Position numbers and translations under genes: made by a program. A stretch of 64,000 nt of DNA from the NCBI GenBank assembly GCA_015143295.1, contig CM026568.1, forward strand, positions 17,738,607-17,802,606, in the 5' to 3' direction. Below are positions 1 to 64,000 of the stretch, in pieces (position 1 is the stretch's first letter; every line of letters begins with the position of its first letter). The notes beneath the pieces are model-generated. The model had not been told where the DNA came from, made no database searches, and worked only from the letters and a program-made list of their open reading frames with translations. Origin of the DNA: Tetracentron sinense. Taxonomy: Eukaryota; Streptophyta; Magnoliopsida; Trochodendrales; Trochodendraceae.

Positions 1-83
1 ACACCTACAAAGCTGCTGCAAAGTGAAAAAACAAAGTAAGAAAAAACAAAAAACTGCAAAAGCCAAAAGCCAAAAGCTGGAAA

Positions 84-226
84 GCATATTCTCCTAACGT
101 AACGGGCGTTACGTAACGGTAACGGCCGTTACGCAAGCTGTACGTGCAGAAGTATGTAGCGTAACGGTTTCGGGTAACGGGTACCGCCGAAACCGTTATG
201 TAACGGTTTCGGCGTTTTTTAAAACC
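84..226. repeat. TAACGG/CCGTTA-rich palindromic repeat
   Basis: The stretch is dense in CCGTTA and its complement TAACGG (for example CGTAACGGTTTCGG and CCGAAACCGTTATGTAACGG) and ends with a GTTTTTTAAAACC motif. Related, more decayed copies lie near 4390-4925, 7660-7985, 41353-41470 and 50945-51020, so this is a dispersed family, probably a non-autonomous DNA element. I could not define its ends or a target duplication. Confidence 0.55.
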
Positions 227-234
227 ATGCACGT

Positions 235-374
235 ACCCCTTTTAATTCCTATTAACTGCGATTAACTCCTTCCCCTCGCTCTCATGTGCATTGCACGTGC
301 CACTAGCGTGTTCAATCGGGTGTTGTTAACTCCTTCCCCTCGCTTTCACGTGCATCGCACATGCCACCCGCTAG
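235..374 (+). mobile_element. Helitron 3' ends, two in tandem
   Basis: Two successive Helitron-like tails are visible: a short palindrome (GTGCATTGCAC) followed by GTGCCACTAG ending at 306, then a second palindrome-like segment followed by GCCACCCGCTAG ending at 374. Helitrons end in a small hairpin followed by CTRR, usually CTAG, next to a host T; the second tail is followed by T, the first by C. The same tail with the same following words (GTTCAATCGGGTG) appears on the - strand at the left end of the array at 28416-29387, so both belong to one family. The body to the left appears lost or replaced by the TAACGG repeat. Confidence 0.6.
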
Positions 375-1441
375 TTTCATATAATTGTAAGCAAATTTGT
401 CTTGCATCGTATGTTTCTTGGCGTCTTAGTTGCTATTGTCGCCAGATAAATCATCCAATGCGATAAGAAGATAATCCACTCCGTTTGGTATTGAACATAG
501 CTTACTCTTGAAGTAAATGAAATCTTAGAGAAACTGGTGGGAATTGGTTTCTTCCACCACTGATAGAAATCCCTTGGCATCTTCACACATATCCATGTAG
601 TGAGAATTAGGATTGGGATTAAGGGGCCTTATCATCCAACCCCCAGTCATCGTCTTATAGGTCAATGTTTTAAATCCTAATCTAGAACGGTAACGATGAA
701 GGTTATGAACTTTGGTTTGCAAATTTTCATGAAAATTACTTACAAGTTACATCCATTTTTTGTAACTACAATGGTCATACAATATAAGTATATACAATAT
801 AAGTATTTTTTCTTTGATTTGTAACGTACAGTTCAATTTTTAATTATGAGAATTTATGTGTGAATGGAACACATTTTCCAAAAGTAGCAAAAGGAAAAAT
901 CAGGAATCTTGACAAAATATGACTATAGTTATACACAAAATCAGTGATGCTTGTGTCACAGATCTCCATTTAGAATGGAGACCCAACTCTAAATTGACCA
1001 ACCAATGTCACTACCTAAGTAACCATAGCGGGAGCGAGTGCACGAGAGCCTTAAATTTCAATTTAGAATAGGGTCGAGAGCGCCTATATATATATGGTTT
1101 TTTAAAAATACTTATAGATATAAATATATTATTTTCACTTTCTAAACTATAAGAAAGAATTGATAAAATCTTTCATCATTTAAATTTGTAGTCACATTGA
1201 ACGTAGTCATATCATAATACCAACTAGTAATTAACAATATAACAACCACTTTCAATTTTTAATTAAAAAAATATAGAAAAGAACAATTATTTTCACTAAT
1301 TAGAGTTTTTTCTTCATATTTCTTAACCAATAAAAGTCGTAAATATCACCCAATAGGGGCTAATTAATAGTTCTAAATTCCTAATATTATAATAATATTA
1401 GGCTCCAATAATGAGAGGTCAAGGTTTCTCAATTTATTTAT
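375..1441. other. No gene seen
   Basis: AT-rich non-coding sequence. Short open frames here have no recognisable motif or codon structure. Nothing supportable beyond generic intergenic DNA. Confidence 0.5.
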
Positions 1442-1631
1442 GGAAAGTGATTAAAAAAAACTCTCGATAGTACCTACTATCGAGAGCTGGACCATTGGAT
1501 TGAAAATTCAATGTCTCCATGTCTACACATGCTCTAAATGATGGCCCCACTTAATACTTGACACCGTTAGATTGAAAATTCAACGGTCCAACTCTCAATA
1601 GTAGGTACTATCGAGAGTTTTAAATCACTTC
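1442..1631. mobile_element. Fold-back MITE (about 190 bp)
   Basis: Almost the whole element is an inverted repeat. The left arm reads GGAAAGTGATT, then CTCTCGATAGTACCTACTAT, then a GAGAG/GGACC segment and GATTGAAAATTCAA; the right arm is the reverse complement with few changes and ends AATCACTTC. Each arm also contains a smaller palindrome, CTCTCGATAGTA...TACTATCGAGAG. There is no coding capacity. No clean target duplication was found, so the superfamily is not assigned. Confidence 0.75.
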
Positions 1632-4389
1632 TTTTTAAAAAAAAAAAAGTTCATTAGTATATATGGAGGTAGGGAGGTCTTGCATGTAATTACGGGTAAC
1701 TTGCACAGCCATCCCACCACTGTAAAATGAATGGCTGAGATTGCTTGGACTCCAAGCTCCAAACACCCGGCTTCACCTCTCGGTTCATGTCCACCTTTCT
1801 TTCTTGCGATAAAGTAGTAAAGAGAGAGGGTAAAAGCGTAAAATAATTATATTTTTTTAAATATCAACCCCACTACCATTAACAGAGGGATAGAAATGGA
1901 ATTTTATATGAAACCACTGGTTTCGTCTTCCTCGAAACTTGTCTTCTTCCAAACTCGATTTGCAGAACACTTTTACAACCCAACACTCATCAAACAAAAG
2001 CAACCGCACTCTAATCAACTGGAGTTCTACAAACTTATAAATTGTGCTCGTGCTCCCATAGCGCTTCCGCTCTCAAACCATGAGAGCGAGGTTTGAGAGC
2101 GGGAGCGGCTAGCAGTAATTGCGGTTTGGGTTACTAAGGTCACTGCACAACTTTGGTAAGGAGATCTTTGAATCTTAAAAAATCCTACCATTTCTATCTT
2201 TTCTTTTTCTCCAACATAGTGCGAAAGGTACCTCTTAAAGTGGCCTCTTGGCTAGTCAAAAAAGATACTGTAAACTTTTCATGGGTGGGAAGTGGGAACA
2301 TGACAAGCTGAACAGAGGAATCAAGAAGCTCTATGTTGCCCAGGCCCGAAGCTATCAATCAATGAATGAGATTATTTACATCCTTGCTCAACGTGCAAAT
2401 GGCACATTGTTTGTGATCACCATTCCTCAGTGTCTAAGATGATTGACTATGGGGATCTTATCCAGGGATGCTGTCTAAATGAATGATTTTACTTGAGGGA
2501 ATTGGTGCTCACAAAATCTTGTCAAACTGAGGATTTCTTACTATGATTTTATCTTCCTTTTTCAGAATATTTTTGTGGAAGGCTTTGACTGAAAACACAC
2601 TCTTTGGGTCACCTTTTCAGTTTTGATGATCATCCATCCTAGATTGATTTTTCTACTCAAGCTGGAGAGGAGAAGGCACTCTTCTATCTCCCTGAATCAA
2701 TTCCAGTTGATTTCCCCATTTATCCTTTCAAAGTAAATCTATAATGGGGATATCCCTTTAAGGGACTAATCTGTACAAGTACTGACTTATTTCACTGAAA
2801 CGGCCAATCCTGTCTCTGTCATCCTCCCAAAATCGGAATCTGCGGCCTCTACCCATATGATAACTTGTCTGCTCCATGAATTTGTCGTGGTTCTGCTAAC
2901 CCCTTACCACATCCCTATTCTTTATGAGCTAGAGACATGCCTGGGATTTCCATTTCTATTAGAAATTTCAAACTTAGGATCGATGGCCCTTTTCCACAAG
3001 GCACACAGCATCTTTGATGAACCTCCGCAACCACTACATAGAAGAGCCTTATTCATACATCAAAGCCTTCTAAACCATATTCCTCCACAGTCCTTTGGTC
3101 AGTACACGTAGTCTCACTTTCCCAGGTCAATCCTCCTCCACTGTAAAGAAAACCTCTTTATAGGTTTTCAAGACGCTTGGCAAATGAGATTGGTAACTTA
3201 AATATGGCAACAAATTTATTGACATATTGGCAAGAGTGCTCTATCATGCCACCTAAAGATAGGTGACTTTTCTGTGCAAATCTTCTTTCCACGCGCCCAA
3301 ATGCTTTATGAGATGGATCTTGCCCTTGGGGGAGGTATAGATTCGAAGTCGAGATAATGCTAAGGCAACATCCCACACAGTACTAGACAATCAGAAAAAA
3401 TCCCTCCTCGTCTTTTCCCGACTTCATTGAGTGTACTCTTTTTCAAAATTATGCAGAGACCCTAAGATGCTGTAAAAAACCAAAGGATAGATTTGTTACA
3501 GTGCCTTGGGAAGGGTTTTTAATGTTTGGTTGAGTCAAAATATTGCGATGTTTCATAGATATCAGCCAATGTTTTGGGAATTATCTTGCGACAAATGTAA
3601 CTTTGGAAATACCATGCAGTTTATTCTACAGAGCTGAGAAACTTGGAAATTTTGGTAAATAATTTCATAGTTTTGCCAAAAATTTCTAATCATTCAACTT
3701 ATTTGATCCCTTAATCAATAAATATAATAAAAATCAGTTAAAATTAAGAAACTATTCGGCTAACTTTAACCAGAGTGATGTGCAATATTGGCAAACACAA
3801 GTGAGAAAGCGACATGGGGTCTTTTTTTTATGCAAAATTATAATTGATAACACATTGTCTAAACACAATCATGTTATTAGGGTGTTTTGGACAAGAGTTT
3901 TGGAACAAGGACTAGACCAAATGATTGAGACCGTCAACCAGACATAAAATTGGGCTTAAAACCGTTTTACCTTAGAAGTATTCTAAATAATTAAAACTCC
4001 TTGACCTGGATAGTCAAATTGTACAGCCGATTGAGTTTTTCAATGGGTTGACAAACTGATTGAGTTCGTTCCATGAAACAAAAAATAACAGCCAACTGAT
4101 TTTTTTTTTCTTTTGGCCATTTTGGCTGGAATAATTTGCCAAAAGTCACTAAAAGCAATCCCATAATCTGAGAATTGCTCGTTCTGCATTTTGGTGAGTG
4201 AAAAAGGGGCACAAGATATTTAAAGGGTAAAGGGACTGAATTTTGTAGGTTGGGGATTCTTATCAATTGGAGAGAGAGGCCCTTGCCATCACTGTCATCC
4301 TCGGCGTTTGCAATTGTTGCTGCCATTAATTTAGTTATTGAGAGAAGCATATTGGAGGAGGAGAAATGGAAATAAAAATCGCTGAAATC
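1632..4389. other. No recognisable gene
   Basis: Long stretch without a supported gene. It holds several short open frames (1896-2096, 2248-2442, 2857-3111 on +; 3158-3376 and 3991-4440 on -), none with a domain, splice structure or family I recognise. It could be old, decayed transposon or intron sequence. If TAF10 exon 1 lies left of the window, this whole stretch is TAF10 intron 1. Confidence 0.4.
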
Positions 4390-4925
4390 TTTAGTAACGA
4401 TTTTCATAAACCCTGAGTCGTTACAATTTGTGATATACATTTTTTAAAAAATTTTAAGTTATGTTTGTATCAGCGTCACATAACAAAATTTGTTTACATA
4501 ACAACTGTTACGTAGCAGCCAACCCTTATAAACACGATTTTGGTTTTTATGATCAAATCCATTTCTTTCACTCTTTTCTCTCATCCTTCCCCCTCTAGAG
4601 CAAAGAAAAAAATGCCACCCCTTTTTGTTCCTTCGATACTAAAAACTCTTTATACCACAAATCGAACGAATCGAAGGTTTAAATCCTAATTGTGGGCTTA
4701 ATAAACTTGATAATTATCATTTTTGTACAAAAAATATGCATCTAATTTTATTTACTTTGTTTTGTTTAGCTATTTTAACCATTTCCCTACATTTTCTTAT
4801 TTCTGATTTTTTAAAATTATTTTTATAGCAAAATGGCACGCCTATAACAGCTGTTACATAATATTACTGCCATTGCGTAACGGTTTCAATTGGGACAGTT
4901 ATGTAGGCCGAAATCGTTATTTATT
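4390..4925. repeat. Degenerate TAACGG-type repeat region
   Basis: Scattered words such as ACAACTGTTACGTAGC, GCGTAACGGTTTCAATTGG and GCCGAAATCGTTAT mark a decayed member of the family seen at 84-226. The motifs cluster at the two ends (about 4390-4520 and 4850-4925), suggesting an element whose ends are related and whose middle has diverged. Confidence 0.4.
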
Positions 4926-5103
4926 ACTTTGGGAAGAAGAAGATAAGCGAAAGATAAAATGATGTTAGGTCAAAACCCAAAACTTAAAAGAAAACTTGGT
5001 TGTTTATTATATATATATGGTCACACACAACATACACATTAATATATATGAAGTAGCCGGTTTGACTAGGTATACCTAGACGGTTGAGCTGCTTGATTGG
5101 AAC

Positions 5104-5291
5104 CAATGTAGTCAAAGCATCCAGGTGATGCTTAGGCAATATAGGGTTCTCTAGGCGTGGCCGTGTGGTAATGCCTAGGCGACCAAAATTTACTTTTTTC
5201 TATTTACATTATATAATATTATATAGGATTTACTTGGTGCCCGCCTAGATTCTGGTCTAGGCGTAGCCTAAGCGACATTTTGACTACACTG
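5104..5291. mobile_element. hAT-type MITE, CAGTGTAGTCAA family (188 bp)
   Basis: The left end reads CAATGTAGTCAAAGCATCC and the right end GACATTTTGACTACACTG, an imperfect terminal inverted repeat. It is flanked by an imperfect 8-bp duplication (ATTGGAAC at 5096-5103, CTAGGAAC at 5292-5299; 6 of 8 match). 8-bp duplications and CA...TG ends fit hAT elements. The interior carries CCTAGGCG-type words, as in the larger and better preserved relative at 13133-13718. Confidence 0.75.
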
Positions 5292-5639
5292 CTAGGAACC
5301 ATCACCGTTTACCCCTCGATGAAGGATCCAGATTTAAAAACTGTTTTTGATCTCTTGTTAGGTCATGATGATCGATCTTCATTTTTTAGAGAGGAGAATC
5401 AACCTCAATGGGGCATCTGGATTAATGATAGAGAAGGATCTCAAGCACATATTTGTTGTCGAAACTTGTGTCTTAATGGTAGCCGTCATATCCCACATAT
5501 TTAGGGAAAATAAAGTGATACCCTTCTATCCTGACCAGCGCAACACCTAGTTGATGGTGGAGCGTTTTGCACATTTTATATGTCCTCCCTCCTTCCTTTC
5601 ATTTTTTTGTCTTTATATTACGGTTATTACCAATGGAGT

Positions 5640-5671
<32 letters not shown>

Positions 5672-7292
5672 AAACTGGCAGTGGAACTGAGTCTTCATGA
5701 AATGTCATCTCAAGTTTCCCATCTGTCAACTTGCTTTGGCCCATTGGTCCACCAGGATTGTCTCAACCTACCCCCTTTTCCCATCCAACCACCAGGCTGG
5801 GTTTAAAAATCAAAACATTGCTACATGCTTCCCTTAGTCATTGCTAAAGTTGAGACCTAGTCACCAGAAAATCAGAGTTGTTTGACAAAAATACAAGTTG
5901 CTTTACCTTCCATTTCACAATCTTGGAATTCTTTGTAGTTATAAAATGAATACTAAGGTTTGTGATGGTTTTGATGTAATTTAGTTTTTTACTATCTAAA
6001 GACTCCCATAAGCATTTTCTCTAACTAACAAAAGAATAGCCTGGAGAATCTTCGAGGGGCACGTCAATGAAGAATCTCATTTCTATGCTATGGCCTTTTA
6101 TTTTGAGCTAGTTTCAATAGATTGAGTTCATACCCAAAAATATCATGGGCTAGGAAACAAACACATGACTTCTGCTTTTCGCTCCTTAGTCTAAGTGATG
6201 GGAACCAAACTCAGCACTTTAAGACCAATCAAAGGAAGTCTAAAGCAGCCCCAATGCTGATTTGGCACCATTACAATGGTGTGGGGCACTAGTGGGAGGG
6301 TGCCCATGTGGGAGCTGGGGTGACTATGGGACCAACATAGATGTAGCTGTTGGACTAGTTTATTTTCATTTTAATGTTTTGGTATCAGAGGTATCTTTGT
6401 AATTTTGTGGTAATTGATTCCAGACAGGATACTGGTTCTTTTAAATGTTCTTGGGTCAAGTTTAGTTGGTTTAGTTCTGTTTGGTTTTTTTTTAATGTTT
6501 GGTTACTTATTTATGAGACAAGTTTGACTTTTCAAACTTGCTAATTTGAGTTCAATAGAAATAGGAAACTGGGAGTTCAAATAGGAATAGTAAACTAGGG
6601 GGATGTCTAGCATGATATAAAGAGCTGTAATGCTTTATTTTGAATGATGATAATTTTTTTTTGGAGATTGCTAAAACTCTTTGGACGTGTAGGTGCCCCC
6701 AGCTCAAGCTGTGATTGCCTAGATTCTTCCTCTTCTCTCATCTTCTTTTGCTTCTATATTTTCCTATTTCTTTTGTTACTTCTCCAACTCAAAATCAAAT
6801 TTGAAAGGTCTCTCAAGCAAGGAATTCCTGGTAGGCACAACAGACACCAATAAAGTTACAATCCCGGTAGACACCAATCGATCGATTAGCTCCATCCACT
6901 CTTTTCATTATATATAAGAAATATTTTTCTAGCTGGGATGAGTTCTGTCTAGCTTATTTTTAAAATTTGATAAGACTATAAATGCAGATATTGCTCAAAT
7001 GTGTCTAAGACTTGGATGAAATATCCTGATTCATATTATCCTTATTTACAGTTGTCATTAAAGAGAAGGAGCAATACCTGTTAGATGTTTATGTTTAGGA
7101 AAGTGTCGATTGTGTTCAATATTATTGGCATTGAGACTGTGTTTGGAACTTTGAATCACTTTTTTGGAGCTCAAGCTTTTATGATGCTCATATGTGCTCT
7201 TATATAATATACTGAATACATTTTGGATGTTACTTGGCTTGAGATTTCCATGTTCATATCTCATCATATTGCATCCCTTTTTTCCTTGTCAG
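5292..7292. other. Non-coding, probably TAF10 intron 1
   Basis: No exon was recognised. Overlapping open frames at 5280-5550 (74 and 61 codons) have no family I know. This stretch lies directly upstream of the first TAF10 exon I can identify, so it is probably intron sequence. I specifically looked for the expected exon encoding the MDYTPTIP-type N-terminus of TAF10 and did not find it. Confidence 0.4.
5641..5666. repeat. (CT)n microsatellite
   Basis: Uninterrupted CT dinucleotide run of about 26 bp, followed by TTTCTC. Confidence 0.9.
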
Positions 7293-10200
7293 AATCAGGC
7301 TGGTAGCTGTTGCTACACAGAAGTTTATCGCAGAGGTTGCAAGTGATGCTCTTCAGTATGTTTCTCCCTTGTCTACTTAGTCTTCACCATTTGTTACACA
7401 TAAAGAGCTACTGTACGAGCTTGATGGTATAGGCATGTATGCTTGAAAGTAGGAAAATCCGTTAAAAGCGGACTTGTAACATGCTTAAAAGTATGAAGGT
7501 CTGTCAAAAGCGGACTTGTAGAGGAGATGAGGGATGACTTTGTAGTGCTATATAAAACCTAGAATCTAGGTTCTTACTCAATAAATGTGGTAATATAGTT
7601 ACATTTAGGAGAATAAACAGATTGGATTTGGTTCAAGTCAGGGTTTACCCATGGTTTAGAAAATTGCTGAAACCTAATGACCATTATGTAGCGGTTCACT
7701 ACCCGATCCGTTACGAAGACATGATATTGATACGTGTTAAATGCGACTGGGTTACCTAATAGCCGTTACATTACGGTTTCTGTGTAATGGTCATTTCAGT
7801 GATACAGAACAGGTTCGACTTAACGTAACAACTGTTTCAGGGTCATGTAATGGTTTCAGTAACCATAAAGCAAAGTGCCATGTGAAAATTAAAACAATGA
7901 AGCAACATGGACGTCATTGCATAACGTCCGTTAACGGTTTTAGTGTTACATAACGGTTTCGCAACCCGAAACTGTTTTTAAAACCTTGAGTTTACTCTGA
8001 GCAGGCCAATTGAGTAATCGGATCGTAAAGACTTGGCCTGTACCCAACCGCTGGATCCATAATGTAAACCAGACTTGGTCTGGGTTGGTTCAACCTAGGG
8101 GCTACAGGCCGACCCGACACATCTCTTGCCATAGGTAGAAGGATTGTGCAAGGGGTTGGATCTGTGCATCTCAGGTTGAGTTGGACCTGACCTGTTTAAT
8201 AATCAGATTCTGAAGTGCCCGTTGAGATTTAAAATACATGCAGAGGCACAGTCCAAGTCAAATATGGTCTAACAGGTCAGCATGCCACTCCAAGCCATCC
8301 TAGTTAGGTTCCTCTTTAACTTACTTAACAGTGCTTATATCTGTTTTTCCTTTAATGCATCCTCGTGTAGGCAGTGCAAGGCAAGGCAATCAGCAATCGT
8401 CAAAGATAAGAGAGATAAGCAGCAAAAGGTGCAGCAGTTATAAGTTTTTTCTGTTCTTCTATTCATTCTTACAGCTATACATAACTCTAAATTGTTGTGG
8501 CAGCAGGATAAGCGCCTAATCTTGACGATGGATGATCTCTCCAAGGCACTGCGTGAGGTAAGCGCGTAGAGCTCTAAACCATTACATTCTTGAAAAGTCT
8601 AGCCTTACTGCATGGGGTCATCCTTAATACATTTTGTTGAAACTCGAGAAGCAATACTTGTGTCTTGAATCACATCCATAATCATGGACACCAACTCTTT
8701 CATCTGGACCTTTTAATTAGGCCCACCTCTAGATGAACCAGAGCCCCAAAACCATTCTCAGATATTGATTCTAAATGTCTGGTATCTAGACTTTCTGTTT
8801 TGACAGGTTCCCTCCTTTTTCCAAAGTTCATGTTTTAGCTCTTTGTTAGATGTTGAACATATTTTAACATGCATGAATTTTTGGCTATAGCCACCCAAGA
8901 TTTCATTGTTTGAATGGTCAAAATTGATGCGTAGTGCAGGAGGCTATGATAAAAGTTTTTTGATGCATTATGAACATGAAAGCTTACTTATGTTAGAAGT
9001 ATCTTGACTTTATTTATTTATTTTTAATTTGAAAAGTATTTTGACTATTACAATGGGAAACTCATCTTTTGGTAGGTCAATTTATAACAGTGTAGTCAAA
9101 GCCTCCAAGTAATGCCTAGGTGATGGGGTTCCCTTGGTAAGGGCCGTAAGGCGCATAGTGACAAAGTCGGGGTTTGGGAATAATTCGGCAAGGGTCAAGT
9201 TCGGAAAAATTCAGAAAAAATTCGGGAAAAACTAATAATTATAAAAAGATATCGAACAATTTGATTTGATAATTTACAAAATAAGCTATTTACTTTGTCA
9301 AACTTAACGAATTAATGCAAAATTCAGGAATAATTCATAAAATTCGGGAATATTTTGCAAAAACATTGAGAATAATTTGGCAAACCTAAAGTTCGTGAAT
9401 AATTCAGTACACCTAAAATTCACAAATAATTCGTGACTTTTTTCAAAAATTCGGAGAATTTTGTTATTACAGTAAGACGTTGCATAGTTGTTGCATAAGC
9501 GATGTGTAGGAGAACAAAATTTATCTTATTGTTATATTTATAAAATTGAAGTAGTTATTTCTATATTATTAAAAATAAATATCAAAAACTGAAAATTTAA
9601 GAAAAAGTAAGACTAGAATGTCACTGCATAGCCTTTCGACTTGCTTCCTCCCCTGTTTAAGATCCTCGTCTCTATTGTGGTCACTCTTGAAAGAATACAG
9701 AGGGAATTCTTATGGAACGAGGGGGTAGATTCTAGAAAGTATCATTTGGTTGATTGGAAGACCATCTCCTTGTCTAAGAGTGGTGGTGGTCTCAATATTC
9801 CCTCCCTAATTAGAGTGAACAAGGCCCTTTTAGAGAAGTGGCTCTGGCGTTTTGGTCAGTGTTACCTAGGCACTTCAGTTTTCCCAAATTTTGCCGTGCC
9901 AACACTTGGACACGACACAACACTCCATGGCACAACACGACACTCCTTGATACGTGTCTATACCATGTCATGGTGACATTAACATTATGATTAGGCGCGT
10001 GGTGCTTCAAGTATGTCGTGTCATTTTAAAAATACAATTGCAAGAAACTTTTTGTCAAATTGTGTTGTTTTTTTGGAAACATAAACAAAATTTTACTAGG
10101 AGAGCGGTGGCAAAAACAATGATCAATATGTACATCTCTCTCTTCTCTTCTCTCTTATTGCTCATTTCTACTCCCTATATGAATATTTTTTATAATTTTA

Positions 10201-13200
10201 AGTATATACTTTTTAAAAAAAAATTGGGATTGGTGATCCCCCTCTTTTTATTATTATTATTGTTATTTAAAAATTTTATGTTATAATCATTTTAAAAATT
10301 TGTATGTTCATGTCGCCGTATTGGGATTTTCAGAGTTTGCCGTGCCAAACACCCCTGGACACCTGGACACTTGGCACCCGTACCACGTGCCTAGGTAACA
10401 CTGGTTTTGGTAAGGAGGAGGGTAGCATGTGGAGGGGCAGTGACAGTGGCTAGAAATGGGTTGGTTAATAGGTGTTGTCCTAAGGTTGGGCGTGGCCCGA
10501 TGGGTGTGGGGGTGTTGAAATTGGGGTGCAAGGTTGGGTGGAATTCTTTAACCTTACTTGCCTGAAGGTGGGAAATGGGGAGCAACTTTTGTAACGATCA
10601 TTGGTGTGGTGATTCCATTTCCACCCTTATGTAGACTGATGGGAATCTGTTCCTCCTTTCATCAAACAAGGATACTTTGGTAGCTGAGTATTTAGATTGG
10701 CAAGGTGAGGCTTCAGTTTGGACACCCAAACTAAGGCATAATTTATTCAGCTAGGAGGTTCAGGATCTCATGAGGTTACTATCCCAAATTCAGTAGGTTT
10801 ACCCCTAGTCCACTCATTAAGGATAGTCGAGTCTGGTCCCTGGACAACAAGGGGTGGTTCTCTGTGAATTCCTTTTTGCAAGCTTTGCAGTCTGGTCTGA
10901 GTGTACCTTTTTTTATTAGGCTGTGTGGTTCCTGTTGATTCCCTCTAAGGTATCATTTTTCTTGTGGATTGCAATTTCGAACAAAATCCTAACTAGCGAT
11001 CATCTTATGCATAGATGGTGGTGTCTGGCTAACAAATGTTACAACGTACATGTGTCTTTTAGTGGAGGAGTCTGTAGATCACCTATTGTTGCATTGTTTA
11101 GTGGCGATAGAAGTTTAGTCCTATTTTCTTTCTCATCTCTGCATCCCTTAGGTCTTTCCCTGATCCTTCAGAGCTTTTTATTTTGATGTTTTTAATGTCA
11201 TTCCCTGAGCCAATGGGAGTTATTCGGCCTTTCCTCCCAGGGGCGATAGCATAGGCTATGTGGAAGGAGAGGAATAGGAGGGTGTTTGAGGACACATCCT
11301 TGACCATCCCTCGTATCCAAGCCCAGATCCGTTTGCTCGTCTCAGTTTTTTGTTCTTTAGGGAGCGGTGATGGCGATCCTTGGGGGGCAACCTTTTCCTA
11401 GGACTGTGTTGATGTAGTTGCTGTTTTTGTTGCTCTGTGTTTTCTTTTGCCCTCTTGGTTTACTATTGGTGAACCTTGTTGTTTGTCTTTTTTCATCTAT
11501 ATATTATATCTGCTATTTACCGATAAAAAAAAGACTAGAATGTCACTGCAAAAATGAGTATAGTTTACTACTGAGTAATGAAATAATGCAACTGAAAGCC
11601 ACATAAAGGAAAATTGATTTAGTCAGTGAAAAAAGAAACACACACTCAGAGAGGGAGAGGGAGTCAACTTTCTCCTTCGACAAAGGAAGATCCAACAGCG
11701 GCAGCTAGATAGAGTTTCTTAAATCCCTGACACTTATTTTTATTCCATTTTTATTTCTATATTAAAAAACTTTTTATACCCCTTGATACTAGATAAAATG
11801 TGTTCTATTCTTTTAAATTGTTTGCAAATAGCATCTAAGGGTCTCGGACGACCACCTTTGTCACTAGTAGGGGTGATGCCGAGCTGAGTAGTGAGTAGTG
11901 ACTTGTTCAGGCTCGGCTTATTTAAACTACAAGGTGTTCAAGCTCGATTCATTAAATTCGAGCTTGACCATCTTTGTTTAAGCTCAGCTCGTGAAAAACA
12001 CAACAAGATTGAGTCGAGGCTCGGTTTGTTTACCTGGACAACCTGAGCTCGAGCAGAGCTTGAAGGAAACACCTACATATTTCTTTATCCTTTCTCTCTA
12101 TAATATAGATACCAGCCAGTACTAAATTACAGGAAAATACTAATTACCTGATTCAAAAGGATTTTGCAGTGGGTTGTCTTCAATTATCGATTGGATCATT
12201 AGCTGATGTCTTACTCTTCTTCTTCCTTGAGGCAAACTTTCTGGTTCTAACCTTTATGGACATTCATTGATTCACTTCTTTCAAAAAATATTGATCTACC
12301 CTCTCAATTCTTCCTACACACTCCATTTTAAGAAAGCGAAAGAAGCCAGAAAAGATTGGTTCTAGTCTTGAGAAATGGAAACTTGAAAGGAGCTCCCAGG
12401 GCGAAACATGTAAGAAAGAGATTTGGAGAAAGAGAGACAAAGCCATAGATGTAAAAGCATTACTCTAATGAAGAAAAACCAGATCTACAGCTGTGTATGA
12501 AGCTTGTAAAAAGTTTCAACTATTGATCCATCACGTTGGCCTTAATCAAAAAGTCCAATACATGTGGAATGAAAATATTTGAAGCTCAAACTAAAGCTCT
12601 CCACTGCTACTATCATAATAAAAAAAATGCCATTTTTAATAGAGCTATAATAATAAGAGAGCTACCGGACGAAAAAGAGACAAAATCGAGGTTGTATTAG
12701 AGCTTTAATGACAGACAAGGAAGGAAATTTGGGGAAAAATCAGAATATAAAAGTAGAATTAGTACGTTTGACATATATATACCTAGAAGAAATAGTTGAT
12801 TCCAAGCATTGATCTCTTATAGAGGACGTAAGAGGTGGAAGAACTGGCAGCCGCAATGGAAGTTGTAGGCTTGTAGCTATGATGTCAGACTTAGGTGGCT
12901 AGGACTAAGTAAACAAGATGGCAACATTTATGATGTAGAGAGGACTGTACTCTTTTGTCTTTTGCATCACTCAATTAAAACTGGTGTCTTTAATGAACCA
13001 TTATATAATACATATTGATTAACGAAAGGAGAAATTAATAGAGCTCATGGCTCAGTTCGGCCTGGCACTGACTCAGTAGCTCTCTCTGTCCTCTCTTATC
13101 GTTGATTACTTGCTCTTTGAACCTGAGTATATCAGTGTAGTCAAGGCGTCGCCTAGGCGATTTTGGGCCTCTGTCACCTAGGCGCCCCTCTAGGCGGGCG

Positions 13201-16200
13201 ATCCTAGAAAAAAAATTTTTTTTTTTTTTTTTTTGCTTTAAAAAAATCCAAAATTTCCTAATAAATAAATAAATAATATAAAAACATGAAATAAAGTAGT
13301 AATAAGATTCTAAATCGTTTTTTTCACTAAAAAAATCATTTTTTTTCACTAAAAATATCGTTTTCGACGCAATCTGGGCCTAATCGCAGGGGGGCGCTGC
13401 CTCCCCTGCCACCCCCCCTGGCAATCGTAGGAGGGCTCTGCCTAATATTATACATAGACAATGACACGAATTTGGGTATTTTACCCAGATTTTGAAGTGT
13501 TTAATACCCCACTATGTTAACATGTCTTTGGTTATGTGATGAATACTTGTAATAGACTTTTATTTTATGTTTTTGTGGAATGTGGGTGTGGAGTTTTGAT
13601 CTTTTGGATGTTATATATATAATTATATATATATTTATATTAAATTTATCGCCTAGGCAACGCCTCGCCTAGCCGGGGCTAATCGCCTAGGCATCGCCTA
13701 GACGCCTTGACTACACTGGAGTATATAGTATATACGAGCTGAGCAGATGTAAGCTCGAGCTCAGCTCGTCAACTAAATGAGCTCAAAATTCAAGATCGAG
13801 CTTGGCTCGTTTATAAAATGAACGAGCTTTTAACGAGCCGAGCTCGTTAGCAAGCACATCTGTTAGTTAATCAGCAGTCACTAGCTCTTTAATGCTTGGG
13901 TGACAATGCCACAAGGAGACCACGTCTTAATGAGCTCCTGCCTATGCATCTAGTTGATGTTTTGACTACACTCAGTTTATACTTTACACACCTTTGTTCT
14001 CAAACTGCACATAGCTTATAGCATAGTTGTCAGGAGTTGGTACGGGGTATGGGTTCTGATGCTGGTACGATGTAGTGTAAAATCCGGGTACGTTTTATAT
14101 TGGTACAACAAAGGTATGAAATTGGTACGACATAGATACAACATAAAATTGATACGGCATAGAAACACAATAGATACAACTTAAGTACAATTTTGATATG
14201 CCATAGATATGTAATGAGTATTCAGTATGTAAGATATTGATAGTTTGATGGAACCTTGAAACTTTTTCCCTGTGTATATATGATATCTATTTTTTTGAGG
14301 CAAGTATTATATTTATGCTATTAAACTTAAGGTTACAAAATTTATGATATCATGGTGAAAACCCATAATTTTTTTAATTTTATAACCCTAAAATAAGGGT
14401 TTTAACTTGATAACCTTAATATAAGGATGTTAATATTATAACCCTTTGATAATAGAAAATTGAATAAGATTTAGTCCGTAGTAATATTGGAACTGAATTG
14501 CAAGAAAGTCAGTTCCTTTGATAAAGAAACTAGTTTCTTTGTAAGAGGAAACAGGTTTCTTGGGGGGAGGAGTTTCCAACTTATATAGAAATGCATTTTT
14601 GGAAAACTGGAAATGTTCATCTCAGTCCCCGGTACTGGCATGCATAGGAACTGGTATGAGGGATAAATAGGGTTTCTTGGTATCTATGGTGGATAGTAAG
14701 CGATAAGACATGCACATTAACATGAGCCACTTATATGCACTTACTTTCGAAATGCACCTACAAAGTCATGCAAATATTTGGTTGAAGTGATGGAAATCAT
14801 CCTTTTGTAGGATTAAATAGCAAATACCCTTGATGGTAGAGAGTCAGCTGACTTTAAATTAAATAATTACTTCTAAATGACCAAATTGTGTCCTCTCTCT
14901 CTCTCTATCTTTGCGTGTGTGTCTTTTCTGTTGCTTTTTTTTTTCTTTGTTCTTTTGACGTGTGTATGTAATAAAACTTACCTATGCACGATATTCACAT
15001 TCAATGTCAAAACCACTTTTAACCTTCCATATCTAATAGGGTTTTTTGCAAAAACCTCCCTAACTTTTCAAGTACTTGTAAATACCCCCTCATGTTTTAT
15101 GATTTTGCATTATAATCCATTAACTTTTAAATCTTTTTGCAAATACACCCTTCCATCCAAAAGTTGGTTAATGGATGTTATATTTTTATGAAATGACCTT
15201 TTTAACCTTATTTTGATTTTAAGGAGATTTGTAAAAACTTTTCAGAAGAGAAGTGTTTGGATCGCACTGACTATGGTTAAGATTCACTCACTCCTAGGAT
15301 TCATCAACTTAACCTTGGTTTTTGGAAAAAAAATATTAACGTTAGGTTTATTATGCTTAACCACGGTTAAAGTGGGCTTTACAATCTGCCATGTGTCCCT
15401 TTTAAGACTCTTAATTGTGGTTAAGATTCATTCACCCTTACGATTCATGCATCTAACCTTGGTTTTTAGAAAAAAAATATTAACCTTGGATTGGTTATAC
15501 TTAATCACAGTTAAAGGAGGCTTTAGAAGCTGTCATGTGTCCCTTTTAATACTCATTACCTATGGTTAAGATTCATTCGCCCCTAGAGTTCATGCATCTA
15601 ACCTTGGTTTTTTAGAAGAAAAAACTATTACCGTTAAATTGATTATGCTTAGCTACAGTTACAGGAGGATCTATAAGCCGCCACGTGTCCTTTTTAATAC
15701 TCACTAATAGTGGTTAATATTCACTCACCCCTTGGGTTAATGCATCTAACCATGGATTTTAGAATTATACATATATATAAACCTGATTATGCTTACCCAC
15801 ATTTAAAGGGGGCTCTACAAACCGTCACACGTCTTTTTTATTTTTTAACGCCCACTAATTGTGGTTAAGATTCACTCACCCCTTGGGTTCATGCATTTAA
15901 CCATGGTTTTTAGATGAAAAAAAAATATTAACCTTAGATTGATTATGCTTAACCACAATTAAAGAAGGCTTTACAAGCTGCCACGTATCCCTTTTAACAC
16001 CCACTAACTGTGGTTAAGTTTCACTCACCCTCTTGGGTTCATGCATCAAACCTTGGTTTTAAGAAGAAAAAAATATTAACCTTAGATTGAATATACTTAA
16101 CCACAGTTAAAGCCTCTACAAGCCGCCACGTCCCATTTTAACACCCACTAACAGTGGTTAATATTCACTCAGGTTCATGCATCTAAACTTGGATTTAAGA

Positions 16201-17634
16201 AGAAAAAAACATTAACCTTAGGTTAAATATGTTTAACCACAGTTAAATAGAATTCTACAAGCCACCATGTGTTCCTTTTAACACTTACTAACTATAGTTA
16301 AGATTCACTCACCCTTAGGGTTCATCCATCTAACCTTGTTTTTTAGATTCTTTTTATTTAATATTAACCCTAGATTAAGCTTAACCTCAATTAAAGGGGA
16401 TAAATAGAACACATGGTGACTTATATAAGCATGAGTTCCATCCAAGTCATTGAAAGAAGGTTAAAAAGGTCATTTCACAAAAAATTTAACAACCATTAAC
16501 TAGCTTTTGGATGGAAGGGTGGATTTGCAAATTTACAAATAGCTTAAAAGATAGGGGGGTTTTTGCAAAAAACCCCATCTAATATTTGCTGTATGAAGCG
16601 TAGGAAGATAATAAAAGATCCTCTCGATGAGGAAAAATAATAAGAGCACATCTTCAAGTTATCAAAGTTCCATTGACACCCTTGCACAAAACTTATGACA
16701 GTACTGGATGTGATACTTAAAATGGGAATGGTGTCACTGAAATGGACTACACAAATAGGGTGATCTATGCAGTCATTCCTGGTCCACGCATGCAGGTGAC
16801 AGCTGCTATAAAAGTGATTGGACCTAAAATGTATGAAACACCAGATAGATTAGGCAGCTCCGACTTTCCTTCTGTGAGAACATATGTGAAGGACTTGGCA
16901 CTGGTAACTATTACTGTATCCTAGCCCCTGTACCTACTCATAGGACAATACTTCAGCAGGTCCCATCTCTTATGTGGGGCATAGTACAGAAGTCAGACCT
17001 ACTGAAGACACTACCTAGAAAGGAATTTATTTCATCGACTACATGAGTGAAGCCCACTTTGGTTCCATTAGATTATGTAATATGGTGAATGGCATCAGTT
17101 GGCTTGTATAATTACATGCTATTCTTGTTAATATGTTCAAACTCTGTCCCTGTGGCTATCATTCTTGTATCTATTTTATGCATTAGAGTGCACCAATGTT
17201 TCAGATTTGTGACTAGGCATGAAATTCTGGAGTAATGGTGGGGTGTTTAAATCATTAAAAAACATGACTCCAACATTGGTCAAATCTCCAACACTGTGTG
17301 GACACCCGAAGGGACTAGTCCTTGCCTCGAATGGTATGGAACACCCTCTGTTACCTAAAAAGAATATATATATATATATATTATGTTGGATCCGGTAAGT
17401 GTAAGAATGGCTAGAACTGGTCAACTGTCTTGATGATCGGTTTTAGTCATGATCAACTTTCGTTTCCCTCTCATTCAGTGTGTATTTATCTTATTTTGTT
17501 GCTCCATCTTTTACATTGAATTGACAACTGATACATCCTTACTAAACAAACAGTACGGTGTGAATGTGAAACACCAAGAGTATTTTGCCGACAGCCCTTC
17601 AACTGGAGTTGAGCCTGCTTCAAGAGATGAATGA
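7293..17634 (+). CDS. TAF10: TAF10, TFIID/SAGA subunit (3' four coding exons)
   Basis: TAF10 is a histone-fold subunit shared by TFIID and SAGA; it acts in the nucleus in promoter recognition and co-activation. Four exons match plant TAF10 in order: 7293-7355 (IRLVAVATQKFIAEVASDAL), 8371-8428 (QCKARQSAIVKDKRDKQQK), 8507-8557 (DKRLILTMDDLSKALRE) and 17554-17634 (YGVNVKHQEYFADSPSTG... ending ASRDE and TGA). All junctions are GT/AG and the phases agree: the CAG codon is split CA|G between the first two, the rest are in phase 0. Together they give about 84 codons with no stop; the plant protein is about 134 residues. The missing part is the N-terminal exon with the first histone-fold helix, probably left of position 1. 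The last intron, 8558-17553, is 8996 bp and full of transposons. Splice sites and frame are intact, so I expect a working gene. Confidence 0.93.
7660..7985. repeat. TAACGG-type repeat inside TAF10 intron
   Basis: Words such as ATGTAGCGGTTCACTACCC, CCGTTACGAAGAC, GTAATGGTTTCAG and CATAACGGTTTCGC recur through the region. It starts near GGTTTAGAAA and ends near TTTTTAAAACC, end motifs like those of the copy at 84-226. It lies in the intron between the 7293-7355 and 8371-8428 exons. Confidence 0.5.
9088..9608. mobile_element. CAGTGTAGTCAA hAT MITE, right end lost
   Basis: The left terminus CAGTGTAGTCAAAGCCTCC begins at 9088 and is followed by CCTAGG-type words as in the copies at 5104-5291 and 13133-13718. 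The matching right end (…TTGACTACACTG) is not found before or after the adjacent LINE, so this copy is truncated or eroded. It carries a separate element at 9154-9471. The downstream boundary given is only the LINE target site. Confidence 0.55.
9154..9471. mobile_element. Nested hAT-type MITE (318 bp)
   Basis: It begins CATAGTGACAAAGTC and ends ATTTTGTTATTACA; the arms pair at 9 of 15 positions and all six differences are transitions, as expected from decay of methylated cytosines. It is flanked by 8-bp copies GTAAGGCG (9146-9153) and GTAAGACG (9472-9479), one mismatch. The interior is rich in AATTCGGGAATAATTCGG-like words. It sits inside the truncated CAGTGTAGTCAA element, so it is the younger of the two. 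Confidence 0.65.
9629..11530 (+). mobile_element. 5'-truncated LINE (L1-type) with 20-bp target duplication
   Basis: The fragment is the 3' part of a plant L1 ORF2. The first frame reads ERIQREFLWNEG...HLVDWKTI and SGGGLNIPSLIRVNKALLEK, the segment between the reverse transcriptase and the C-terminal zinc-binding region. After an insertion it resumes with GSMWRGAVTVARNG and later VSFFLWIAISNKILTSDHL (zf-RVT region), with frameshifts between. It ends in TTTACCGAT plus a short A-tract. Exact 20-bp copies of aagactagaatgtcactgca flank it at 9609-9628 and 11531-11550 (the right copy merges with the A-tail), the signature of target-primed insertion. It lies in the last TAF10 intron and on the same strand. 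It is not functional. Confidence 0.92.
9857..10403. mobile_element. Non-autonomous hAT element inside the LINE (547 bp)
   Basis: Perfect 17-bp terminal inverted repeats, CAGTGTTACCTAGGCAC on the left and GTGCCTAGGTAACACTG on the right, are flanked by perfect 8-bp target duplications GTTTTGGT (9849-9856 and 10404-10411). The duplication lies in LINE codons for WRFG, so removing the element restores the LINE reading. CAGTG ends and 8-bp duplications are typical of hAT. There is no transposase; short open frames inside are chance frames. Confidence 0.95.
11868..13876. mobile_element. Candidate 2-kb hAT-type element with CGAGC-rich ends
   Basis: The left end TAGGGGTGATGCCGAGCTGAG starts at 11868, like the terminus of the better defined element at 35769-36288. 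CGAGCTCG/GGCTCG words fill about 11880-12062 and 13730-13860, as expected for related subterminal regions. An 8-bp word GTCACTAG occurs just outside at 11860-11867 and at 13877-13884. The right terminus itself does not read CACCCCTA, so it would have to be diverged. No transposase was recognised in the middle. The pairing of the two ends is inference. Confidence 0.45.
13133..13718. mobile_element. hAT-type element, CAGTGTAGTCAA family (586 bp)
   Basis: Termini CAGTGTAGTCAAGGCGTCGC and GACGCCTTGACTACACTG are near-perfect inverted repeats, flanked by identical 8-bp target duplications GAGTATAT (13125-13132 and 13719-13726). Subterminal regions are rich in CGCCTAGGCG; the middle is AT-rich and non-coding. 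It is the best preserved of three family members here (others at 5104 and 9088) and sits inside the candidate element at 11868-13876. Confidence 0.93.
14034..14689. repeat. Possible hAT-type element with GGTACG repeats
   Basis: The left part begins CATAGTTGTCAGGAGTTGGTACGG and is followed by repeated TTGGTACGAC/GATACGGCAT-like words; GGTACTGG-like words return near 14620-14690. The CATAGTTG start resembles the terminus of the element at 55025-55426. The right end and a target duplication are not convincing, so this is tentative. Confidence 0.3.
15039..16575. mobile_element. Mutator-like element with long terminal inverted repeats (1537 bp)
   Basis: The left end GGGTTTTTTGCAAAAACC and the following 150 bp or so are matched in reverse at the right end (…GGTTTTTGCAAAAAACCC), including the shared block with CACCCTTCCATCCAAAAG and AAATGACCTTTTTAACC. 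The element is flanked by 9-bp words TATCTAATA (15030-15038) and CATCTAATA (16576-16584), 8 of 9 identical. Long inverted repeats and 9-bp duplications fit Mutator-like elements. No transposase is present; the interior is a tandem array, listed separately. It lies in the last TAF10 intron. Confidence 0.8.
15265..16400. repeat. Eight tandem ~147-bp subrepeats
   Basis: A unit containing GTGGTTAAGATTCACTCACC, then TTCATGCATCTAACC, a TTGGTTTTTAGAA word, an A-tract with TATTAACCTTAG, TGCTTAACCACAGTTAAAG, and GCCACGTGTCCCTTTTAAC repeats eight times. The ATTCACTCA anchor falls near 15281, 15427, 15565, 15718, 15867, 16019, 16160 and 16303 (spacing 138-153 bp). Each unit holds a GTGGTTAA...TTAACCAC inverted pair. 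It makes up the interior of the Mutator-like element. Confidence 0.88.
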
Positions 17635-19962
17635 GCTGGGGTTTGATCCGTATGACAAATGATTCGGAGTTGTTTAATCTAGTCCGAGTCCATTTGGATG
17701 GTGACGAGACTACAACAGGTGAGGCTAGGTTACTGTTTCATCAGTCATATGTACTTGGTTGTGAAAGATTCTTGATGCAAGGAAGTCATTGTATACATAA
17801 TACATTTATGCCATTTTATTAGGGAAAACAGAATTCTTTGGTCCCATGATCTTGTAATCGAACATACTTGCTAAAAGCAGGAATCATGGTGCTTTGTTGT
17901 CATTAGAGGAAGATGGTATTGATTTCCATTGCATACTCCGCTATCTTATAACCGTTTCATATAGTGAGATTGGTTGGACCCAATGCTGAAGCTCATCACT
18001 TTCACTGAATCAAAAGGTCACATGATCTCAATTTAATCCATCTGTTCCACTTTGACAAGAGTTCTTTGGTTGAGTCTTCATTGTTGTTTCTGTCTGCACT
18101 TGAAAATTGTAAGTCCAGCCTTTTCAATGGAGATATATGCTTTCCTTGTTTCTTCTTGTTCTTTCTCCATCTATACTGACACAAGGATCTTTACTGGTGT
18201 GCTCTGGTGCTAAACCTTGGATGGACTATGATCATAGTTACTGAAAGAAATCCAAACATCCTAGGTGGTGCTCTGGGGCTAAACCTGTGGTGGAGTATGA
18301 TTTAGATTTATAGTTATTAGAAATTCAATCATCCAGAGTACACAGTATGGAACGATGAGTTGTTGGGCAGCATGTTGACAATGTTATGCCTTTTGACGGG
18401 AAATCTAGTATTGCTCGATGTCCTTGAGCTTCGAGTTATGCCTGGCATGCAGGGGATTGAGATCCAATAATTTATGAGTTTCACCCAAGTGATTGCAAGG
18501 CAAGATTTATATAAGGATCCATTATTTTGCTGAGACTTATAAAGCTTGACATTTTGCACTTTGTCATGGTAATTGTTAGGAATTTTGAGTCACTTTGTCA
18601 AGGTTTCTAACATAATTATTTTCTTATCATCACGAGTTTTGAAGTCATCATTTTTTTTGAGATTTGAAATCATTCATTTGAAATTGTATTGGAATTGCAA
18701 CCAAATAGATGAAGAGTCGATCTATGGGTACTCTCAAATCTACTCCCTAACCACTAAAGGTCAGGATTTGAATTGTCTAATTTTGTCTTTTCCGATGCCA
18801 CATCAGCTCTAATCCTAACTATTTAATAACTGAGATAAACGGTTAGGATTTGGGAGTACATCTTTGGGAGTATACCTAGACTAATTCATAGATAAAAAGG
18901 CACGATACATCTAAGTTATCAAAAGAAAATGAATATTATCAAATGACAAAACTTGCAAAATACCAAAACTTGCAAAATACCGGACTTTATGCCTCAGACC
19001 TAACAGGAAATTTGATTCTACTCAATTTTAAATTGAATAAAAAGGTTTTGGGAAAAATAAAATCCAGATAAAGACTTATTTAAGGTTTAGGTTCTTAATT
19101 TCGTTCATTTGATTGATAAATCAGAATTGGGAGAATATGAGCTTGCCATATGTCAGATAGGCTGAACGATTGTCACAGGGCTCACTGAAAGTAGCTTTAC
19201 CGAAACTGAGCAAGAGCTATATCATATGTGGCAACCATTAAGAAGAATGCCATTAAGAAGAATGCCATCGATCCTGCAGAATTCGTATGCTTTTTAGCAT
19301 TCTTGTGATCTTGTCCTAATTACTCGAAAGTCTCATTGTTGTGCATCTTCCAAATACCTTCAGTAGCACTAACTTTTTTTTTTTTTTGGCCTAAGAGATC
19401 TTTCTGTGACACTCCTTTTGTTTACATATCTGAAAATGCCCAGCTTGATCCTGTTTCACAACCCAGAAATGCATGTTCCCAAGATAAGTAATGGTAGAGG
19501 ACTTGAAATTCTCTACTGTTTTAACATTCCTTCGATTTTTTTTTCCATCCTTTGATGGTCTTTGAACAGATTTGGTGGGGTCATAGAGCTTGATGAATTT
19601 TTTTTTCACTCAATCAAATTCGAAAATGGACTGCCAATGGAGAAAAGGTATGTTTCCATCTCTCCCTAAAGCTCAATTTTTAATCCAGAAAATTACAAAA
19701 ATAATGTTTTTCTTAGACAAAAATGAGGGTTTAAAACTGAAAAGAGGAATGGATGATGGATTTATCTTTTCGTCTCTCTAAAGCTATTTTTGTTATGAGC
19801 CTAATTGCCAATTTAGAAACCGTAAATAATTTTTCCATCACTCTTAACAATTAGCTAATTGTTTTGGAAAATCAAAATAATGTTAGTTTCTTTCATTGAT
19901 AATGCATCTTATTGTTTGTATTAATGAAAATTTTCATACAAAAACAGATAAAGAAATGAGGA
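17635..19962. other. TAF10 3' flank; no further gene seen
   Basis: The first few hundred bases after the TAF10 stop codon probably hold its 3' UTR, whose end I cannot fix. The rest contains short open frames without recognisable motifs. A poly-T run near 19376-19389 may be a retroposon tail. Nothing else is supportable. Confidence 0.4.
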
Positions 19963-21085
19963 TTGAAGGTCTTGAATCTAGATGGCTCATTCAATGTCAA
20001 TATCAATATCATTCCTCTAAATGAAACGAGCAATAACGATTTCACACCAAAAGTAGGCACGAAATTCAAACCTGAAGATGATGCTTTAAAGTTCTACAAT
20101 GGATATGCAAAAAAGATTGGATTTAGTGTTCGAAAAAACAATAATTTTTTTAGAAGTGGTGTAATTGTGAATAGAACATTTTGTTGCTCTAAAGTTGTTT
20201 TTTGTTTAAATGATAGAAGATATGAAAATATTAAGAAACCCCGTCTGGAAACAAGGATTGGCTGCAAGGCAGATATGAGAATTTTTCTTCGAGATAAGTG
20301 TACATATGTGGTCTATCAATTTGAACCAAATCATAACTACAATGTAGTACCACCTATTATGACTCACTTATTTAGATCACATAGACAACTGACTACTGCC
20401 CAGGCTGCAGAAGCTGAAATAGTAGATAGTTCAGGGATAGCACCATCAACCGTTGTGGAATTAATGAGTAGGCAAGCCAATGGTCATGAGAACCTTGGGC
20501 TTATTACTACTTATTATGACAATTATTTACGATCCAAGAGAAATTCAATGAAAAAAGGAGATGCAGGGGGATTATTACAGTATTTTTAAAAGAAGCAATC
20601 GGAAAACCCACTTTTTTTTTTATGCTTTACAACTTGATGAAAACGAATTGATTACAAATATTTTTGGGCAGATGTAGAGATGATGATTGGATTATAGTTA
20701 TTTTGGTGACGTCTTTTATTTTGATACAACATACAAAACAAACACAGAGAATCGTTCGTTTGGATTATTTGTTGGAGTAAATCACCACAAACAGACCATT
20801 ATATTTGGTGTTGCTTTGTTGTATAATGAAACAACAGAAACATTCAAGTGGTTATTTGAGATTTTTGTTAAAGCTAAATACATTCAAGTGATTATTTGAA
20901 ACTTTTGTCAAAGTTATATCTAGAAAAAGTCCAAAGACATTTATTGGACTATGGTAGAAGCTAAAAGTTGAGAAAGATCACTGACAGGATTGATATAAGA
21001 TTTCATCGGCATGTTTTGCTGTAGTAAATGTGATTGCTTAGTTGAGGTTGAACCCCACTTGGACTCTGGTGCCAATTTTGAAATA
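19963..21085 (+). pseudogene. FAR1/FRS-type, MULE-derived protein remnant
   Basis: FAR1-related proteins derive from Mutator-like transposases; family members are either host transcription factors or active transposases. The first frame (19963-20589) carries the FAR1 DNA-binding domain: GTKFKPEDDALKFYNGYAKK, then GFSVRKNN, NRTFCCSK, a RIGCKADM core and NHNYNVVPP. The second frame (20687-20899) begins the MULE transposase domain with [13 protein letters not shown] and [14 protein letters not shown]. After 20900 only stop-ridden traces remain, including KCDCLVEVEPHLDSGANFEI-like words near 21030-21085. Stops and a frame change separate the two parts, and the rest of the transposase domain and the SWIM zinc finger are missing. 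Non-functional copy; whether it was a host FRS gene or a transposon cannot be told from this. Confidence 0.85.
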
Positions 21086-21268
21086 TATGAGGTGAGTTAG
21101 TACTCTTTTGATTATTCTTATATTTTATGATGGATTATGGAGTTGGACTATTGAAAATTTTATATGTTATTATTACCTCTCAAAATACACAAAAAGTTGT
21201 CTCTTATGTCTATAAGAAGAGACATTTGTGACTAAGTTATCTATCAATTTTGAGAAAGCAGCTATTTA

Positions 21269-21884
21269 GAGCATCTCCAACACTATCCCTATTCAGAATA
21301 GGGAGGATGAAGAAGAAACATGCACTCTAACAAGCTCCTCAAAGCAAATTGCCAGGGTAGGGAGGGCGTTTCAGCTGGGAGACGTTTTGGCTCTCCAGAT
21401 ATTATTAAATTCATTTTTTAAAAAACCTCCTTCAAAACTGTTTGCCTCAACCATAGCCAATTGCGATTGAACTAATAAGGGAGAGTTCAATCGCACCCAC
21501 ATGCCAACACGTGTCCCTTTTAACTTCTACTAACCGTGGTTAAGACTCATTAACCCTTGGGTTTAGCAAAATAATCTTAGTTTTTAGAAAAAAGTATTTA
21601 AAAATATTTAACTCTAGTTAAGAATTTTTAACTTTTATAGTTATTTTTTTGAAATCCAATGTTTAAAGAGACACGTGTTGGCCGGTGGGTGCGATTGAAC
21701 TCTCAACAATTGCAATGATGTTAAATAAAATGAAATAAAAAAAATGACTGTTTAATAGAAATAAAGAAGAAATAAGGACTAGTGTTAGAGTTGCAAGGAG
21801 AAAAAATGACTCCCTATTTTAAAAAAAAACTCTCTATTTTAGAGAAAAAATAGGGAATTGTTAGAAATAGTGATGGAGATGCTC
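21269..21884. mobile_element. PIF/Harbinger-type (Tourist-like) MITE (616 bp)
   Basis: Ends read GAGCATCTCCAACACTATCC and, in reverse, GAGCATCTCCATCACTATTTC. The element is flanked by TTA on both sides (21266-21268, 21885-21887). GAGCATCTCCAAC ends with a TTA duplication are typical of Tourist-like MITEs. A second fold-back element (about 21455-21716) is inserted in it. Confidence 0.88.
21455..21716. mobile_element. Fold-back MITE with CAATCGC/CACGTGT module, nested
   Basis: Left arm words GCCAATTGCGATTGAACT, GAGTTCAATCGCACCCAC, CCAACACGTGTCCCTTTTAA and CCGTGGTTAAGACTCATTAA are repeated in reverse in the right arm (AGAGACACGTGTTGGCC, GTGGGTGCGATTGAACTCTC). It sits inside the Tourist-like MITE. 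Boundaries are approximate. The same words build the MITE at 32135-32424 and occur in the Helitron array and the Mutator-like element. Confidence 0.72.
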
Positions 21885-22394
21885 TTACGTAGGTATTTGT
21901 TTCAAAATGTATTACATTATAAATAGGTAGAGCTTATTTAAAAATTGAGTTTAGTTGACTTTAGATTGTTAAGTTAAAGGTTAATTGGATGTCTAAGATC
22001 TTCTTGAAGTAGAGGTTTTACCTCTAAAGTCCAACTAAGCTCAATTTTTAAATAAGTTCTACCTATTTAGATTAGTGTTACCAAATACCACCTTAATGTT
22101 ATCTTATACAATGTTCCGAGTGACATACACTAAAAATTCTTCCAATTGATCCACATCTTGTATGCTTATGTCAAAACAAGTGCTTGAATCAACAGTTCTT
22201 ATCCTTGACGGGCCATCATTAGAATTCTAATTCTTCCACAAGATTTCATGGAGTTTGACAGGATAATTCAGAGGTTTGAGTTTGATATTGTTTAGTCGTG
22301 CTTAAATCACCAACACATTCTTATAATCGTTGATCCTTTAATTTCTCATTCCACCAAAATAATTTAATCGTTTGTGTTAATTTACTATTATTGA

Positions 22395-22431
22395 AAAATT
22401 AGTACATGCAAAGCACGTGTACCTTTACTAG
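22395..22431 (+). mobile_element. Helitron 3' terminus
   Basis: A hairpin (GTACATGC, AAA, GCACGTGTAC) is followed by CTTTACTAG and then a host T, the canonical Helitron tail. The matching 5' TC end is uncertain; A|TCTTATACAATG at 22101-22102 is one candidate and would give an element of about 330 bp. Confidence 0.65.
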
Positions 22432-22778
22432 TATATATATATATAAGAAATTTGTGGGACAACGCATTAAACCCAGGTCTCCCATAGGGTCTTAGAATGT
22501 GTTGAAGAGGGGGGTGGTTATTATCCAAATATGGCCAATGATCTGGGACGTTTGGATTGGATTTTATTAGCCAAAAATCAATTCTGATAAAATTGATTAT
22601 GTAGAAATTGATGATCATTTCCAAACGCCACCAAACCTTTTAGAATCAATCAATGGTAAGAAAACAAAAAACTAAATACATAAAATATTTTCAAGCCTCA
22701 AAAATAAGAAAAAAAGTGAAAGAAAAAAAATCTCTTTTATTTTTTTAAACCTACAATGATGAATGGGTGAATGCTTTG

Positions 22779-23988
22779 TTTTTTTTTTTTTTTTTTTTTG
22801 GAAGGTAAGTTGCAGACCCCGACCAGATATATTGAAACGAAAACGGATTACATTCGGAACAATATTTACCGACTTATCCTCAATTAAGATGGACTGGAGG
22901 TCCAGAGGAATAGGTGCCGGATGAATAAAAATAGAACTATTCATAGAACAGTTTTTGGCTAGCCGGTCTGCTGCCCTGTTGATTTCTCTCACACATGGCA
23001 AAATTTACAAGAGAGGAAGGATGATCTTTAGTCGTTTAATCTCATGCAAAAGATTCTTCCAAGACCAATGCGCTTCAGCCAGACCATTTATGTGATTCAC
23101 CGCCCATTTAATGCTATGTTTGGTTGCCGAGAAAATTGTAGAAAACATGGAAAAGAGAAGAAAATTTTAGATTTTTAATACAAATTTTAGTTGTGTTTTG
23201 TCTAATTTTCTTTTCTTTTCCATGTTTTTACTTATTTTCTTGACAACAAAACATAGGGTTAGCGTCTGAAAAAACGGGAAGCTTGGATGCACCAAAATCC
23301 AAGGCTAGCTAGAGCCCACGAAGGATGGCCTTCAGTTCAATGGCTTCAATGAACTCTTAAACACAAGCGGAAGAAAAAGCAATACATAGATGGCCTGAGT
23401 GGTCACAAATGATGCCACCCAGCCCGGCACCGATGGAAGAGAGAGAGCCATCCGAATCGAGAGCCCATAAGCCAGAAGGTGGGGGACACCATGAGCATGG
23501 TTTACCCAAATGAACCTGGAAGTCAAGAGGAAGCCACCAACTGATAGAGAACTCCCTATTGGAAGGGCTGTCTCTAGCAAGAATGTTAGAAGAAGATGCG
23601 CAGAGTCTCGAGTCTGATTGAATTTGGAGAGTGATGTTGAAAGCATCTCTAGATTTCTTATTAAAAATTTTGTTGTTGCGCTCCATCCAGAGGTGATAAA
23701 CAGTGGCATTGAAGGCAATTTTCTTTATGTTTTGGATCACTCCAGTTCCTTAAACATCTTGCACGTCGCTGCAAGATGTATATCAGCAAACAACAATTTG
23801 TTGGGCTTCATTGTATCCTAAAGGCTATTCATTTCAAACTCAATTGCAAACTAGTAGTAGGGGCGAATAACGTCTTAAGGAAAACGGATTTTCCAGTGCA
23901 CCTTGAAGCATCTCATTGTGTTTCCTTCTTTGTCCATCTTATCTACATAGCTTTTGAAATCTTAGATCCGGCCGAAAATGCATGATTA
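22779..23988 (-). mobile_element. LINE 3' remnant with RNase H domain
   Basis: Reading right to left: HLWMERNNKIF typical of the C-terminal part of plant L1 ORF2, then a ribonuclease H domain with ALDSDGSLSS, GLGGIICDHSG and, past a stop, IEAIELKAILRG and FSDAN. The final helix region CVREINRAADRLAKN lies near 22940-23000. The element ends in a 22-nt poly-A (poly-T at 22779-22800 on +). Stops, frame changes and a 148-bp MITE at 23111-23258 break it. The right (5') boundary is approximate and no target duplication was found. Confidence 0.82.
23111..23258. mobile_element. Harbinger-like MITE inside LINE RNase H (148 bp)
   Basis: The arms CTATGTTTGGTTGCCGAGAA and, in reverse, CTATGTTTTGTTGTCAAGAA form terminal inverted repeats. 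TTA lies on both sides (23108-23110, 23259-23261). A close relative lies at 34124-34274. The interior is A/T-rich with ACATGGAAAAGA-like inverted words. It interrupts the RNase H frame of the LINE remnant. Confidence 0.78.
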
Positions 23989-24949
23989 GGCCTGGGGTGG
24001 CATTTACTACTTATCAACCCAATGTCGGGCTGGACGGCCACATTAAGCCCAATCCATTGCTACCCTAATCTAGAAAACTATCTAAAATAAATGCAAGAGG
24101 GTGTGCCCTGTGGGTAACAAATCATGCTAAAACACTCCTAAATTTAATTCATTAGACACCTGTCCCTCGAGATAGGATGGTAAATTTTTGTTCCCATTTG
24201 AAGGTAGCCAGGAATTGTTCCCCTCGTGTGAAAGGAGGCCTTCGCCAATTACAAAAAAGTTCTTGGAGTTGTACAACGTCGTGAACCAAAACGTTTCACA
24301 TGAAGAAACTTGATTTATTGAATAACATTGATGATTGACAATGACCTTAATCAAGGGTTTAAACAAACCGTAGAAAACTCCTAATTTTGAAAGATAATCC
24401 TAATTAATTCATGATACCTATCTAAGATTGCGATAGAGAGACAATGGGAATGTTATAGTGTATCTCTTCACTTTATTACAAGAGATATTAATGCCTTAAC
24501 ACTTCCCTTCAATCTCATGATGATCCAGATCTTCATGAGTTTGATAACAATAGAGTTCCCCCTATCGCCATAGATGGAAATTTTCCAAAGGGTGGTTAGT
24601 TGCTTTGTTGCCGAGGAGAAGAATAATAAGAACTATGACAGAGTGCAAATAAGCCTCGATAGGCCAAAGATAAGTGGTCTCTGGGACCAGGATATCGGCC
24701 TCTATGGGCCAGAAATATGGAGCTTTTATGGGATGAAATTGTGAGTCTAAAGGCCTGATATGTTGACCTCCATGGATTAAGAGAAGGGGCCTCTATGGGC
24801 CAGGAAAAAAGTGTCTCTAATGAGCTTCAGCCTTAAACTAGGCTGAAAAGGGACTCTTTAGGTTTGGTTTGTCAGTTTCAACTCAATCTTCAAACTTTTT
24901 TTTTGCTCCTCATGTGAACTAAAAGCAATCAACGTGTGTTGGCAAGAAC
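23989..24949. other. No gene seen
   Basis: Non-coding. At 24630-24830 there are four or five loose repeats of GCCTCTATGGGCCAG-like words at 40-60 bp spacing; origin unknown. Nothing else recognisable. Confidence 0.4.
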
Positions 24950-25507
24950 TAGGCTTGTTAAAAAATCATGTAAGAAGGGTACCTTGCTCGGCCCAGCTCT
25001 TGAGGGTAGGGTTGGGGCCTAGTCAATCTAGGTCCTTGAAGGGCTAGGGCAGAGCAGTGTTAGTCTTGCCCTTATAAGTAAGGACAGGGTTAGGTTAGGG
25101 CTAACCCCTGCCCCACCCTTTGATAACCCTACCTTGACTTCAACCCTTAATTTTTTTTATTTCAATCTTAGTTTGTTGTCAAGATACATTATGTTTTATG
25201 TTTTATCTAGCTTCATTATTATACTTATTTAACTTTATTTTTATATTTATTTATTTTATTTTAAATAATTTCAATTGAATAATCTGTTGGGTTGGCAATC
25301 GGTATATAAAAAAAAATTGTCATCTCGAATGAGAAAAAAATTATCGTTATTCTTTCTAGCCCTACCATGCTCTGACCCTTGAGAGCAAGGCTAGGGCCAA
25401 ATCAATCAAGTCCCTTGAAGGGGTAGGGCAAAGTTAGGGTCTTACCCTCATAAGTAAGGGTAGGGTTTGGGCTGATCCCTACCTTACCCTACCATTTGAT
25501 AGTCCTA
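24950..25507. mobile_element. hAT-type element, TAGG/CCTA ends (558 bp)
   Basis: It starts TAGGCTTGTTAAAAAATC and ends TTTGATAGTCCTA, flanked by identical 8-bp duplications GCAAGAAC (24942-24949 and 25508-25515). Subterminal regions on both sides hold related GGGTAGGGT / TAAGTAAGGGTAGGG words, arranged partly as a direct and partly as an inverted pair around an AT-rich middle. There is no coding capacity. Confidence 0.85.
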
Positions 25508-25515
25508 GCAAGAAC

Positions 25516-26721
25516 CAATGGAAGTGGGAGCAATAACACATTTTTTTTTGTAAGCATTCCAATGTTCCTCTAATGTTCCAATTCCAATAAGAAAGACTTC
25601 CACTTTACTCATTCAAGCATAATTCCTTGAAATCAAGCTCCATTGCATTTAACACCCTTGAAGCCAAACCATGAAGATCTACACTCCTCGAGACCTATAA
25701 GCCAAAATCCTCCAAGAATAACCAGCCTCATCATTTGACATTACCTTTCCCGCGGCATGCTCTTCTTTTACTAATATTTGGAATATGAGAACCACACACC
25801 AACTGTGTTAATGACCGATCCAGTCAAATTAAGGGGATGCGCACTTGCTCACCACTCAGCAAGACAAAAACGAGGGTTGTGGTTCCAACCCCTTGAGGGC
25901 TTCAACTTGGGCACCATTCCACGTGGAGGTCAATGATCAAGTGGTTGTACTGAAAGAAACTAGTTTTTGATAACTAATTTTTTTTAAAAAAATATCATTT
26001 CCCTTTGGTTCGTGATATAGAGGAAGGAAGAAGAGGGGACAAAAAAAAAAAACATGGACTTTGACTCCCAACTTAGTAGGTATGTTGACGTTAGGATTTG
26101 CTTTTTTTTTTTTATATTTATTGTAAGACTATTTGGGGTTATTATTTAGGATTACAATTTAGGGAAATCATAATTGGTTTAGGATTTGATTTTATGTTTA
26201 TAAATAGACTAAGTGTATTTAATGAGAGTCTTGATAGTTCTCATGAAGAGTAGTGACACTAGGGAAGAAGAATGGTGGCTATTAGGCGAGCGAGAACCTC
26301 TTTGGAAGAAGAGCAGGATCACGGTATCTTAGTGGCTCTCATAGAGAGCGGACTCCCGATATTCGAGAGTCCATTAAACTCATTAAGGCTATTTTTATTA
26401 AGCCCATAACTGCTACTTTCATTTGCCCATTAGAGACTATTCTTTAGCTCATTAGAGGCCCCATCTCTAGCCCATCAGATTCCCCCTTCTTCATCCATCT
26501 CTATACAAGACATTTCAGAGTAAGTACATCCCAACAAATCCAGCAGCATGCAACACTGTATTCAAATTTAGAAGGTGTCAACAAAGGGAGTACTCGAGTT
26601 GCAACATACACAACGATTTTCAACCTCCATATGTTTGAGGGGGTGTATTATATAATACACTGTTTCATTCAATTGTACCTCATCATAACATTAGATTAGC
26701 ATCACTCAATGATATAATAAA
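25516..26721. other. No gene; contains a repeat also found near 56 kb
   Basis: Sequence at about 26069-26500 (ATAATTGGTTTAGGATTTGA, AATAGACTAAGTGTATTTAA, GAGAGTC/CTCTCAT words) is related in inverted orientation to 55716-56240, so it is a dispersed element of unknown class. TGTTG at 26072 and CAACA near 26537 could be ends of a solo LTR, but the flanks do not match. Confidence 0.4.
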
Positions 26722-27212
26722 CTAGCAAACACCCCATGCGATGCAAGAGAAAAAAATAATAATAATAAAAATGAGTACAATAATTTTTAAGATATGATAT
26801 GTTTATTTAATAAAATTACATACATTCTTTTCATACTAATTTTTTTACATTAATTGTTTATTTGATATGAAATTATATAATTATGTAGTTCATCCTCACC
26901 TCAATCTCAACAATTGTACAAATATAATAATGTTAATTAATTATAATTAATAGGAGATATGTCACGATCAATGAGGGAAAGAGAAATGTTTGCAAGGAGT
27001 ATTGTCTTTGAAGAGAGAAATAATGAGGGAAAATTTTTAAGAAATATAAGGGGTAAATGAAGACCATGATAGAAATTTATGGGTTTCATCTATTGATTTT
27101 AGTTTGATGATGTAACATTACAAATAAAGAAGAATCCTACTGGCATCAAGAGGAAGACATATGTGATATCCATAGAAATACTCTAACTGTGTTATATAGT
27201 AAGTAGTATAGA
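26722..27212 (-). mobile_element. Short non-autonomous Helitron (491 bp)
   Basis: Read on the - strand it begins TCTATACTACTTACTATATA at 27212, right after an A, and ends with a GCATCGCATGGGG hairpin region followed by TTTGCTAG at 26722, right before a T. 5' TC, 3' hairpin plus CTAG, and insertion between A and T with no duplication are the full set of Helitron terminal features. The interior is AT-rich and non-coding. Confidence 0.85.
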
Positions 27213-27667
27213 TTTGATTAATTTGATTAAGAATATATTAGATTAAATTTTTACTTGAAGTCAATGTAGTCTCTATATAATGGGTTTTTACCCTTAAATA
27301 CACTCAGGGTTCTTTAAGAGACCCAAAATGCACCCTATTTTAGAAATTTTTCCTAAATACACCTCAAACCTACTTTTAAGACTCTTTTACCCTTATATCA
27401 AAATAAAGAGTTTCAAGAAACTCGAGCCATTGTCTCCCGCAGCTGTCTCCTGCCGTTAGCTCCCGTGCAGACATTGTATTGGTTAGGGTTAAGTTTGGTG
27501 CAGGTGCAGAGCAGCAGCTGTGGCGACAACTGTGCTAGTAAAATGGGCTCATGGGAGCTATATTGCTTTTTGGGTCCTAAAACAGGCCCACGGGAGCCAT
27601 TGATACAGTGTTGATTTCTTGGGTCCTAATTTGTAACTTATGATCAAAGGAAGGAAGAACTTTTTGT
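27213..27667. other. No gene seen
   Basis: Non-coding AT-rich sequence. GTCTCCCGCAGCTGTCTCC and related CGGGAGCC words near 27430-27600 recur a few times in both orientations; significance unknown. Confidence 0.35.
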
Positions 27668-27830
27668 TTCTTTTTTTTGGCATGAGACACACGGTTAGGC
27701 TGTAACCCCGATTAGCAAGTCAGTATCAGTTCTAAGTTAAAAGCGAGAATGCAACCCACACTCACCTTCTCGGGAATGAAACCTGGATGCTCCTTCCTAA
27801 GGAAGGGATACATCTACGGCTATTCCCAGG
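27668..27830 (-). mobile_element. SINE-like retroposon, family A
   Basis: On the - strand it reads CATCCAGGTTTCATTCCCGAG (a box-B-like segment), AAGGTGAGTGTGGGTTGC, CTTGCTAATCGGGGTTACAG, CCTAACCGTGTGTCTC and ends in a short A-tract (poly-T at 27668-27677 on +). The same order of words appears on the + strand at 35312-35488 and, rearranged, at 29838-30112. Short length, a promoter-like box and an A-tail fit a tRNA-derived SINE. Confidence 0.68.
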
Positions 27831-28415
27831 GTGTGTAAGGAAGGAAGATCAGAATAACAGCCGTTGGGTTCTTCCACCCGTACACCAACGATAGTAGAGG
27901 CAGAGAGAGAGAGTGCTATGATGCGCTGTCAAAGCCATCCAATAAGAGAACCCCAATCTCTATTGCATCATCTACACCGATGATCACGATGCTTCAACGG
28001 TAATCCTAAGGGATCGAGCCATTGATAGATTTGGAGTTAAGCTCCTTTACCCACCTAAGGTAGCCTTACTAGATTAAACATTTCTTCCCTCCTTGATTAT
28101 ATTGTCTGGGTAGATTTATGTTCATTTTGGGTTTCTTTACTTATAAGGAATTTTTTATTCTGGTTGATTTGGCTGGATTTAGATTAGATCATGTAAGGCG
28201 TTCCCATGAAATCCATTTCCAAACCTAAGGTATCACGTCATTGGTGGATGTCCCCCTCTTAAATACTCACCATTTTCCATTCTATTATGGCAATTGTTAT
28301 TGTAATTACTGGTGGGGAGAGGAGAGTTATAGTGGTGGGGAGAAAAACTCTTGAGTTTCTTGAAATCCTTTATTTTGAGTGAGGGGAAGGAGTTAACGAC
28401 ACCCGATTGAACTCG

Positions 28416-29387
28416 CTAGTGGCAGGTGCAATGCATGTGAGAGCAAGGGGAAGGAGTTGACCACAGTTAATAAGAATTAAAAGGGGCACGTGTTAACCCA
28501 CAGGTGTGATTGAACTCTCCCCAAGGTCAATCGCGATTGGTTGTAATTCTAAATAGATAGATGGTAAGGGGTAGTTTAGGAATTAAAGTAAAACATTAAA
28601 TCAAAGGCAAGAGTAGTTTGGGAATTAAAGTAAAATATTAAATCAATGTTTTGTTTTTATATAAGGGTAATTTGGAAATTTCATAAAAATCATCTACGCA
28701 TGCCTCTCGCATTATAATAGTAAAGACACGTGCAATGCTTGTGAGAGCGAGGGGAAGGAGTTAACCACAGTTAATAGGAATTAAAAGGGGCACGTGTTAA
28801 CCCACAGGTGTGATTGAACTCTCCCCAAGGTCAATCGCGATTGGCCGTAATTCTAAATAGATAGATGGTAAGGGGTAGTTTAGGAATTAAAGTAAAACAT
28901 TAAATCAAAGGCAAGAGTAGTTTGGGAATTAAAGTAAAATATTAAATCAATGTTTTGTTTTTATATAAGGGTAATTTGGAAATTTCATAAAAATCATCTA
29001 CGCATGCCTCTCGCATTATAATAGTAAAGACACGTGCAATGCTTGTGAGAGCGAGGGGAAGGAGTTAACCACAATTAATAGGAATTAAAAGGGGCACATG
29101 TTAACCCACGGGGGAAGGAGTTAACCATAGTTAATAGGAATTAAAAGGGGCATGTGTTAACCCACGGGTGTGATTGAACTCTCCCCGAGGTCAATCGCGA
29201 TTGGCTGTAATTCTAAATAGATAGATGGCAAGGGGTAGTTTAGGAATTAAAGTAAAATATTAAATAAAAGGCAAGGGTAGTTTGGGAATTAAAGTAAAAT
29301 ATTAAATCAATGTTTTGTTTTCATATATGGGTAATTTAGGAATTTCGAAAAAATCTACGCATACCTCCCGCATTATAATAGTAAAGA
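28416..29387 (-). mobile_element. Tandem Helitron array, three ~304-bp units
   Basis: Three head-to-tail copies start (+ strand) near 28427, 28732 and 29033 with GTGCAATGC(A/T)TGTGAGAGC and share GGAGTTAACCACAGTTAATA, TGATTGAACTCTCCCC, GTCAATCGCGATTGG and two AGTTTGGGAATTAAAGTAAA-like words. On the - strand the right edge is A|TCTTTACTATTATAATGCG, a Helitron-like 5' end, and the left edge is TGCATTGCACCTGCCACTAG, a Helitron-like tail. Inside the array each tail word GCATTGCACGTG runs directly into the next TCTTTACTATTATAATG. The third unit has an internal duplication of about 60 bp. No Rep/helicase is present. Confidence 0.75.
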
Positions 29388-29837
29388 TAAGAGTAAAGTG
29401 CAATGCAATGTTCACTTTCCTGCCATCCATTTTCCACTAGAGTAAAAGGGTCTTAAAAGGTTTTTGGGGTTCTTTAGAGAAGTTTGTAAAATGGGTTGTA
29501 TTTTGGCTCTCTCATTTAGGAAAAAATCCCGTATATAAACTCCAATGGAGGTCAATGTAATTATCTAAGTTTATCAATAATATCAATTTCTTCATCACCC
29601 AACAATGGATGGTGATACTCTGATACATCTCGTTCAAAACAAGGAGTGTTGTTTCCGATTACTACGACAGAAGACCCACACCCAAAGTACCAAAGGTAGT
29701 GCTGTTGTTGATCCCTACGACAGAAGACCCACACCCAAAGTTCCACAGCTTTGGGTCCTCCCATATGTCAATAATGATTTTCCTAATCCTCGAGGAAAAG
29801 AAAAGGTCCTTTCCAATGTACACCACACACCAGGGCT

Positions 29838-30112
29838 TTGTCCCAGTGGTAGTGTGTATCCCCTGATTTGGGGGGAGGGGGAGGGGGAGGTACTGGTTCC
29901 ATTCCCGAGAGGGTGGGAGTTTGTATATACTCTCCACTGCCCACTAAGTGGTAGTGTGTATCCCTTGATTTGGAGGGAGGTGCTGTTTCCATTCCCGAGG
30001 GTGGAAGTTTGTATATACTCTCCACCCGCCCACTAACTGAACAAATACTAACACTGAACCGGCGTTACAGCCTAAACGTATATCTCGAACCAAAAAAAAA
30101 ATATGTGCACCC
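29838..30112 (+). mobile_element. SINE-like retroposon, partly duplicated, family A
   Basis: Words GTGGTAGTGTGTATCCC, TTCCATTCCCGAG and GTTTGTATATACTCTCCAC occur twice (about 29845-29940 and 29945-30025), followed once by the 3' part GAACCGGCGTTACAGCCTAA and an A-tract at about 30091-30100. The 3' part matches family A at 35312-35488. The structure suggests two insertions or a duplicated 5' half. Confidence 0.6.
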
Positions 30113-30365
30113 CGACTCCCCGCCCGACTGAGCCAAAAATGGGCCACGAAAATCTCTTATAAACAGGCCGGGCTAGGCAGGCCTGTTAACAAATTTATCA
30201 AAAAAATATTGCAAGCCCAAGCTGAGCCCATTGAAAGTTGACATCCTAGCACTAACCAGCTTGTAAAAACCAAAAAGACAATTAGAAAGGCTACTCACAA
30301 TTCACATCGTTCAGAGATAAAACATGAAACCAAATCCTCTAAACTTTACTAATAATTTTGAGGAG

Positions 30366-30380
30366 AGAGAGAGAGAGAGG
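30366..30380. repeat. (GA)n microsatellite
   Basis: Short GA run downstream of the - strand gene at 30485-31627, probably in its 3' flank. Confidence 0.8.
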
Positions 30381-30484
30381 CTCCATTAATTAATTAATTT
30401 ACATAAACAAGACCACTTTCATCTCTTGAAGAAAAAGAAAAAAAAAAACAAACTAAAAAGGAGTAAAATCACTTAAAACATTAA

Positions 30485-31627
30485 TCAGACAAGTTGTTTA
30501 TCTTTCTTCCTTGCACACTTTCCATTCGGGTGATGCCAGGAAATCCATCTCCAAACCTTGAAGCTTCTCTTGCTCTTCTTAATCCCTTTATCAGTAATCC
30601 TGCATGAATTCCCATCACTGAAAATCCCAGCTCTCGAATGCCCAAATGAATTACACTCATGCTTTGATAGTGATATATCACCACCACCCGTTAACCCACT
30701 AAAACCAGATTTTGAGTTTTGGTGGAGATCACCAAATTTCAAACCAGAAATCTCAGGTTTTGATTCTGATGAGAAACCAAGCTTTAAATCAATAAACCCT
30801 GAGTCCTCCACGCCATTAAACCCATTTTCTGCTACACCATTAAAACCACTCTCAAACCCCAAGAAACCACCTTTCTTCACACCCTCAAAATCACTTGCTG
30901 AAACTAGAGAAGGACCATTACTGTCATTGTCCCCTCCAAAACCACCCACAATTGGATCTACTCCATTAGAACCACCTTCCCTTTCTGATTCTAAAATGAC
31001 TGAATTCCTTTTGATCTCAGATGCTCCAGAACCTGAAACAGAGAAACCACCACCTTCACCTTCTTCTGACTCATCAAAACAACCCCTGAAACCCCTAAGA
31101 GACTTAGACCTAGAAATGCCCATATAATCAAAAACCCACATCTCACCTTTCTCATCAAACCCACCAACATTTCTCCCTGAAAATCCAATACCCTTTTCTC
31201 TTTTCTTCCTAAAAATCCTCCCAAACCTCCAAAATCCACTACTCTTGATAACAGCAGAGCTGCTGCTGCTGCTCCTCTTGAGAAGAAGAACTGAATCTGA
31301 TTTCTCTTCGCATCGCGTGTTCGATTTCAAATCTGGGATATCGGACTTCTCGTTCTCGATTAGGAATGAAATTCGACCAACGCTTCCCACTTCAACACTG
31401 CATGAAGTGGGGTAAGAAGAGGAGATATCAGAGCAAGAACAGGACGAGAGACGTTGCTCTCCACAGTCGGAGCAAACGAGCTTGATCAATCTGTCTTTGA
31501 GGCAGAAAGCGCAGATTCCAACTGTAGATGAAGATGGGTGTTTTCTGCAAGGAATGTCTGATGAAGATGAGTAATCTGAGAACCAGTTTCCATTAGAATG
31601 GTCAACAGTTTTGCCTTTGTCCTTCAT
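30485..31627 (-). CDS. Uncharacterised plant protein, N-terminal Cys/His cluster, 380 aa
   Basis: An uninterrupted single-exon frame of 380 codons from ATG at 31627 to TAA at 30485. Residues 27-55 hold C27-x2-H30-P, C39-x2-C42-L and C52-x2-C55 (PCRKHPSSSTVGICAFCL), a possible metal-binding cluster. This start resembles plant-specific proteins of the OCTOPUS/DUF740 kind and a group of uncharacterised Arabidopsis proteins with VCSDCGEQRLSSCSCS after it. A basic stretch FWRFGRIFRKKREKG lies near residue 130-147, the middle is Gly/Ser/Phe-rich with degenerate GF..GF repeats, and the C-terminus is basic (KVWRWISWHHPNGK). No signal peptide or membrane segment is seen. The 5' side on the coding strand is CT-rich, common in plant 5' UTRs. 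Function unknown. The long + strand frame at 30558-31127 is its shadow. Confidence 0.85.
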   Translation of the reverse strand: MKDKGKTVDHSNGNWFSDYSSSSDIPCRKHPSSSTVGICAFCLKDRLIKLVCSDCGEQRLSSCSCSDISSSYPTSCSVEVGSVGRISFLIENEKSDIPDLKSNTRCEEKSDSVLLLKRSSSSSSAVIKSSGFWRFGRIFRKKREKGIGFSGRNVGGFDEKGEMWVFDYMGISRSKSLRGFRGCFDESEEGEGGGFSVSGSGASEIKRNSVILESEREGGSNGVDPIVGGFGGDNDSNGPSLVSASDFEGVKKGGFLGFESGFNGVAENGFNGVEDSGFIDLKLGFSSESKPEISGLKFGDLHQNSKSGFSGLTGGGDISLSKHECNSFGHSRAGIFSDGNSCRITDKGIKKSKRSFKVWRWISWHHPNGKCARKKDKQLV

Positions 31628-31900
31628 GGCTTCTCTTCTTCTTCTTCTTCTTTGCTTCTGGGGATTTGGGTTTACGCCAAAAAAAAAAGTAGAGAATTTT
31701 GAGTGAAGAAATCAAAGAACTTCAAGAGAGTAGTATTAAAATTGAAAGACTGAAGTTGGGTTTTAGAGAGAGAGAGAGAGAGAGAGATGGGTTTGGGGTA
31801 TGAAAGGAGATTTTTGAGTTGAGAAGATGATCAAAGAACTTCAATGGAGTTTGACTTTGAGAGAGAGAGAGAGAGAGAGGCGTCACCTTTACGTTTCCAA
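31628..31900 (-). promoter_or_regulatory. CT-rich 5' UTR/promoter of the 30485-31627 gene
   Basis: On the gene's strand, runs of CTCTCT at 31859-31879 and 31765-31787 and a CTT repeat at about 31630-31655 lie just upstream of the ATG. Pyrimidine-rich tracts close to the start are common in plant core promoters and leaders. No clear TATA box was picked out. Confidence 0.45.
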
Positions 31901-32134
31901 AACAGAGGATTCATGAAAGGCAATAGAGTAGTGTCTGCAAGCTATGATTAATGATTGTGGATGTAACAGGAAATTGAGTGAAGGATTGGACAAACTTGTA
32001 ATTAAGTTTTCCTCTTCCCTCCTTCCACTGCTGGCTGCTGCTATTAAACAACTAGACTCACTAGAGTATATTATTGCTACACCGGCTGGCTTTTACCAGT
32101 GGTACTACTGTGTAATCCTTTCGAGGACATCAGA

Positions 32135-32424
32135 TCACAGCCAATCGCAATTGAACTCGGGGAGCGTTCAATCGCACCCACAGGTATCCCTTCTAACCAC
32201 GGTTAAGATTCACTCACCCTTCGGGGTCAATAATATAAAATTGGAAGTTTTTATAAAAAATTAGTCCTATGGTTAAAATTTCTTACACCTAGAGTTACTT
32301 TTTTTTCTTTCTAGAAACTAATGTTAGATCATTGAATCTTAATTAGGGCTAATAACAGTTAGAAGGACACGTGTTTGACACGTGGGTACAATTAAACTCT
32401 CCCCAAGTTTAATCACTATTTGGT
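32135..32424. mobile_element. Fold-back MITE with CAATCGC/CACGTG module
   Basis: Left arm AGCCAATCGCAATTGAACTC, GCGTTCAATCGCACCCAC, TTCTAACCACGGTTAAG; right arm, reversed, ACCAAATAGTGATTAAACTT, GAGTTTAATTGTACCCACGT, CACGTGTCCTTCTAAC. Same family as the element nested at 21455-21716. The ends are approximate. Confidence 0.65.
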
Positions 32425-32469
32425 GTGATTCAATCTCCCCTTCAATGGGTGTTTAGGATTCCCTTCACT

Positions 32470-32738
32470 CGAATGACGTACTACCCTACCTCTTGCGTGG
32501 GTGTGGCCTTCGGTGAAGGGATGTCTGATGATCCAATCCCCTCTTCGGGTATGAGTTGCAAGAGCTCGAATGCCCAAGCTAACATGGTAGGGTGTGGCCT
32601 TCAATAGATGGAGGTTTGGGGATTGAATCTCCCCCTTGTATAAGTTGCAAGAGTTTCAATGCCCAAGCTAACATGTGACCATATTGACCCAAATAACGTA
32701 GGTAAATGATGCCAACTCCCAAAAAAAAAAAAAAAAAC
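32470..32738 (+). mobile_element. SINE-like retroposon, family B
   Basis: Contains CCTCTTGCGTGGGTGTGGCC, GGGATTGAATCTCCCCC and TTTCAATGCCCAAGCTAAC and ends in an 18-19 nt A-tract at about 32719-32737. The 5' region is partly duplicated (GTGTGGCCTTC occurs twice). The same words occur on the - strand in the SINE at 36908-37068. Confidence 0.6.
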
Positions 32739-32820
32739 GTGTAGCAGTTGATAGCCCACAAAGTTTCAGCTCACTTCTAGGTCCGGACTTTCTAATTCAC
32801 TGCTAACCAATGTTAATTGG

Positions 32821-33031
32821 GGATGGGATTTGGTCTTGCTGTACCAAGACCAAAACAATCTTGCCTATGTATAACATCCAACATGTGGGAGGGAGAAGTT
32901 ATTTCATTTTCCCCCCAATTTTTTGACTTCTTTCCCTTTGATATCTTCTCCAATTTTTATCGGCAAACGTCAAAAGCCCACGAAGAATAAGACGGTTTTG
33001 ATCTTGCTAGAGCAAGATTAAATCCCATCCC
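32821..33031. mobile_element. Mutator-like MITE (211 bp)
   Basis: Ends GGATGGGATTTGGTCTTGCT and AGCAAGATTAAATCCCATCC are inverted repeats of each other. Perfect 9-bp target duplications GTTAATTGG flank it (32812-32820 and 33032-33040), the Mutator-type length. Non-coding interior. Confidence 0.9.
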
Positions 33032-33189
33032 GTTAATTGGGGTTATAGTTTAATTGTATTTTGACTAAAAACAAATAGAGGATATGTTGGGGATTGCTAG
33101 CCACGCATAATTAATGTTTTTTATCAGTACAGATAATTAAATTTTATTCCAAATTCTCAAGTGAAACAACTGATCATATTGTTACCCCT

Positions 33190-33503
33190 CAATGGTTGAA
33201 AACAAACTAAACACACTCCGAAATCTAGTGTCCTCTACAAAGATCAAAATGGAAATCTTACAAGTCCACTCAGTTAATCACATTTGGAAAAAATCAAATC
33301 AAGTAGCTGACGTCTTAGCCAAACTGTGCAATCCCAATACTTCCAAAACCTTTTTACCAGGAGATTTGCCTCCACAGCTTGTTTCTCTTATTGAAAAAGA
33401 TAGATGGGGATGTAAATTTCCAAGAATGTAATTCCCTTTTGGTTTATTTATCTGGTAGGGATCTGCCTAACCCCAGCTTATCCTCCAGAAAAAAAAAAAA
33501 AAA
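33190..33503 (+). mobile_element. LINE 3' remnant (RNase H C-terminus)
   Basis: The frame contains VHSVNHIWKKSNQVADVLAK, the end of the ribonuclease H domain of plant L1-type ORF2 (typically W...NQVADALAKL), and is followed by a short 3' UTR and an A-tract at about 33488-33503. Strongly 5'-truncated. No target duplication was identified. Confidence 0.75.
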
Positions 33504-33504
33504 A

Positions 33505-34123
33505 GAACAAATGACTCAAGGTGAAATTATAAGTAGGTCGATACGAAATTATTTGTTTTATTATTTAAAAATGGTGAAAATAGAAATTGTGAGAGAATGC
33601 TTAGCGCTTTTTTTTTAAGAAGACCATTAGTTCGTCACATTTACTCTAATTTTAGTCAAATTTACTCCAATTTTTCCACATAAGCAAGATTGGGTTTAAC
33701 ACATGGAGATGTTTTATATTTTAACAGTTTTAAAAAATACAAAACAAAGAATGTTTGACATTTGTAGTCATCCAGTTGCGTCTTTGGAAGATTTGCAACT
33801 GAGTATAGCAAAATCTTTTTTTCGAAAAAAAGAAGTTATGCTTTGTGCCTATTACAAGAAAAACAATTTAAATACAAGCGGAGCACTTCACAGTGTTGAA
33901 GTAGAGTTCCTTTTTTACACTACGACGGTGACACTTTTATTATCATGAAAAAAAAAATTACAAAATTACCCATGTCACTTTTGTTAATTACAAAAGTGTC
34001 ACAACCAGTGTAAAAAGGAAAGCTTCGTTTCTACGCAATGAAGCACACTCAAAATAGTCTCCAAGTAAACTAGTAACACTTAATTGCTACACTTATAGTT
34101 TTCAAGTAAAATAGTAACACTTA
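33505..34123. other. No gene seen
   Basis: AT-rich non-coding sequence. AAAAGTGTCAC(A) occurs in direct and inverted form near 33930-34010, a possible small fold-back repeat. No protein family recognised in short frames at 33541-33948. Confidence 0.35.
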
Positions 34124-34274
34124 CCCTATGTTTAATTGCCGAAAAATAGGTGAAAACATGAAGAAGAAGAAAAAGCAAATTGGACAAATTACAACAAAAA
34201 AATTGTATTAGAAATTTGAAATTTTTTTTTTTTTTTTATGTTTTCATCTATTTTCTCGACAACCCAACATAGCA
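34124..34274. mobile_element. Harbinger-like MITE (151 bp)
   Basis: Arms CTATGTTTAATTGCCGAAAA and, reversed, CTATGTTGGGTTGTCGAGAA; TTA on both sides (34121-34123 and 34275-34277). Second copy of the family seen at 23111-23258, with the same GTGAAAACATG-type subterminal words. Confidence 0.78.
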
Positions 34275-34889
34275 TTATTAATTGCTACACCTGTGGCTGT
34301 CATAATGGGAAACTTGAAAATGCGCGTTTATATAGCATTTCTCACCAACGCTCGTAAAAGTTTACTTACATACGCCGACCTGCACCTTTCATGGTTACTT
34401 TTGCCACCACCTTTTCTTCTGGCGTTTTGGCTCTTTTGAGCAAAATGACATAAATTCTCTTCTCTCTTAACTCTCCCTCTCTTTTATCAGTGAATGAAAG
34501 ATCAACTGACTGTGACACACCCACATTCATTTGTCCACTTCTTTATTTCTAAGCATCTATCAGAGCAGGATCTAAGGTCGTTTTCCTTATAGATTATGGA
34601 CACGTGACATGCTGACACTTTGATTTTGGCCCTTCAGCTAATCCGCGATGGCTTTTCTTTTCTTTTGTTTTAAAGATTAATCGTACTCAGAACTTGACGA
34701 TTTAGATCCAATCTAGACTTTTTGCCCATTTACAAGTGAACTTGAGACTGACTCAGTGAATATCCAAATGAAGTATTCAATTTCATATTCAATTCAATAT
34801 TTGAATATCCAAATTGGTATTCGATTAAATATTTGAATATCCAAATTCGGTTGAGAAAAATAATAACCTCCTCGATCATTAAGGTGATT

Positions 34890-35065
34890 TCCCGTCTCAA
34901 CCCCTTTTTTGTTTCATGTGTCTCACCTTTTTGTTTTTTAATTGTGGTTAAGATTCACTAATCATCAGGATTAAATTATCTAACCTTATTTTTAAGGAAA
35001 AAAATTTAAAAATTAATCATAAGGGTTAAAAAGTTGTTAACCATAGTTCAAAGGGGCTTTGCGAG
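34890..35065. repeat. Fold-back remnant with GTGGTTAAGATTCACTA module
   Basis: AATTGTGGTTAAGATTCACT and TCTAACCTTATTTTTAAGG lead to a partial inverted partner AGGGTTAAAAAGTTGTTAACC. This is the same module as the tandem units at 15265-16400. Ends not defined. Confidence 0.5.
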
Positions 35066-35311
35066 AGCGAGAATAAATAATCTCCTCCCTAATTGAGGGG
35101 CCTATTGCTTTTCGGTTACATATTTGACACAGATAGTAAAACAGAGTATCTATATCTGATTTTAATTAAAATATTTAATTTTAACTAATATCTGAATTAT
35201 ATAATTATTTTAAAATAAAATTAAAAGAGAAAAAAATATATCAACCATGTGTCCTTACTAAGCCTACCTTAATGCTAACATTCTTCTAAGAAGGGGCTGA
35301 GCTGACAGAGC

Positions 35312-35488
35312 AAAACTGGGAATACCCAGTGATAGGTGTATCCCTTCCTTAGGAAGGAGGTTCCAGGCTCCATTCCCGAGAGGGTGAGAGTGGGTTGCAC
35401 TCTCCATCTGCCTTTGACTTAGAACAGATATTGACTTGCTAACCGGGGTTGCGGCCTAACCGTGTGTCATAAAAAAAAAAAAAAAAAA
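35312..35488 (+). mobile_element. SINE-like retroposon, family A, with A-tail
   Basis: GTGTATCCCTTCCTTAGGAA, GGTTCCAGGCTCCATTCCCG (box-B-like), GAGTGGGTTGCACTCTCC, TTGCTAACCGGGGTTGCGGC and CCTAACCGTGTGTCAT are followed by an 18-nt A-tract. AGCTGA occurs just before the element and just after the tail, a possible short target duplication. Best copy of the family here; others at 27668-27830 (-) and 29838-30112 (+). Confidence 0.72.
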
Positions 35489-35768
35489 GCTGAACTACCT
35501 ACTTGTCCAAAGGCAAGGCTGCTAGCAACTTATAAATTTTATTTTCCTACCAAAAAAATTCTATTTAAAATAATAAACTGATATCTCATCCTCATCCAAA
35601 TATAAAATAATATCTCAAAATTATATAAAAATACTTATTTATTACTATATATATTGTAGTCTATATATATATATATATATATAATCAACCGAGTATTTAT
35701 CAAATTAGATATACCAATATTAAAATTCGTATATGATTATCAACGGATAATAAAATTGCTATTTGAAA

Positions 35769-36288
35769 TAGGGGTGTATTCAAACCGGACTGAGCCAAGC
35801 TTGACCATGCTCGGCTCGGCTCAACTTGAAAGAGTTTACGCTAGGCTCGAAGCTTGGCTCGGCCCGAAATGGTGCTCAGAAAATCAGCTCAAAGCTTGGC
35901 CCGAATTCGTAAAGCTTGGCTCGAAGGTTGGTCCGAATTGATTCAAGCTCGAGCCGGGCTTGAGGGCTTGACTTAGCTTGAGCTTGGCTTGAATACTTTT
36001 TAAAAAATAAAAAATAATAAGAATATTTTATATTATTTATATATATAATAATATATATATAAATAATATTTTTATTTTCTTTATTTATTAAATAATATTC
36101 GAGCCAAGCTCGAGCCGAATCGAGTCGGGCCGAATCAAATATGTCTTAGCTCAAGTTCAGCTTGAACATATTTCAAGCTTAAAAACTCGGCTCAGCCCAA
36201 ACCAAGCCTAAAAATCAAGCTTGAGCTTGGCTTGATCAGGCCAAGCTGAGCCGAGCAATCAAGCTAGCCCGACTTGAGTACACCCCTA
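35769..36288. mobile_element. hAT-type element, TAGGGGTG ends, CGAGC-rich (520 bp)
   Basis: It begins TAGGGGTGTATTCAA and ends TTGAGTACACCCCTA; the target duplication ATTTGAAA is exact on both sides (35761-35768 and 36289-36296). Subterminal regions are packed with GGCTCG/CGAGCC and AAGCTTGG words; the middle is AT-rich. The same left end defines the candidate 2-kb element at 11868-13876. Confidence 0.93.
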
Positions 36289-36484
36289 ATTTGAAATCAC
36301 TCCAACGAACAGTTATTCAGGTAATTATCTGAAAACAAATTTAAATATGAATAATATCGGGTATTCGTGCATGCTCTTAGGGGTGATTAATTGATTATGG
36401 GTTGTTTTATATTTAGTGAACTTCAATTGGATATAGCAAATTTTAATTTCTGAGTTGAAATGAAGTTAAACCCAAACCCAAATC

Positions 36485-37112
36485 AATTATAAAGAAAGTT
36501 ATGAAAGTTAAATCCAAACCTAATCTGCGGGTCCAAGATATACATCTCGTCACACTTCTGTGCCAAGAAAAAACCTCCTATACGTTTTTATGAGAGCATT
36601 GTTCATCTACATCTATCTCAATTAGCCATCTATCCAATTATAAAGAAAGTTAGGAAAGTTATTTCCAAACCTAATCTGCGGGTCCAAGATATACATCTCG
36701 TCACACTTCCTGTGCCAAGAAAAAACCTCTTATACGTTTTTAGGAGGGCATTGTTCATCTACATCTATCTCAATTAGCCATCTATCCAATTATAAAGAAA
36801 GTTATGAAAGTTATTTCCAAACCTAATATGCGGGTCCAAGATATACATCTCATCACACTTCCTGTGCCAAGAAAAAACCTCCTATACGTTTTTAGGAGGG
36901 CATTGTTTTTTTTTTTGGTGATTGAAATTCTTAGTAGAGTCAGACTGTCAGTAGGGCTTAGCTTGGATAGTAGAGCTCTTGCTTACTCTTACCCGGGTGG
37001 GATTAGATTCCTAGACCTCCAACATGGGAAGGCCACACCCCTACCACTCACGCAAGAGGTGGGGGTGTGGGCATTGTTCATCTACATCTATCTCAATTAG
37101 CCATCTATCCAA
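36485..37112. repeat. Three tandem copies of a 151-bp unit
   Basis: Units starting near 36485, 36636 and 36787 share AATTATAAAGAAAGTTA, CTGCGGGTCCAAGATATACA, CCAAGAAAAAACCTCCTATA and ACATCTATCTCAATTAGCC at more than 95 % identity by eye. The third unit is split by a SINE (36908-37068). No coding frame runs through the array. Confidence 0.92.
36908..37068 (-). mobile_element. SINE-like retroposon, family B, 10-bp target duplication
   Basis: The insertion splits the third copy of a 151-bp tandem repeat and is flanked by GGGCATTGTT on both sides (36898-36907 and 37069-37078). A poly-T at the left edge shows it is on the - strand. On that strand it reads CACCTCTTGCGTGAGTGGTA, GGTGTGGCCTTCC and GGTCTAGGAATCTAATCCC, and ends in poly-A. 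Same family as 32470-32738. The intact copies of the tandem unit prove the empty site. Confidence 0.9.
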
Positions 37113-37440
37113 TCATTGCAATTGATGGTCGATGGAGAGAAAAAAAGAGATCTTCGAAAAGTGAGTTTTTATAATAAAATAAACATTCAAACTTATTAAA
37201 TGTTCTTGCTATTTTATATTTTCTTGAAAAGGGTGCTCAAGCTACATGAACTGTTCATGATATTTCAAAGACGACAGATTTTTAAGAAACAAATTAATGT
37301 AGGAGTGCATCTCTTATAGGGTGGACTTAATTTTAAGTCCCTTAAGTGAACAAGTTTATAATATATTCACCAATTTATTAATTTACTAACCATAGATCAC
37401 CTTCAATAAATAATATCTAAACAAGTAAAAAATAAAAATA

Positions 37441-37609
37441 AAGGGGTAGACCAGTGGCTCCTGGGCCTTTCCCCAAGTGGGAGGTCGTAGGTTTCATTTC
37501 TCACTCCGCCTTTGGGCCTGCCTCGCACGGGTTTACTTAGACTTACGCTGTTATAGCGGGCTCACGTTGCACCTCGATTAGTCCTGACCCAAAGGTTCGA
37601 AAAAAAAAA
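37441..37609 (+). mobile_element. SINE-like retroposon, family C
   Basis: GGGGTAGACCAGTGGCTCC (box-A-like), GGTCGTAGGTTTCATTTC (box-B-like), GCCTCGCACGGGTTTAC, ACTTACGCTGTTATAGCGGG and GATTAGTCCTGACCCAAAGG end in TTCG plus an A-tract. The order box A, box B, unique 3' part and A-tail is that of tRNA-derived SINEs. No clear target duplication. Confidence 0.65.
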
Positions 37610-38990
37610 TTGTGTGACATGCTAACCAAGTAAAGCATTAGTAAAGCCATGACCATCTTGAGTGTGGGACCCAATCCGAGTTGGCATGGTGTACACGTGT
37701 ACAATACACTCATGCGCAGAATAGGGTGTACCGTGTAGAGGGAGGTCACGGCCCTAGCTACAGCCTAAGGTCTATTTTTAACTTCAATCAAAGCACCAAA
37801 GCTAATATGATGTGTACATGTGTCGGTTAACGTGTCGTAGTGAATAAGTGTTTTTCGCTTGTCTTTTCAAGGGTTGTAAATTTAACAAACAGAAAGGGCA
37901 TACTTGTCAAATTAAGTCTGATAGACACACCTATTAGTCTATTACCATTTACCGCTTAGCAGAAGCACGTCTCCTTCTGCTTCCATGATGGGTAGACCGC
38001 ACGCACGCACGCACGCCTCATTAATCGATTAATTAGATAATAATTTCTCTTTTAATTAATTAATTAATGTGGGTAATGATCATGAGGCCTGCTGGTCCCT
38101 TCCATTAAGAAAAGTTTGTGACATCAATCTAAGACCCTTATTTATAATCTAGATGTTGATGTGTAACAGTGTTTTGAGACAAGTTAAAAGGCAATATGAG
38201 GAGGGTTTGAGGTGTAGTTACCATTGTCATCCAGTTGTACTCAAAAAAGTTACTAAGAAAAACAAAATCATCACCATTGGCACCATCTCTACTGAATTCC
38301 CATCAATCCTGATTGATCCTCATCAATCCCGATTGATCCTGAGTTCGATCCCGTCGTCCTGGTCTTTCTTGTTTCTTGATGTGTGTGGTTTGCAGGATAT
38401 TGGACGTATTCTCCTGCATTAGTTCTAATCCAAATGGGTGGGTCCAAAAAAAAATCTCTAATGAATTTACAGCCCCAATTCCAAATTTAGGATGGTAAGC
38501 TGATGTAATCCAGTCATATCCAAATTCGATCCGATTAGATATATTTGGTAGACCCTAATTCGATTCGAGATCCATGGGGCCCTGACTATCAATTCACGTC
38601 TGAATTTGATTACTTATTTACGCTTCGAATTTGAGGTGAGTTCTGCCTGATTAATGTTAGATTCCGTTAAAATATTTTTCTATGATTTAGAATAAAGGAA
38701 AAATTAACTGCTGCATTAGGATGTATGAACAAATGTAATTTTTATTTATTAATTTGTATAAAAACCTAAAAGAATTTTGTAGCTGTCTTAAAAAAAAGAA
38801 AAATAAATTTATAATTTACTTTATAAAATTGAATTGGAATTGATAAATTAATTCGAAACTTCAAATGTATTTCCGATGGATCTGTAATAGGGTCACGATC
38901 GGCGCTTGTCATATCAAATCTGATTTCAAATCCTAACCCAACTACCCTTTTTGGTGACCCCCTGGGGGCCATTGGGCCTTGGCTTGCCTC
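37610..38990. other. No gene seen
   Basis: Non-coding. Contains a short (GCAC)n run at about 37998-38014 and TTAATTAATTAATTAAT at about 38050. A frame at 38153-38422 has no recognisable motif. Confidence 0.4.
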
Positions 38991-39248
38991 TGGCGAAGCC
39001 AGAAAGGGCTTATCTCGGGGTTCCATAGAATAAGTGACATGTGGTGGAGAAGTCAAAATCATGGGGCCATGATTTTGACTTCTCCACACACAAATGGACA
39101 TGTGGCGATAAGTGTTTGAGAATAAGGAGAAGAGATATCAAATGGGGAGAAGTCAAAAATCATGGGAGAAAATAAATGACTTCTCCCCATTTTGCTGCCA
39201 GCTGCCGCACAATGTATGGAACCCCGAGAGCCCTTTCTGGCTTCGCCA
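38991..39248. mobile_element. Fold-back element (258 bp)
   Basis: Starts TGGCGAAGCCAGAAAGGGCT and ends with its reverse complement (AGCCCTTTCTGGCTTCGCCA). The arms extend inward through CGGGGTTCCATA and GAGAAGTCAAAATCATGG, the latter present four times in alternating orientation. A target duplication was not found. Confidence 0.75.
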
Positions 39249-40079
39249 TGAACGGATCACTCAATAATGCGATTATATGTTTCTTTGTGATTATAAATAT
39301 AATTGGTTATTTAATGTCATGTAATTTTATCAATCATGTACTCATCTCATGTTGTTAGGTGTGCAACATTGCGCAAATTTGTAGCATGCGGGCTCGCTAC
39401 GTTGTGTATTAACAACCACAGCTCTTATCCAGTTCCTATCCAAAAAAATAGTCTCTGAGAAGATAGTTATTGAAGTAAGAAATAGTAGCAAGTAATTTTG
39501 ATAGCTATTGAATCTATCTGAAAGTGTGTAAATTCCATAGGTTAAGAATGTTGGAGCAACAATTAAAGGGATCTCTCCTGTAATCTATTCTCAATAAATT
39601 TACAAAAGAAAATTGAACATCTCCAATTGATTATATATGGGAACCGATTTGATCTCTTATAACCACTTATGCCAAGATTATGACGGCATTATAGCTTTTG
39701 GACCAGTTATGTAAACAAACCATAATTCTAAAACTTGGCGAGTCACCTGAGTTACTCGACTCAACTAAATTTTGAGTCGAGTTGCATCAAAACTCGAAGG
39801 AGACACTATTTTGGTTTGAACCGTCATAAGCTATTATAAAACAACCAGTTATGTAAACAAACCAGTGTCTGTTTCCAACCTGGATTATTAATCTACCCAA
39901 CCAAGGATATTTAGGTAGGTGAAATATCAGAATCTATGTGGTGGCATTTGGCAACAACAGTTTAGAAGCAAAATTTATGCAAGTGGGTATCCGGAAAACT
40001 TCCAGAAACCAATATGATCTCTTAGATTGTCACAATTACCACTTTAAATGGAACCAAAAACCCCATGACAACATGTTTG
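39249..40079. other. No gene seen
   Basis: Non-coding. The word CCAGTTATGTAAACAAACCA occurs twice (about 39703 and 39844), with TTATAA..CCACTTATG and GTCATAAGC nearby, suggesting a small decayed repeat. If the phosphoglycerate mutase gene once extended here, I do not see its further exons. Confidence 0.4.
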
Positions 40080-40436
40080 GAAGCCAAATTCTCTACGGTG
40101 ATAACCGGATTAGGCAAATCCAGTTATCACCCCTTGAGGTAGCCACGTGTCCCTTTTGACACCCTTTTAACTGTGGTTAAGATTCACCCACCCCTAGGAT
40201 TCACCCACCCATCCTTGGTTTTTTTTATAAAAATATTAATTCTTTTTTTAAAATTAAAAAACTGATTTAAAGGTTTTTCTAATATTAAAATATTTTTAAA
40301 AATATTTAATATTTTTAAATTTAAAAAAAAAAACAAGGATGGGTGGCTGAATTTTCACTTCAGTTAAGGGGTGTCAAAAGGGACACATGGCTACCTCAAA
40401 GGTGATAACCGGATTTGCCGTAGAGGATTTGGCTTC
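40080..40436. mobile_element. Fold-back MITE with CACGTGTCCC module (357 bp)
   Basis: Arms: GAAGCCAAATTCTCTACGG, GTGATAACCGGATT, TTGAGGTAGCCACGTGTCCC, TTTTGACACCC, TTAACTGTGGTTAAGATTCA and CACCCATCCTTGG, each mirrored in the right arm, which ends CCGTAGAGGATTTGGCTTC. Flanks CATGTTTGG and CATTTGG could be a 9-bp duplication with a 2-bp loss. It carries the same inner module as the tandem units of the Mutator-like element. Confidence 0.78.
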
Positions 40437-41352
40437 ATTTGGAAAACATAACATGTTCATAAAAATTAAATAAAATCAGAAGTCCCTTTTATTTATACCT
40501 GACTCTGGCTTCATATTCGGGAAAAGATGGCAGCTTCATTTCATCCAGAACTGCACAGAGAATGGGCCCGTCTTCCTCAATGTGCCTATCGGTGTGCGTC
40601 AGCTCATAGCAATTCCAGTCATTCATGTTGCAGAATTTACCTGGAGATCAAAATAATATGGGGTCATAATGTGAAACAAGCATCAACAATCATATATCAC
40701 CAAAATCAAAGGATCTTGAGTGCTTGAACCAAAAGTCAAATTAGAAGGCCAAATCAACAAAAGGGAGAATGAGAAATTTCTTGTGTTCGGCAAAATTACA
40801 GTCATACTGACCATTTAGTCAGCAGGCTAAACAAGTAATTGTAGGCTTGTAGCCAAAGTGAAGATAGTTACATCACTTATATCAATTTTATGGCCACTTA
40901 AGTCAGCAAAATAAGCCACTAATTCCAAATTTTAAAAAAAACCTTTGTTAGCCAACAGAATTGGATAGAAACAACCACATAGAACAATCAGTTCCAGTTA
41001 CACTTCATGTCATCCATGATGAGGAAGTATAGCATAGGAAATGCACAAATTCACATTGTAGAAAAAACAAGATGGCAAAGCAAAGAAACTACACTGGAAT
41101 TGTCTAGAAAATCAATTGTAAACCTAGTATTTCACAGTAAGAATTGTTGATTTAACATTTATTCCAATAAGTATGACGGATGGCGCCTAGTGCTCATCAT
41201 AAGATTAGGAAGAAAAACCATCAGCCTAGGGAGATTCTCTAGACCATGAAAACCCAGCAACATAAATTTTAATTAGTTCCGAATATCAATTGCAGAGATT
41301 CATCATGGAGTCATGGTCTTCTTTTGTTCTCTTTATCACAGTAATAAATCTC

Positions 41353-41470
41353 GTCAAAACCGTTATGTAACGGCCACTACATAAACCCGGACTGATACAA
41401 GTCACGTTACGTAATAGAAGTTACATAATGTTTGACACCTTATTACATATTGTTGGTTTTAGAAACCCAT
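41353..41470. repeat. TAACGG-type repeat
   Basis: AAAACCGTTATGTAACGGCC, CACGTTACGTAATAGAAG and TTGGTTTTAGAAACC mark a short member of the TAACGG family in the mutase pseudogene intron, left of the LTR element. A related fragment lies right of it at 50945-51020. Confidence 0.45.
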
Positions 41471-41655
41471 CTTAACATGGTTCTTTTGAAATTTTCACTT
41501 TCTTCCTACTCTAAAGCTAAAGATGATTACATTCTTTGGCGTGTCAAAAACTAAGTTGAGGATACAGTTCAAGAATTCCAATCTCCAAAACCTATATTAA
41601 AAAAGTTTGAGACTTTTGATTAGAAAATAATTTTTAAAATTTAATTAATGTATAC

Positions 41656-42917
41656 TGTGCGATAGCCGGCTCGGGTTGATCTTCTCCCCACATTAATACT
41701 TTCGTACTAATGAGAAGCCGAGACCTTAAAGTCGCCACCAATCAAGAATAAGGGTGTGATTGGTCACCCACAACAAAACCTTCCGTTTGAGAACCGAGAT
41801 CGGGTTCGGGGATTCAATTATGAGTCAGGGAAGGTGTTAGGCACACCCCAACTCATCCGTTGAACGACAGTTGCCTTTTAACTTTTCTCCACTAATTCAA
41901 CTTTTTTTTCATCGAATTTAACAAATCAACTAAATGATTATTTTTTTTCTTTTCGCGATAAAAACGCCTCTCCTAGACCGAATCGAGGCAAACCCTTCTC
42001 TACTTAATTTTTTTCTTTATTTTCGAGATTGGAAGATACCCCTCCTCGCCCGAATCGGGTTAGTTCTCTCTACTTGAGCGGCAAACTCTTTTCCTTAAAT
42101 CGGCAATGGCCAAACTCTCTCCTCGACCGATTCGAAAGAGGTCCCGCTTATATTAGTGGAAAAGGGAAGAACTAAATTTTAAAAAATAAAGAAAATGAAC
42201 GATAAGGAGAAGAAATCGAAAATCTCTTCTTACTACATTTTCCTTTGTCCGGATTTCCACTTCCTCACGACCGTTTGGAGGGAAATCTTTGACTACTACG
42301 AAAAAATAAGGGAAGAAGAGACTTGAATGGGTAAAATGAGAATCAAAGTGAAATAATTAGAAAATAAAATCGCAAACCTTGTTGCAAACCTTTTGATTGT
42401 CCTCTAATGAATTCTCGTGCTCCAAGAACCTAAGATAAAAATAACAAAGTAGATCCGATCTCCGTAGCTCCTTTAAGTATGTGAGCTCTTGCACTCTTCT
42501 CCACTAGGGTTTCCAAAGGTTGGGGATTTTCTAAGATGATTTCCAAGTTGTAGAGATTCAAAAGCATTCCCAAGCCTAGGGTTTTTCAGAATGATTCCCA
42601 AGATGTAGAGATCCCAAGTCTAGGGTGTTTTTCGGTGTCTGCAGAATGGGGTGTGGAGACCTTTCTATAATAGTAAGAGAAAAGGGTTTACTTGTTTTTT
42701 TCCCGATGTGGGACTAAATTTCTCTCATAAAACTCAAACGGTTTTTAAAAAATGAATTTCACCTCTCTTTCAGGCTTGAATTAACTTGGGCTTAGATTAG
42801 GTTTTGACATGGTTTGATCTTAGAGTATTTCGGAATTCGGATCACACTTTATTGAGTTCATCATTTGGTTACTTGGAGCTAAATGATTCTAAGGCCGTGC
42901 AAAATTGGGTGTCTACA
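41656..42917 (-). repeat. 3' LTR of the gypsy element
   Basis: 1262 bp. On + it starts TGTGCGATAGCCGGCTCGG and ends AATTGGGTGTCTACA. It matches the LTR at 49475-50717 along its length with scattered substitutions and small indels, so the insertion is not very recent. Confidence 0.93.
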
Positions 42918-42933
42918 ACTGCCCCTCTTTGCC
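42918..42933 (-). other. Polypurine tract
   Basis: On the - strand, GGCAAAGAGGGGCAGT lies immediately before the 3' LTR. A purine-rich AAAGAGGGG tract at this place primes plus-strand DNA synthesis in LTR retrotransposons and confirms the - orientation. Confidence 0.82.
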
Positions 42934-43449
42934 AGATTTGCCTGCAAAGAATGGCAAAAAATATAGACACAAGCCGATTTTTCACGCGAAAAACGATGTG
43001 TGCATCCTTGATTGAGTCAAACATTTTCAAAAATCAATTGTTTCAAAATATTTTAAAAGCTCGGTAAGAAAAAGGCAAAAGAAAACGGAGACGAGTCCAC
43101 CACGTAGGCCTATCATGGACCTCTATCTCCCTCACGGGTTCGACCCGAAGCTGCGTAAATGGGGTAGTAGTAAGGTGGATTTGAAAGCTTTTAAGCAATT
43201 TTTCCAAATTTTTAACTCAGTTAGGAAATGCATACATCATTTTTCATAGCGGCAATGGTCAGACAATCATGATTATGAAATGAATCAGACTGTCGATTGG
43301 TTTGCATATTAAGTTTGAAAAACAAACCTAAAGTTTAGTGTAGCACGGTTTCCAAACGTATAACCATTACTTGACTGCAGGTAAATGAGGTAAGCGTGCA
43401 TAAAAAAACTCTCTTTTTTTTACCCATTGATTCTCTTGTTGTTTTGCAG

Positions 43450-43787
43450 CATAGAGCTCCAATTGAAAATACATTTTGATCCGGATACGAACTTCATTGT
43501 TGCTCCTGGTCCTGCACAGGTGAATACTAGTTAGTTGATATTTCTTTCAAAACATGCATCTTCGTTCCTTGACATTGGTCATTTGATTCCCTGAAAGTTA
43601 TCAGTTTATGCAGTAGTATTATGTCAAAAAGAAGCAATGCAATTTACTCCATGTATTTGTGCTTTTGCAGGTGGGCAAAGTTGGAAAAGAATCAAAGGCT
43701 GATGATGGGCTTGGTGTCCTACCGAAGTCAGCTATACTGGAGCTAAGAACCATTGGAAGAGATTACATTTTCTACATTTCTGATGTT
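43450..43787 (+). pseudogene. Captured host-gene fragment: two exons in antisense inside the LTR element
   Basis: Two exon-like blocks with canonical splice sites lie on the + strand, opposite to the retrotransposon: 43450-43519 (…TTTTGCAG| to |GTGAAT), encoding IELQLKIHFDPDTNFIVAPG and PAQ, and 43671-43787 (TTTTGCAG| to |GTATGT), encoding VGKVGKESKADDGLGVLPKS and ILELRTIGRDYIFYISDV. The phases fit (23 codons after one base, then exactly 39 codons) and both frames are open. The intron of 151 bp is AT-rich, as in plants. I do not recognise the protein. No flanking exons of the same gene were found on either side, so it looks like a fragment of a host gene carried by or inserted in the element. 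It may also be a chance pair of frames, but the splice-phase agreement argues against that. Confidence 0.55.
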
Positions 43788-44639
43788 GTATGTAATTTTT
43801 AATAAAACAAATGAAGAATATTATTGAAAAATCATTGCAGAGTCTGGTTGAAATGGGGGTCTTTTTCTTTTCTTTTCTTTTTTTAAAATTTTTTTTTCTT
43901 TTATCCCTTGAAAATATGATGATGAGAATTATGATAAGATCAAAATTGATGGACATAATTTAAACCACTTTTGAGGTGTTTAGACCAATATAGGATCCTC
44001 TTTATCGCATTTGCTTAGGACCCTTAGATAAACTCTCAATGGTGCAACAACAAAAGGCTATTGTCTAACTTGTAACTGCTTATGTTCCCAACCTGAGTAT
44101 TGAGAGACCTGGTGACGATGTAAAATTGATCGCTGCAGTTGATTTCTTTTCCCCTCATTTTTTTTTGCCTTTTTTGCTCCTGATGCCAATTACGGTTTCA
44201 AAAGGTCTAGCCTGTGTAATTTTTGCGGATTGACGCCCTAAAAGGGTTTTCATCATGCCCGCAATAATTTGCTCTTACCATGACTTGATGTTTTTACTCG
44301 TAACGCCCTTTCAAGTCTTCATTGTGCCCTTTCAAGTCATGCTTTTCTTTATAGCTTTCTCTCAGTCGCTCTAATTTGTCATCACATAAACTCATGTATG
44401 TATATGTGTAGTCTAATTTCAAGATTTCTTGGTTATTATTGATCCGAGAGGACTTTAATGGTAGGACGAAACGTAGGCTATGATTAGGGTTTTTAAAAGA
44501 AATGATGAAAACTCAAAGATTGTGATAATTGGGAAGAACTGAGACATTTGCTTGCTTTTGGATTTTGTTCTTTTTCTCCTTAGGCTATTGTCCTGTTTGT
44601 CTTGTTTTTCATTCCCCAACTTTTTTTTTTTTTTAAGGG

Positions 44640-44900
44640 GCACTAAAAGTAAACTGCGCCAGTGTATGGGCACTGGGGTAACTCTAACTTTTCGCTTTTG
44701 CCCACTTGTACTGCTTTGATTTTCCCTTTTTTTTTTTTTTATCATGGTGGACAAAAAAAACTGCCCCAGTGTACGGACACTGGGGTACCTTGAATTCTGA
44801 AGGAAGCAATTGACTTTTTCATAATTGATCACGGGGGTACAAAAAGGACTGCCCCAGTATATGGACATTAGGGTAACTTGAATTTTTGGCTTTACTTGGT
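44640..44900. repeat. Three copies of a CCCCAGTGTA(C/T)GGACACTGGGGTA repeat
   Basis: Near-palindromic words GCGCCAGTGTATGGGCACTG, GCCCCAGTGTACGGACACTG and GCCCCAGTATATGGACATTA, each followed by GGGTA, occur at about 44657, 44763 and 44852 in the non-coding part between integrase and the 3' LTR. Each can fold into a hairpin. Confidence 0.75.
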
Positions 44901-45049
44901 TGTATCCAAAATGCCCCAATGTTGGTGCAAAATGTCTCGGTTTGGGTGTGAAACGAATGTTAAGGCTCAAAGGGGCTAACTAAATGACATATAATGTTGA
45001 TGAGAGAAATGCAAGGATGGTCTCTCTTCCTTTCAATTTTAACTATGTA

Positions 45050-45545
45050 ACTCAAGATTGAACTATGCATAGTACCTTTTGGTGGAGTCAAAATTAATTG
45101 GCTCAAGAAGATCTTCTCCATCTGCCATGAAGAGAGCTCCACCAGAAAGAACTTTTCCAATCATCTAAAGATGATTTGGCTTGAGTTCTCGAAGTGAATC
45201 AATTTGTGTGGAAGCATCATCTTCTTTAAACTCGTGTCATCATATTTTGGCTTTCATCATGGAGTTGCACCACCTGATATTCGATATGCATGAACATCTT
45301 TCAATTCTCTGCTTCAGGTTCACCATTCACCTGTGATTTGTATCAGGAGGAATTGTGATGGGTGACCTTGAATTGCTCGCATAGTGCTTTCATCCATTTG
45401 TTCTTGAAGTTATTTGCATTATCTGTGATTATTTCATTCAGGATCCCATATCTGCATGTCTTCATATTACCAAACAAAATGTCAATCACATTAGCTTGAT
45501 GTCTAGCAGTGAGCTAGACTTTGATGGTCACCATCTTGGGTCTCT
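45050..45545 (-). pseudogene. Integrase remnant of the gypsy element
   Basis: The - strand near 45300-45480 reads MKTCRYGILNEIITDNANNF, NKWMKALCEQFKVTHHNSS, a stop, then YKSQVNGEPEAEN, another stop. This matches the Ty3/gypsy integrase core, with the second Asp in TDNA and the Glu in PEAEN of the DDE triad. Further down, ADGEDLLEPINFDSTKRYYA at about 45060-45120 (another frame) matches the integrase C-terminus. Integrase normally joins cDNA to chromosomal DNA; this copy is inactive because of stops and frameshifts, and its N-terminal zinc-binding part was not recognised. Confidence 0.78.
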
Positions 45546-46791
45546 CCTTTGAACCTAGGCTTTTGGATTCAGATTCTCCTACATTGATCTTAACTCTTAA
45601 TGTCTTTCTCATGATAATCCAAAAAAATCTGAGATTTCTTTAGAGGGTCCATTTTTCTCATATACCCATTTTCATTCATTTCAGTCAAATTCTTTCCATT
45701 ATATTTTTCCAAAGGTTTTTTTTTTTTTGCAAAACAAAAGACTAGTGAATGAAAACTTTTTTTTTTAATGGCCTAGTAAAAAAAACACACTTTTTTTTTT
45801 CATTTTTCCATTTTTTTGCTTTAAAAAAAAAAAAAGTGGCCTTCTAAATTAACACCATCCGGGGCTGAAGGCCTATCCTCGGGTAGTAACCAAACATCTA
45901 ATAAAACTTTGCTTTCTAAGAACCATTGAGGTATGGTCGAGCTTGCGCCACAAGATAGCAACCACCTCCCAATTCTTCTACTTTTCATTTGCCCTCAAAT
46001 GGTAGATTGAATTTTCATTGTCCCTTTAACCATCGTTCATCCCTGCCTAGGAGAAAATACATGATCGGTCTGAACCTTCTTTCTGACCATTCTGGCCTTC
46101 ATCTCAGTCTTCTTCAAATACTTTTTCTTGTGGACCCATTTGTTCAAAGATGGAGAACTCAACTTTTCTAGCACGCTCAGAGATGTCCAGAATAGATTCA
46201 TCCCAAATTTTGTATCTTTTTGTTTTTTCGGGATTCCTTTCTTCCTTGTTCTCTCTCCCATAATATCTTTCTTTCTTCTCTCTTTCAGCCTCTCTTTCTT
46301 TCTTTTCACTCACCCTTTTTTTCTTTCTCACCTTATTTTTCTCTTTCTTCCCCATCTTCTTTGATTTTCTCATTTTCCTTGGTCAAGTCTGATTTACAAG
46401 CCTGTCTGCACTCCCTAACATTTCCAACCTCGACAACTACCTCTCCTCAGACTTCATTTTTCATTAGTTGGATATTATTGCAATCAAAGGGAGCCCTTTT
46501 CAAGTCTGTTTGGACCTGTGTAGTAGGCCAATTCAGCACAATAGGTTGTGGGACGAGAGTTTGGTTGGATGGGGTGGTAGGCCAATCAAGAACAAGTACA
46601 ACCGGTCGTGGGGTTGGAGTTTGGTTGGATGGAGGGGTAGGCCAATCAAGCACTACCTATCGTGGTATAGGAGTCTGGTTAGGTGGAGGGGTAGGCCAAT
46701 CAAGAACTACTTGTCATGGTGTGAGATTAGATGAGGTGATGATGGGGGAGGGCTAGTTCAAAGCGATGGGCTGTCGTTGAACTGGTGGTTG

Positions 46792-48166
46792 CTACTTGGA
46801 CACGGTGTTGGAGATAGGGGAGACTTGACTTTTGTTCAAACGGGCTTGACATTGGGTTCGAGATTGAGATGGGCCAACATTGCATCCTTCCATGTCTATA
46901 GCATTGATTGCCCGAGAGGTAGTTGCGATGTCCTCATCATACATCAAGAGTGAATTTTGATTCTGATTCACGAGTTGTTGTTGCTGTTGGGGCATTCCTA
47001 CTTGAGTGGGATGCATGTATCCCTGCGCTATTACTGATAGTTGAGGCTGGTAGTGCACCTGAAACGGTTGAGAGTTCCCCACATATGCTTTTGTTGGGGC
47101 AGAATTCTCACTACCATGATAGTACATTACCTTATGAAAAGTTGTATAGTCTATGATTCTCTCGGTCTTTATCCCGTCGTCCACATTATCCCCTATCTAT
47201 ATGATGGTCGCGAAACTTGACTTGGTTTGAGTTAATAGATAGTCGTAGTAAGGTGGTTTCATCATTGAAATGATTGTACTAACCATCTCTTCCTCCATCA
47301 TAGGAGGCCTGACTCTTGCAACTACATCACGCCATTTGTTAGCATATTCTCTAAAAGTTTCTGTAGTCTTCTTCTCCATCCTGAGAAGGTCGAGGCGAGT
47401 GGGGATTACATCCATGTTATACCGGTAACGCGATACAAACGCATTAGCTAGCTCTCTCAATTTCTTGATTTTCGACCGGTCAAAATGGGCAAACCAGGCT
47501 CCCCCCGTCAAACTCATTTGGAATAGTTGCAACATCAACTACTCATTACGCCCATGCACACCTACAGCTCCTCCATAAAGGGTTAGATGCACCACAGGAC
47601 AACCTCGACCATCATATTTTTCAAAATTAGGGATTTTGAAATTTGGGGCAGGTCAAGTACGGGATACATGCAGAGGTCTGCAATATAGATTTTGGTGGAC
47701 GGGTCAAAATCCTTAACCATCTTCATATCTTCTTGGAGCTTGGCCAATTGCATTACCAACCCAATCTTAGGGCTTTCCTGATCATGATGAGACATTTTAG
47801 GTCGGGCCTGGATGCCTGAATTAGCCAGTATGACCGAAGGAATTGACGAGATTGAAGTATGTGTTCGCTTTGGTGTAGTCGTGGGAGGAGGCACATTTTG
47901 GGCCCCATTGGTCATATTTGGAAAACTTTGCATTTGATTTGTGAAGCTCTTGAAGCGTTGTGTTAGATTTTTGATAGATTTTTGAGATCACTGTTGATTT
48001 TGGCAAACTCCATTTTCTTATTGTACTTGGGCTCAGAGTGAATCGATACATTGTCTTCTTCCATTTCAGAAAGTGGATTCTGCTCTGAGTGAATCGATAC
48101 ATTGTCTTCCCCTATTTCAAAAAGCGGGTTCTGCCTGGACTGAAAAAGGGTTTGAATTCTAGACAT
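46792..48166 (-). pseudogene. gag of the gypsy element, broken
   Basis: Gag forms the virus-like particle of the retrotransposon. The core domain is at 47197-47538: QMSLTGGAWFAHFDRSKIKK, LRELANAFVSRYRYNMDVIP, LRMEKKTTETFREYANKWRD and VARVRPPMMEEEMVSTIIS, the retrotrans_gag pattern of Tat/Ogre elements. Upstream, 47583-48166 in other frames carries a Glu/Ser-rich N-terminus with a duplicated DNVSIHSE(Q/P) motif and a short coiled-coil-like VMQLAKLQEDMKMV. Downstream, 46792-47184 is Gln-rich (QPQLSVIAQGYMHPT, GMPQQQQQL). At least two frame changes separate these parts. No zinc knuckle was seen. Confidence 0.85.
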
Positions 48167-48424
48167 ATTGAGCTTCTATAGCAGAGAACTTCTTTGGTGG
48201 CGCAGTGATGAAAATACCTGCAAAAGTAGAGGCGGCAAGAGTAGAGCAACATAGAAAAACATGTTTTATCTTTGATGATGGACAACGTTTTTTGTACGAT
48301 GTGAGAATTTCTTTAGCTAAAATTTTTTTTGTGCAAGGTGAGAATTTCTTTAGCTAAAATTTTAATTTCAATTTTTTTTTCAAAATGAGTCAAAAGGTCG
48401 CCGGCAAGGTTTAGGGAGAAATGA

Positions 48425-48970
48425 AAAAAAGGGGAAATACAACTAATCCTCTAACTAGGTTGCCCATAGGTCTTAGAGGAAAAATCACAAAAGCGGGATA
48501 GAAGATGGTCCTCTAAGTAGGGTGCCCGTAAGTCTTAGGGGAAAAATCACAAAATAGCAGGATAGAAGATGGTCCTCTAAGTAGGGTGCCCGTAAGTCTT
48601 AGGGGAAAAATCACAAAATAGCGGGATAGAGGATGGTCCTCTAACTAGGGTGCTCGTAGGTCTTAGGGGAAAACTCACAAAGACAGAATAGATGATGGTC
48701 CTCTAACTAGGGTGTGCCCGTAGGTCTTAGGGGAAAAATAAAAAAATGGCGGGATAGAGAATGATCCTTTAACTAGGGTGCTCGTAGGTCTTAGGGGAAA
48801 AATCACAAAATGACAGGATAGAAGATGGTCCTATAACTAGGGTGCCCGTAGGTCTTAAGGGAAAAAGCACAAAGGCGGGATAGAGGATGGTCCTCTAACT
48901 AGGGTGCCCGTATGTCTTAGGGGAAAAATTCAGAATCTAGGTCAACTAGATTGCCCGTAGGTCTTACAGG
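48425..48970. repeat. Eight tandem ~63-bp repeats in the retrotransposon leader
   Basis: A unit containing GGTCCTCTAACTAGGGTGCC, CGTAGGTCTTAGGGG and AAAATCACAAAATAGCGGGA repeats eight times with 61-67 bp spacing (GTCTTAG anchors near 48470, 48535, 48597, 48660, 48727, 48791, 48853 and 48914). It lies between the primer-binding site and gag, in the leader of the LTR element. It is not coding. Confidence 0.9.
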
Positions 48971-49456
48971 TTAATAATGACTCACTTTTTTTCTCTCTCT
49001 TCTTATTTTTTTGACTTAGCTAAAGAAACCTCCTTCCAGAACGTATGTCCACCAACAGAGATTAACAACTCATATCATCGAATGAAAACTTAAAGTGGCC
49101 TCACAAATAATTCTATATCCAGTTCACAGGGGTTAACTAAATCCCTAATCACAAAACATCTATGCATGTCCCGTGCACTTCTCTTGCTCAAATGATTTGG
49201 GTTGGAACGTTCATCGCCGCTTCCGGGATGCTATCCACGGGCGCTCAATTACGTAGTTCCAAAGGTTGGGGTAGGTCCAGATACGGACAAAGGTGGGTAG
49301 TGAATGGGTGCTCCAACAATGCAATGCAATAGAAAACAACGAAATAAACAATTGACAAGACAAACTGGAATAACAAATAATATCTCTTTTTTTTCAATTT
49401 TAAAAAAAAATCAAAATAATAGAGAAAAATTAAACAAGGCCTGAACCCTCTAAATC

Positions 49457-49474
49457 CCCAGCAGAGTCGCCAGT
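49457..49474 (-). other. Primer-binding site
   Basis: Immediately inside the 5' LTR the - strand reads ACTGGCGACTCTGCTGGGGA. TGGCGACTCTGCTGGGGA is the primer site usual in Tat/Ogre/Athila-type gypsy elements, where the primer is described as a tRNA-Arg; I did not check it against tRNA sequences. Confidence 0.8.
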
Positions 49475-50717
49475 TGTGCGATATCCGGCTAGGGTTGATC
49501 TCCTCCCCACATTAATACTTTCGCACTAATGAGAAGTCGAGACCTTAAAGTCGTCACCAATCAAGAATAAGGGTATAATTGGTCACCCACAACAAAACCT
49601 TCGATCTGAGAACCAAGATCGGGTTCGGGGATTCTTTTACGAGTCAGGGAAGGTGTTAAGCACCCCAACTCATCTGTCGAACGACGGTTGTCTTTTTACT
49701 TTTCTCCATCAATTTAACTTTTTTTTATTGAATTTAACAAATAAACTAAATGATTTTTTTTTTCGAGATAGGAATGCCTTTCCTCAACCGAATCGAGGCA
49801 AACCCTTCTCTACTTAATTTTTTTTCTTTTATTTTTGAGATTGGAACATACCCCTCCTCAACCGAATCGGGTTAGTTCTCTTTACTTGAGCGGCAAACCC
49901 TTTTCCTTAAATCGGCAATGGCCAAACTCTTTCCTCCACCGATTCGAGAGAGGCCCCGCCTACATTGGTGGAAAAGGGAAGAACTAAATTTAAAAATAAA
50001 GAAAATGAACAATAAGGAGAAAAAATTGAAGATCTCTTCTTCCTACATTTTCCTTCGTCCGGATTTCCACTTCCTCGCAACCGTTTGGAGGGAAATCTTT
50101 GACTACTATGGGAAAATGAGGAAAGAAGATACTTGGATGGGTAGAATGAGAATCGAAGTGAAATAACTAGAAAATAAAATCGCAAACCTTGTTGCAAACC
50201 TTTTGATTGCCCTCCAATAGATTCTCGTGCTCCAAGCACGTAAGATAAAAATAACAAAGTAGATCCGAACTCCGTAGCTCCTTCAAGTATGTGAGCTCTT
50301 GCTCTCTTCTCCACTAGGGTTTCCAAAGGTTGAGGATTTTCTAAGATGATTTCCAAGTTGGAGAGATTCTAAAGCATCCCCAAGCCTAGGGTTTTTCTGA
50401 ATGATTCCCAAGATGTAGAGATCTCAAGTCTAGGGTGTTTTTCGGTGTGTCTAGAGAATGGGGTGTGGAGGACTTTTTATAATAGTGAGAGGAAAGTGTT
50501 TTCTTGTTTTTTCCCGATGTGGGACTAAATTTCTTCCATAAAACTCAAACAGTTTTTTAAAGAATTAATTTCTCCTCTCTTTCAGGCTTGAGTTAACTTG
50601 GGCTTTGACATGGTTTGATCTCAGATTATTTCGGAGTTCGGATCGCACTTTATTGAGTTCATCATTTGGTACTTAGAGCTAAATGAGTCTAGGGCCGTGC
50701 AAAATTGGGTGTCTACA
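49475..50717 (-). repeat. 5' LTR of the gypsy element
   Basis: 1243 bp, direct repeat of 41656-42917; starts TGTGCGATATCCGGCTAGGG and ends GTGTCTACA on +. As 5' LTR it should hold the promoter; no TATA box was assigned with confidence. Confidence 0.93.
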
Positions 50718-52202
50718 TATATTAGTATGTTTAGAACATAAATCCACAAACTTCAATTAAAATAAATGAATTTATGATGATTTTTGGTTATGTATTTTCA
50801 TTGTTATCTCATTATGTGTAAAATAAACTTGATAAATCATTATCTTCATGCACAATACACATTTATTATTAACAATTTTGTTTGTTTATCAATTTTTTTA
50901 ATTCTTTTAATTTTTATCTAAAAAATGGTGTTTGTGTTAAAGTAATGAAACCGTTATGTAACAACCTTACATTAAGGTTTTGACAGACTTATTATGCACA
51001 CTGAAATTGTTATTTAAAACATTACTCTTTATACTTATTTCATATGCAAGTTATGGTTCCACAAGCCTATTGCAAAACAATCAAGAGAATCATCATAAGT
51101 CATCTCTACATGTGCCTATTCAAAAAGGAAGCTCAAAGTGATCCCCATAACCAGCATAAGCTCATTAACTCTAAAGTGCTTACTTCAGAGCTGAACTGAA
51201 GATACTCACATTTGGCATGTGAAGAAACTTTCGACCTTAGGAATTAAACAAAAATTTGTTACTTATCAAATAATCCTCCCACAGATCATACGCTTTTTCC
51301 CAGTTGTTTGTTACACATAAATCCATAGTAAACCTAAGTTTTTTAGTGTCACATTGAGTACAAAAACAAATGTGCCAAAGTAGAAGTGGGCTGGCTTTTA
51401 ACAATTTTCAATCTCTATACTCCTGACAATTAAATTTTCCGTATCTTTATTGTAAAATTAATAGGATGGATCAAGTGTTCCAGATATTACAGGATTTTGA
51501 TTGCTGTATTATCGCCTTTGTGAAGTGTTACCGTGTAATCATATTGATTGGTAAGAGCATATTTTAGTATTTTACAGGAAAAAAAGAAAGGAGGTTATGG
51601 AGATCATTCCCAATTTAAAATCAGCTCATAACACTCTCTTTAGCAAAACATTGTCCATGTAATTTCTTTTTTTTTTTTGATCAATTGTCCGTGTAATTTC
51701 ATATTAACCCTGTTCCATATTTACCTGAAATTCTCGTCACTTTATCATAAGACCAAATATATTCTCGGTCACAAAGAAAGATGGTCAAAAAACTCTTCTT
51801 CGTGCTTTCAGGACAAACAGAATACATAACTGATCATGCATTTCAATGAAATCATGTTGGATTCTAAATGAAATAATAGTACTATTTACAATCAACACCA
51901 TTATATGGATAGTTCTTTTACCTAATTTTGGCTGAATGTTAGGAAACCCTCATCCATACGAATCCTAAATTTTCTTTTTACTATGAAGTATGAACCCAAC
52001 CAAAGTCATACTTCTATTGCAAAAAATTAAATTATTAGGAAATTTTATAAAATTAAATTAATGACAGAAACACCTATTAGGATAATTCTATGACCTCATT
52101 TGACTCTTAGATATTATATCTTCTGGAATTATATATGTACTTATAAATGAAACAACAAAGGGAGAAAGCAATATAAGACTCAATAGGAGAAAAAGTAACC
52201 AC
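50718..52202. other. Mutase pseudogene intron, right part
   Basis: Non-coding sequence between the LTR element and exon 1 of the mutase pseudogene. Contains a TAACGG-type fragment at 50945-51020 and a poly-T run at 51670. No other feature seen. Confidence 0.5.
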
Positions 52203-52570
52203 CTTGAATTCAACATCTCCATGGGGACATTGCTAATCCAGCACCCATGGATTGAATGCACCTATACCTCGGTAACAGATTCTTGGATTGGATCATAACC
52301 CAAGAATGAAAGGTTGGCCAAATTGCTCCCGCAAGCCAACTCTGCTACAAATGGATTCATGAGCCAAATTTTCATTAACTCCAGCCAGAGCAATGACTCC
52401 CAAATTTGGTGTTTCGGGTATTTGCAGAGGGGTCCGGTATCCAAACCTTGGCAGCAATACATCACCCAACCCATCTATCAGTACAAGTGGAAGCGTGCAG
52501 ATTACCAACTTTCCTTGATGGGTTTTAAGTTTCAACACAGAATCATGCAAACCCTGCAACGAACAAAATA

Positions 52571-55024
52571 ACAAGAAAAAGATAAAGCTTTAATTTTTTT
52601 TAAAAAAAACTTCCATATTAAAAAAAGGGTATTATGGTTTGGTAGCAATACAAAAGAAAATAATGGAGAAATGTCAAAATCACACTGTAATATATGCTTT
52701 CTTCATTCCTAGAAACTATAGGAAGCACCCACAGAGACAAAAGTGTACAAACAAAGGAAGTTTATTAAAATGGCATTGAAGTCAATCAAATGCTGATAAC
52801 CTTAAGGATTCATCAAAACTTTCAGATGTTTCTCTCAGTAGAACCAAACCAGAGATGGGGAAGTGTTAAAGCCTCAACAAGAGAGAAAAGACTGATTTCC
52901 CTATTCAGAGAATAGCTTGCAGAAGCTTCAAATCTCTCATGGTTTAAAGTAAAAAACTGATTTCCATTGATATTCACCAAAGGGATATTCAAATTAATTC
53001 CAGCAACTAAAGCAAATCCCCAAAAGATTTTTAAAAAATGAATTTTTTCTAAGATTTTATTTTGCAGAGAAGAAATTGCCTCTAAAATCTTCTGTGTCAT
53101 TCTTCTTATTATAGTCTTTGACTTCGGTAAGAACAACCTCTTCATAATCTCTCTATGGTTTTCGAGTTCTCATCTCCATCAACAGAAGAACTGATTTTCT
53201 CTTTTCCAAGGAAACTTGAAGAACAATGAAGGATGCACATCACACCACAAACGCATTGTGGGATGTTCTTCCATTGATTTGGTAAAATGCATTAGCATCT
53301 TACAGAACTTTAATATGAACTGGCTGTATTGGTAGCAGGGGAATGTGAAGAAATCTAAGCCAAATTAAAACACTGTTGGTAATGAATCAAGTACGTTGTG
53401 ATCACCCTTTTCAACAGTAAAAGATCGACAAGTACTCTTGCAAAGGTGTGTGTATATGTTGATTCATGGGACGTTATGATGCTTTAATTTGTTGGGACTT
53501 TACAGGCCAGTACAAGAATGGTGAAGGTGTAAAATTCTAAACATGACATAGTTACTATCGTAAAATGAATTGTCAAAAAAGGATGTTGCATCGTTGAGCA
53601 TTATACTACCGTGGTCCCAAAGCAACTACACTATCAGTCACCCATACTAGTATACTACCATTTAATCGGTAGACTATTGACTAATATCATTGACCATTTG
53701 AAAGGTGGTGATTTGTGCAATGATCAAGTCCATTCAACGAATCACAGGCCAATGATTTTTATTTTTTTTTGGGGGGGGGGGGGGGGATTTCAGTCAGCCA
53801 ACCCGAACCGAAATCTCAAAAAAAATTGTTATCTTGGTGGGATTTCGGATTCCAATTTATTAATATTTTATTAAATATATATGTTTTAAAAATAATATTT
53901 TATTAAAACTCTATATATTTATATAAATATTATTATTTTATTTTAAAATAAATATATTAATTTCTGAAATTTCGATACAAATATCGGAATATATTGGAAT
54001 TTTAATAAAAAAAACCTATTTGAAAACAAATTTCTGAAATATCACTGGAATTCCGAAATTTGAGCTGACATGTCCGAAATCCCGGCCAAAATCATGTTTT
54101 CCGAAATCTATGTTGTATCGATATCGTTGGGATTGGACGAAACCGGGATTTCGTGAAATCCCACGAGTTCGGAGTTGGGAGTTGGGATTTTAAACCTTGC
54201 ATTGAATAACTTATATAGAGTTTATAATGACAGTTTCATCAACAGGACTCTTCCACGATGGTGCTGCAAGTAGTTGGTCAAAATTCAAAAGGAAGGTGTG
54301 ATTCACCTATAAAGCACAACACGGCATGAGTGTTTGTTGCTTTTCATAGTCTCCTCACCATATAATGCTACCTTGTGGCATGGTCACAATTTCTCAGATG
54401 TTTGGGGCTTGATCCAAACACCCAAAGAAAAGAGGGTATAATCACTGATCAAAAGTCATAAATGCTATACCTGAATAGTTGGGTCATATTTTCCTCATCA
54501 GATATAGAGATCATCCTGGTGTCTTCTCTTCCAGTCACACATAATCGCCTTCCATTAGGTAGTTCAGCTCCATTGCATATTGCTGCAAGTGTAGTAGATT
54601 CAACTCAATTCAGTCCAATATGACCACTTGTAACATAAATGTTGGAAGTCTGTTACTCAGTAACGTTTGAAGTCATAAAATAGAAGTTACTTACAGAAGC
54701 TGGAAGTCTTAGAACATTTCCAGATATCATTTCATCGAACAAGGTGTTCTCATATCAATGTACTTTAAACACATAGGCCAGCCAGAACTGCCTTTCAGTC
54801 TTGAGAAGTTCTAGAAACGTTTTCTTTTTTTTAACATGCAATGGTGAGACGTCCTAGAATTGTTATATCACAATCTTCTTAACTGGATTTTTAGAATCAC
54901 ACCGGAAGGTAACCTGGTCCCATGATTTTTGTATGCAGGCCAGTTCAACCCAGTCATAGGCATTCACGTGCGTGGATCCACAAATAACTTTACTCAAAAC
55001 AATAGGCAAGCAAGATATATAGAC
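52571..55024. other. No certain gene; one exon-like frame and a G-run
   Basis: A - strand block at 54471-54582 has GT/AG sites and an open frame (GAELPNGRRLCVTGREDTRM) but no partner exon or family I recognise; it could be an exon of a gene to the left on the same strand. A run of 16 G lies at about 53771-53786, followed at 53787-54199 by repeated CCGAAAT/ATTTCGG words, a decayed repeat ending near GGGATTTTAAACC. The frame at 52822-53145 (-) has no recognisable motif. Confidence 0.4.
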
Positions 55025-55426
55025 CATAGTTACCAAAGCAAGAAGTGAAAATGAGAAGCAAAGCGAAAATGAGAAGCGAGGCTCAAAAAAACCTTAGAAA
55101 ATGGGAAGCGAGAAATAAGGTATAGACTCTCATTCCCATTATGTTATTATGGGTAGTTATACCTTTGATTTTATCCTACATGAGATTTTGTGGAAAGTAG
55201 GTGTCGTAGGTTCCAAACCGACGATACTTGCCTAGAGTCTACACCTTAGGCTATAGACTCTGGTATACGCTATCACGTCACACATACAACTCCATTTGAC
55301 TACTAAATGGGACATTATGGAAGCGAGCTTCTTAGGAAAGCGATTTTATTCGAGGAAGCGAGTCTGGGAAACGAACTTCCTGGGAAGCGAGCTTCTCACC
55401 CTGTACATAGCTTCCCTGCAACTATG
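55025..55426. mobile_element. hAT-type MITE, CATAGTT ends (402 bp)
   Basis: It begins CATAGTTACCAAAGCAAGAA and ends GCTTCCCTGCAACTATG, imperfect inverted termini, flanked by identical 8-bp duplications ATATAGAC (55017-55024, 55427-55434). Subterminal GAAGCGAG/CGAGCTTC words repeat at both ends. Non-coding. Confidence 0.88.
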
Positions 55427-55715
55427 ATATAGACATCTGCATAACACACACCGTTTGCTTGATTGACAAATCCATAGTTCGTTTCAAACGGTTTGGAAGA
55501 CCATAAGAATGCAAATAAATACGTTGAACCCTAGGAATAACTTTATTTTGTTTCTTCATGAGGTTGTATCAAATAATGCTCACTATGGAAACTATGTATT
55601 TCATTTTATCATGTTTTTATTTTTATTTTATTGGTATAAGGCATCGTTTATCTACTGTTGGTTGTTAAGAGTTAGTAAATGGTGAGTGGATCTCCCGTTG
55701 TACAGAAAAAAGGAA

Positions 55716-56240
55716 TCTTAGAATCGATGACAATGTGACAAAAATTGAGATAGAAAGAATGCAAAAGCACGACACAAGATATATGTGGTTCACTCACAAT
55801 AGGGCTACATCTAGGAGAAAATATGTTAAAACATTTTCACTATGCAGAGATTACATGATAAAAGATTTTTACTCTCAAACACAAAGAGTCCGCTCTCTAC
55901 GAGAGCCACTGGGATTAACAATGAACCCGCTCTTCTGTTCAAGAGCTACCCATTCTCTCAAGAGCCACCATTCTTCTTCCGACGAGTCACCCGCTCTTCT
56001 TAAGAACTATTTGGGCTCTCTTTGAGAGCAACCCACTTCCCTGGGAGCCCTACTCACTTACACATCCTCAATTTATTTAATAAGCCTACACCTTAGGCAT
56101 ATTTATTGGATTTTATAACCTAAAATCAAATCCTAAACCAATTAGGATTTCCCCAAATTCTTATCCCGAAAGATAACTCCATAATAATGGAGTTTTACAT
56201 AAAATGGAATTCTAGGCAAATTGCAACACCTCCTGCTAGC
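55716..56240. repeat. Dispersed repeat, inverted relative of 26069-26500
   Basis: AAATCCTAAACCAATTAGGA, GAGAGCC/CTCTCAAGAG words and TTAATAAGCCTACACCTTAG correspond in reverse to words at 26069-26500. GCACGACACAAGATATATGT and GGTTCACTCAC resemble sequences common in plant retrotransposon leaders. The class is not certain; no ends were defined. Confidence 0.45.
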
Positions 56241-56742
56241 TACAAGACTTAAAAAATCCCTCCCTAGGACTTGACCCCAAAACCTCCCTCAAATGAGGGG
56301 CACACCATAGCCATTTGAGCTAGTGAGACTGGTAGGAAATGACAGTCGGCTCCCTTCAAATACTTCATCATTAAACTCCTTCCAAACACTTTGAAATAGC
56401 ATATTTTGGCATGAACATGTTAGAAAGATACAATGCACGGAAAGCTTCTGGCATTAAGAGTGTAGTTCAGACTAGTACCATTGCCTCCAGGGAAGCTAGG
56501 TCTCAAAAGCTAAAACCATTCTATTTTATTTATATATAGTTCATATGGTTTCAGTTTGGTTATTTTTTTTTAGATCGATAATGCCAACAAATATAATATA
56601 AAGAGAAGCAGGGCTACACAAAAAGAGACGCGCGAAGCTCACAAGAACGTGAACCAAAACGCGAAACCTGAAAAAGAAAACAAAAAACCCATGGGAACCC
56701 CTGGACTCCGCCATGCGGCCCCTAGACCCCGCCATGCGGCCC

Positions 56743-59700
56743 CTAGACCATATCACCTAATAAGATATCCAAATCCACCCCCACCTGTCTAGCAGTGCAC
56801 CAGGCCAAAACCATCGAACGCGTCCGAGAGCAAATGCAATAGAGGGAAGAGGAAGAGTTTTCAAAAAATCTCTTATTCCTTTCCTTCCATAAAGATCAAG
56901 CTAAAGCACTTAGCAAAACCATCCAGATAGCCATCTTGGAGCCATTCTCACTTACCACCTCCCAACAGGATAAAAAGTTGTGAAGGGAAGAGGGAAAGAC
57001 CCAAGCCACGCCCATTCGAGACAGGAAGAAACTCCAAACTCCACGTGCTACAAGACAATGCAAGAGAAGATGGTCTACCGTCTCTTCCGCTTGGAGGCAC
57101 ATAAAACAGCGATTTGCTATCCTCCATCATCTAGATTTCAAATGATCACCGGTGAGAATTTTTTTCAAGGCCGCATTCCATAGAAAGAAAGATTCTTTGG
57201 ATGGAATACCTAGATTCCACACAGTCCTATGAGGAAACCACGCGGGACACCTAGACCTAAGAGACTGAAATAGAGATCTCATAGAAAATCGACCCTTGTT
57301 GCTTTTAGACCAAATTCTACAATCCCGCCCCTGAAAATCCAAAGAGTAAGATCCCAGCCGCTCTAACAATCTACTAAACTCGATGACTTCCCAATCATTT
57401 AGCCCTCTCCTCAGTCTCGGACACCAGACAGTCCCCACACCATCCCTATCAATGTACTCTCCAACTGACACATCCCTATCTATAGCTAAACGGAAAATTC
57501 TAGCGAAATCATCCCGTAGTTTTGTGGCACCGCACCACACATCTTTCCAAAACCTGACCTCAGAACCCCTCCCGACTCTAAATGCAAAAAATGGGACAAC
57601 ATTACGTGCGACTGACATGATGCCTTTCCACAAACCTACCCCATGGACCCTTCGAACTTCCTTAGGAATCCAACACGACAGACCCCGTATTTAACTACAA
57701 TCAGAGACTGCCAAAAACTCTTTCTTTCCTCTCCGAATCTCCAAATCCATTTCCCTAACAAGGCTTTGTTAACTATAGATAGAGGCTTCAAATTTAGACC
57801 ACCCTCACTTTTAGGCCGACAAATGCTGGCCTAATCAACTAGGTGATAATTAAACTCTCCTCATTTCTTGTGACAAAGAAACTCCCTCTGCATGAGCTAG
57901 AGCTACCGATCGAGGGAGGACGAAAGTGGACATGAAATAGGTAGGCAAACTACACAAAGTGCTCTGAATCAGAGTTAACTTTCCCCCTTTTGATAAAAAA
58001 AGATGCTTGCCAACCAGACAAACGTTTTGCAAATCTCTCCAGGACCGGAGCCCACACTGACTTGGCTTTAAAGCAAGCTCCAAGAGGCATACCCAAGTAT
58101 GTAGATGGAAGTGTCCCTGCCCGACATCCCAAAACAGCCGCTAGATTGGCCCCTCCCACTACCTCCCCGATCCCTAATATTTCGGACTTGGACATGTTGA
58201 CTCACAACCCAGACACGGCTTCAAAGCAATAAAAGAGACTCTTAAACGAGACTAAATCTTGACTATATGCTCTACAGAAAATAAGGGTATCGTCTGCGAA
58301 CTGGAGATGGGAAATATGCAATCTATCGCGACCTAATGAGAAACCTTCGAAAATCGGCCCATCAGCACGGGACAACATTCTACTCAAAGCTTCTAATGCA
58401 ATGATGAATAAGAACGAGGAAAGAGGAACCCCTTGCCTCAACCCCCTAGAGCTTTGAAAATAGCCCGTTGGGCTACCATTGATGAGAATGGAGGACACAA
58501 AGGAGATGCATAACTTCATATGCATAACTTCATCCAATGATACCACTGAGGACCAAAACTCATTTTTTTCAAAAGATACTCCAAATACATCCAACTCACG
58601 TGATCATAGGCTTTCTCCATATCCACTTTGCACAATAAGCCCGGGACCGAAGATCTAATCCTCTCATCAATGCATTCGTTGGCTATCAGTATTCCATCAA
58701 GAATCTGACGGCCACTCACAAATGCCCCTTGTTAGGGAGATATGATGAATCTCATCACTCTCCTAAGACGACTTGCGAGCACTTTGGAAAGAATTTTGTA
58801 AACACTAGTCACTAGGCTTATGGGACGAAAGTCTTTGATATCCATGGCCCCTAAATGTTTTGGGATCAAGACAACAAAAGTGTTGTTGATCACTCTATCA
58901 AACCAACCTAGCTCATACAACTCACCCATCACTGCCATGAAGTCCTTGCCCACAATGTCCCAACAAGATCGATAGAATTCAATGGTAAAACCATCCGGGC
59001 CCGAGGTCTTATCCCAAGCCATGTCTTGAATGGCTCCTAGAACCTCCTCCTCCGAGAACCTAGACTCCAAAAGATCCCTCTGATCCGCCAGCAAACACTC
59101 AAAAGAAAGACCATCAAGCTGTGGTCGTCAACTTTCCCTTTCTGAATACAAATCCTAATAATAAGAAACAATACTCTCCGCAACCTCTACTGACCCCTCC
59201 TGCCAATCCCCATGCACCTGAATTTTGGAGATGAAATTTTTCTTATGATGGAAATTTGTCATCCTATGGAAAAACTTGGTATTCTGATCTCCCTCCTTAA
59301 GCCATCGGACCCTAGCTTTCTGTTTCCAACTAATCTCTTCCATCCTGGCCAAAGATAAGTATTCCAACTCCATTGCTTCCTTTGATCGAAGTTCATCAGT
59401 AGAAAGTATCCTTGATTCTTCCACCAAATCCAAATCTCCTATTTCCTTCAAAAGACAAGATAATCGAGCTTGAATATTTCCAAACACGTCTCTATTCCAA
59501 ACCTTGAGGCGAGCCTTAAGAGCTTTGAATTTGAGACCAAAACGTGTGCTCGCTAAACCCAACCCCTTTTTGGCATTCCATACCTCGGCCACCACCCCCT
59601 TAAATCTATCATCTAGAAGCCACATGTTTTTGAACCGGAATGGCGTGGGACCCCCTTTGAAATTACCCAACTCCAATGAGATGGGAACATGATCTGATAT

Positions 59701-60369
59701 TGGACGCGGCATAGTTGTTTGAATAAGATTTGGAAAGTGATTTTCCCATTCCGAGGAACATAGGAATCTATCAAGACGACTCGCTAAAACACTTGTCTCT
59801 GAGTGGGTCCATGTGAAGAGTTGACCTTTTCATGGAAAATCGATCAGCTCATGGCACCTGTTGTACTCCCCAAGTCTCCTCATTTTTGCATTTATTGTGC
59901 ACCCTCCTTTCCTCTCCTCAGGGAAGCGAATGCTGTTAAAATCCCCGCCCAAACACCAAGGACCCCCCCATCTAACACTTACATCCTCCAACTCACTCTA
60001 AAAGTCAAAATCATTCGTCCCACCGGATGGGCCATATACCCCGGAAAAAACCCATGTAAACTCCTCCACCAGTCTACAGAGAATGGAGATCAAATATGCC
60101 CCTAGCTCTGATTCAACCACTTCCAATATATCCTTGTCCAAAATCAAGAGAATGTCTCCTAATGCACCCAAAGATGGAATAAACATCCATTGGGGAGAAG
60201 AGATGTCCCACAAATCCCTAACCATATGCTCCTGAACTGTTTCTAGTTTGGTCTCCTGAATACATAATAACACCGGCCTCCTAGATCTAACCAGAAGCTT
60301 CACAGCCACACATTTTTCCATTGACCCCAGACCCCGAATGTTCCATGATATGATGGGAAAACCTGTCAT
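56743..60369 (-). pseudogene. LINE ORF2: endonuclease, reverse transcriptase, zf-RVT
   Basis: ORF2 makes the L1 endonuclease/reverse transcriptase that nicks the target and copies LINE RNA. Order on the - strand: APE-type endonuclease (60369-59700) with ISWNIRGLGS, CIQETKLE, GGDFNSIRF and PISDHVPI; a linker with RWLKEGDQNTKFFHR; reverse transcriptase (59094-57950) with DKTSGPDGFTIEFYRSCW, VLIPK, FRPISLV, KVDMEKAYDHVSW, GLRQGVPLSSFLFI and the catalytic FADDTLIF; then [11 protein letters not shown] and the C-terminal zf-RVT region (57633-56896) with FSMRSLFQSL, GIPSKESFFLW and VDHLLLHC. No RNase H domain was seen. In the endonuclease the frame is kept except for two stops (near 59998 and 59830); further stops lie near 59155, 59115 and 58732, and a short duplication at 58507-58534 shifts the frame. 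Non-functional, though most catalytic motifs remain. Confidence 0.92.
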
Positions 60370-63300
60370 CTACAAACTCTACGACCCTTACCTATACAAG
60401 GACTGCATGAGACACTACGACAACCTGACCTCTCGTAGTTGACACCACTCTGCAAATTCCTCAGCTCTTTAGCTGATCTGCCTTCCCTTCTTATGTTTGA
60501 TTTCTGACTAGAAATCCCTTTCTCCTCGACTCTATCTTGTTCAATACTTGATAAAAAGGCCCTTGCTTCCTTTTCGTGACCCACAAATGACAGTCCTAGG
60601 AATTTCCCTAGAACTTCCAGCTGGCCCAGATCTCCCTCTGACCCCTCCTTTGACTCCCCACTCTGAGCAACTAGAGAACGACATCCTTGGTTTTCAGGAT
60701 CGGACTGAGAGTTTAATTCTACAAGCACTGACTTGAGTCTAGTTGGAATTTCTGTGAGATCCCTAGGATCCAAACACAATCTAGACCCGATTCCAACATT
60801 GTTTTCCTCATGTAACTGTAGTATCATGTCTCCATGAATTAACATAATTGAATTAGAAGTCTCACCAAAGGAACAAATTGAACTCTCCATATCCGTCCGC
60901 ATCCCGCCCGTGAGCGGAATGGGAGGGATACAACGAGAAGAGGATTTAGGCGTACCTCCCATTAGAAAAAAAGATTTATCTTTGGTCTCTTGAAAGTCCT
61001 TGCCTCTCGATGAGTGTGAAGATTTGTGAGGTTCTTTCTCTTCCGAACAAGCTTGAATTTGTTTCTTTGGTCCTTTTCCCGGCATTACTTCCTCAAAACG
61101 AGTTGAAGACTGGTTTGCGAGAGCTGGATCCAGAATGACTACAGGACTTGAATGTTCTTCATATGCTACCTCAGCTACATCAAACGACAAAGAAGGATCT
61201 GACACAATGCCGCTACTGGATTCAGCATGAACACCTCCTAGACCTGAACTGACTCCCTTGTACACTATCGCCTGCTCCCTTACTAACCAAACCATATTTG
61301 GGCCAACCTTTGGATCACAACTCTCTACCACAGAATTAGCCAAAAGCCCAGATCTCAACATTGATCGTTCTACCTTTGGACCTTCATCTATCCCGTCCCA
61401 CAGTCTACCCTTGAGAGGGGAGAGGATGTTACATTCCCCATATTGTTGGATGTTCTGATGCCTCCTCACGCTATCAAGCCCCTCCTTGTGAACTAACTGA
61501 ATCCCCTAAAATTTGTCACTTGTGGGCTGATCATACCCAATCAGGATCCCTACCGACTTCTCCATTAACCCCCCATTTGCTGGCCCTATGGCATCTACCT
61601 TTAATTTCACTAATCTAGTTTCTGAGGATAGCAATTCCTTTATCCATGCATGATTAGAGCTACTCTTTGACGCCTCACCTATTTCATCCTTTCTCATCGC
61701 AAAACGCCCCGATGGCTTAGCGATACTCAAAGTCTCACCTAAATTGGACTCTAATGATACTAAAGAATCGTGAGCCTGTAATCCCATAGCCCCGAGGCCT
61801 GGATTTGACCTTCGAGTCTCTTCCTCGTACTCCCTACCTTCATGCAAGATTTTGGCTCAAACAAGTTGCTTGGGAACCAAACCGGCGAGCCCTAGCCCAT
61901 ATTCCTCTGACCCCCGACCCTCAACCATGGCAACAATAGGAGATTGCTCCCTATGCCGCTGATTAATTGCGTCAACCTGCTGGAGTAATGAAGAAATCGC
62001 CAGATCCCCACCTGCTATCTTCTCCTGCGCTTCCCCATTTTCTCCCAAACTAACCGAACTTAGAACTCTGTTGATTCGATTCGAGGGTTTATCAATACTC
62101 TTAGCAATAAGCGAATATAACCCAAATGGGTCATCCGACTGATCCGACATCTCATTACTTGCTATGGGCTAAAGTTCAAGCCCAATCTGAGGTCCAATTA
62201 ATTCATTAGGGTTCGAGCCCGCTTGCCACTCCTCGACTACCAGGCCCTCCTGATTAGGCCCATCATCGATTAATCCACCCATACCCTTTTTAAAAACCCT
62301 CACGTGAGCCGGGCTAAGAGTAACATACTCGTCTTCTTCACTTCCTCTTTCGGCAGAAAACCTAGCCCCCTTCCTACCCCCATCCAGCATACCAAAGCTA
62401 CCTGTTCTAAGTATGGGCTCCACTGCCCTACGTTGCCATCGCAGACGCATACGCCTGAAATTCCGCATTCTATTTTTGTTTTGATTTTTCCCATTATTTT
62501 TCTTCTTTTTCCTTTTTGATTGTGGTTCCAAGCTTATACTGCAAACCCTACTCATGGGTAGGGTTGGTGATTTTCCTCTGACCACCTGTCTTAAATCTTC
62601 GTACTCCCCACTCTTTGGTGCAAAGTTCACATGCTCTAGATTTGAATTTGAGGATTGGGCTCAGTTGCGTGTTTCCAATCCAGAAAGGAAACGTGGCTTG
62701 TCCTTCTCCGATGACTTCTCTTTTCTCGAAAAATCTGCTTTTGCTTCAACCCAACTCCAACAATACCGTATTTCCATCACCTCCGACCACATCTTACAGT
62801 TCTCACATAGTTCTTCCTCCCAGACATTGATTTCCAACGGATATGATATGGAATGAAAAACAATAGAGATAACTCGGGGAACGAGACTAAGGTCTCCAGC
62901 TACTTTGATTTTAGCAAAAGAGAGGTCGGATAGAGCCTCCGTTGAGGGATGCACCTCCAACAAGCCACCACAGATAGTTCCAATCTTTCCAATCACAGTC
63001 GGGTTGGGTGAAACGGAATGCCTTTTACTTCTAACCATCTAGGTTTGTTCAATCCAGTAATTGATAAAGAGTTTGACGCCGGCCACCATCTTCGGAAGCC
63101 CACAAAGTTGCGATTTCCCATTGGAAATTTTTGGTCACGACATAGCTTTGATATCTGAGAAATATTCTTCGTGTGAAGTATAGCCCGATGAGCTTCAAAA
63201 TGAAAAAGAGAGACATTCTCCTCCCCAGAAAGTAATTTACTGATGATTTTAGCTACTTCCTCCCAGTCGTCCTTCTTCTGTGGTCCTCCAATAGAACATA

Positions 63301-63863
63301 CGACGACCGCATCCCAACCATTGAAAGCTCCGGCATCCAGGGCTCCAGGCCCACCACCACCTTGCTGAATTCCTTGTCCCTCTCTATATGACTTTCAAGA
63401 CCCACCCGGGGATCCCTTCTCCATGGTTCTTTCCACCCCGAATGTATGGGCTGCTTACCATCGTCGACTCCCCTGTTGGAAAGAGGTTGTTGCTTAGGAG
63501 ATCGCAAAGCAGTGAGGAGAGCATCCCAACATGAGTTTCTGATGCCTCTTGGAATGATGATTCGACCTCCCAACCCCTCCCCCAGGTATGCCTGAAATGA
63601 GATGAATTATCCTCTGGAGTTGCTTCTCTTTTCCCCTATTAAAGTACATTTTCTTCCCCTGAACTTTCTGAAACAATAACCATTTGCTTCCTTAAAGTCC
63701 TTTACGGATCTTTCCATCCTATTGCCTCTTCCGGTAACCATAAACTGCTCCTGAATCCCATTTTCGTTGTCTCTGTGATCTTGAGGGCGTAGCCTGCGCC
63801 AAAACCGACTCCCTGAACCTCGTATGATTTGGCTTCCACCCCAAACTCACCTCCGGTAACCAT
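60366..63863 (-). pseudogene. LINE ORF1, RNA-binding protein, broken
   Basis: ORF1 proteins of plant L1 elements bind LINE RNA. The start at 63863 reads MVTGGEFGVEAKSYEVQG, then GFGAGYALKITETTKMGF and RSSLWLPEEAIGWK, typical of this family; a stop or frameshift follows near 63690. The frame continues in pieces: QRIIHLISGIPG, RIIIPRGIRNSCWDALLTAL (63573-63253), KIGTICGGLLEVHPSTEALS and FAKIKVAGDLSLVPRVIS (63038-62661), the latter like the DUF4283/zinc-knuckle region of plant LINE ORF1. The long C-terminal part (62630-60366) is low in known motifs and rich in Ser/Glu. The last codons end RRVCR and TGA, which overlaps the ORF2 start. Confidence 0.82.
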
Positions 63864-64000
63864 CAAAGTATATACGTTTTATTATTACATATGCTTATAG
63901 CAATTAATATCTACTTATTGACATAGCTTCAAATGTGACTGTTTGGGAATCTCATAAATTGGATTTCCTTGGTCAGTGCTCTAACGCCTCATGGTTGTTT

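Follow-up and report, generated by a model that had tools for sequence, protein, structure and literature searches.

A conserved inner module beneath different tips in Mutator-type fold-back elements, and in a Harbinger/Tourist-like MITE and a Helitron, of Tetracentron sinense

How do the same short sequence words come to stand in the same order in transposable elements that appear to belong to different classes? The question is raised by 64,000 nucleotides of the Tetracentron sinense genome (assembly GCA_015143295.1, contig CM026568.1, positions 17,738,607 to 17,802,606 of the forward strand), the whole of which we call the window. The original prediction held that three words recur in Mutator-like tandem units, in three fold-back MITEs, in a remnant, and partly in a Helitron array, and suggested either that a module had been passed among element classes, or that a MITE, once captured by a Helitron, had gone on to spread.

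The shared module and its carriers

An approximately 80-bp module, CACGTGTCCCTTTT...GTGGTTAAGATTCACTCA...CTTGGTTTTTAG, is collinear across the elements listed below, with copies drawn from the 1.16 Gb plant genome in which the window lies; it forms the subterminal arm in fold-back elements of the Mutator type, and is 70-90% identical between families while the 50 bp outside it are mostly unrelated.

230-374, plus strand: Helitron 3′ piece carrying some of the block; two 3′-end-like stretches, CTAG then T
15030-15038 and 16576-16584: 9-bp repeat flanking the MULE, TATCTAATA/CATCTAATA, with one mismatch
15039-16575, plus strand: tandem-unit MULE with 14 matching terminal bases, GGGTTTTTTGCAAA
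15265-16347, plus strand: tandem array of a 144-bp unit, about 7.4 copies (TRF), with a module in each and 8 HMM hits
21269-21884, plus strand: Harbinger/Tourist-like MITE with TTA on each side and a putatively F-derived interior
21455-21704, plus strand: the putatively F-derived core, comprising left tip hairpin, module, loop, inverted box, and partial right tip
28416-29387, minus strand: Helitron tandem array, 5′ TC at 29387 and CTAG 3′ end at 28416-28419
28761-28845, minus strand: F arm in a Helitron unit (BLAST); others at 28457-28540 and 29103-29206
32126-32437, plus strand: F element, a Mutator-type fold-back MITE with a module in each arm and, in its family, 9-bp duplications
32181-32248, plus strand, and 32373-32311, minus strand: modules of F (HMM and arm layout)
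34915-35058, plus strand: R remnant, a decayed single module; related copies in loci L011, L013, and L054
40080-40436, plus strand: G element, a second Mutator-type fold-back MITE, with tips of GAAGCCAAATCCTCTACGG plus a hairpin

The two long words and CAATCGCACCCAC were sought with up to 3 mismatches, and CAATCGC exactly, on either strand. CACGTGTCCCTTTTAA followed by GTGGTTAAGATTCACTCA occurs with no more than 3 mismatches in the tandem units and, outside them, at 21508/21536, 32181/32199, and 40144/40173; words two and three thus keep the predicted order there and in the copies at 21455, 32135, and 40080, but the remnant has the third word only, its box having decayed beyond recognition at 3 mismatches. 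CAATCGC does not survive as a word common to all: the exact form lies at 21463-21494, 21691-21697, and 32142-32175 and in the Helitron units (either strand), but is missing from both strands of the tandem units, of 40080-40436, and of the remnant. One scan of viral contigs with the 18-base word gave no match.

When the named regions were compared with the whole window by BLAST, the tandem array matched 40142-40239 (98 bp, 80%, E 4e-18), 21499-21588 (91 bp, 76%, E 1e-11), and 34915-35009 (97 bp, 76%, E 1e-11), and 21455-21563 matched the Helitron array (109 bp, 75%, E 1e-14); the copy at 32134 matched the Helitron units over 46 bp (89%). Searched against 200 dinucleotide shuffles of the window, the tandem-unit consensus scored at most 38.3 bits, compared with 91.5, 68.9, 53.6, and 50.0 bits for its real matches beyond the MULE (at 40142, 21508, 34939, and 32193, respectively). 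Its direct score against the Helitron units was 34.6 bits, equalled in 3 of the 200 shuffles and therefore within shuffle range, so the link between tandem units and Helitron depends on the copies at 21455 and 32134.

The window also holds two ORFs that are possibly retroelement remains, one at 57127-57633 (minus strand) with zf-RVT (E 9e-9) and one at 62661-63038 (minus strand) with DUF4283 (E 9e-5, below its cut-off), as well as tandem arrays at 48447-48929 (a 64-bp unit repeated about 7.6 times) and 36484-36907 (a 152-bp unit repeated about 2.8 times with 95% matches).

Boundaries and mobility of the elements

Loci fetched from the genome, with module-bearing stretches or with element ends only as queries, are labelled L001-L117; no more than the best 40 candidates were scored for each query, so that the counts given here are lower bounds biased to close copies, and family labels follow motif rules of our own choosing. 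Expected numbers of 9-bp repeats were obtained by pairing the flanks of different copies within one set.

The tandem-unit MULE has terminal inverted repeats, and 7 of 14 copies (15 were tried, one with a poor end) are flanked by 9-bp repeats when at most one mismatch and end shifts of up to 3 bases are allowed, against 0.69 expected. Array copies in the genome carry 3 to 9 module hits each, and 10 of 16 also have a module arm in the opposite direction (HMM). Seven other full-length copies are collinear with the window copy and about 89-90% identical to it, whereas the units inside the window MULE are only about 73-78% alike, which suggests that the array probably arose in an ancestor and was afterwards mobilised as a whole. 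Nine MULE ends lacked an adjacent array match; six of these had shorter arrays, and the remaining three (L109, L114, and L116) were diverged behind the left tip, had no right tip within 1.78 kb, and looked truncated. Nine among the 42 array matches listed are clustered within about 153 kb of one contig (C12, 4.00-4.15 Mb).

For F, 30 loci were reduced to 20 when repeated flanks were dropped and to 18 with both ends; 9-bp direct repeats (at most one mismatch, shift of at most one base at the tip ends) flank 12 of the 18, against 0.0 expected, and 10-bp repeats only 5. Four of the 9-bp repeats are perfect (TACTTATTT in L045, ATGGAATGG in L049, ACTGAAGTA in L050, and GGCTTGAAG in L054); the repeat of the window copy has decayed, with 3 mismatches. 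The G set comprises 16 copies (20 fetched and the window copy, minus 4 duplicates and one with a poor end), 8 of which have 9-bp repeats where 0.07 were expected (shift of at most one base), with none at the window copy. Both families have terminal inverted repeats, fold-back arms with modules, and palindromic tips, and are non-coding as judged from the ORF list; in G the module is present in each arm and a strong hairpin follows the GAAGCCAAATCCTCTACGG tip. Folding energies of the tip consensuses are -20.4 kcal/mol for F and -30.3 kcal/mol for G. By duplications and layout, F, G, and the tandem MULE are one kind of element, and there have consequently been fewer class crossings than first appeared.

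Yet other palindromic tips overlie the same module: K in L005 (377-638 and 796-1057), P in L014 (2340-2477), and N in L024 (2256-2490). Tips N, P, R, and others were found upstream of the module in the flanks of fetched loci, and the K element in L005 has, by eye, a 9-bp repeat, ATAAACATT. An R-type element also sits inside a copy of the Harbinger-type MITE (L011, about 1040-1480, minus strand), where by eye, compared with intact copies, some 10 bp of the target have seemingly been lost and no duplication is seen.

The fold-back MITE predicted at 21455-21716 is not free-standing, a possibility ruled out by copy boundaries and by TTA/TAA ends, but is the interior of the element at 21269-21884, which we read as a Harbinger/Tourist-like MITE. 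When 30 copies were compared with an extended window, long matches stopped near 21266 and 21888, at Harbinger-type ends (GAGCATCTCCAACA, with TTA or TAA outside); both ends were found by motif in 25 of the 30, and 13 of these 25 have equal flanking 3-mers, all TTA or TAA, against a chance value of 6.96 that is high since only two words occur. No flanking duplication longer than 3 bp was found among the 25. A genome search with the left end only gave 38 matches and 37 candidates, every one of which was scored. Among 20 newly fetched copies, 16 contain the core and 4 (L098, L100, L101, and L104) lack it, having instead a common alternative interior that is 78-86% alike over 215-557 bp; only L100 has the right flank too, and the other three may be longer elements. 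The core itself is, by eye, F minus its outermost left bases and most of its outer right tip. We regard the core-less copies as the clearest evidence of acquisition, the age order of the forms being one that we infer. About 0.7 kb before the MITE is an ORF of 208 aa (19963-20586, plus strand) whose FAR1 DNA-binding domain matches Pfam PF03101 at E 2e-19, as suits a plant genome; from it we draw no link to the tips of the module elements.

The Helitron units, on the minus strand, start with TCTTTACTATTATAAT and finish with a hairpin and CTAG, and so display both the 5′ TC (TCTTTACTA) and the 3′ hairpin with CTRR. The 3′ end is CTAG in the window and in L045, with one-base variants TTAG in L017 and ATAG in L019; these three single copies are followed by T and preceded by A (L045 and L017) or T (L019), and the 3′ end of the array is followed by C. 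The block is a single F arm, running from the tip to GTGGTTAA and lying directly before the 3′ terminal part, so the module is partly present in the array as predicted, but on the minus strand and stopping after GTGGTTAA. One CTAG is retained at 28416-29387 and the final bases of the 3′ end are missing at the inner junctions, an arrangement that would fit rolling-circle replication past a lost 3′ signal. The Helitron 3′ piece at 230-374 had been missed in the original prediction; palindromic repeats of the TAACGGCCGTTACG type are present at 95-133 and close by.

Descent of the module and competing explanations

Pairwise identity between consensus cores is 0.70-0.90 (z 8-20) for F, Harbinger, G, the tandem MULE, K (4 sequences), and R (2 sequences). 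By the same test, the 50 bases that lie outside CACGTG show no relation except between F and Harbinger (0.86, z 13.8), between F and K (z 4.5), and weakly between G and K (z 2.4); in the tandem MULE the upstream bases mostly belong to the previous unit, and the tip comparison is uninformative there. In an unrooted tree of the core (84 columns, 73 rows), the tandem units form a single clade (96/85), the Harbinger copies are placed beside those of F, and a wider grouping (95/92) joins the tandem units to 15 of 16 G rows, to K and N, and to three R rows from the genome; the window R row, present twice (as R and x), stands apart from the three genome R rows. On the core alone, monophyly of F is not rejected (p 0.11) and that of G is (p 0.0017), partly since the G label took in N-like rows. 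An unrooted tree of tip plus box (96 columns, 60 rows) separates F, Harbinger, and Helitron rows from G, K, and N (100/100), with the Harbinger and Helitron rows among the F rows. An F-only clade is rejected (AU p 2e-6, with one misfiled row, L050_939, which is labelled F but is really Helitron), and so are the Helitron rows as one clade (p 0.00025); the Helitron rows at 2811 in L045, L046, L051, and L055 are near-copies without the outer half of the tip. Label changes number 11 compared with 45 for shuffled labels on one tree, and 7 compared with 33 on the other; labels are thus strongly clustered, and exchange looks rare rather than constant.

The consensus alignment and phylogeny, envisaged in the original prediction as the way to learn which class carried the block earlier, place Harbinger and Helitron rows among F rows when tip and box are used. 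Transfer among classes stands insofar as the module lies in elements with the appearance of Mutator, Harbinger/Tourist, and Helitron, but the MULE and two of the three supposed MITEs have proved to be of one kind; conversely, the possibility that all are pieces of one family holds for F, G, and the tandem MULE but fails for Harbinger and Helitron.

We favor, with a probability of roughly 0.6, the reading that Mutator-type fold-back elements own the module as the inner part of their arms, and that a Harbinger MITE and a Helitron acquired F-derived sequence and spread it; F is the likely donor. By sequence, F and G each have their own palindromic tip, the module, and an AT-rich loop, then the same parts in reverse order, and the tandem MULE has a longer tip; the 9-bp duplications suggest that a Mutator-type transposase moves all three. 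The collinear copies suggest that the module multiplied head to tail in an ancestral MULE, whose array would then have been copied as a unit. A Harbinger/Tourist-like MITE would have exchanged a different interior for most of F, clipped at its ends; a Helitron would have gained a single F arm beside its own 3′ end; and each would have spread the acquired sequence afterwards. Acquisition is argued by the existence of Harbinger copies without the block and by the position of Harbinger and Helitron copies among F copies, and since the outermost ends of F are missing in both hosts, we think that the step was probably capture during break repair; insertion of F, eroded later, may alternatively have come first.

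That insertion could also be the whole story, F having transposed into the ancestral Harbinger MITE and the Helitron and been carried along, with the clipped ends due to later erosion. Nested insertion is common, F is mobile as its 9-bp duplications show, and the left border lies near an F end in both hosts; yet neither host shows the outermost bases of F or flanking 9-bp repeats, and the Harbinger interior has been replaced rather than merely interrupted (borders by eye), so we consider plain nesting the less probable course, at perhaps one chance in a few. Considerably less plausible is that the module is a transposon in its own right, a solo fold-back core beginning at CACGTG that entered many elements: the outer border at CACGTG is indeed sharp between families, but the duplications sit outside the tips, and by eye none of 24 hits without a recognised tip looks like a solo core with flanking repeats, the inverted box being missing in 8. 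The block in isolation with its own duplications, which the original prediction had proposed to look for, was accordingly not seen among those 24 hits.

We give slightly less credence still to the Helitron or the Harbinger MITE as the source from which the Mutator-type elements took the module, a direction that short, unrooted trees leave room for. The Helitron arm is single and truncated, block-less Harbinger copies exist, and G, K, and N rows carry the same module apart from every Helitron and Harbinger row. A Helitron source finds no support and was rejected, the Helitron having one truncated arm only and rows that fall among F; of the suggested capture of a MITE by a Helitron and its later spread, the truncated F arm bears out the capture, but there is no sign that the Helitron was the spreader. 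Chance or convergence of short motifs we discount almost completely: CACGTG, within the box, is a common plant regulatory word, but the BLAST blocks are collinear, their scores exceed those of 200 shuffles, and the family consensuses match at z 8-20. Short chance matches without collinear identity, against which the original prediction had guarded, are refuted save for the direct match of tandem units to Helitron taken alone.

Exchange of tips and comparison with known systems

Element families are usually defined by their tips, which bind transposase, and the interior is expected to vary. Here the reverse is seen: the interior is constant beneath tips that differ in three or more families bearing 9-bp duplications, and it has passed into a Harbinger MITE and a Helitron as well. 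An annotation based on internal similarity would lump unrelated classes together, and the presence in one genome of Harbinger copies with and without the block makes the acquisition step testable and datable.

One tentative explanation, to which we give well under even odds, is that the module was kept while the terminal palindromes were exchanged time and again (F, G, K, N, P, and others); if so, one module lineage would have been driven by several transposases, its arms also being taken up by elements of the Harbinger and Helitron classes. The hairpin tips may be related to one another and change on both strands at once, as in CCGGACT/AGTCCGG compared with TTGAACT/AGTTCAA, but these paired changes between families are a hint, seen by eye. 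Within families there is little covariation, with 3 double-change cells compared with 3.8 shuffled in F, 2 compared with 1.8 in the Harbinger copies, and 9 compared with 3.2 (reached in 3 of 500 shuffles) in a G set that includes N-like rows, and copies thus appear to decay freely. Retention of the module while tips change could, as speculation, point to a role in transposition.

Fold-back MULEs with composite arms and sequence capture are already known; the unusual part is a constant inner module beneath different palindromic tips in several families. No plant example of a single module spanning Mutator, Harbinger, and Helitron elements was listed in a literature mostly outside subscription journals. 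MuTAnT of Medicago truncatula, named alongside FARE of Arabidopsis, is, in the portions of the account used here (PMC4486113), a Mutator-like fold-back family of about 200-300 bp with modular long arms and 9-nt duplications, resembling the elements described above; by description, MuTAnT is one family, whereas here several families have a common inner module and different tips. The Tm1 Mutator/Foldback elements of root-knot nematodes, as far as the portions used describe them (PMC3169594), likewise have composite arms, internal repeats, mostly 9-bp duplications, and MITE-like members, but are from an animal and are defined as a family by terminal motifs, whereas here the tips differ and the inner part is common.

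Uptake or sharing of repeat pieces by Helitrons and MITEs is also known, according to excerpts of PMC12628747, PMC5139131, and the ModuleOrganizer paper (PMC2955051). Rolling-circle tandem arrays of truncated Helitrons, reported by Xiong et al. 2016 as cited in the excerpted PMC12628747, resemble the present array in having tandem units with multiple 5′ ends and only one 3′ end, but the array here differs from them in having one Mutator-type MITE arm per unit. The occurrence in mollusc Helitrons of sequence also known from satellites and MITEs is similar in that a repeat occurs in and outside several kinds of element with truncated borders, but that case concerns animals and satellite monomers, and no Mutator or Harbinger partner is seen in the excerpted account (PMC5139131).
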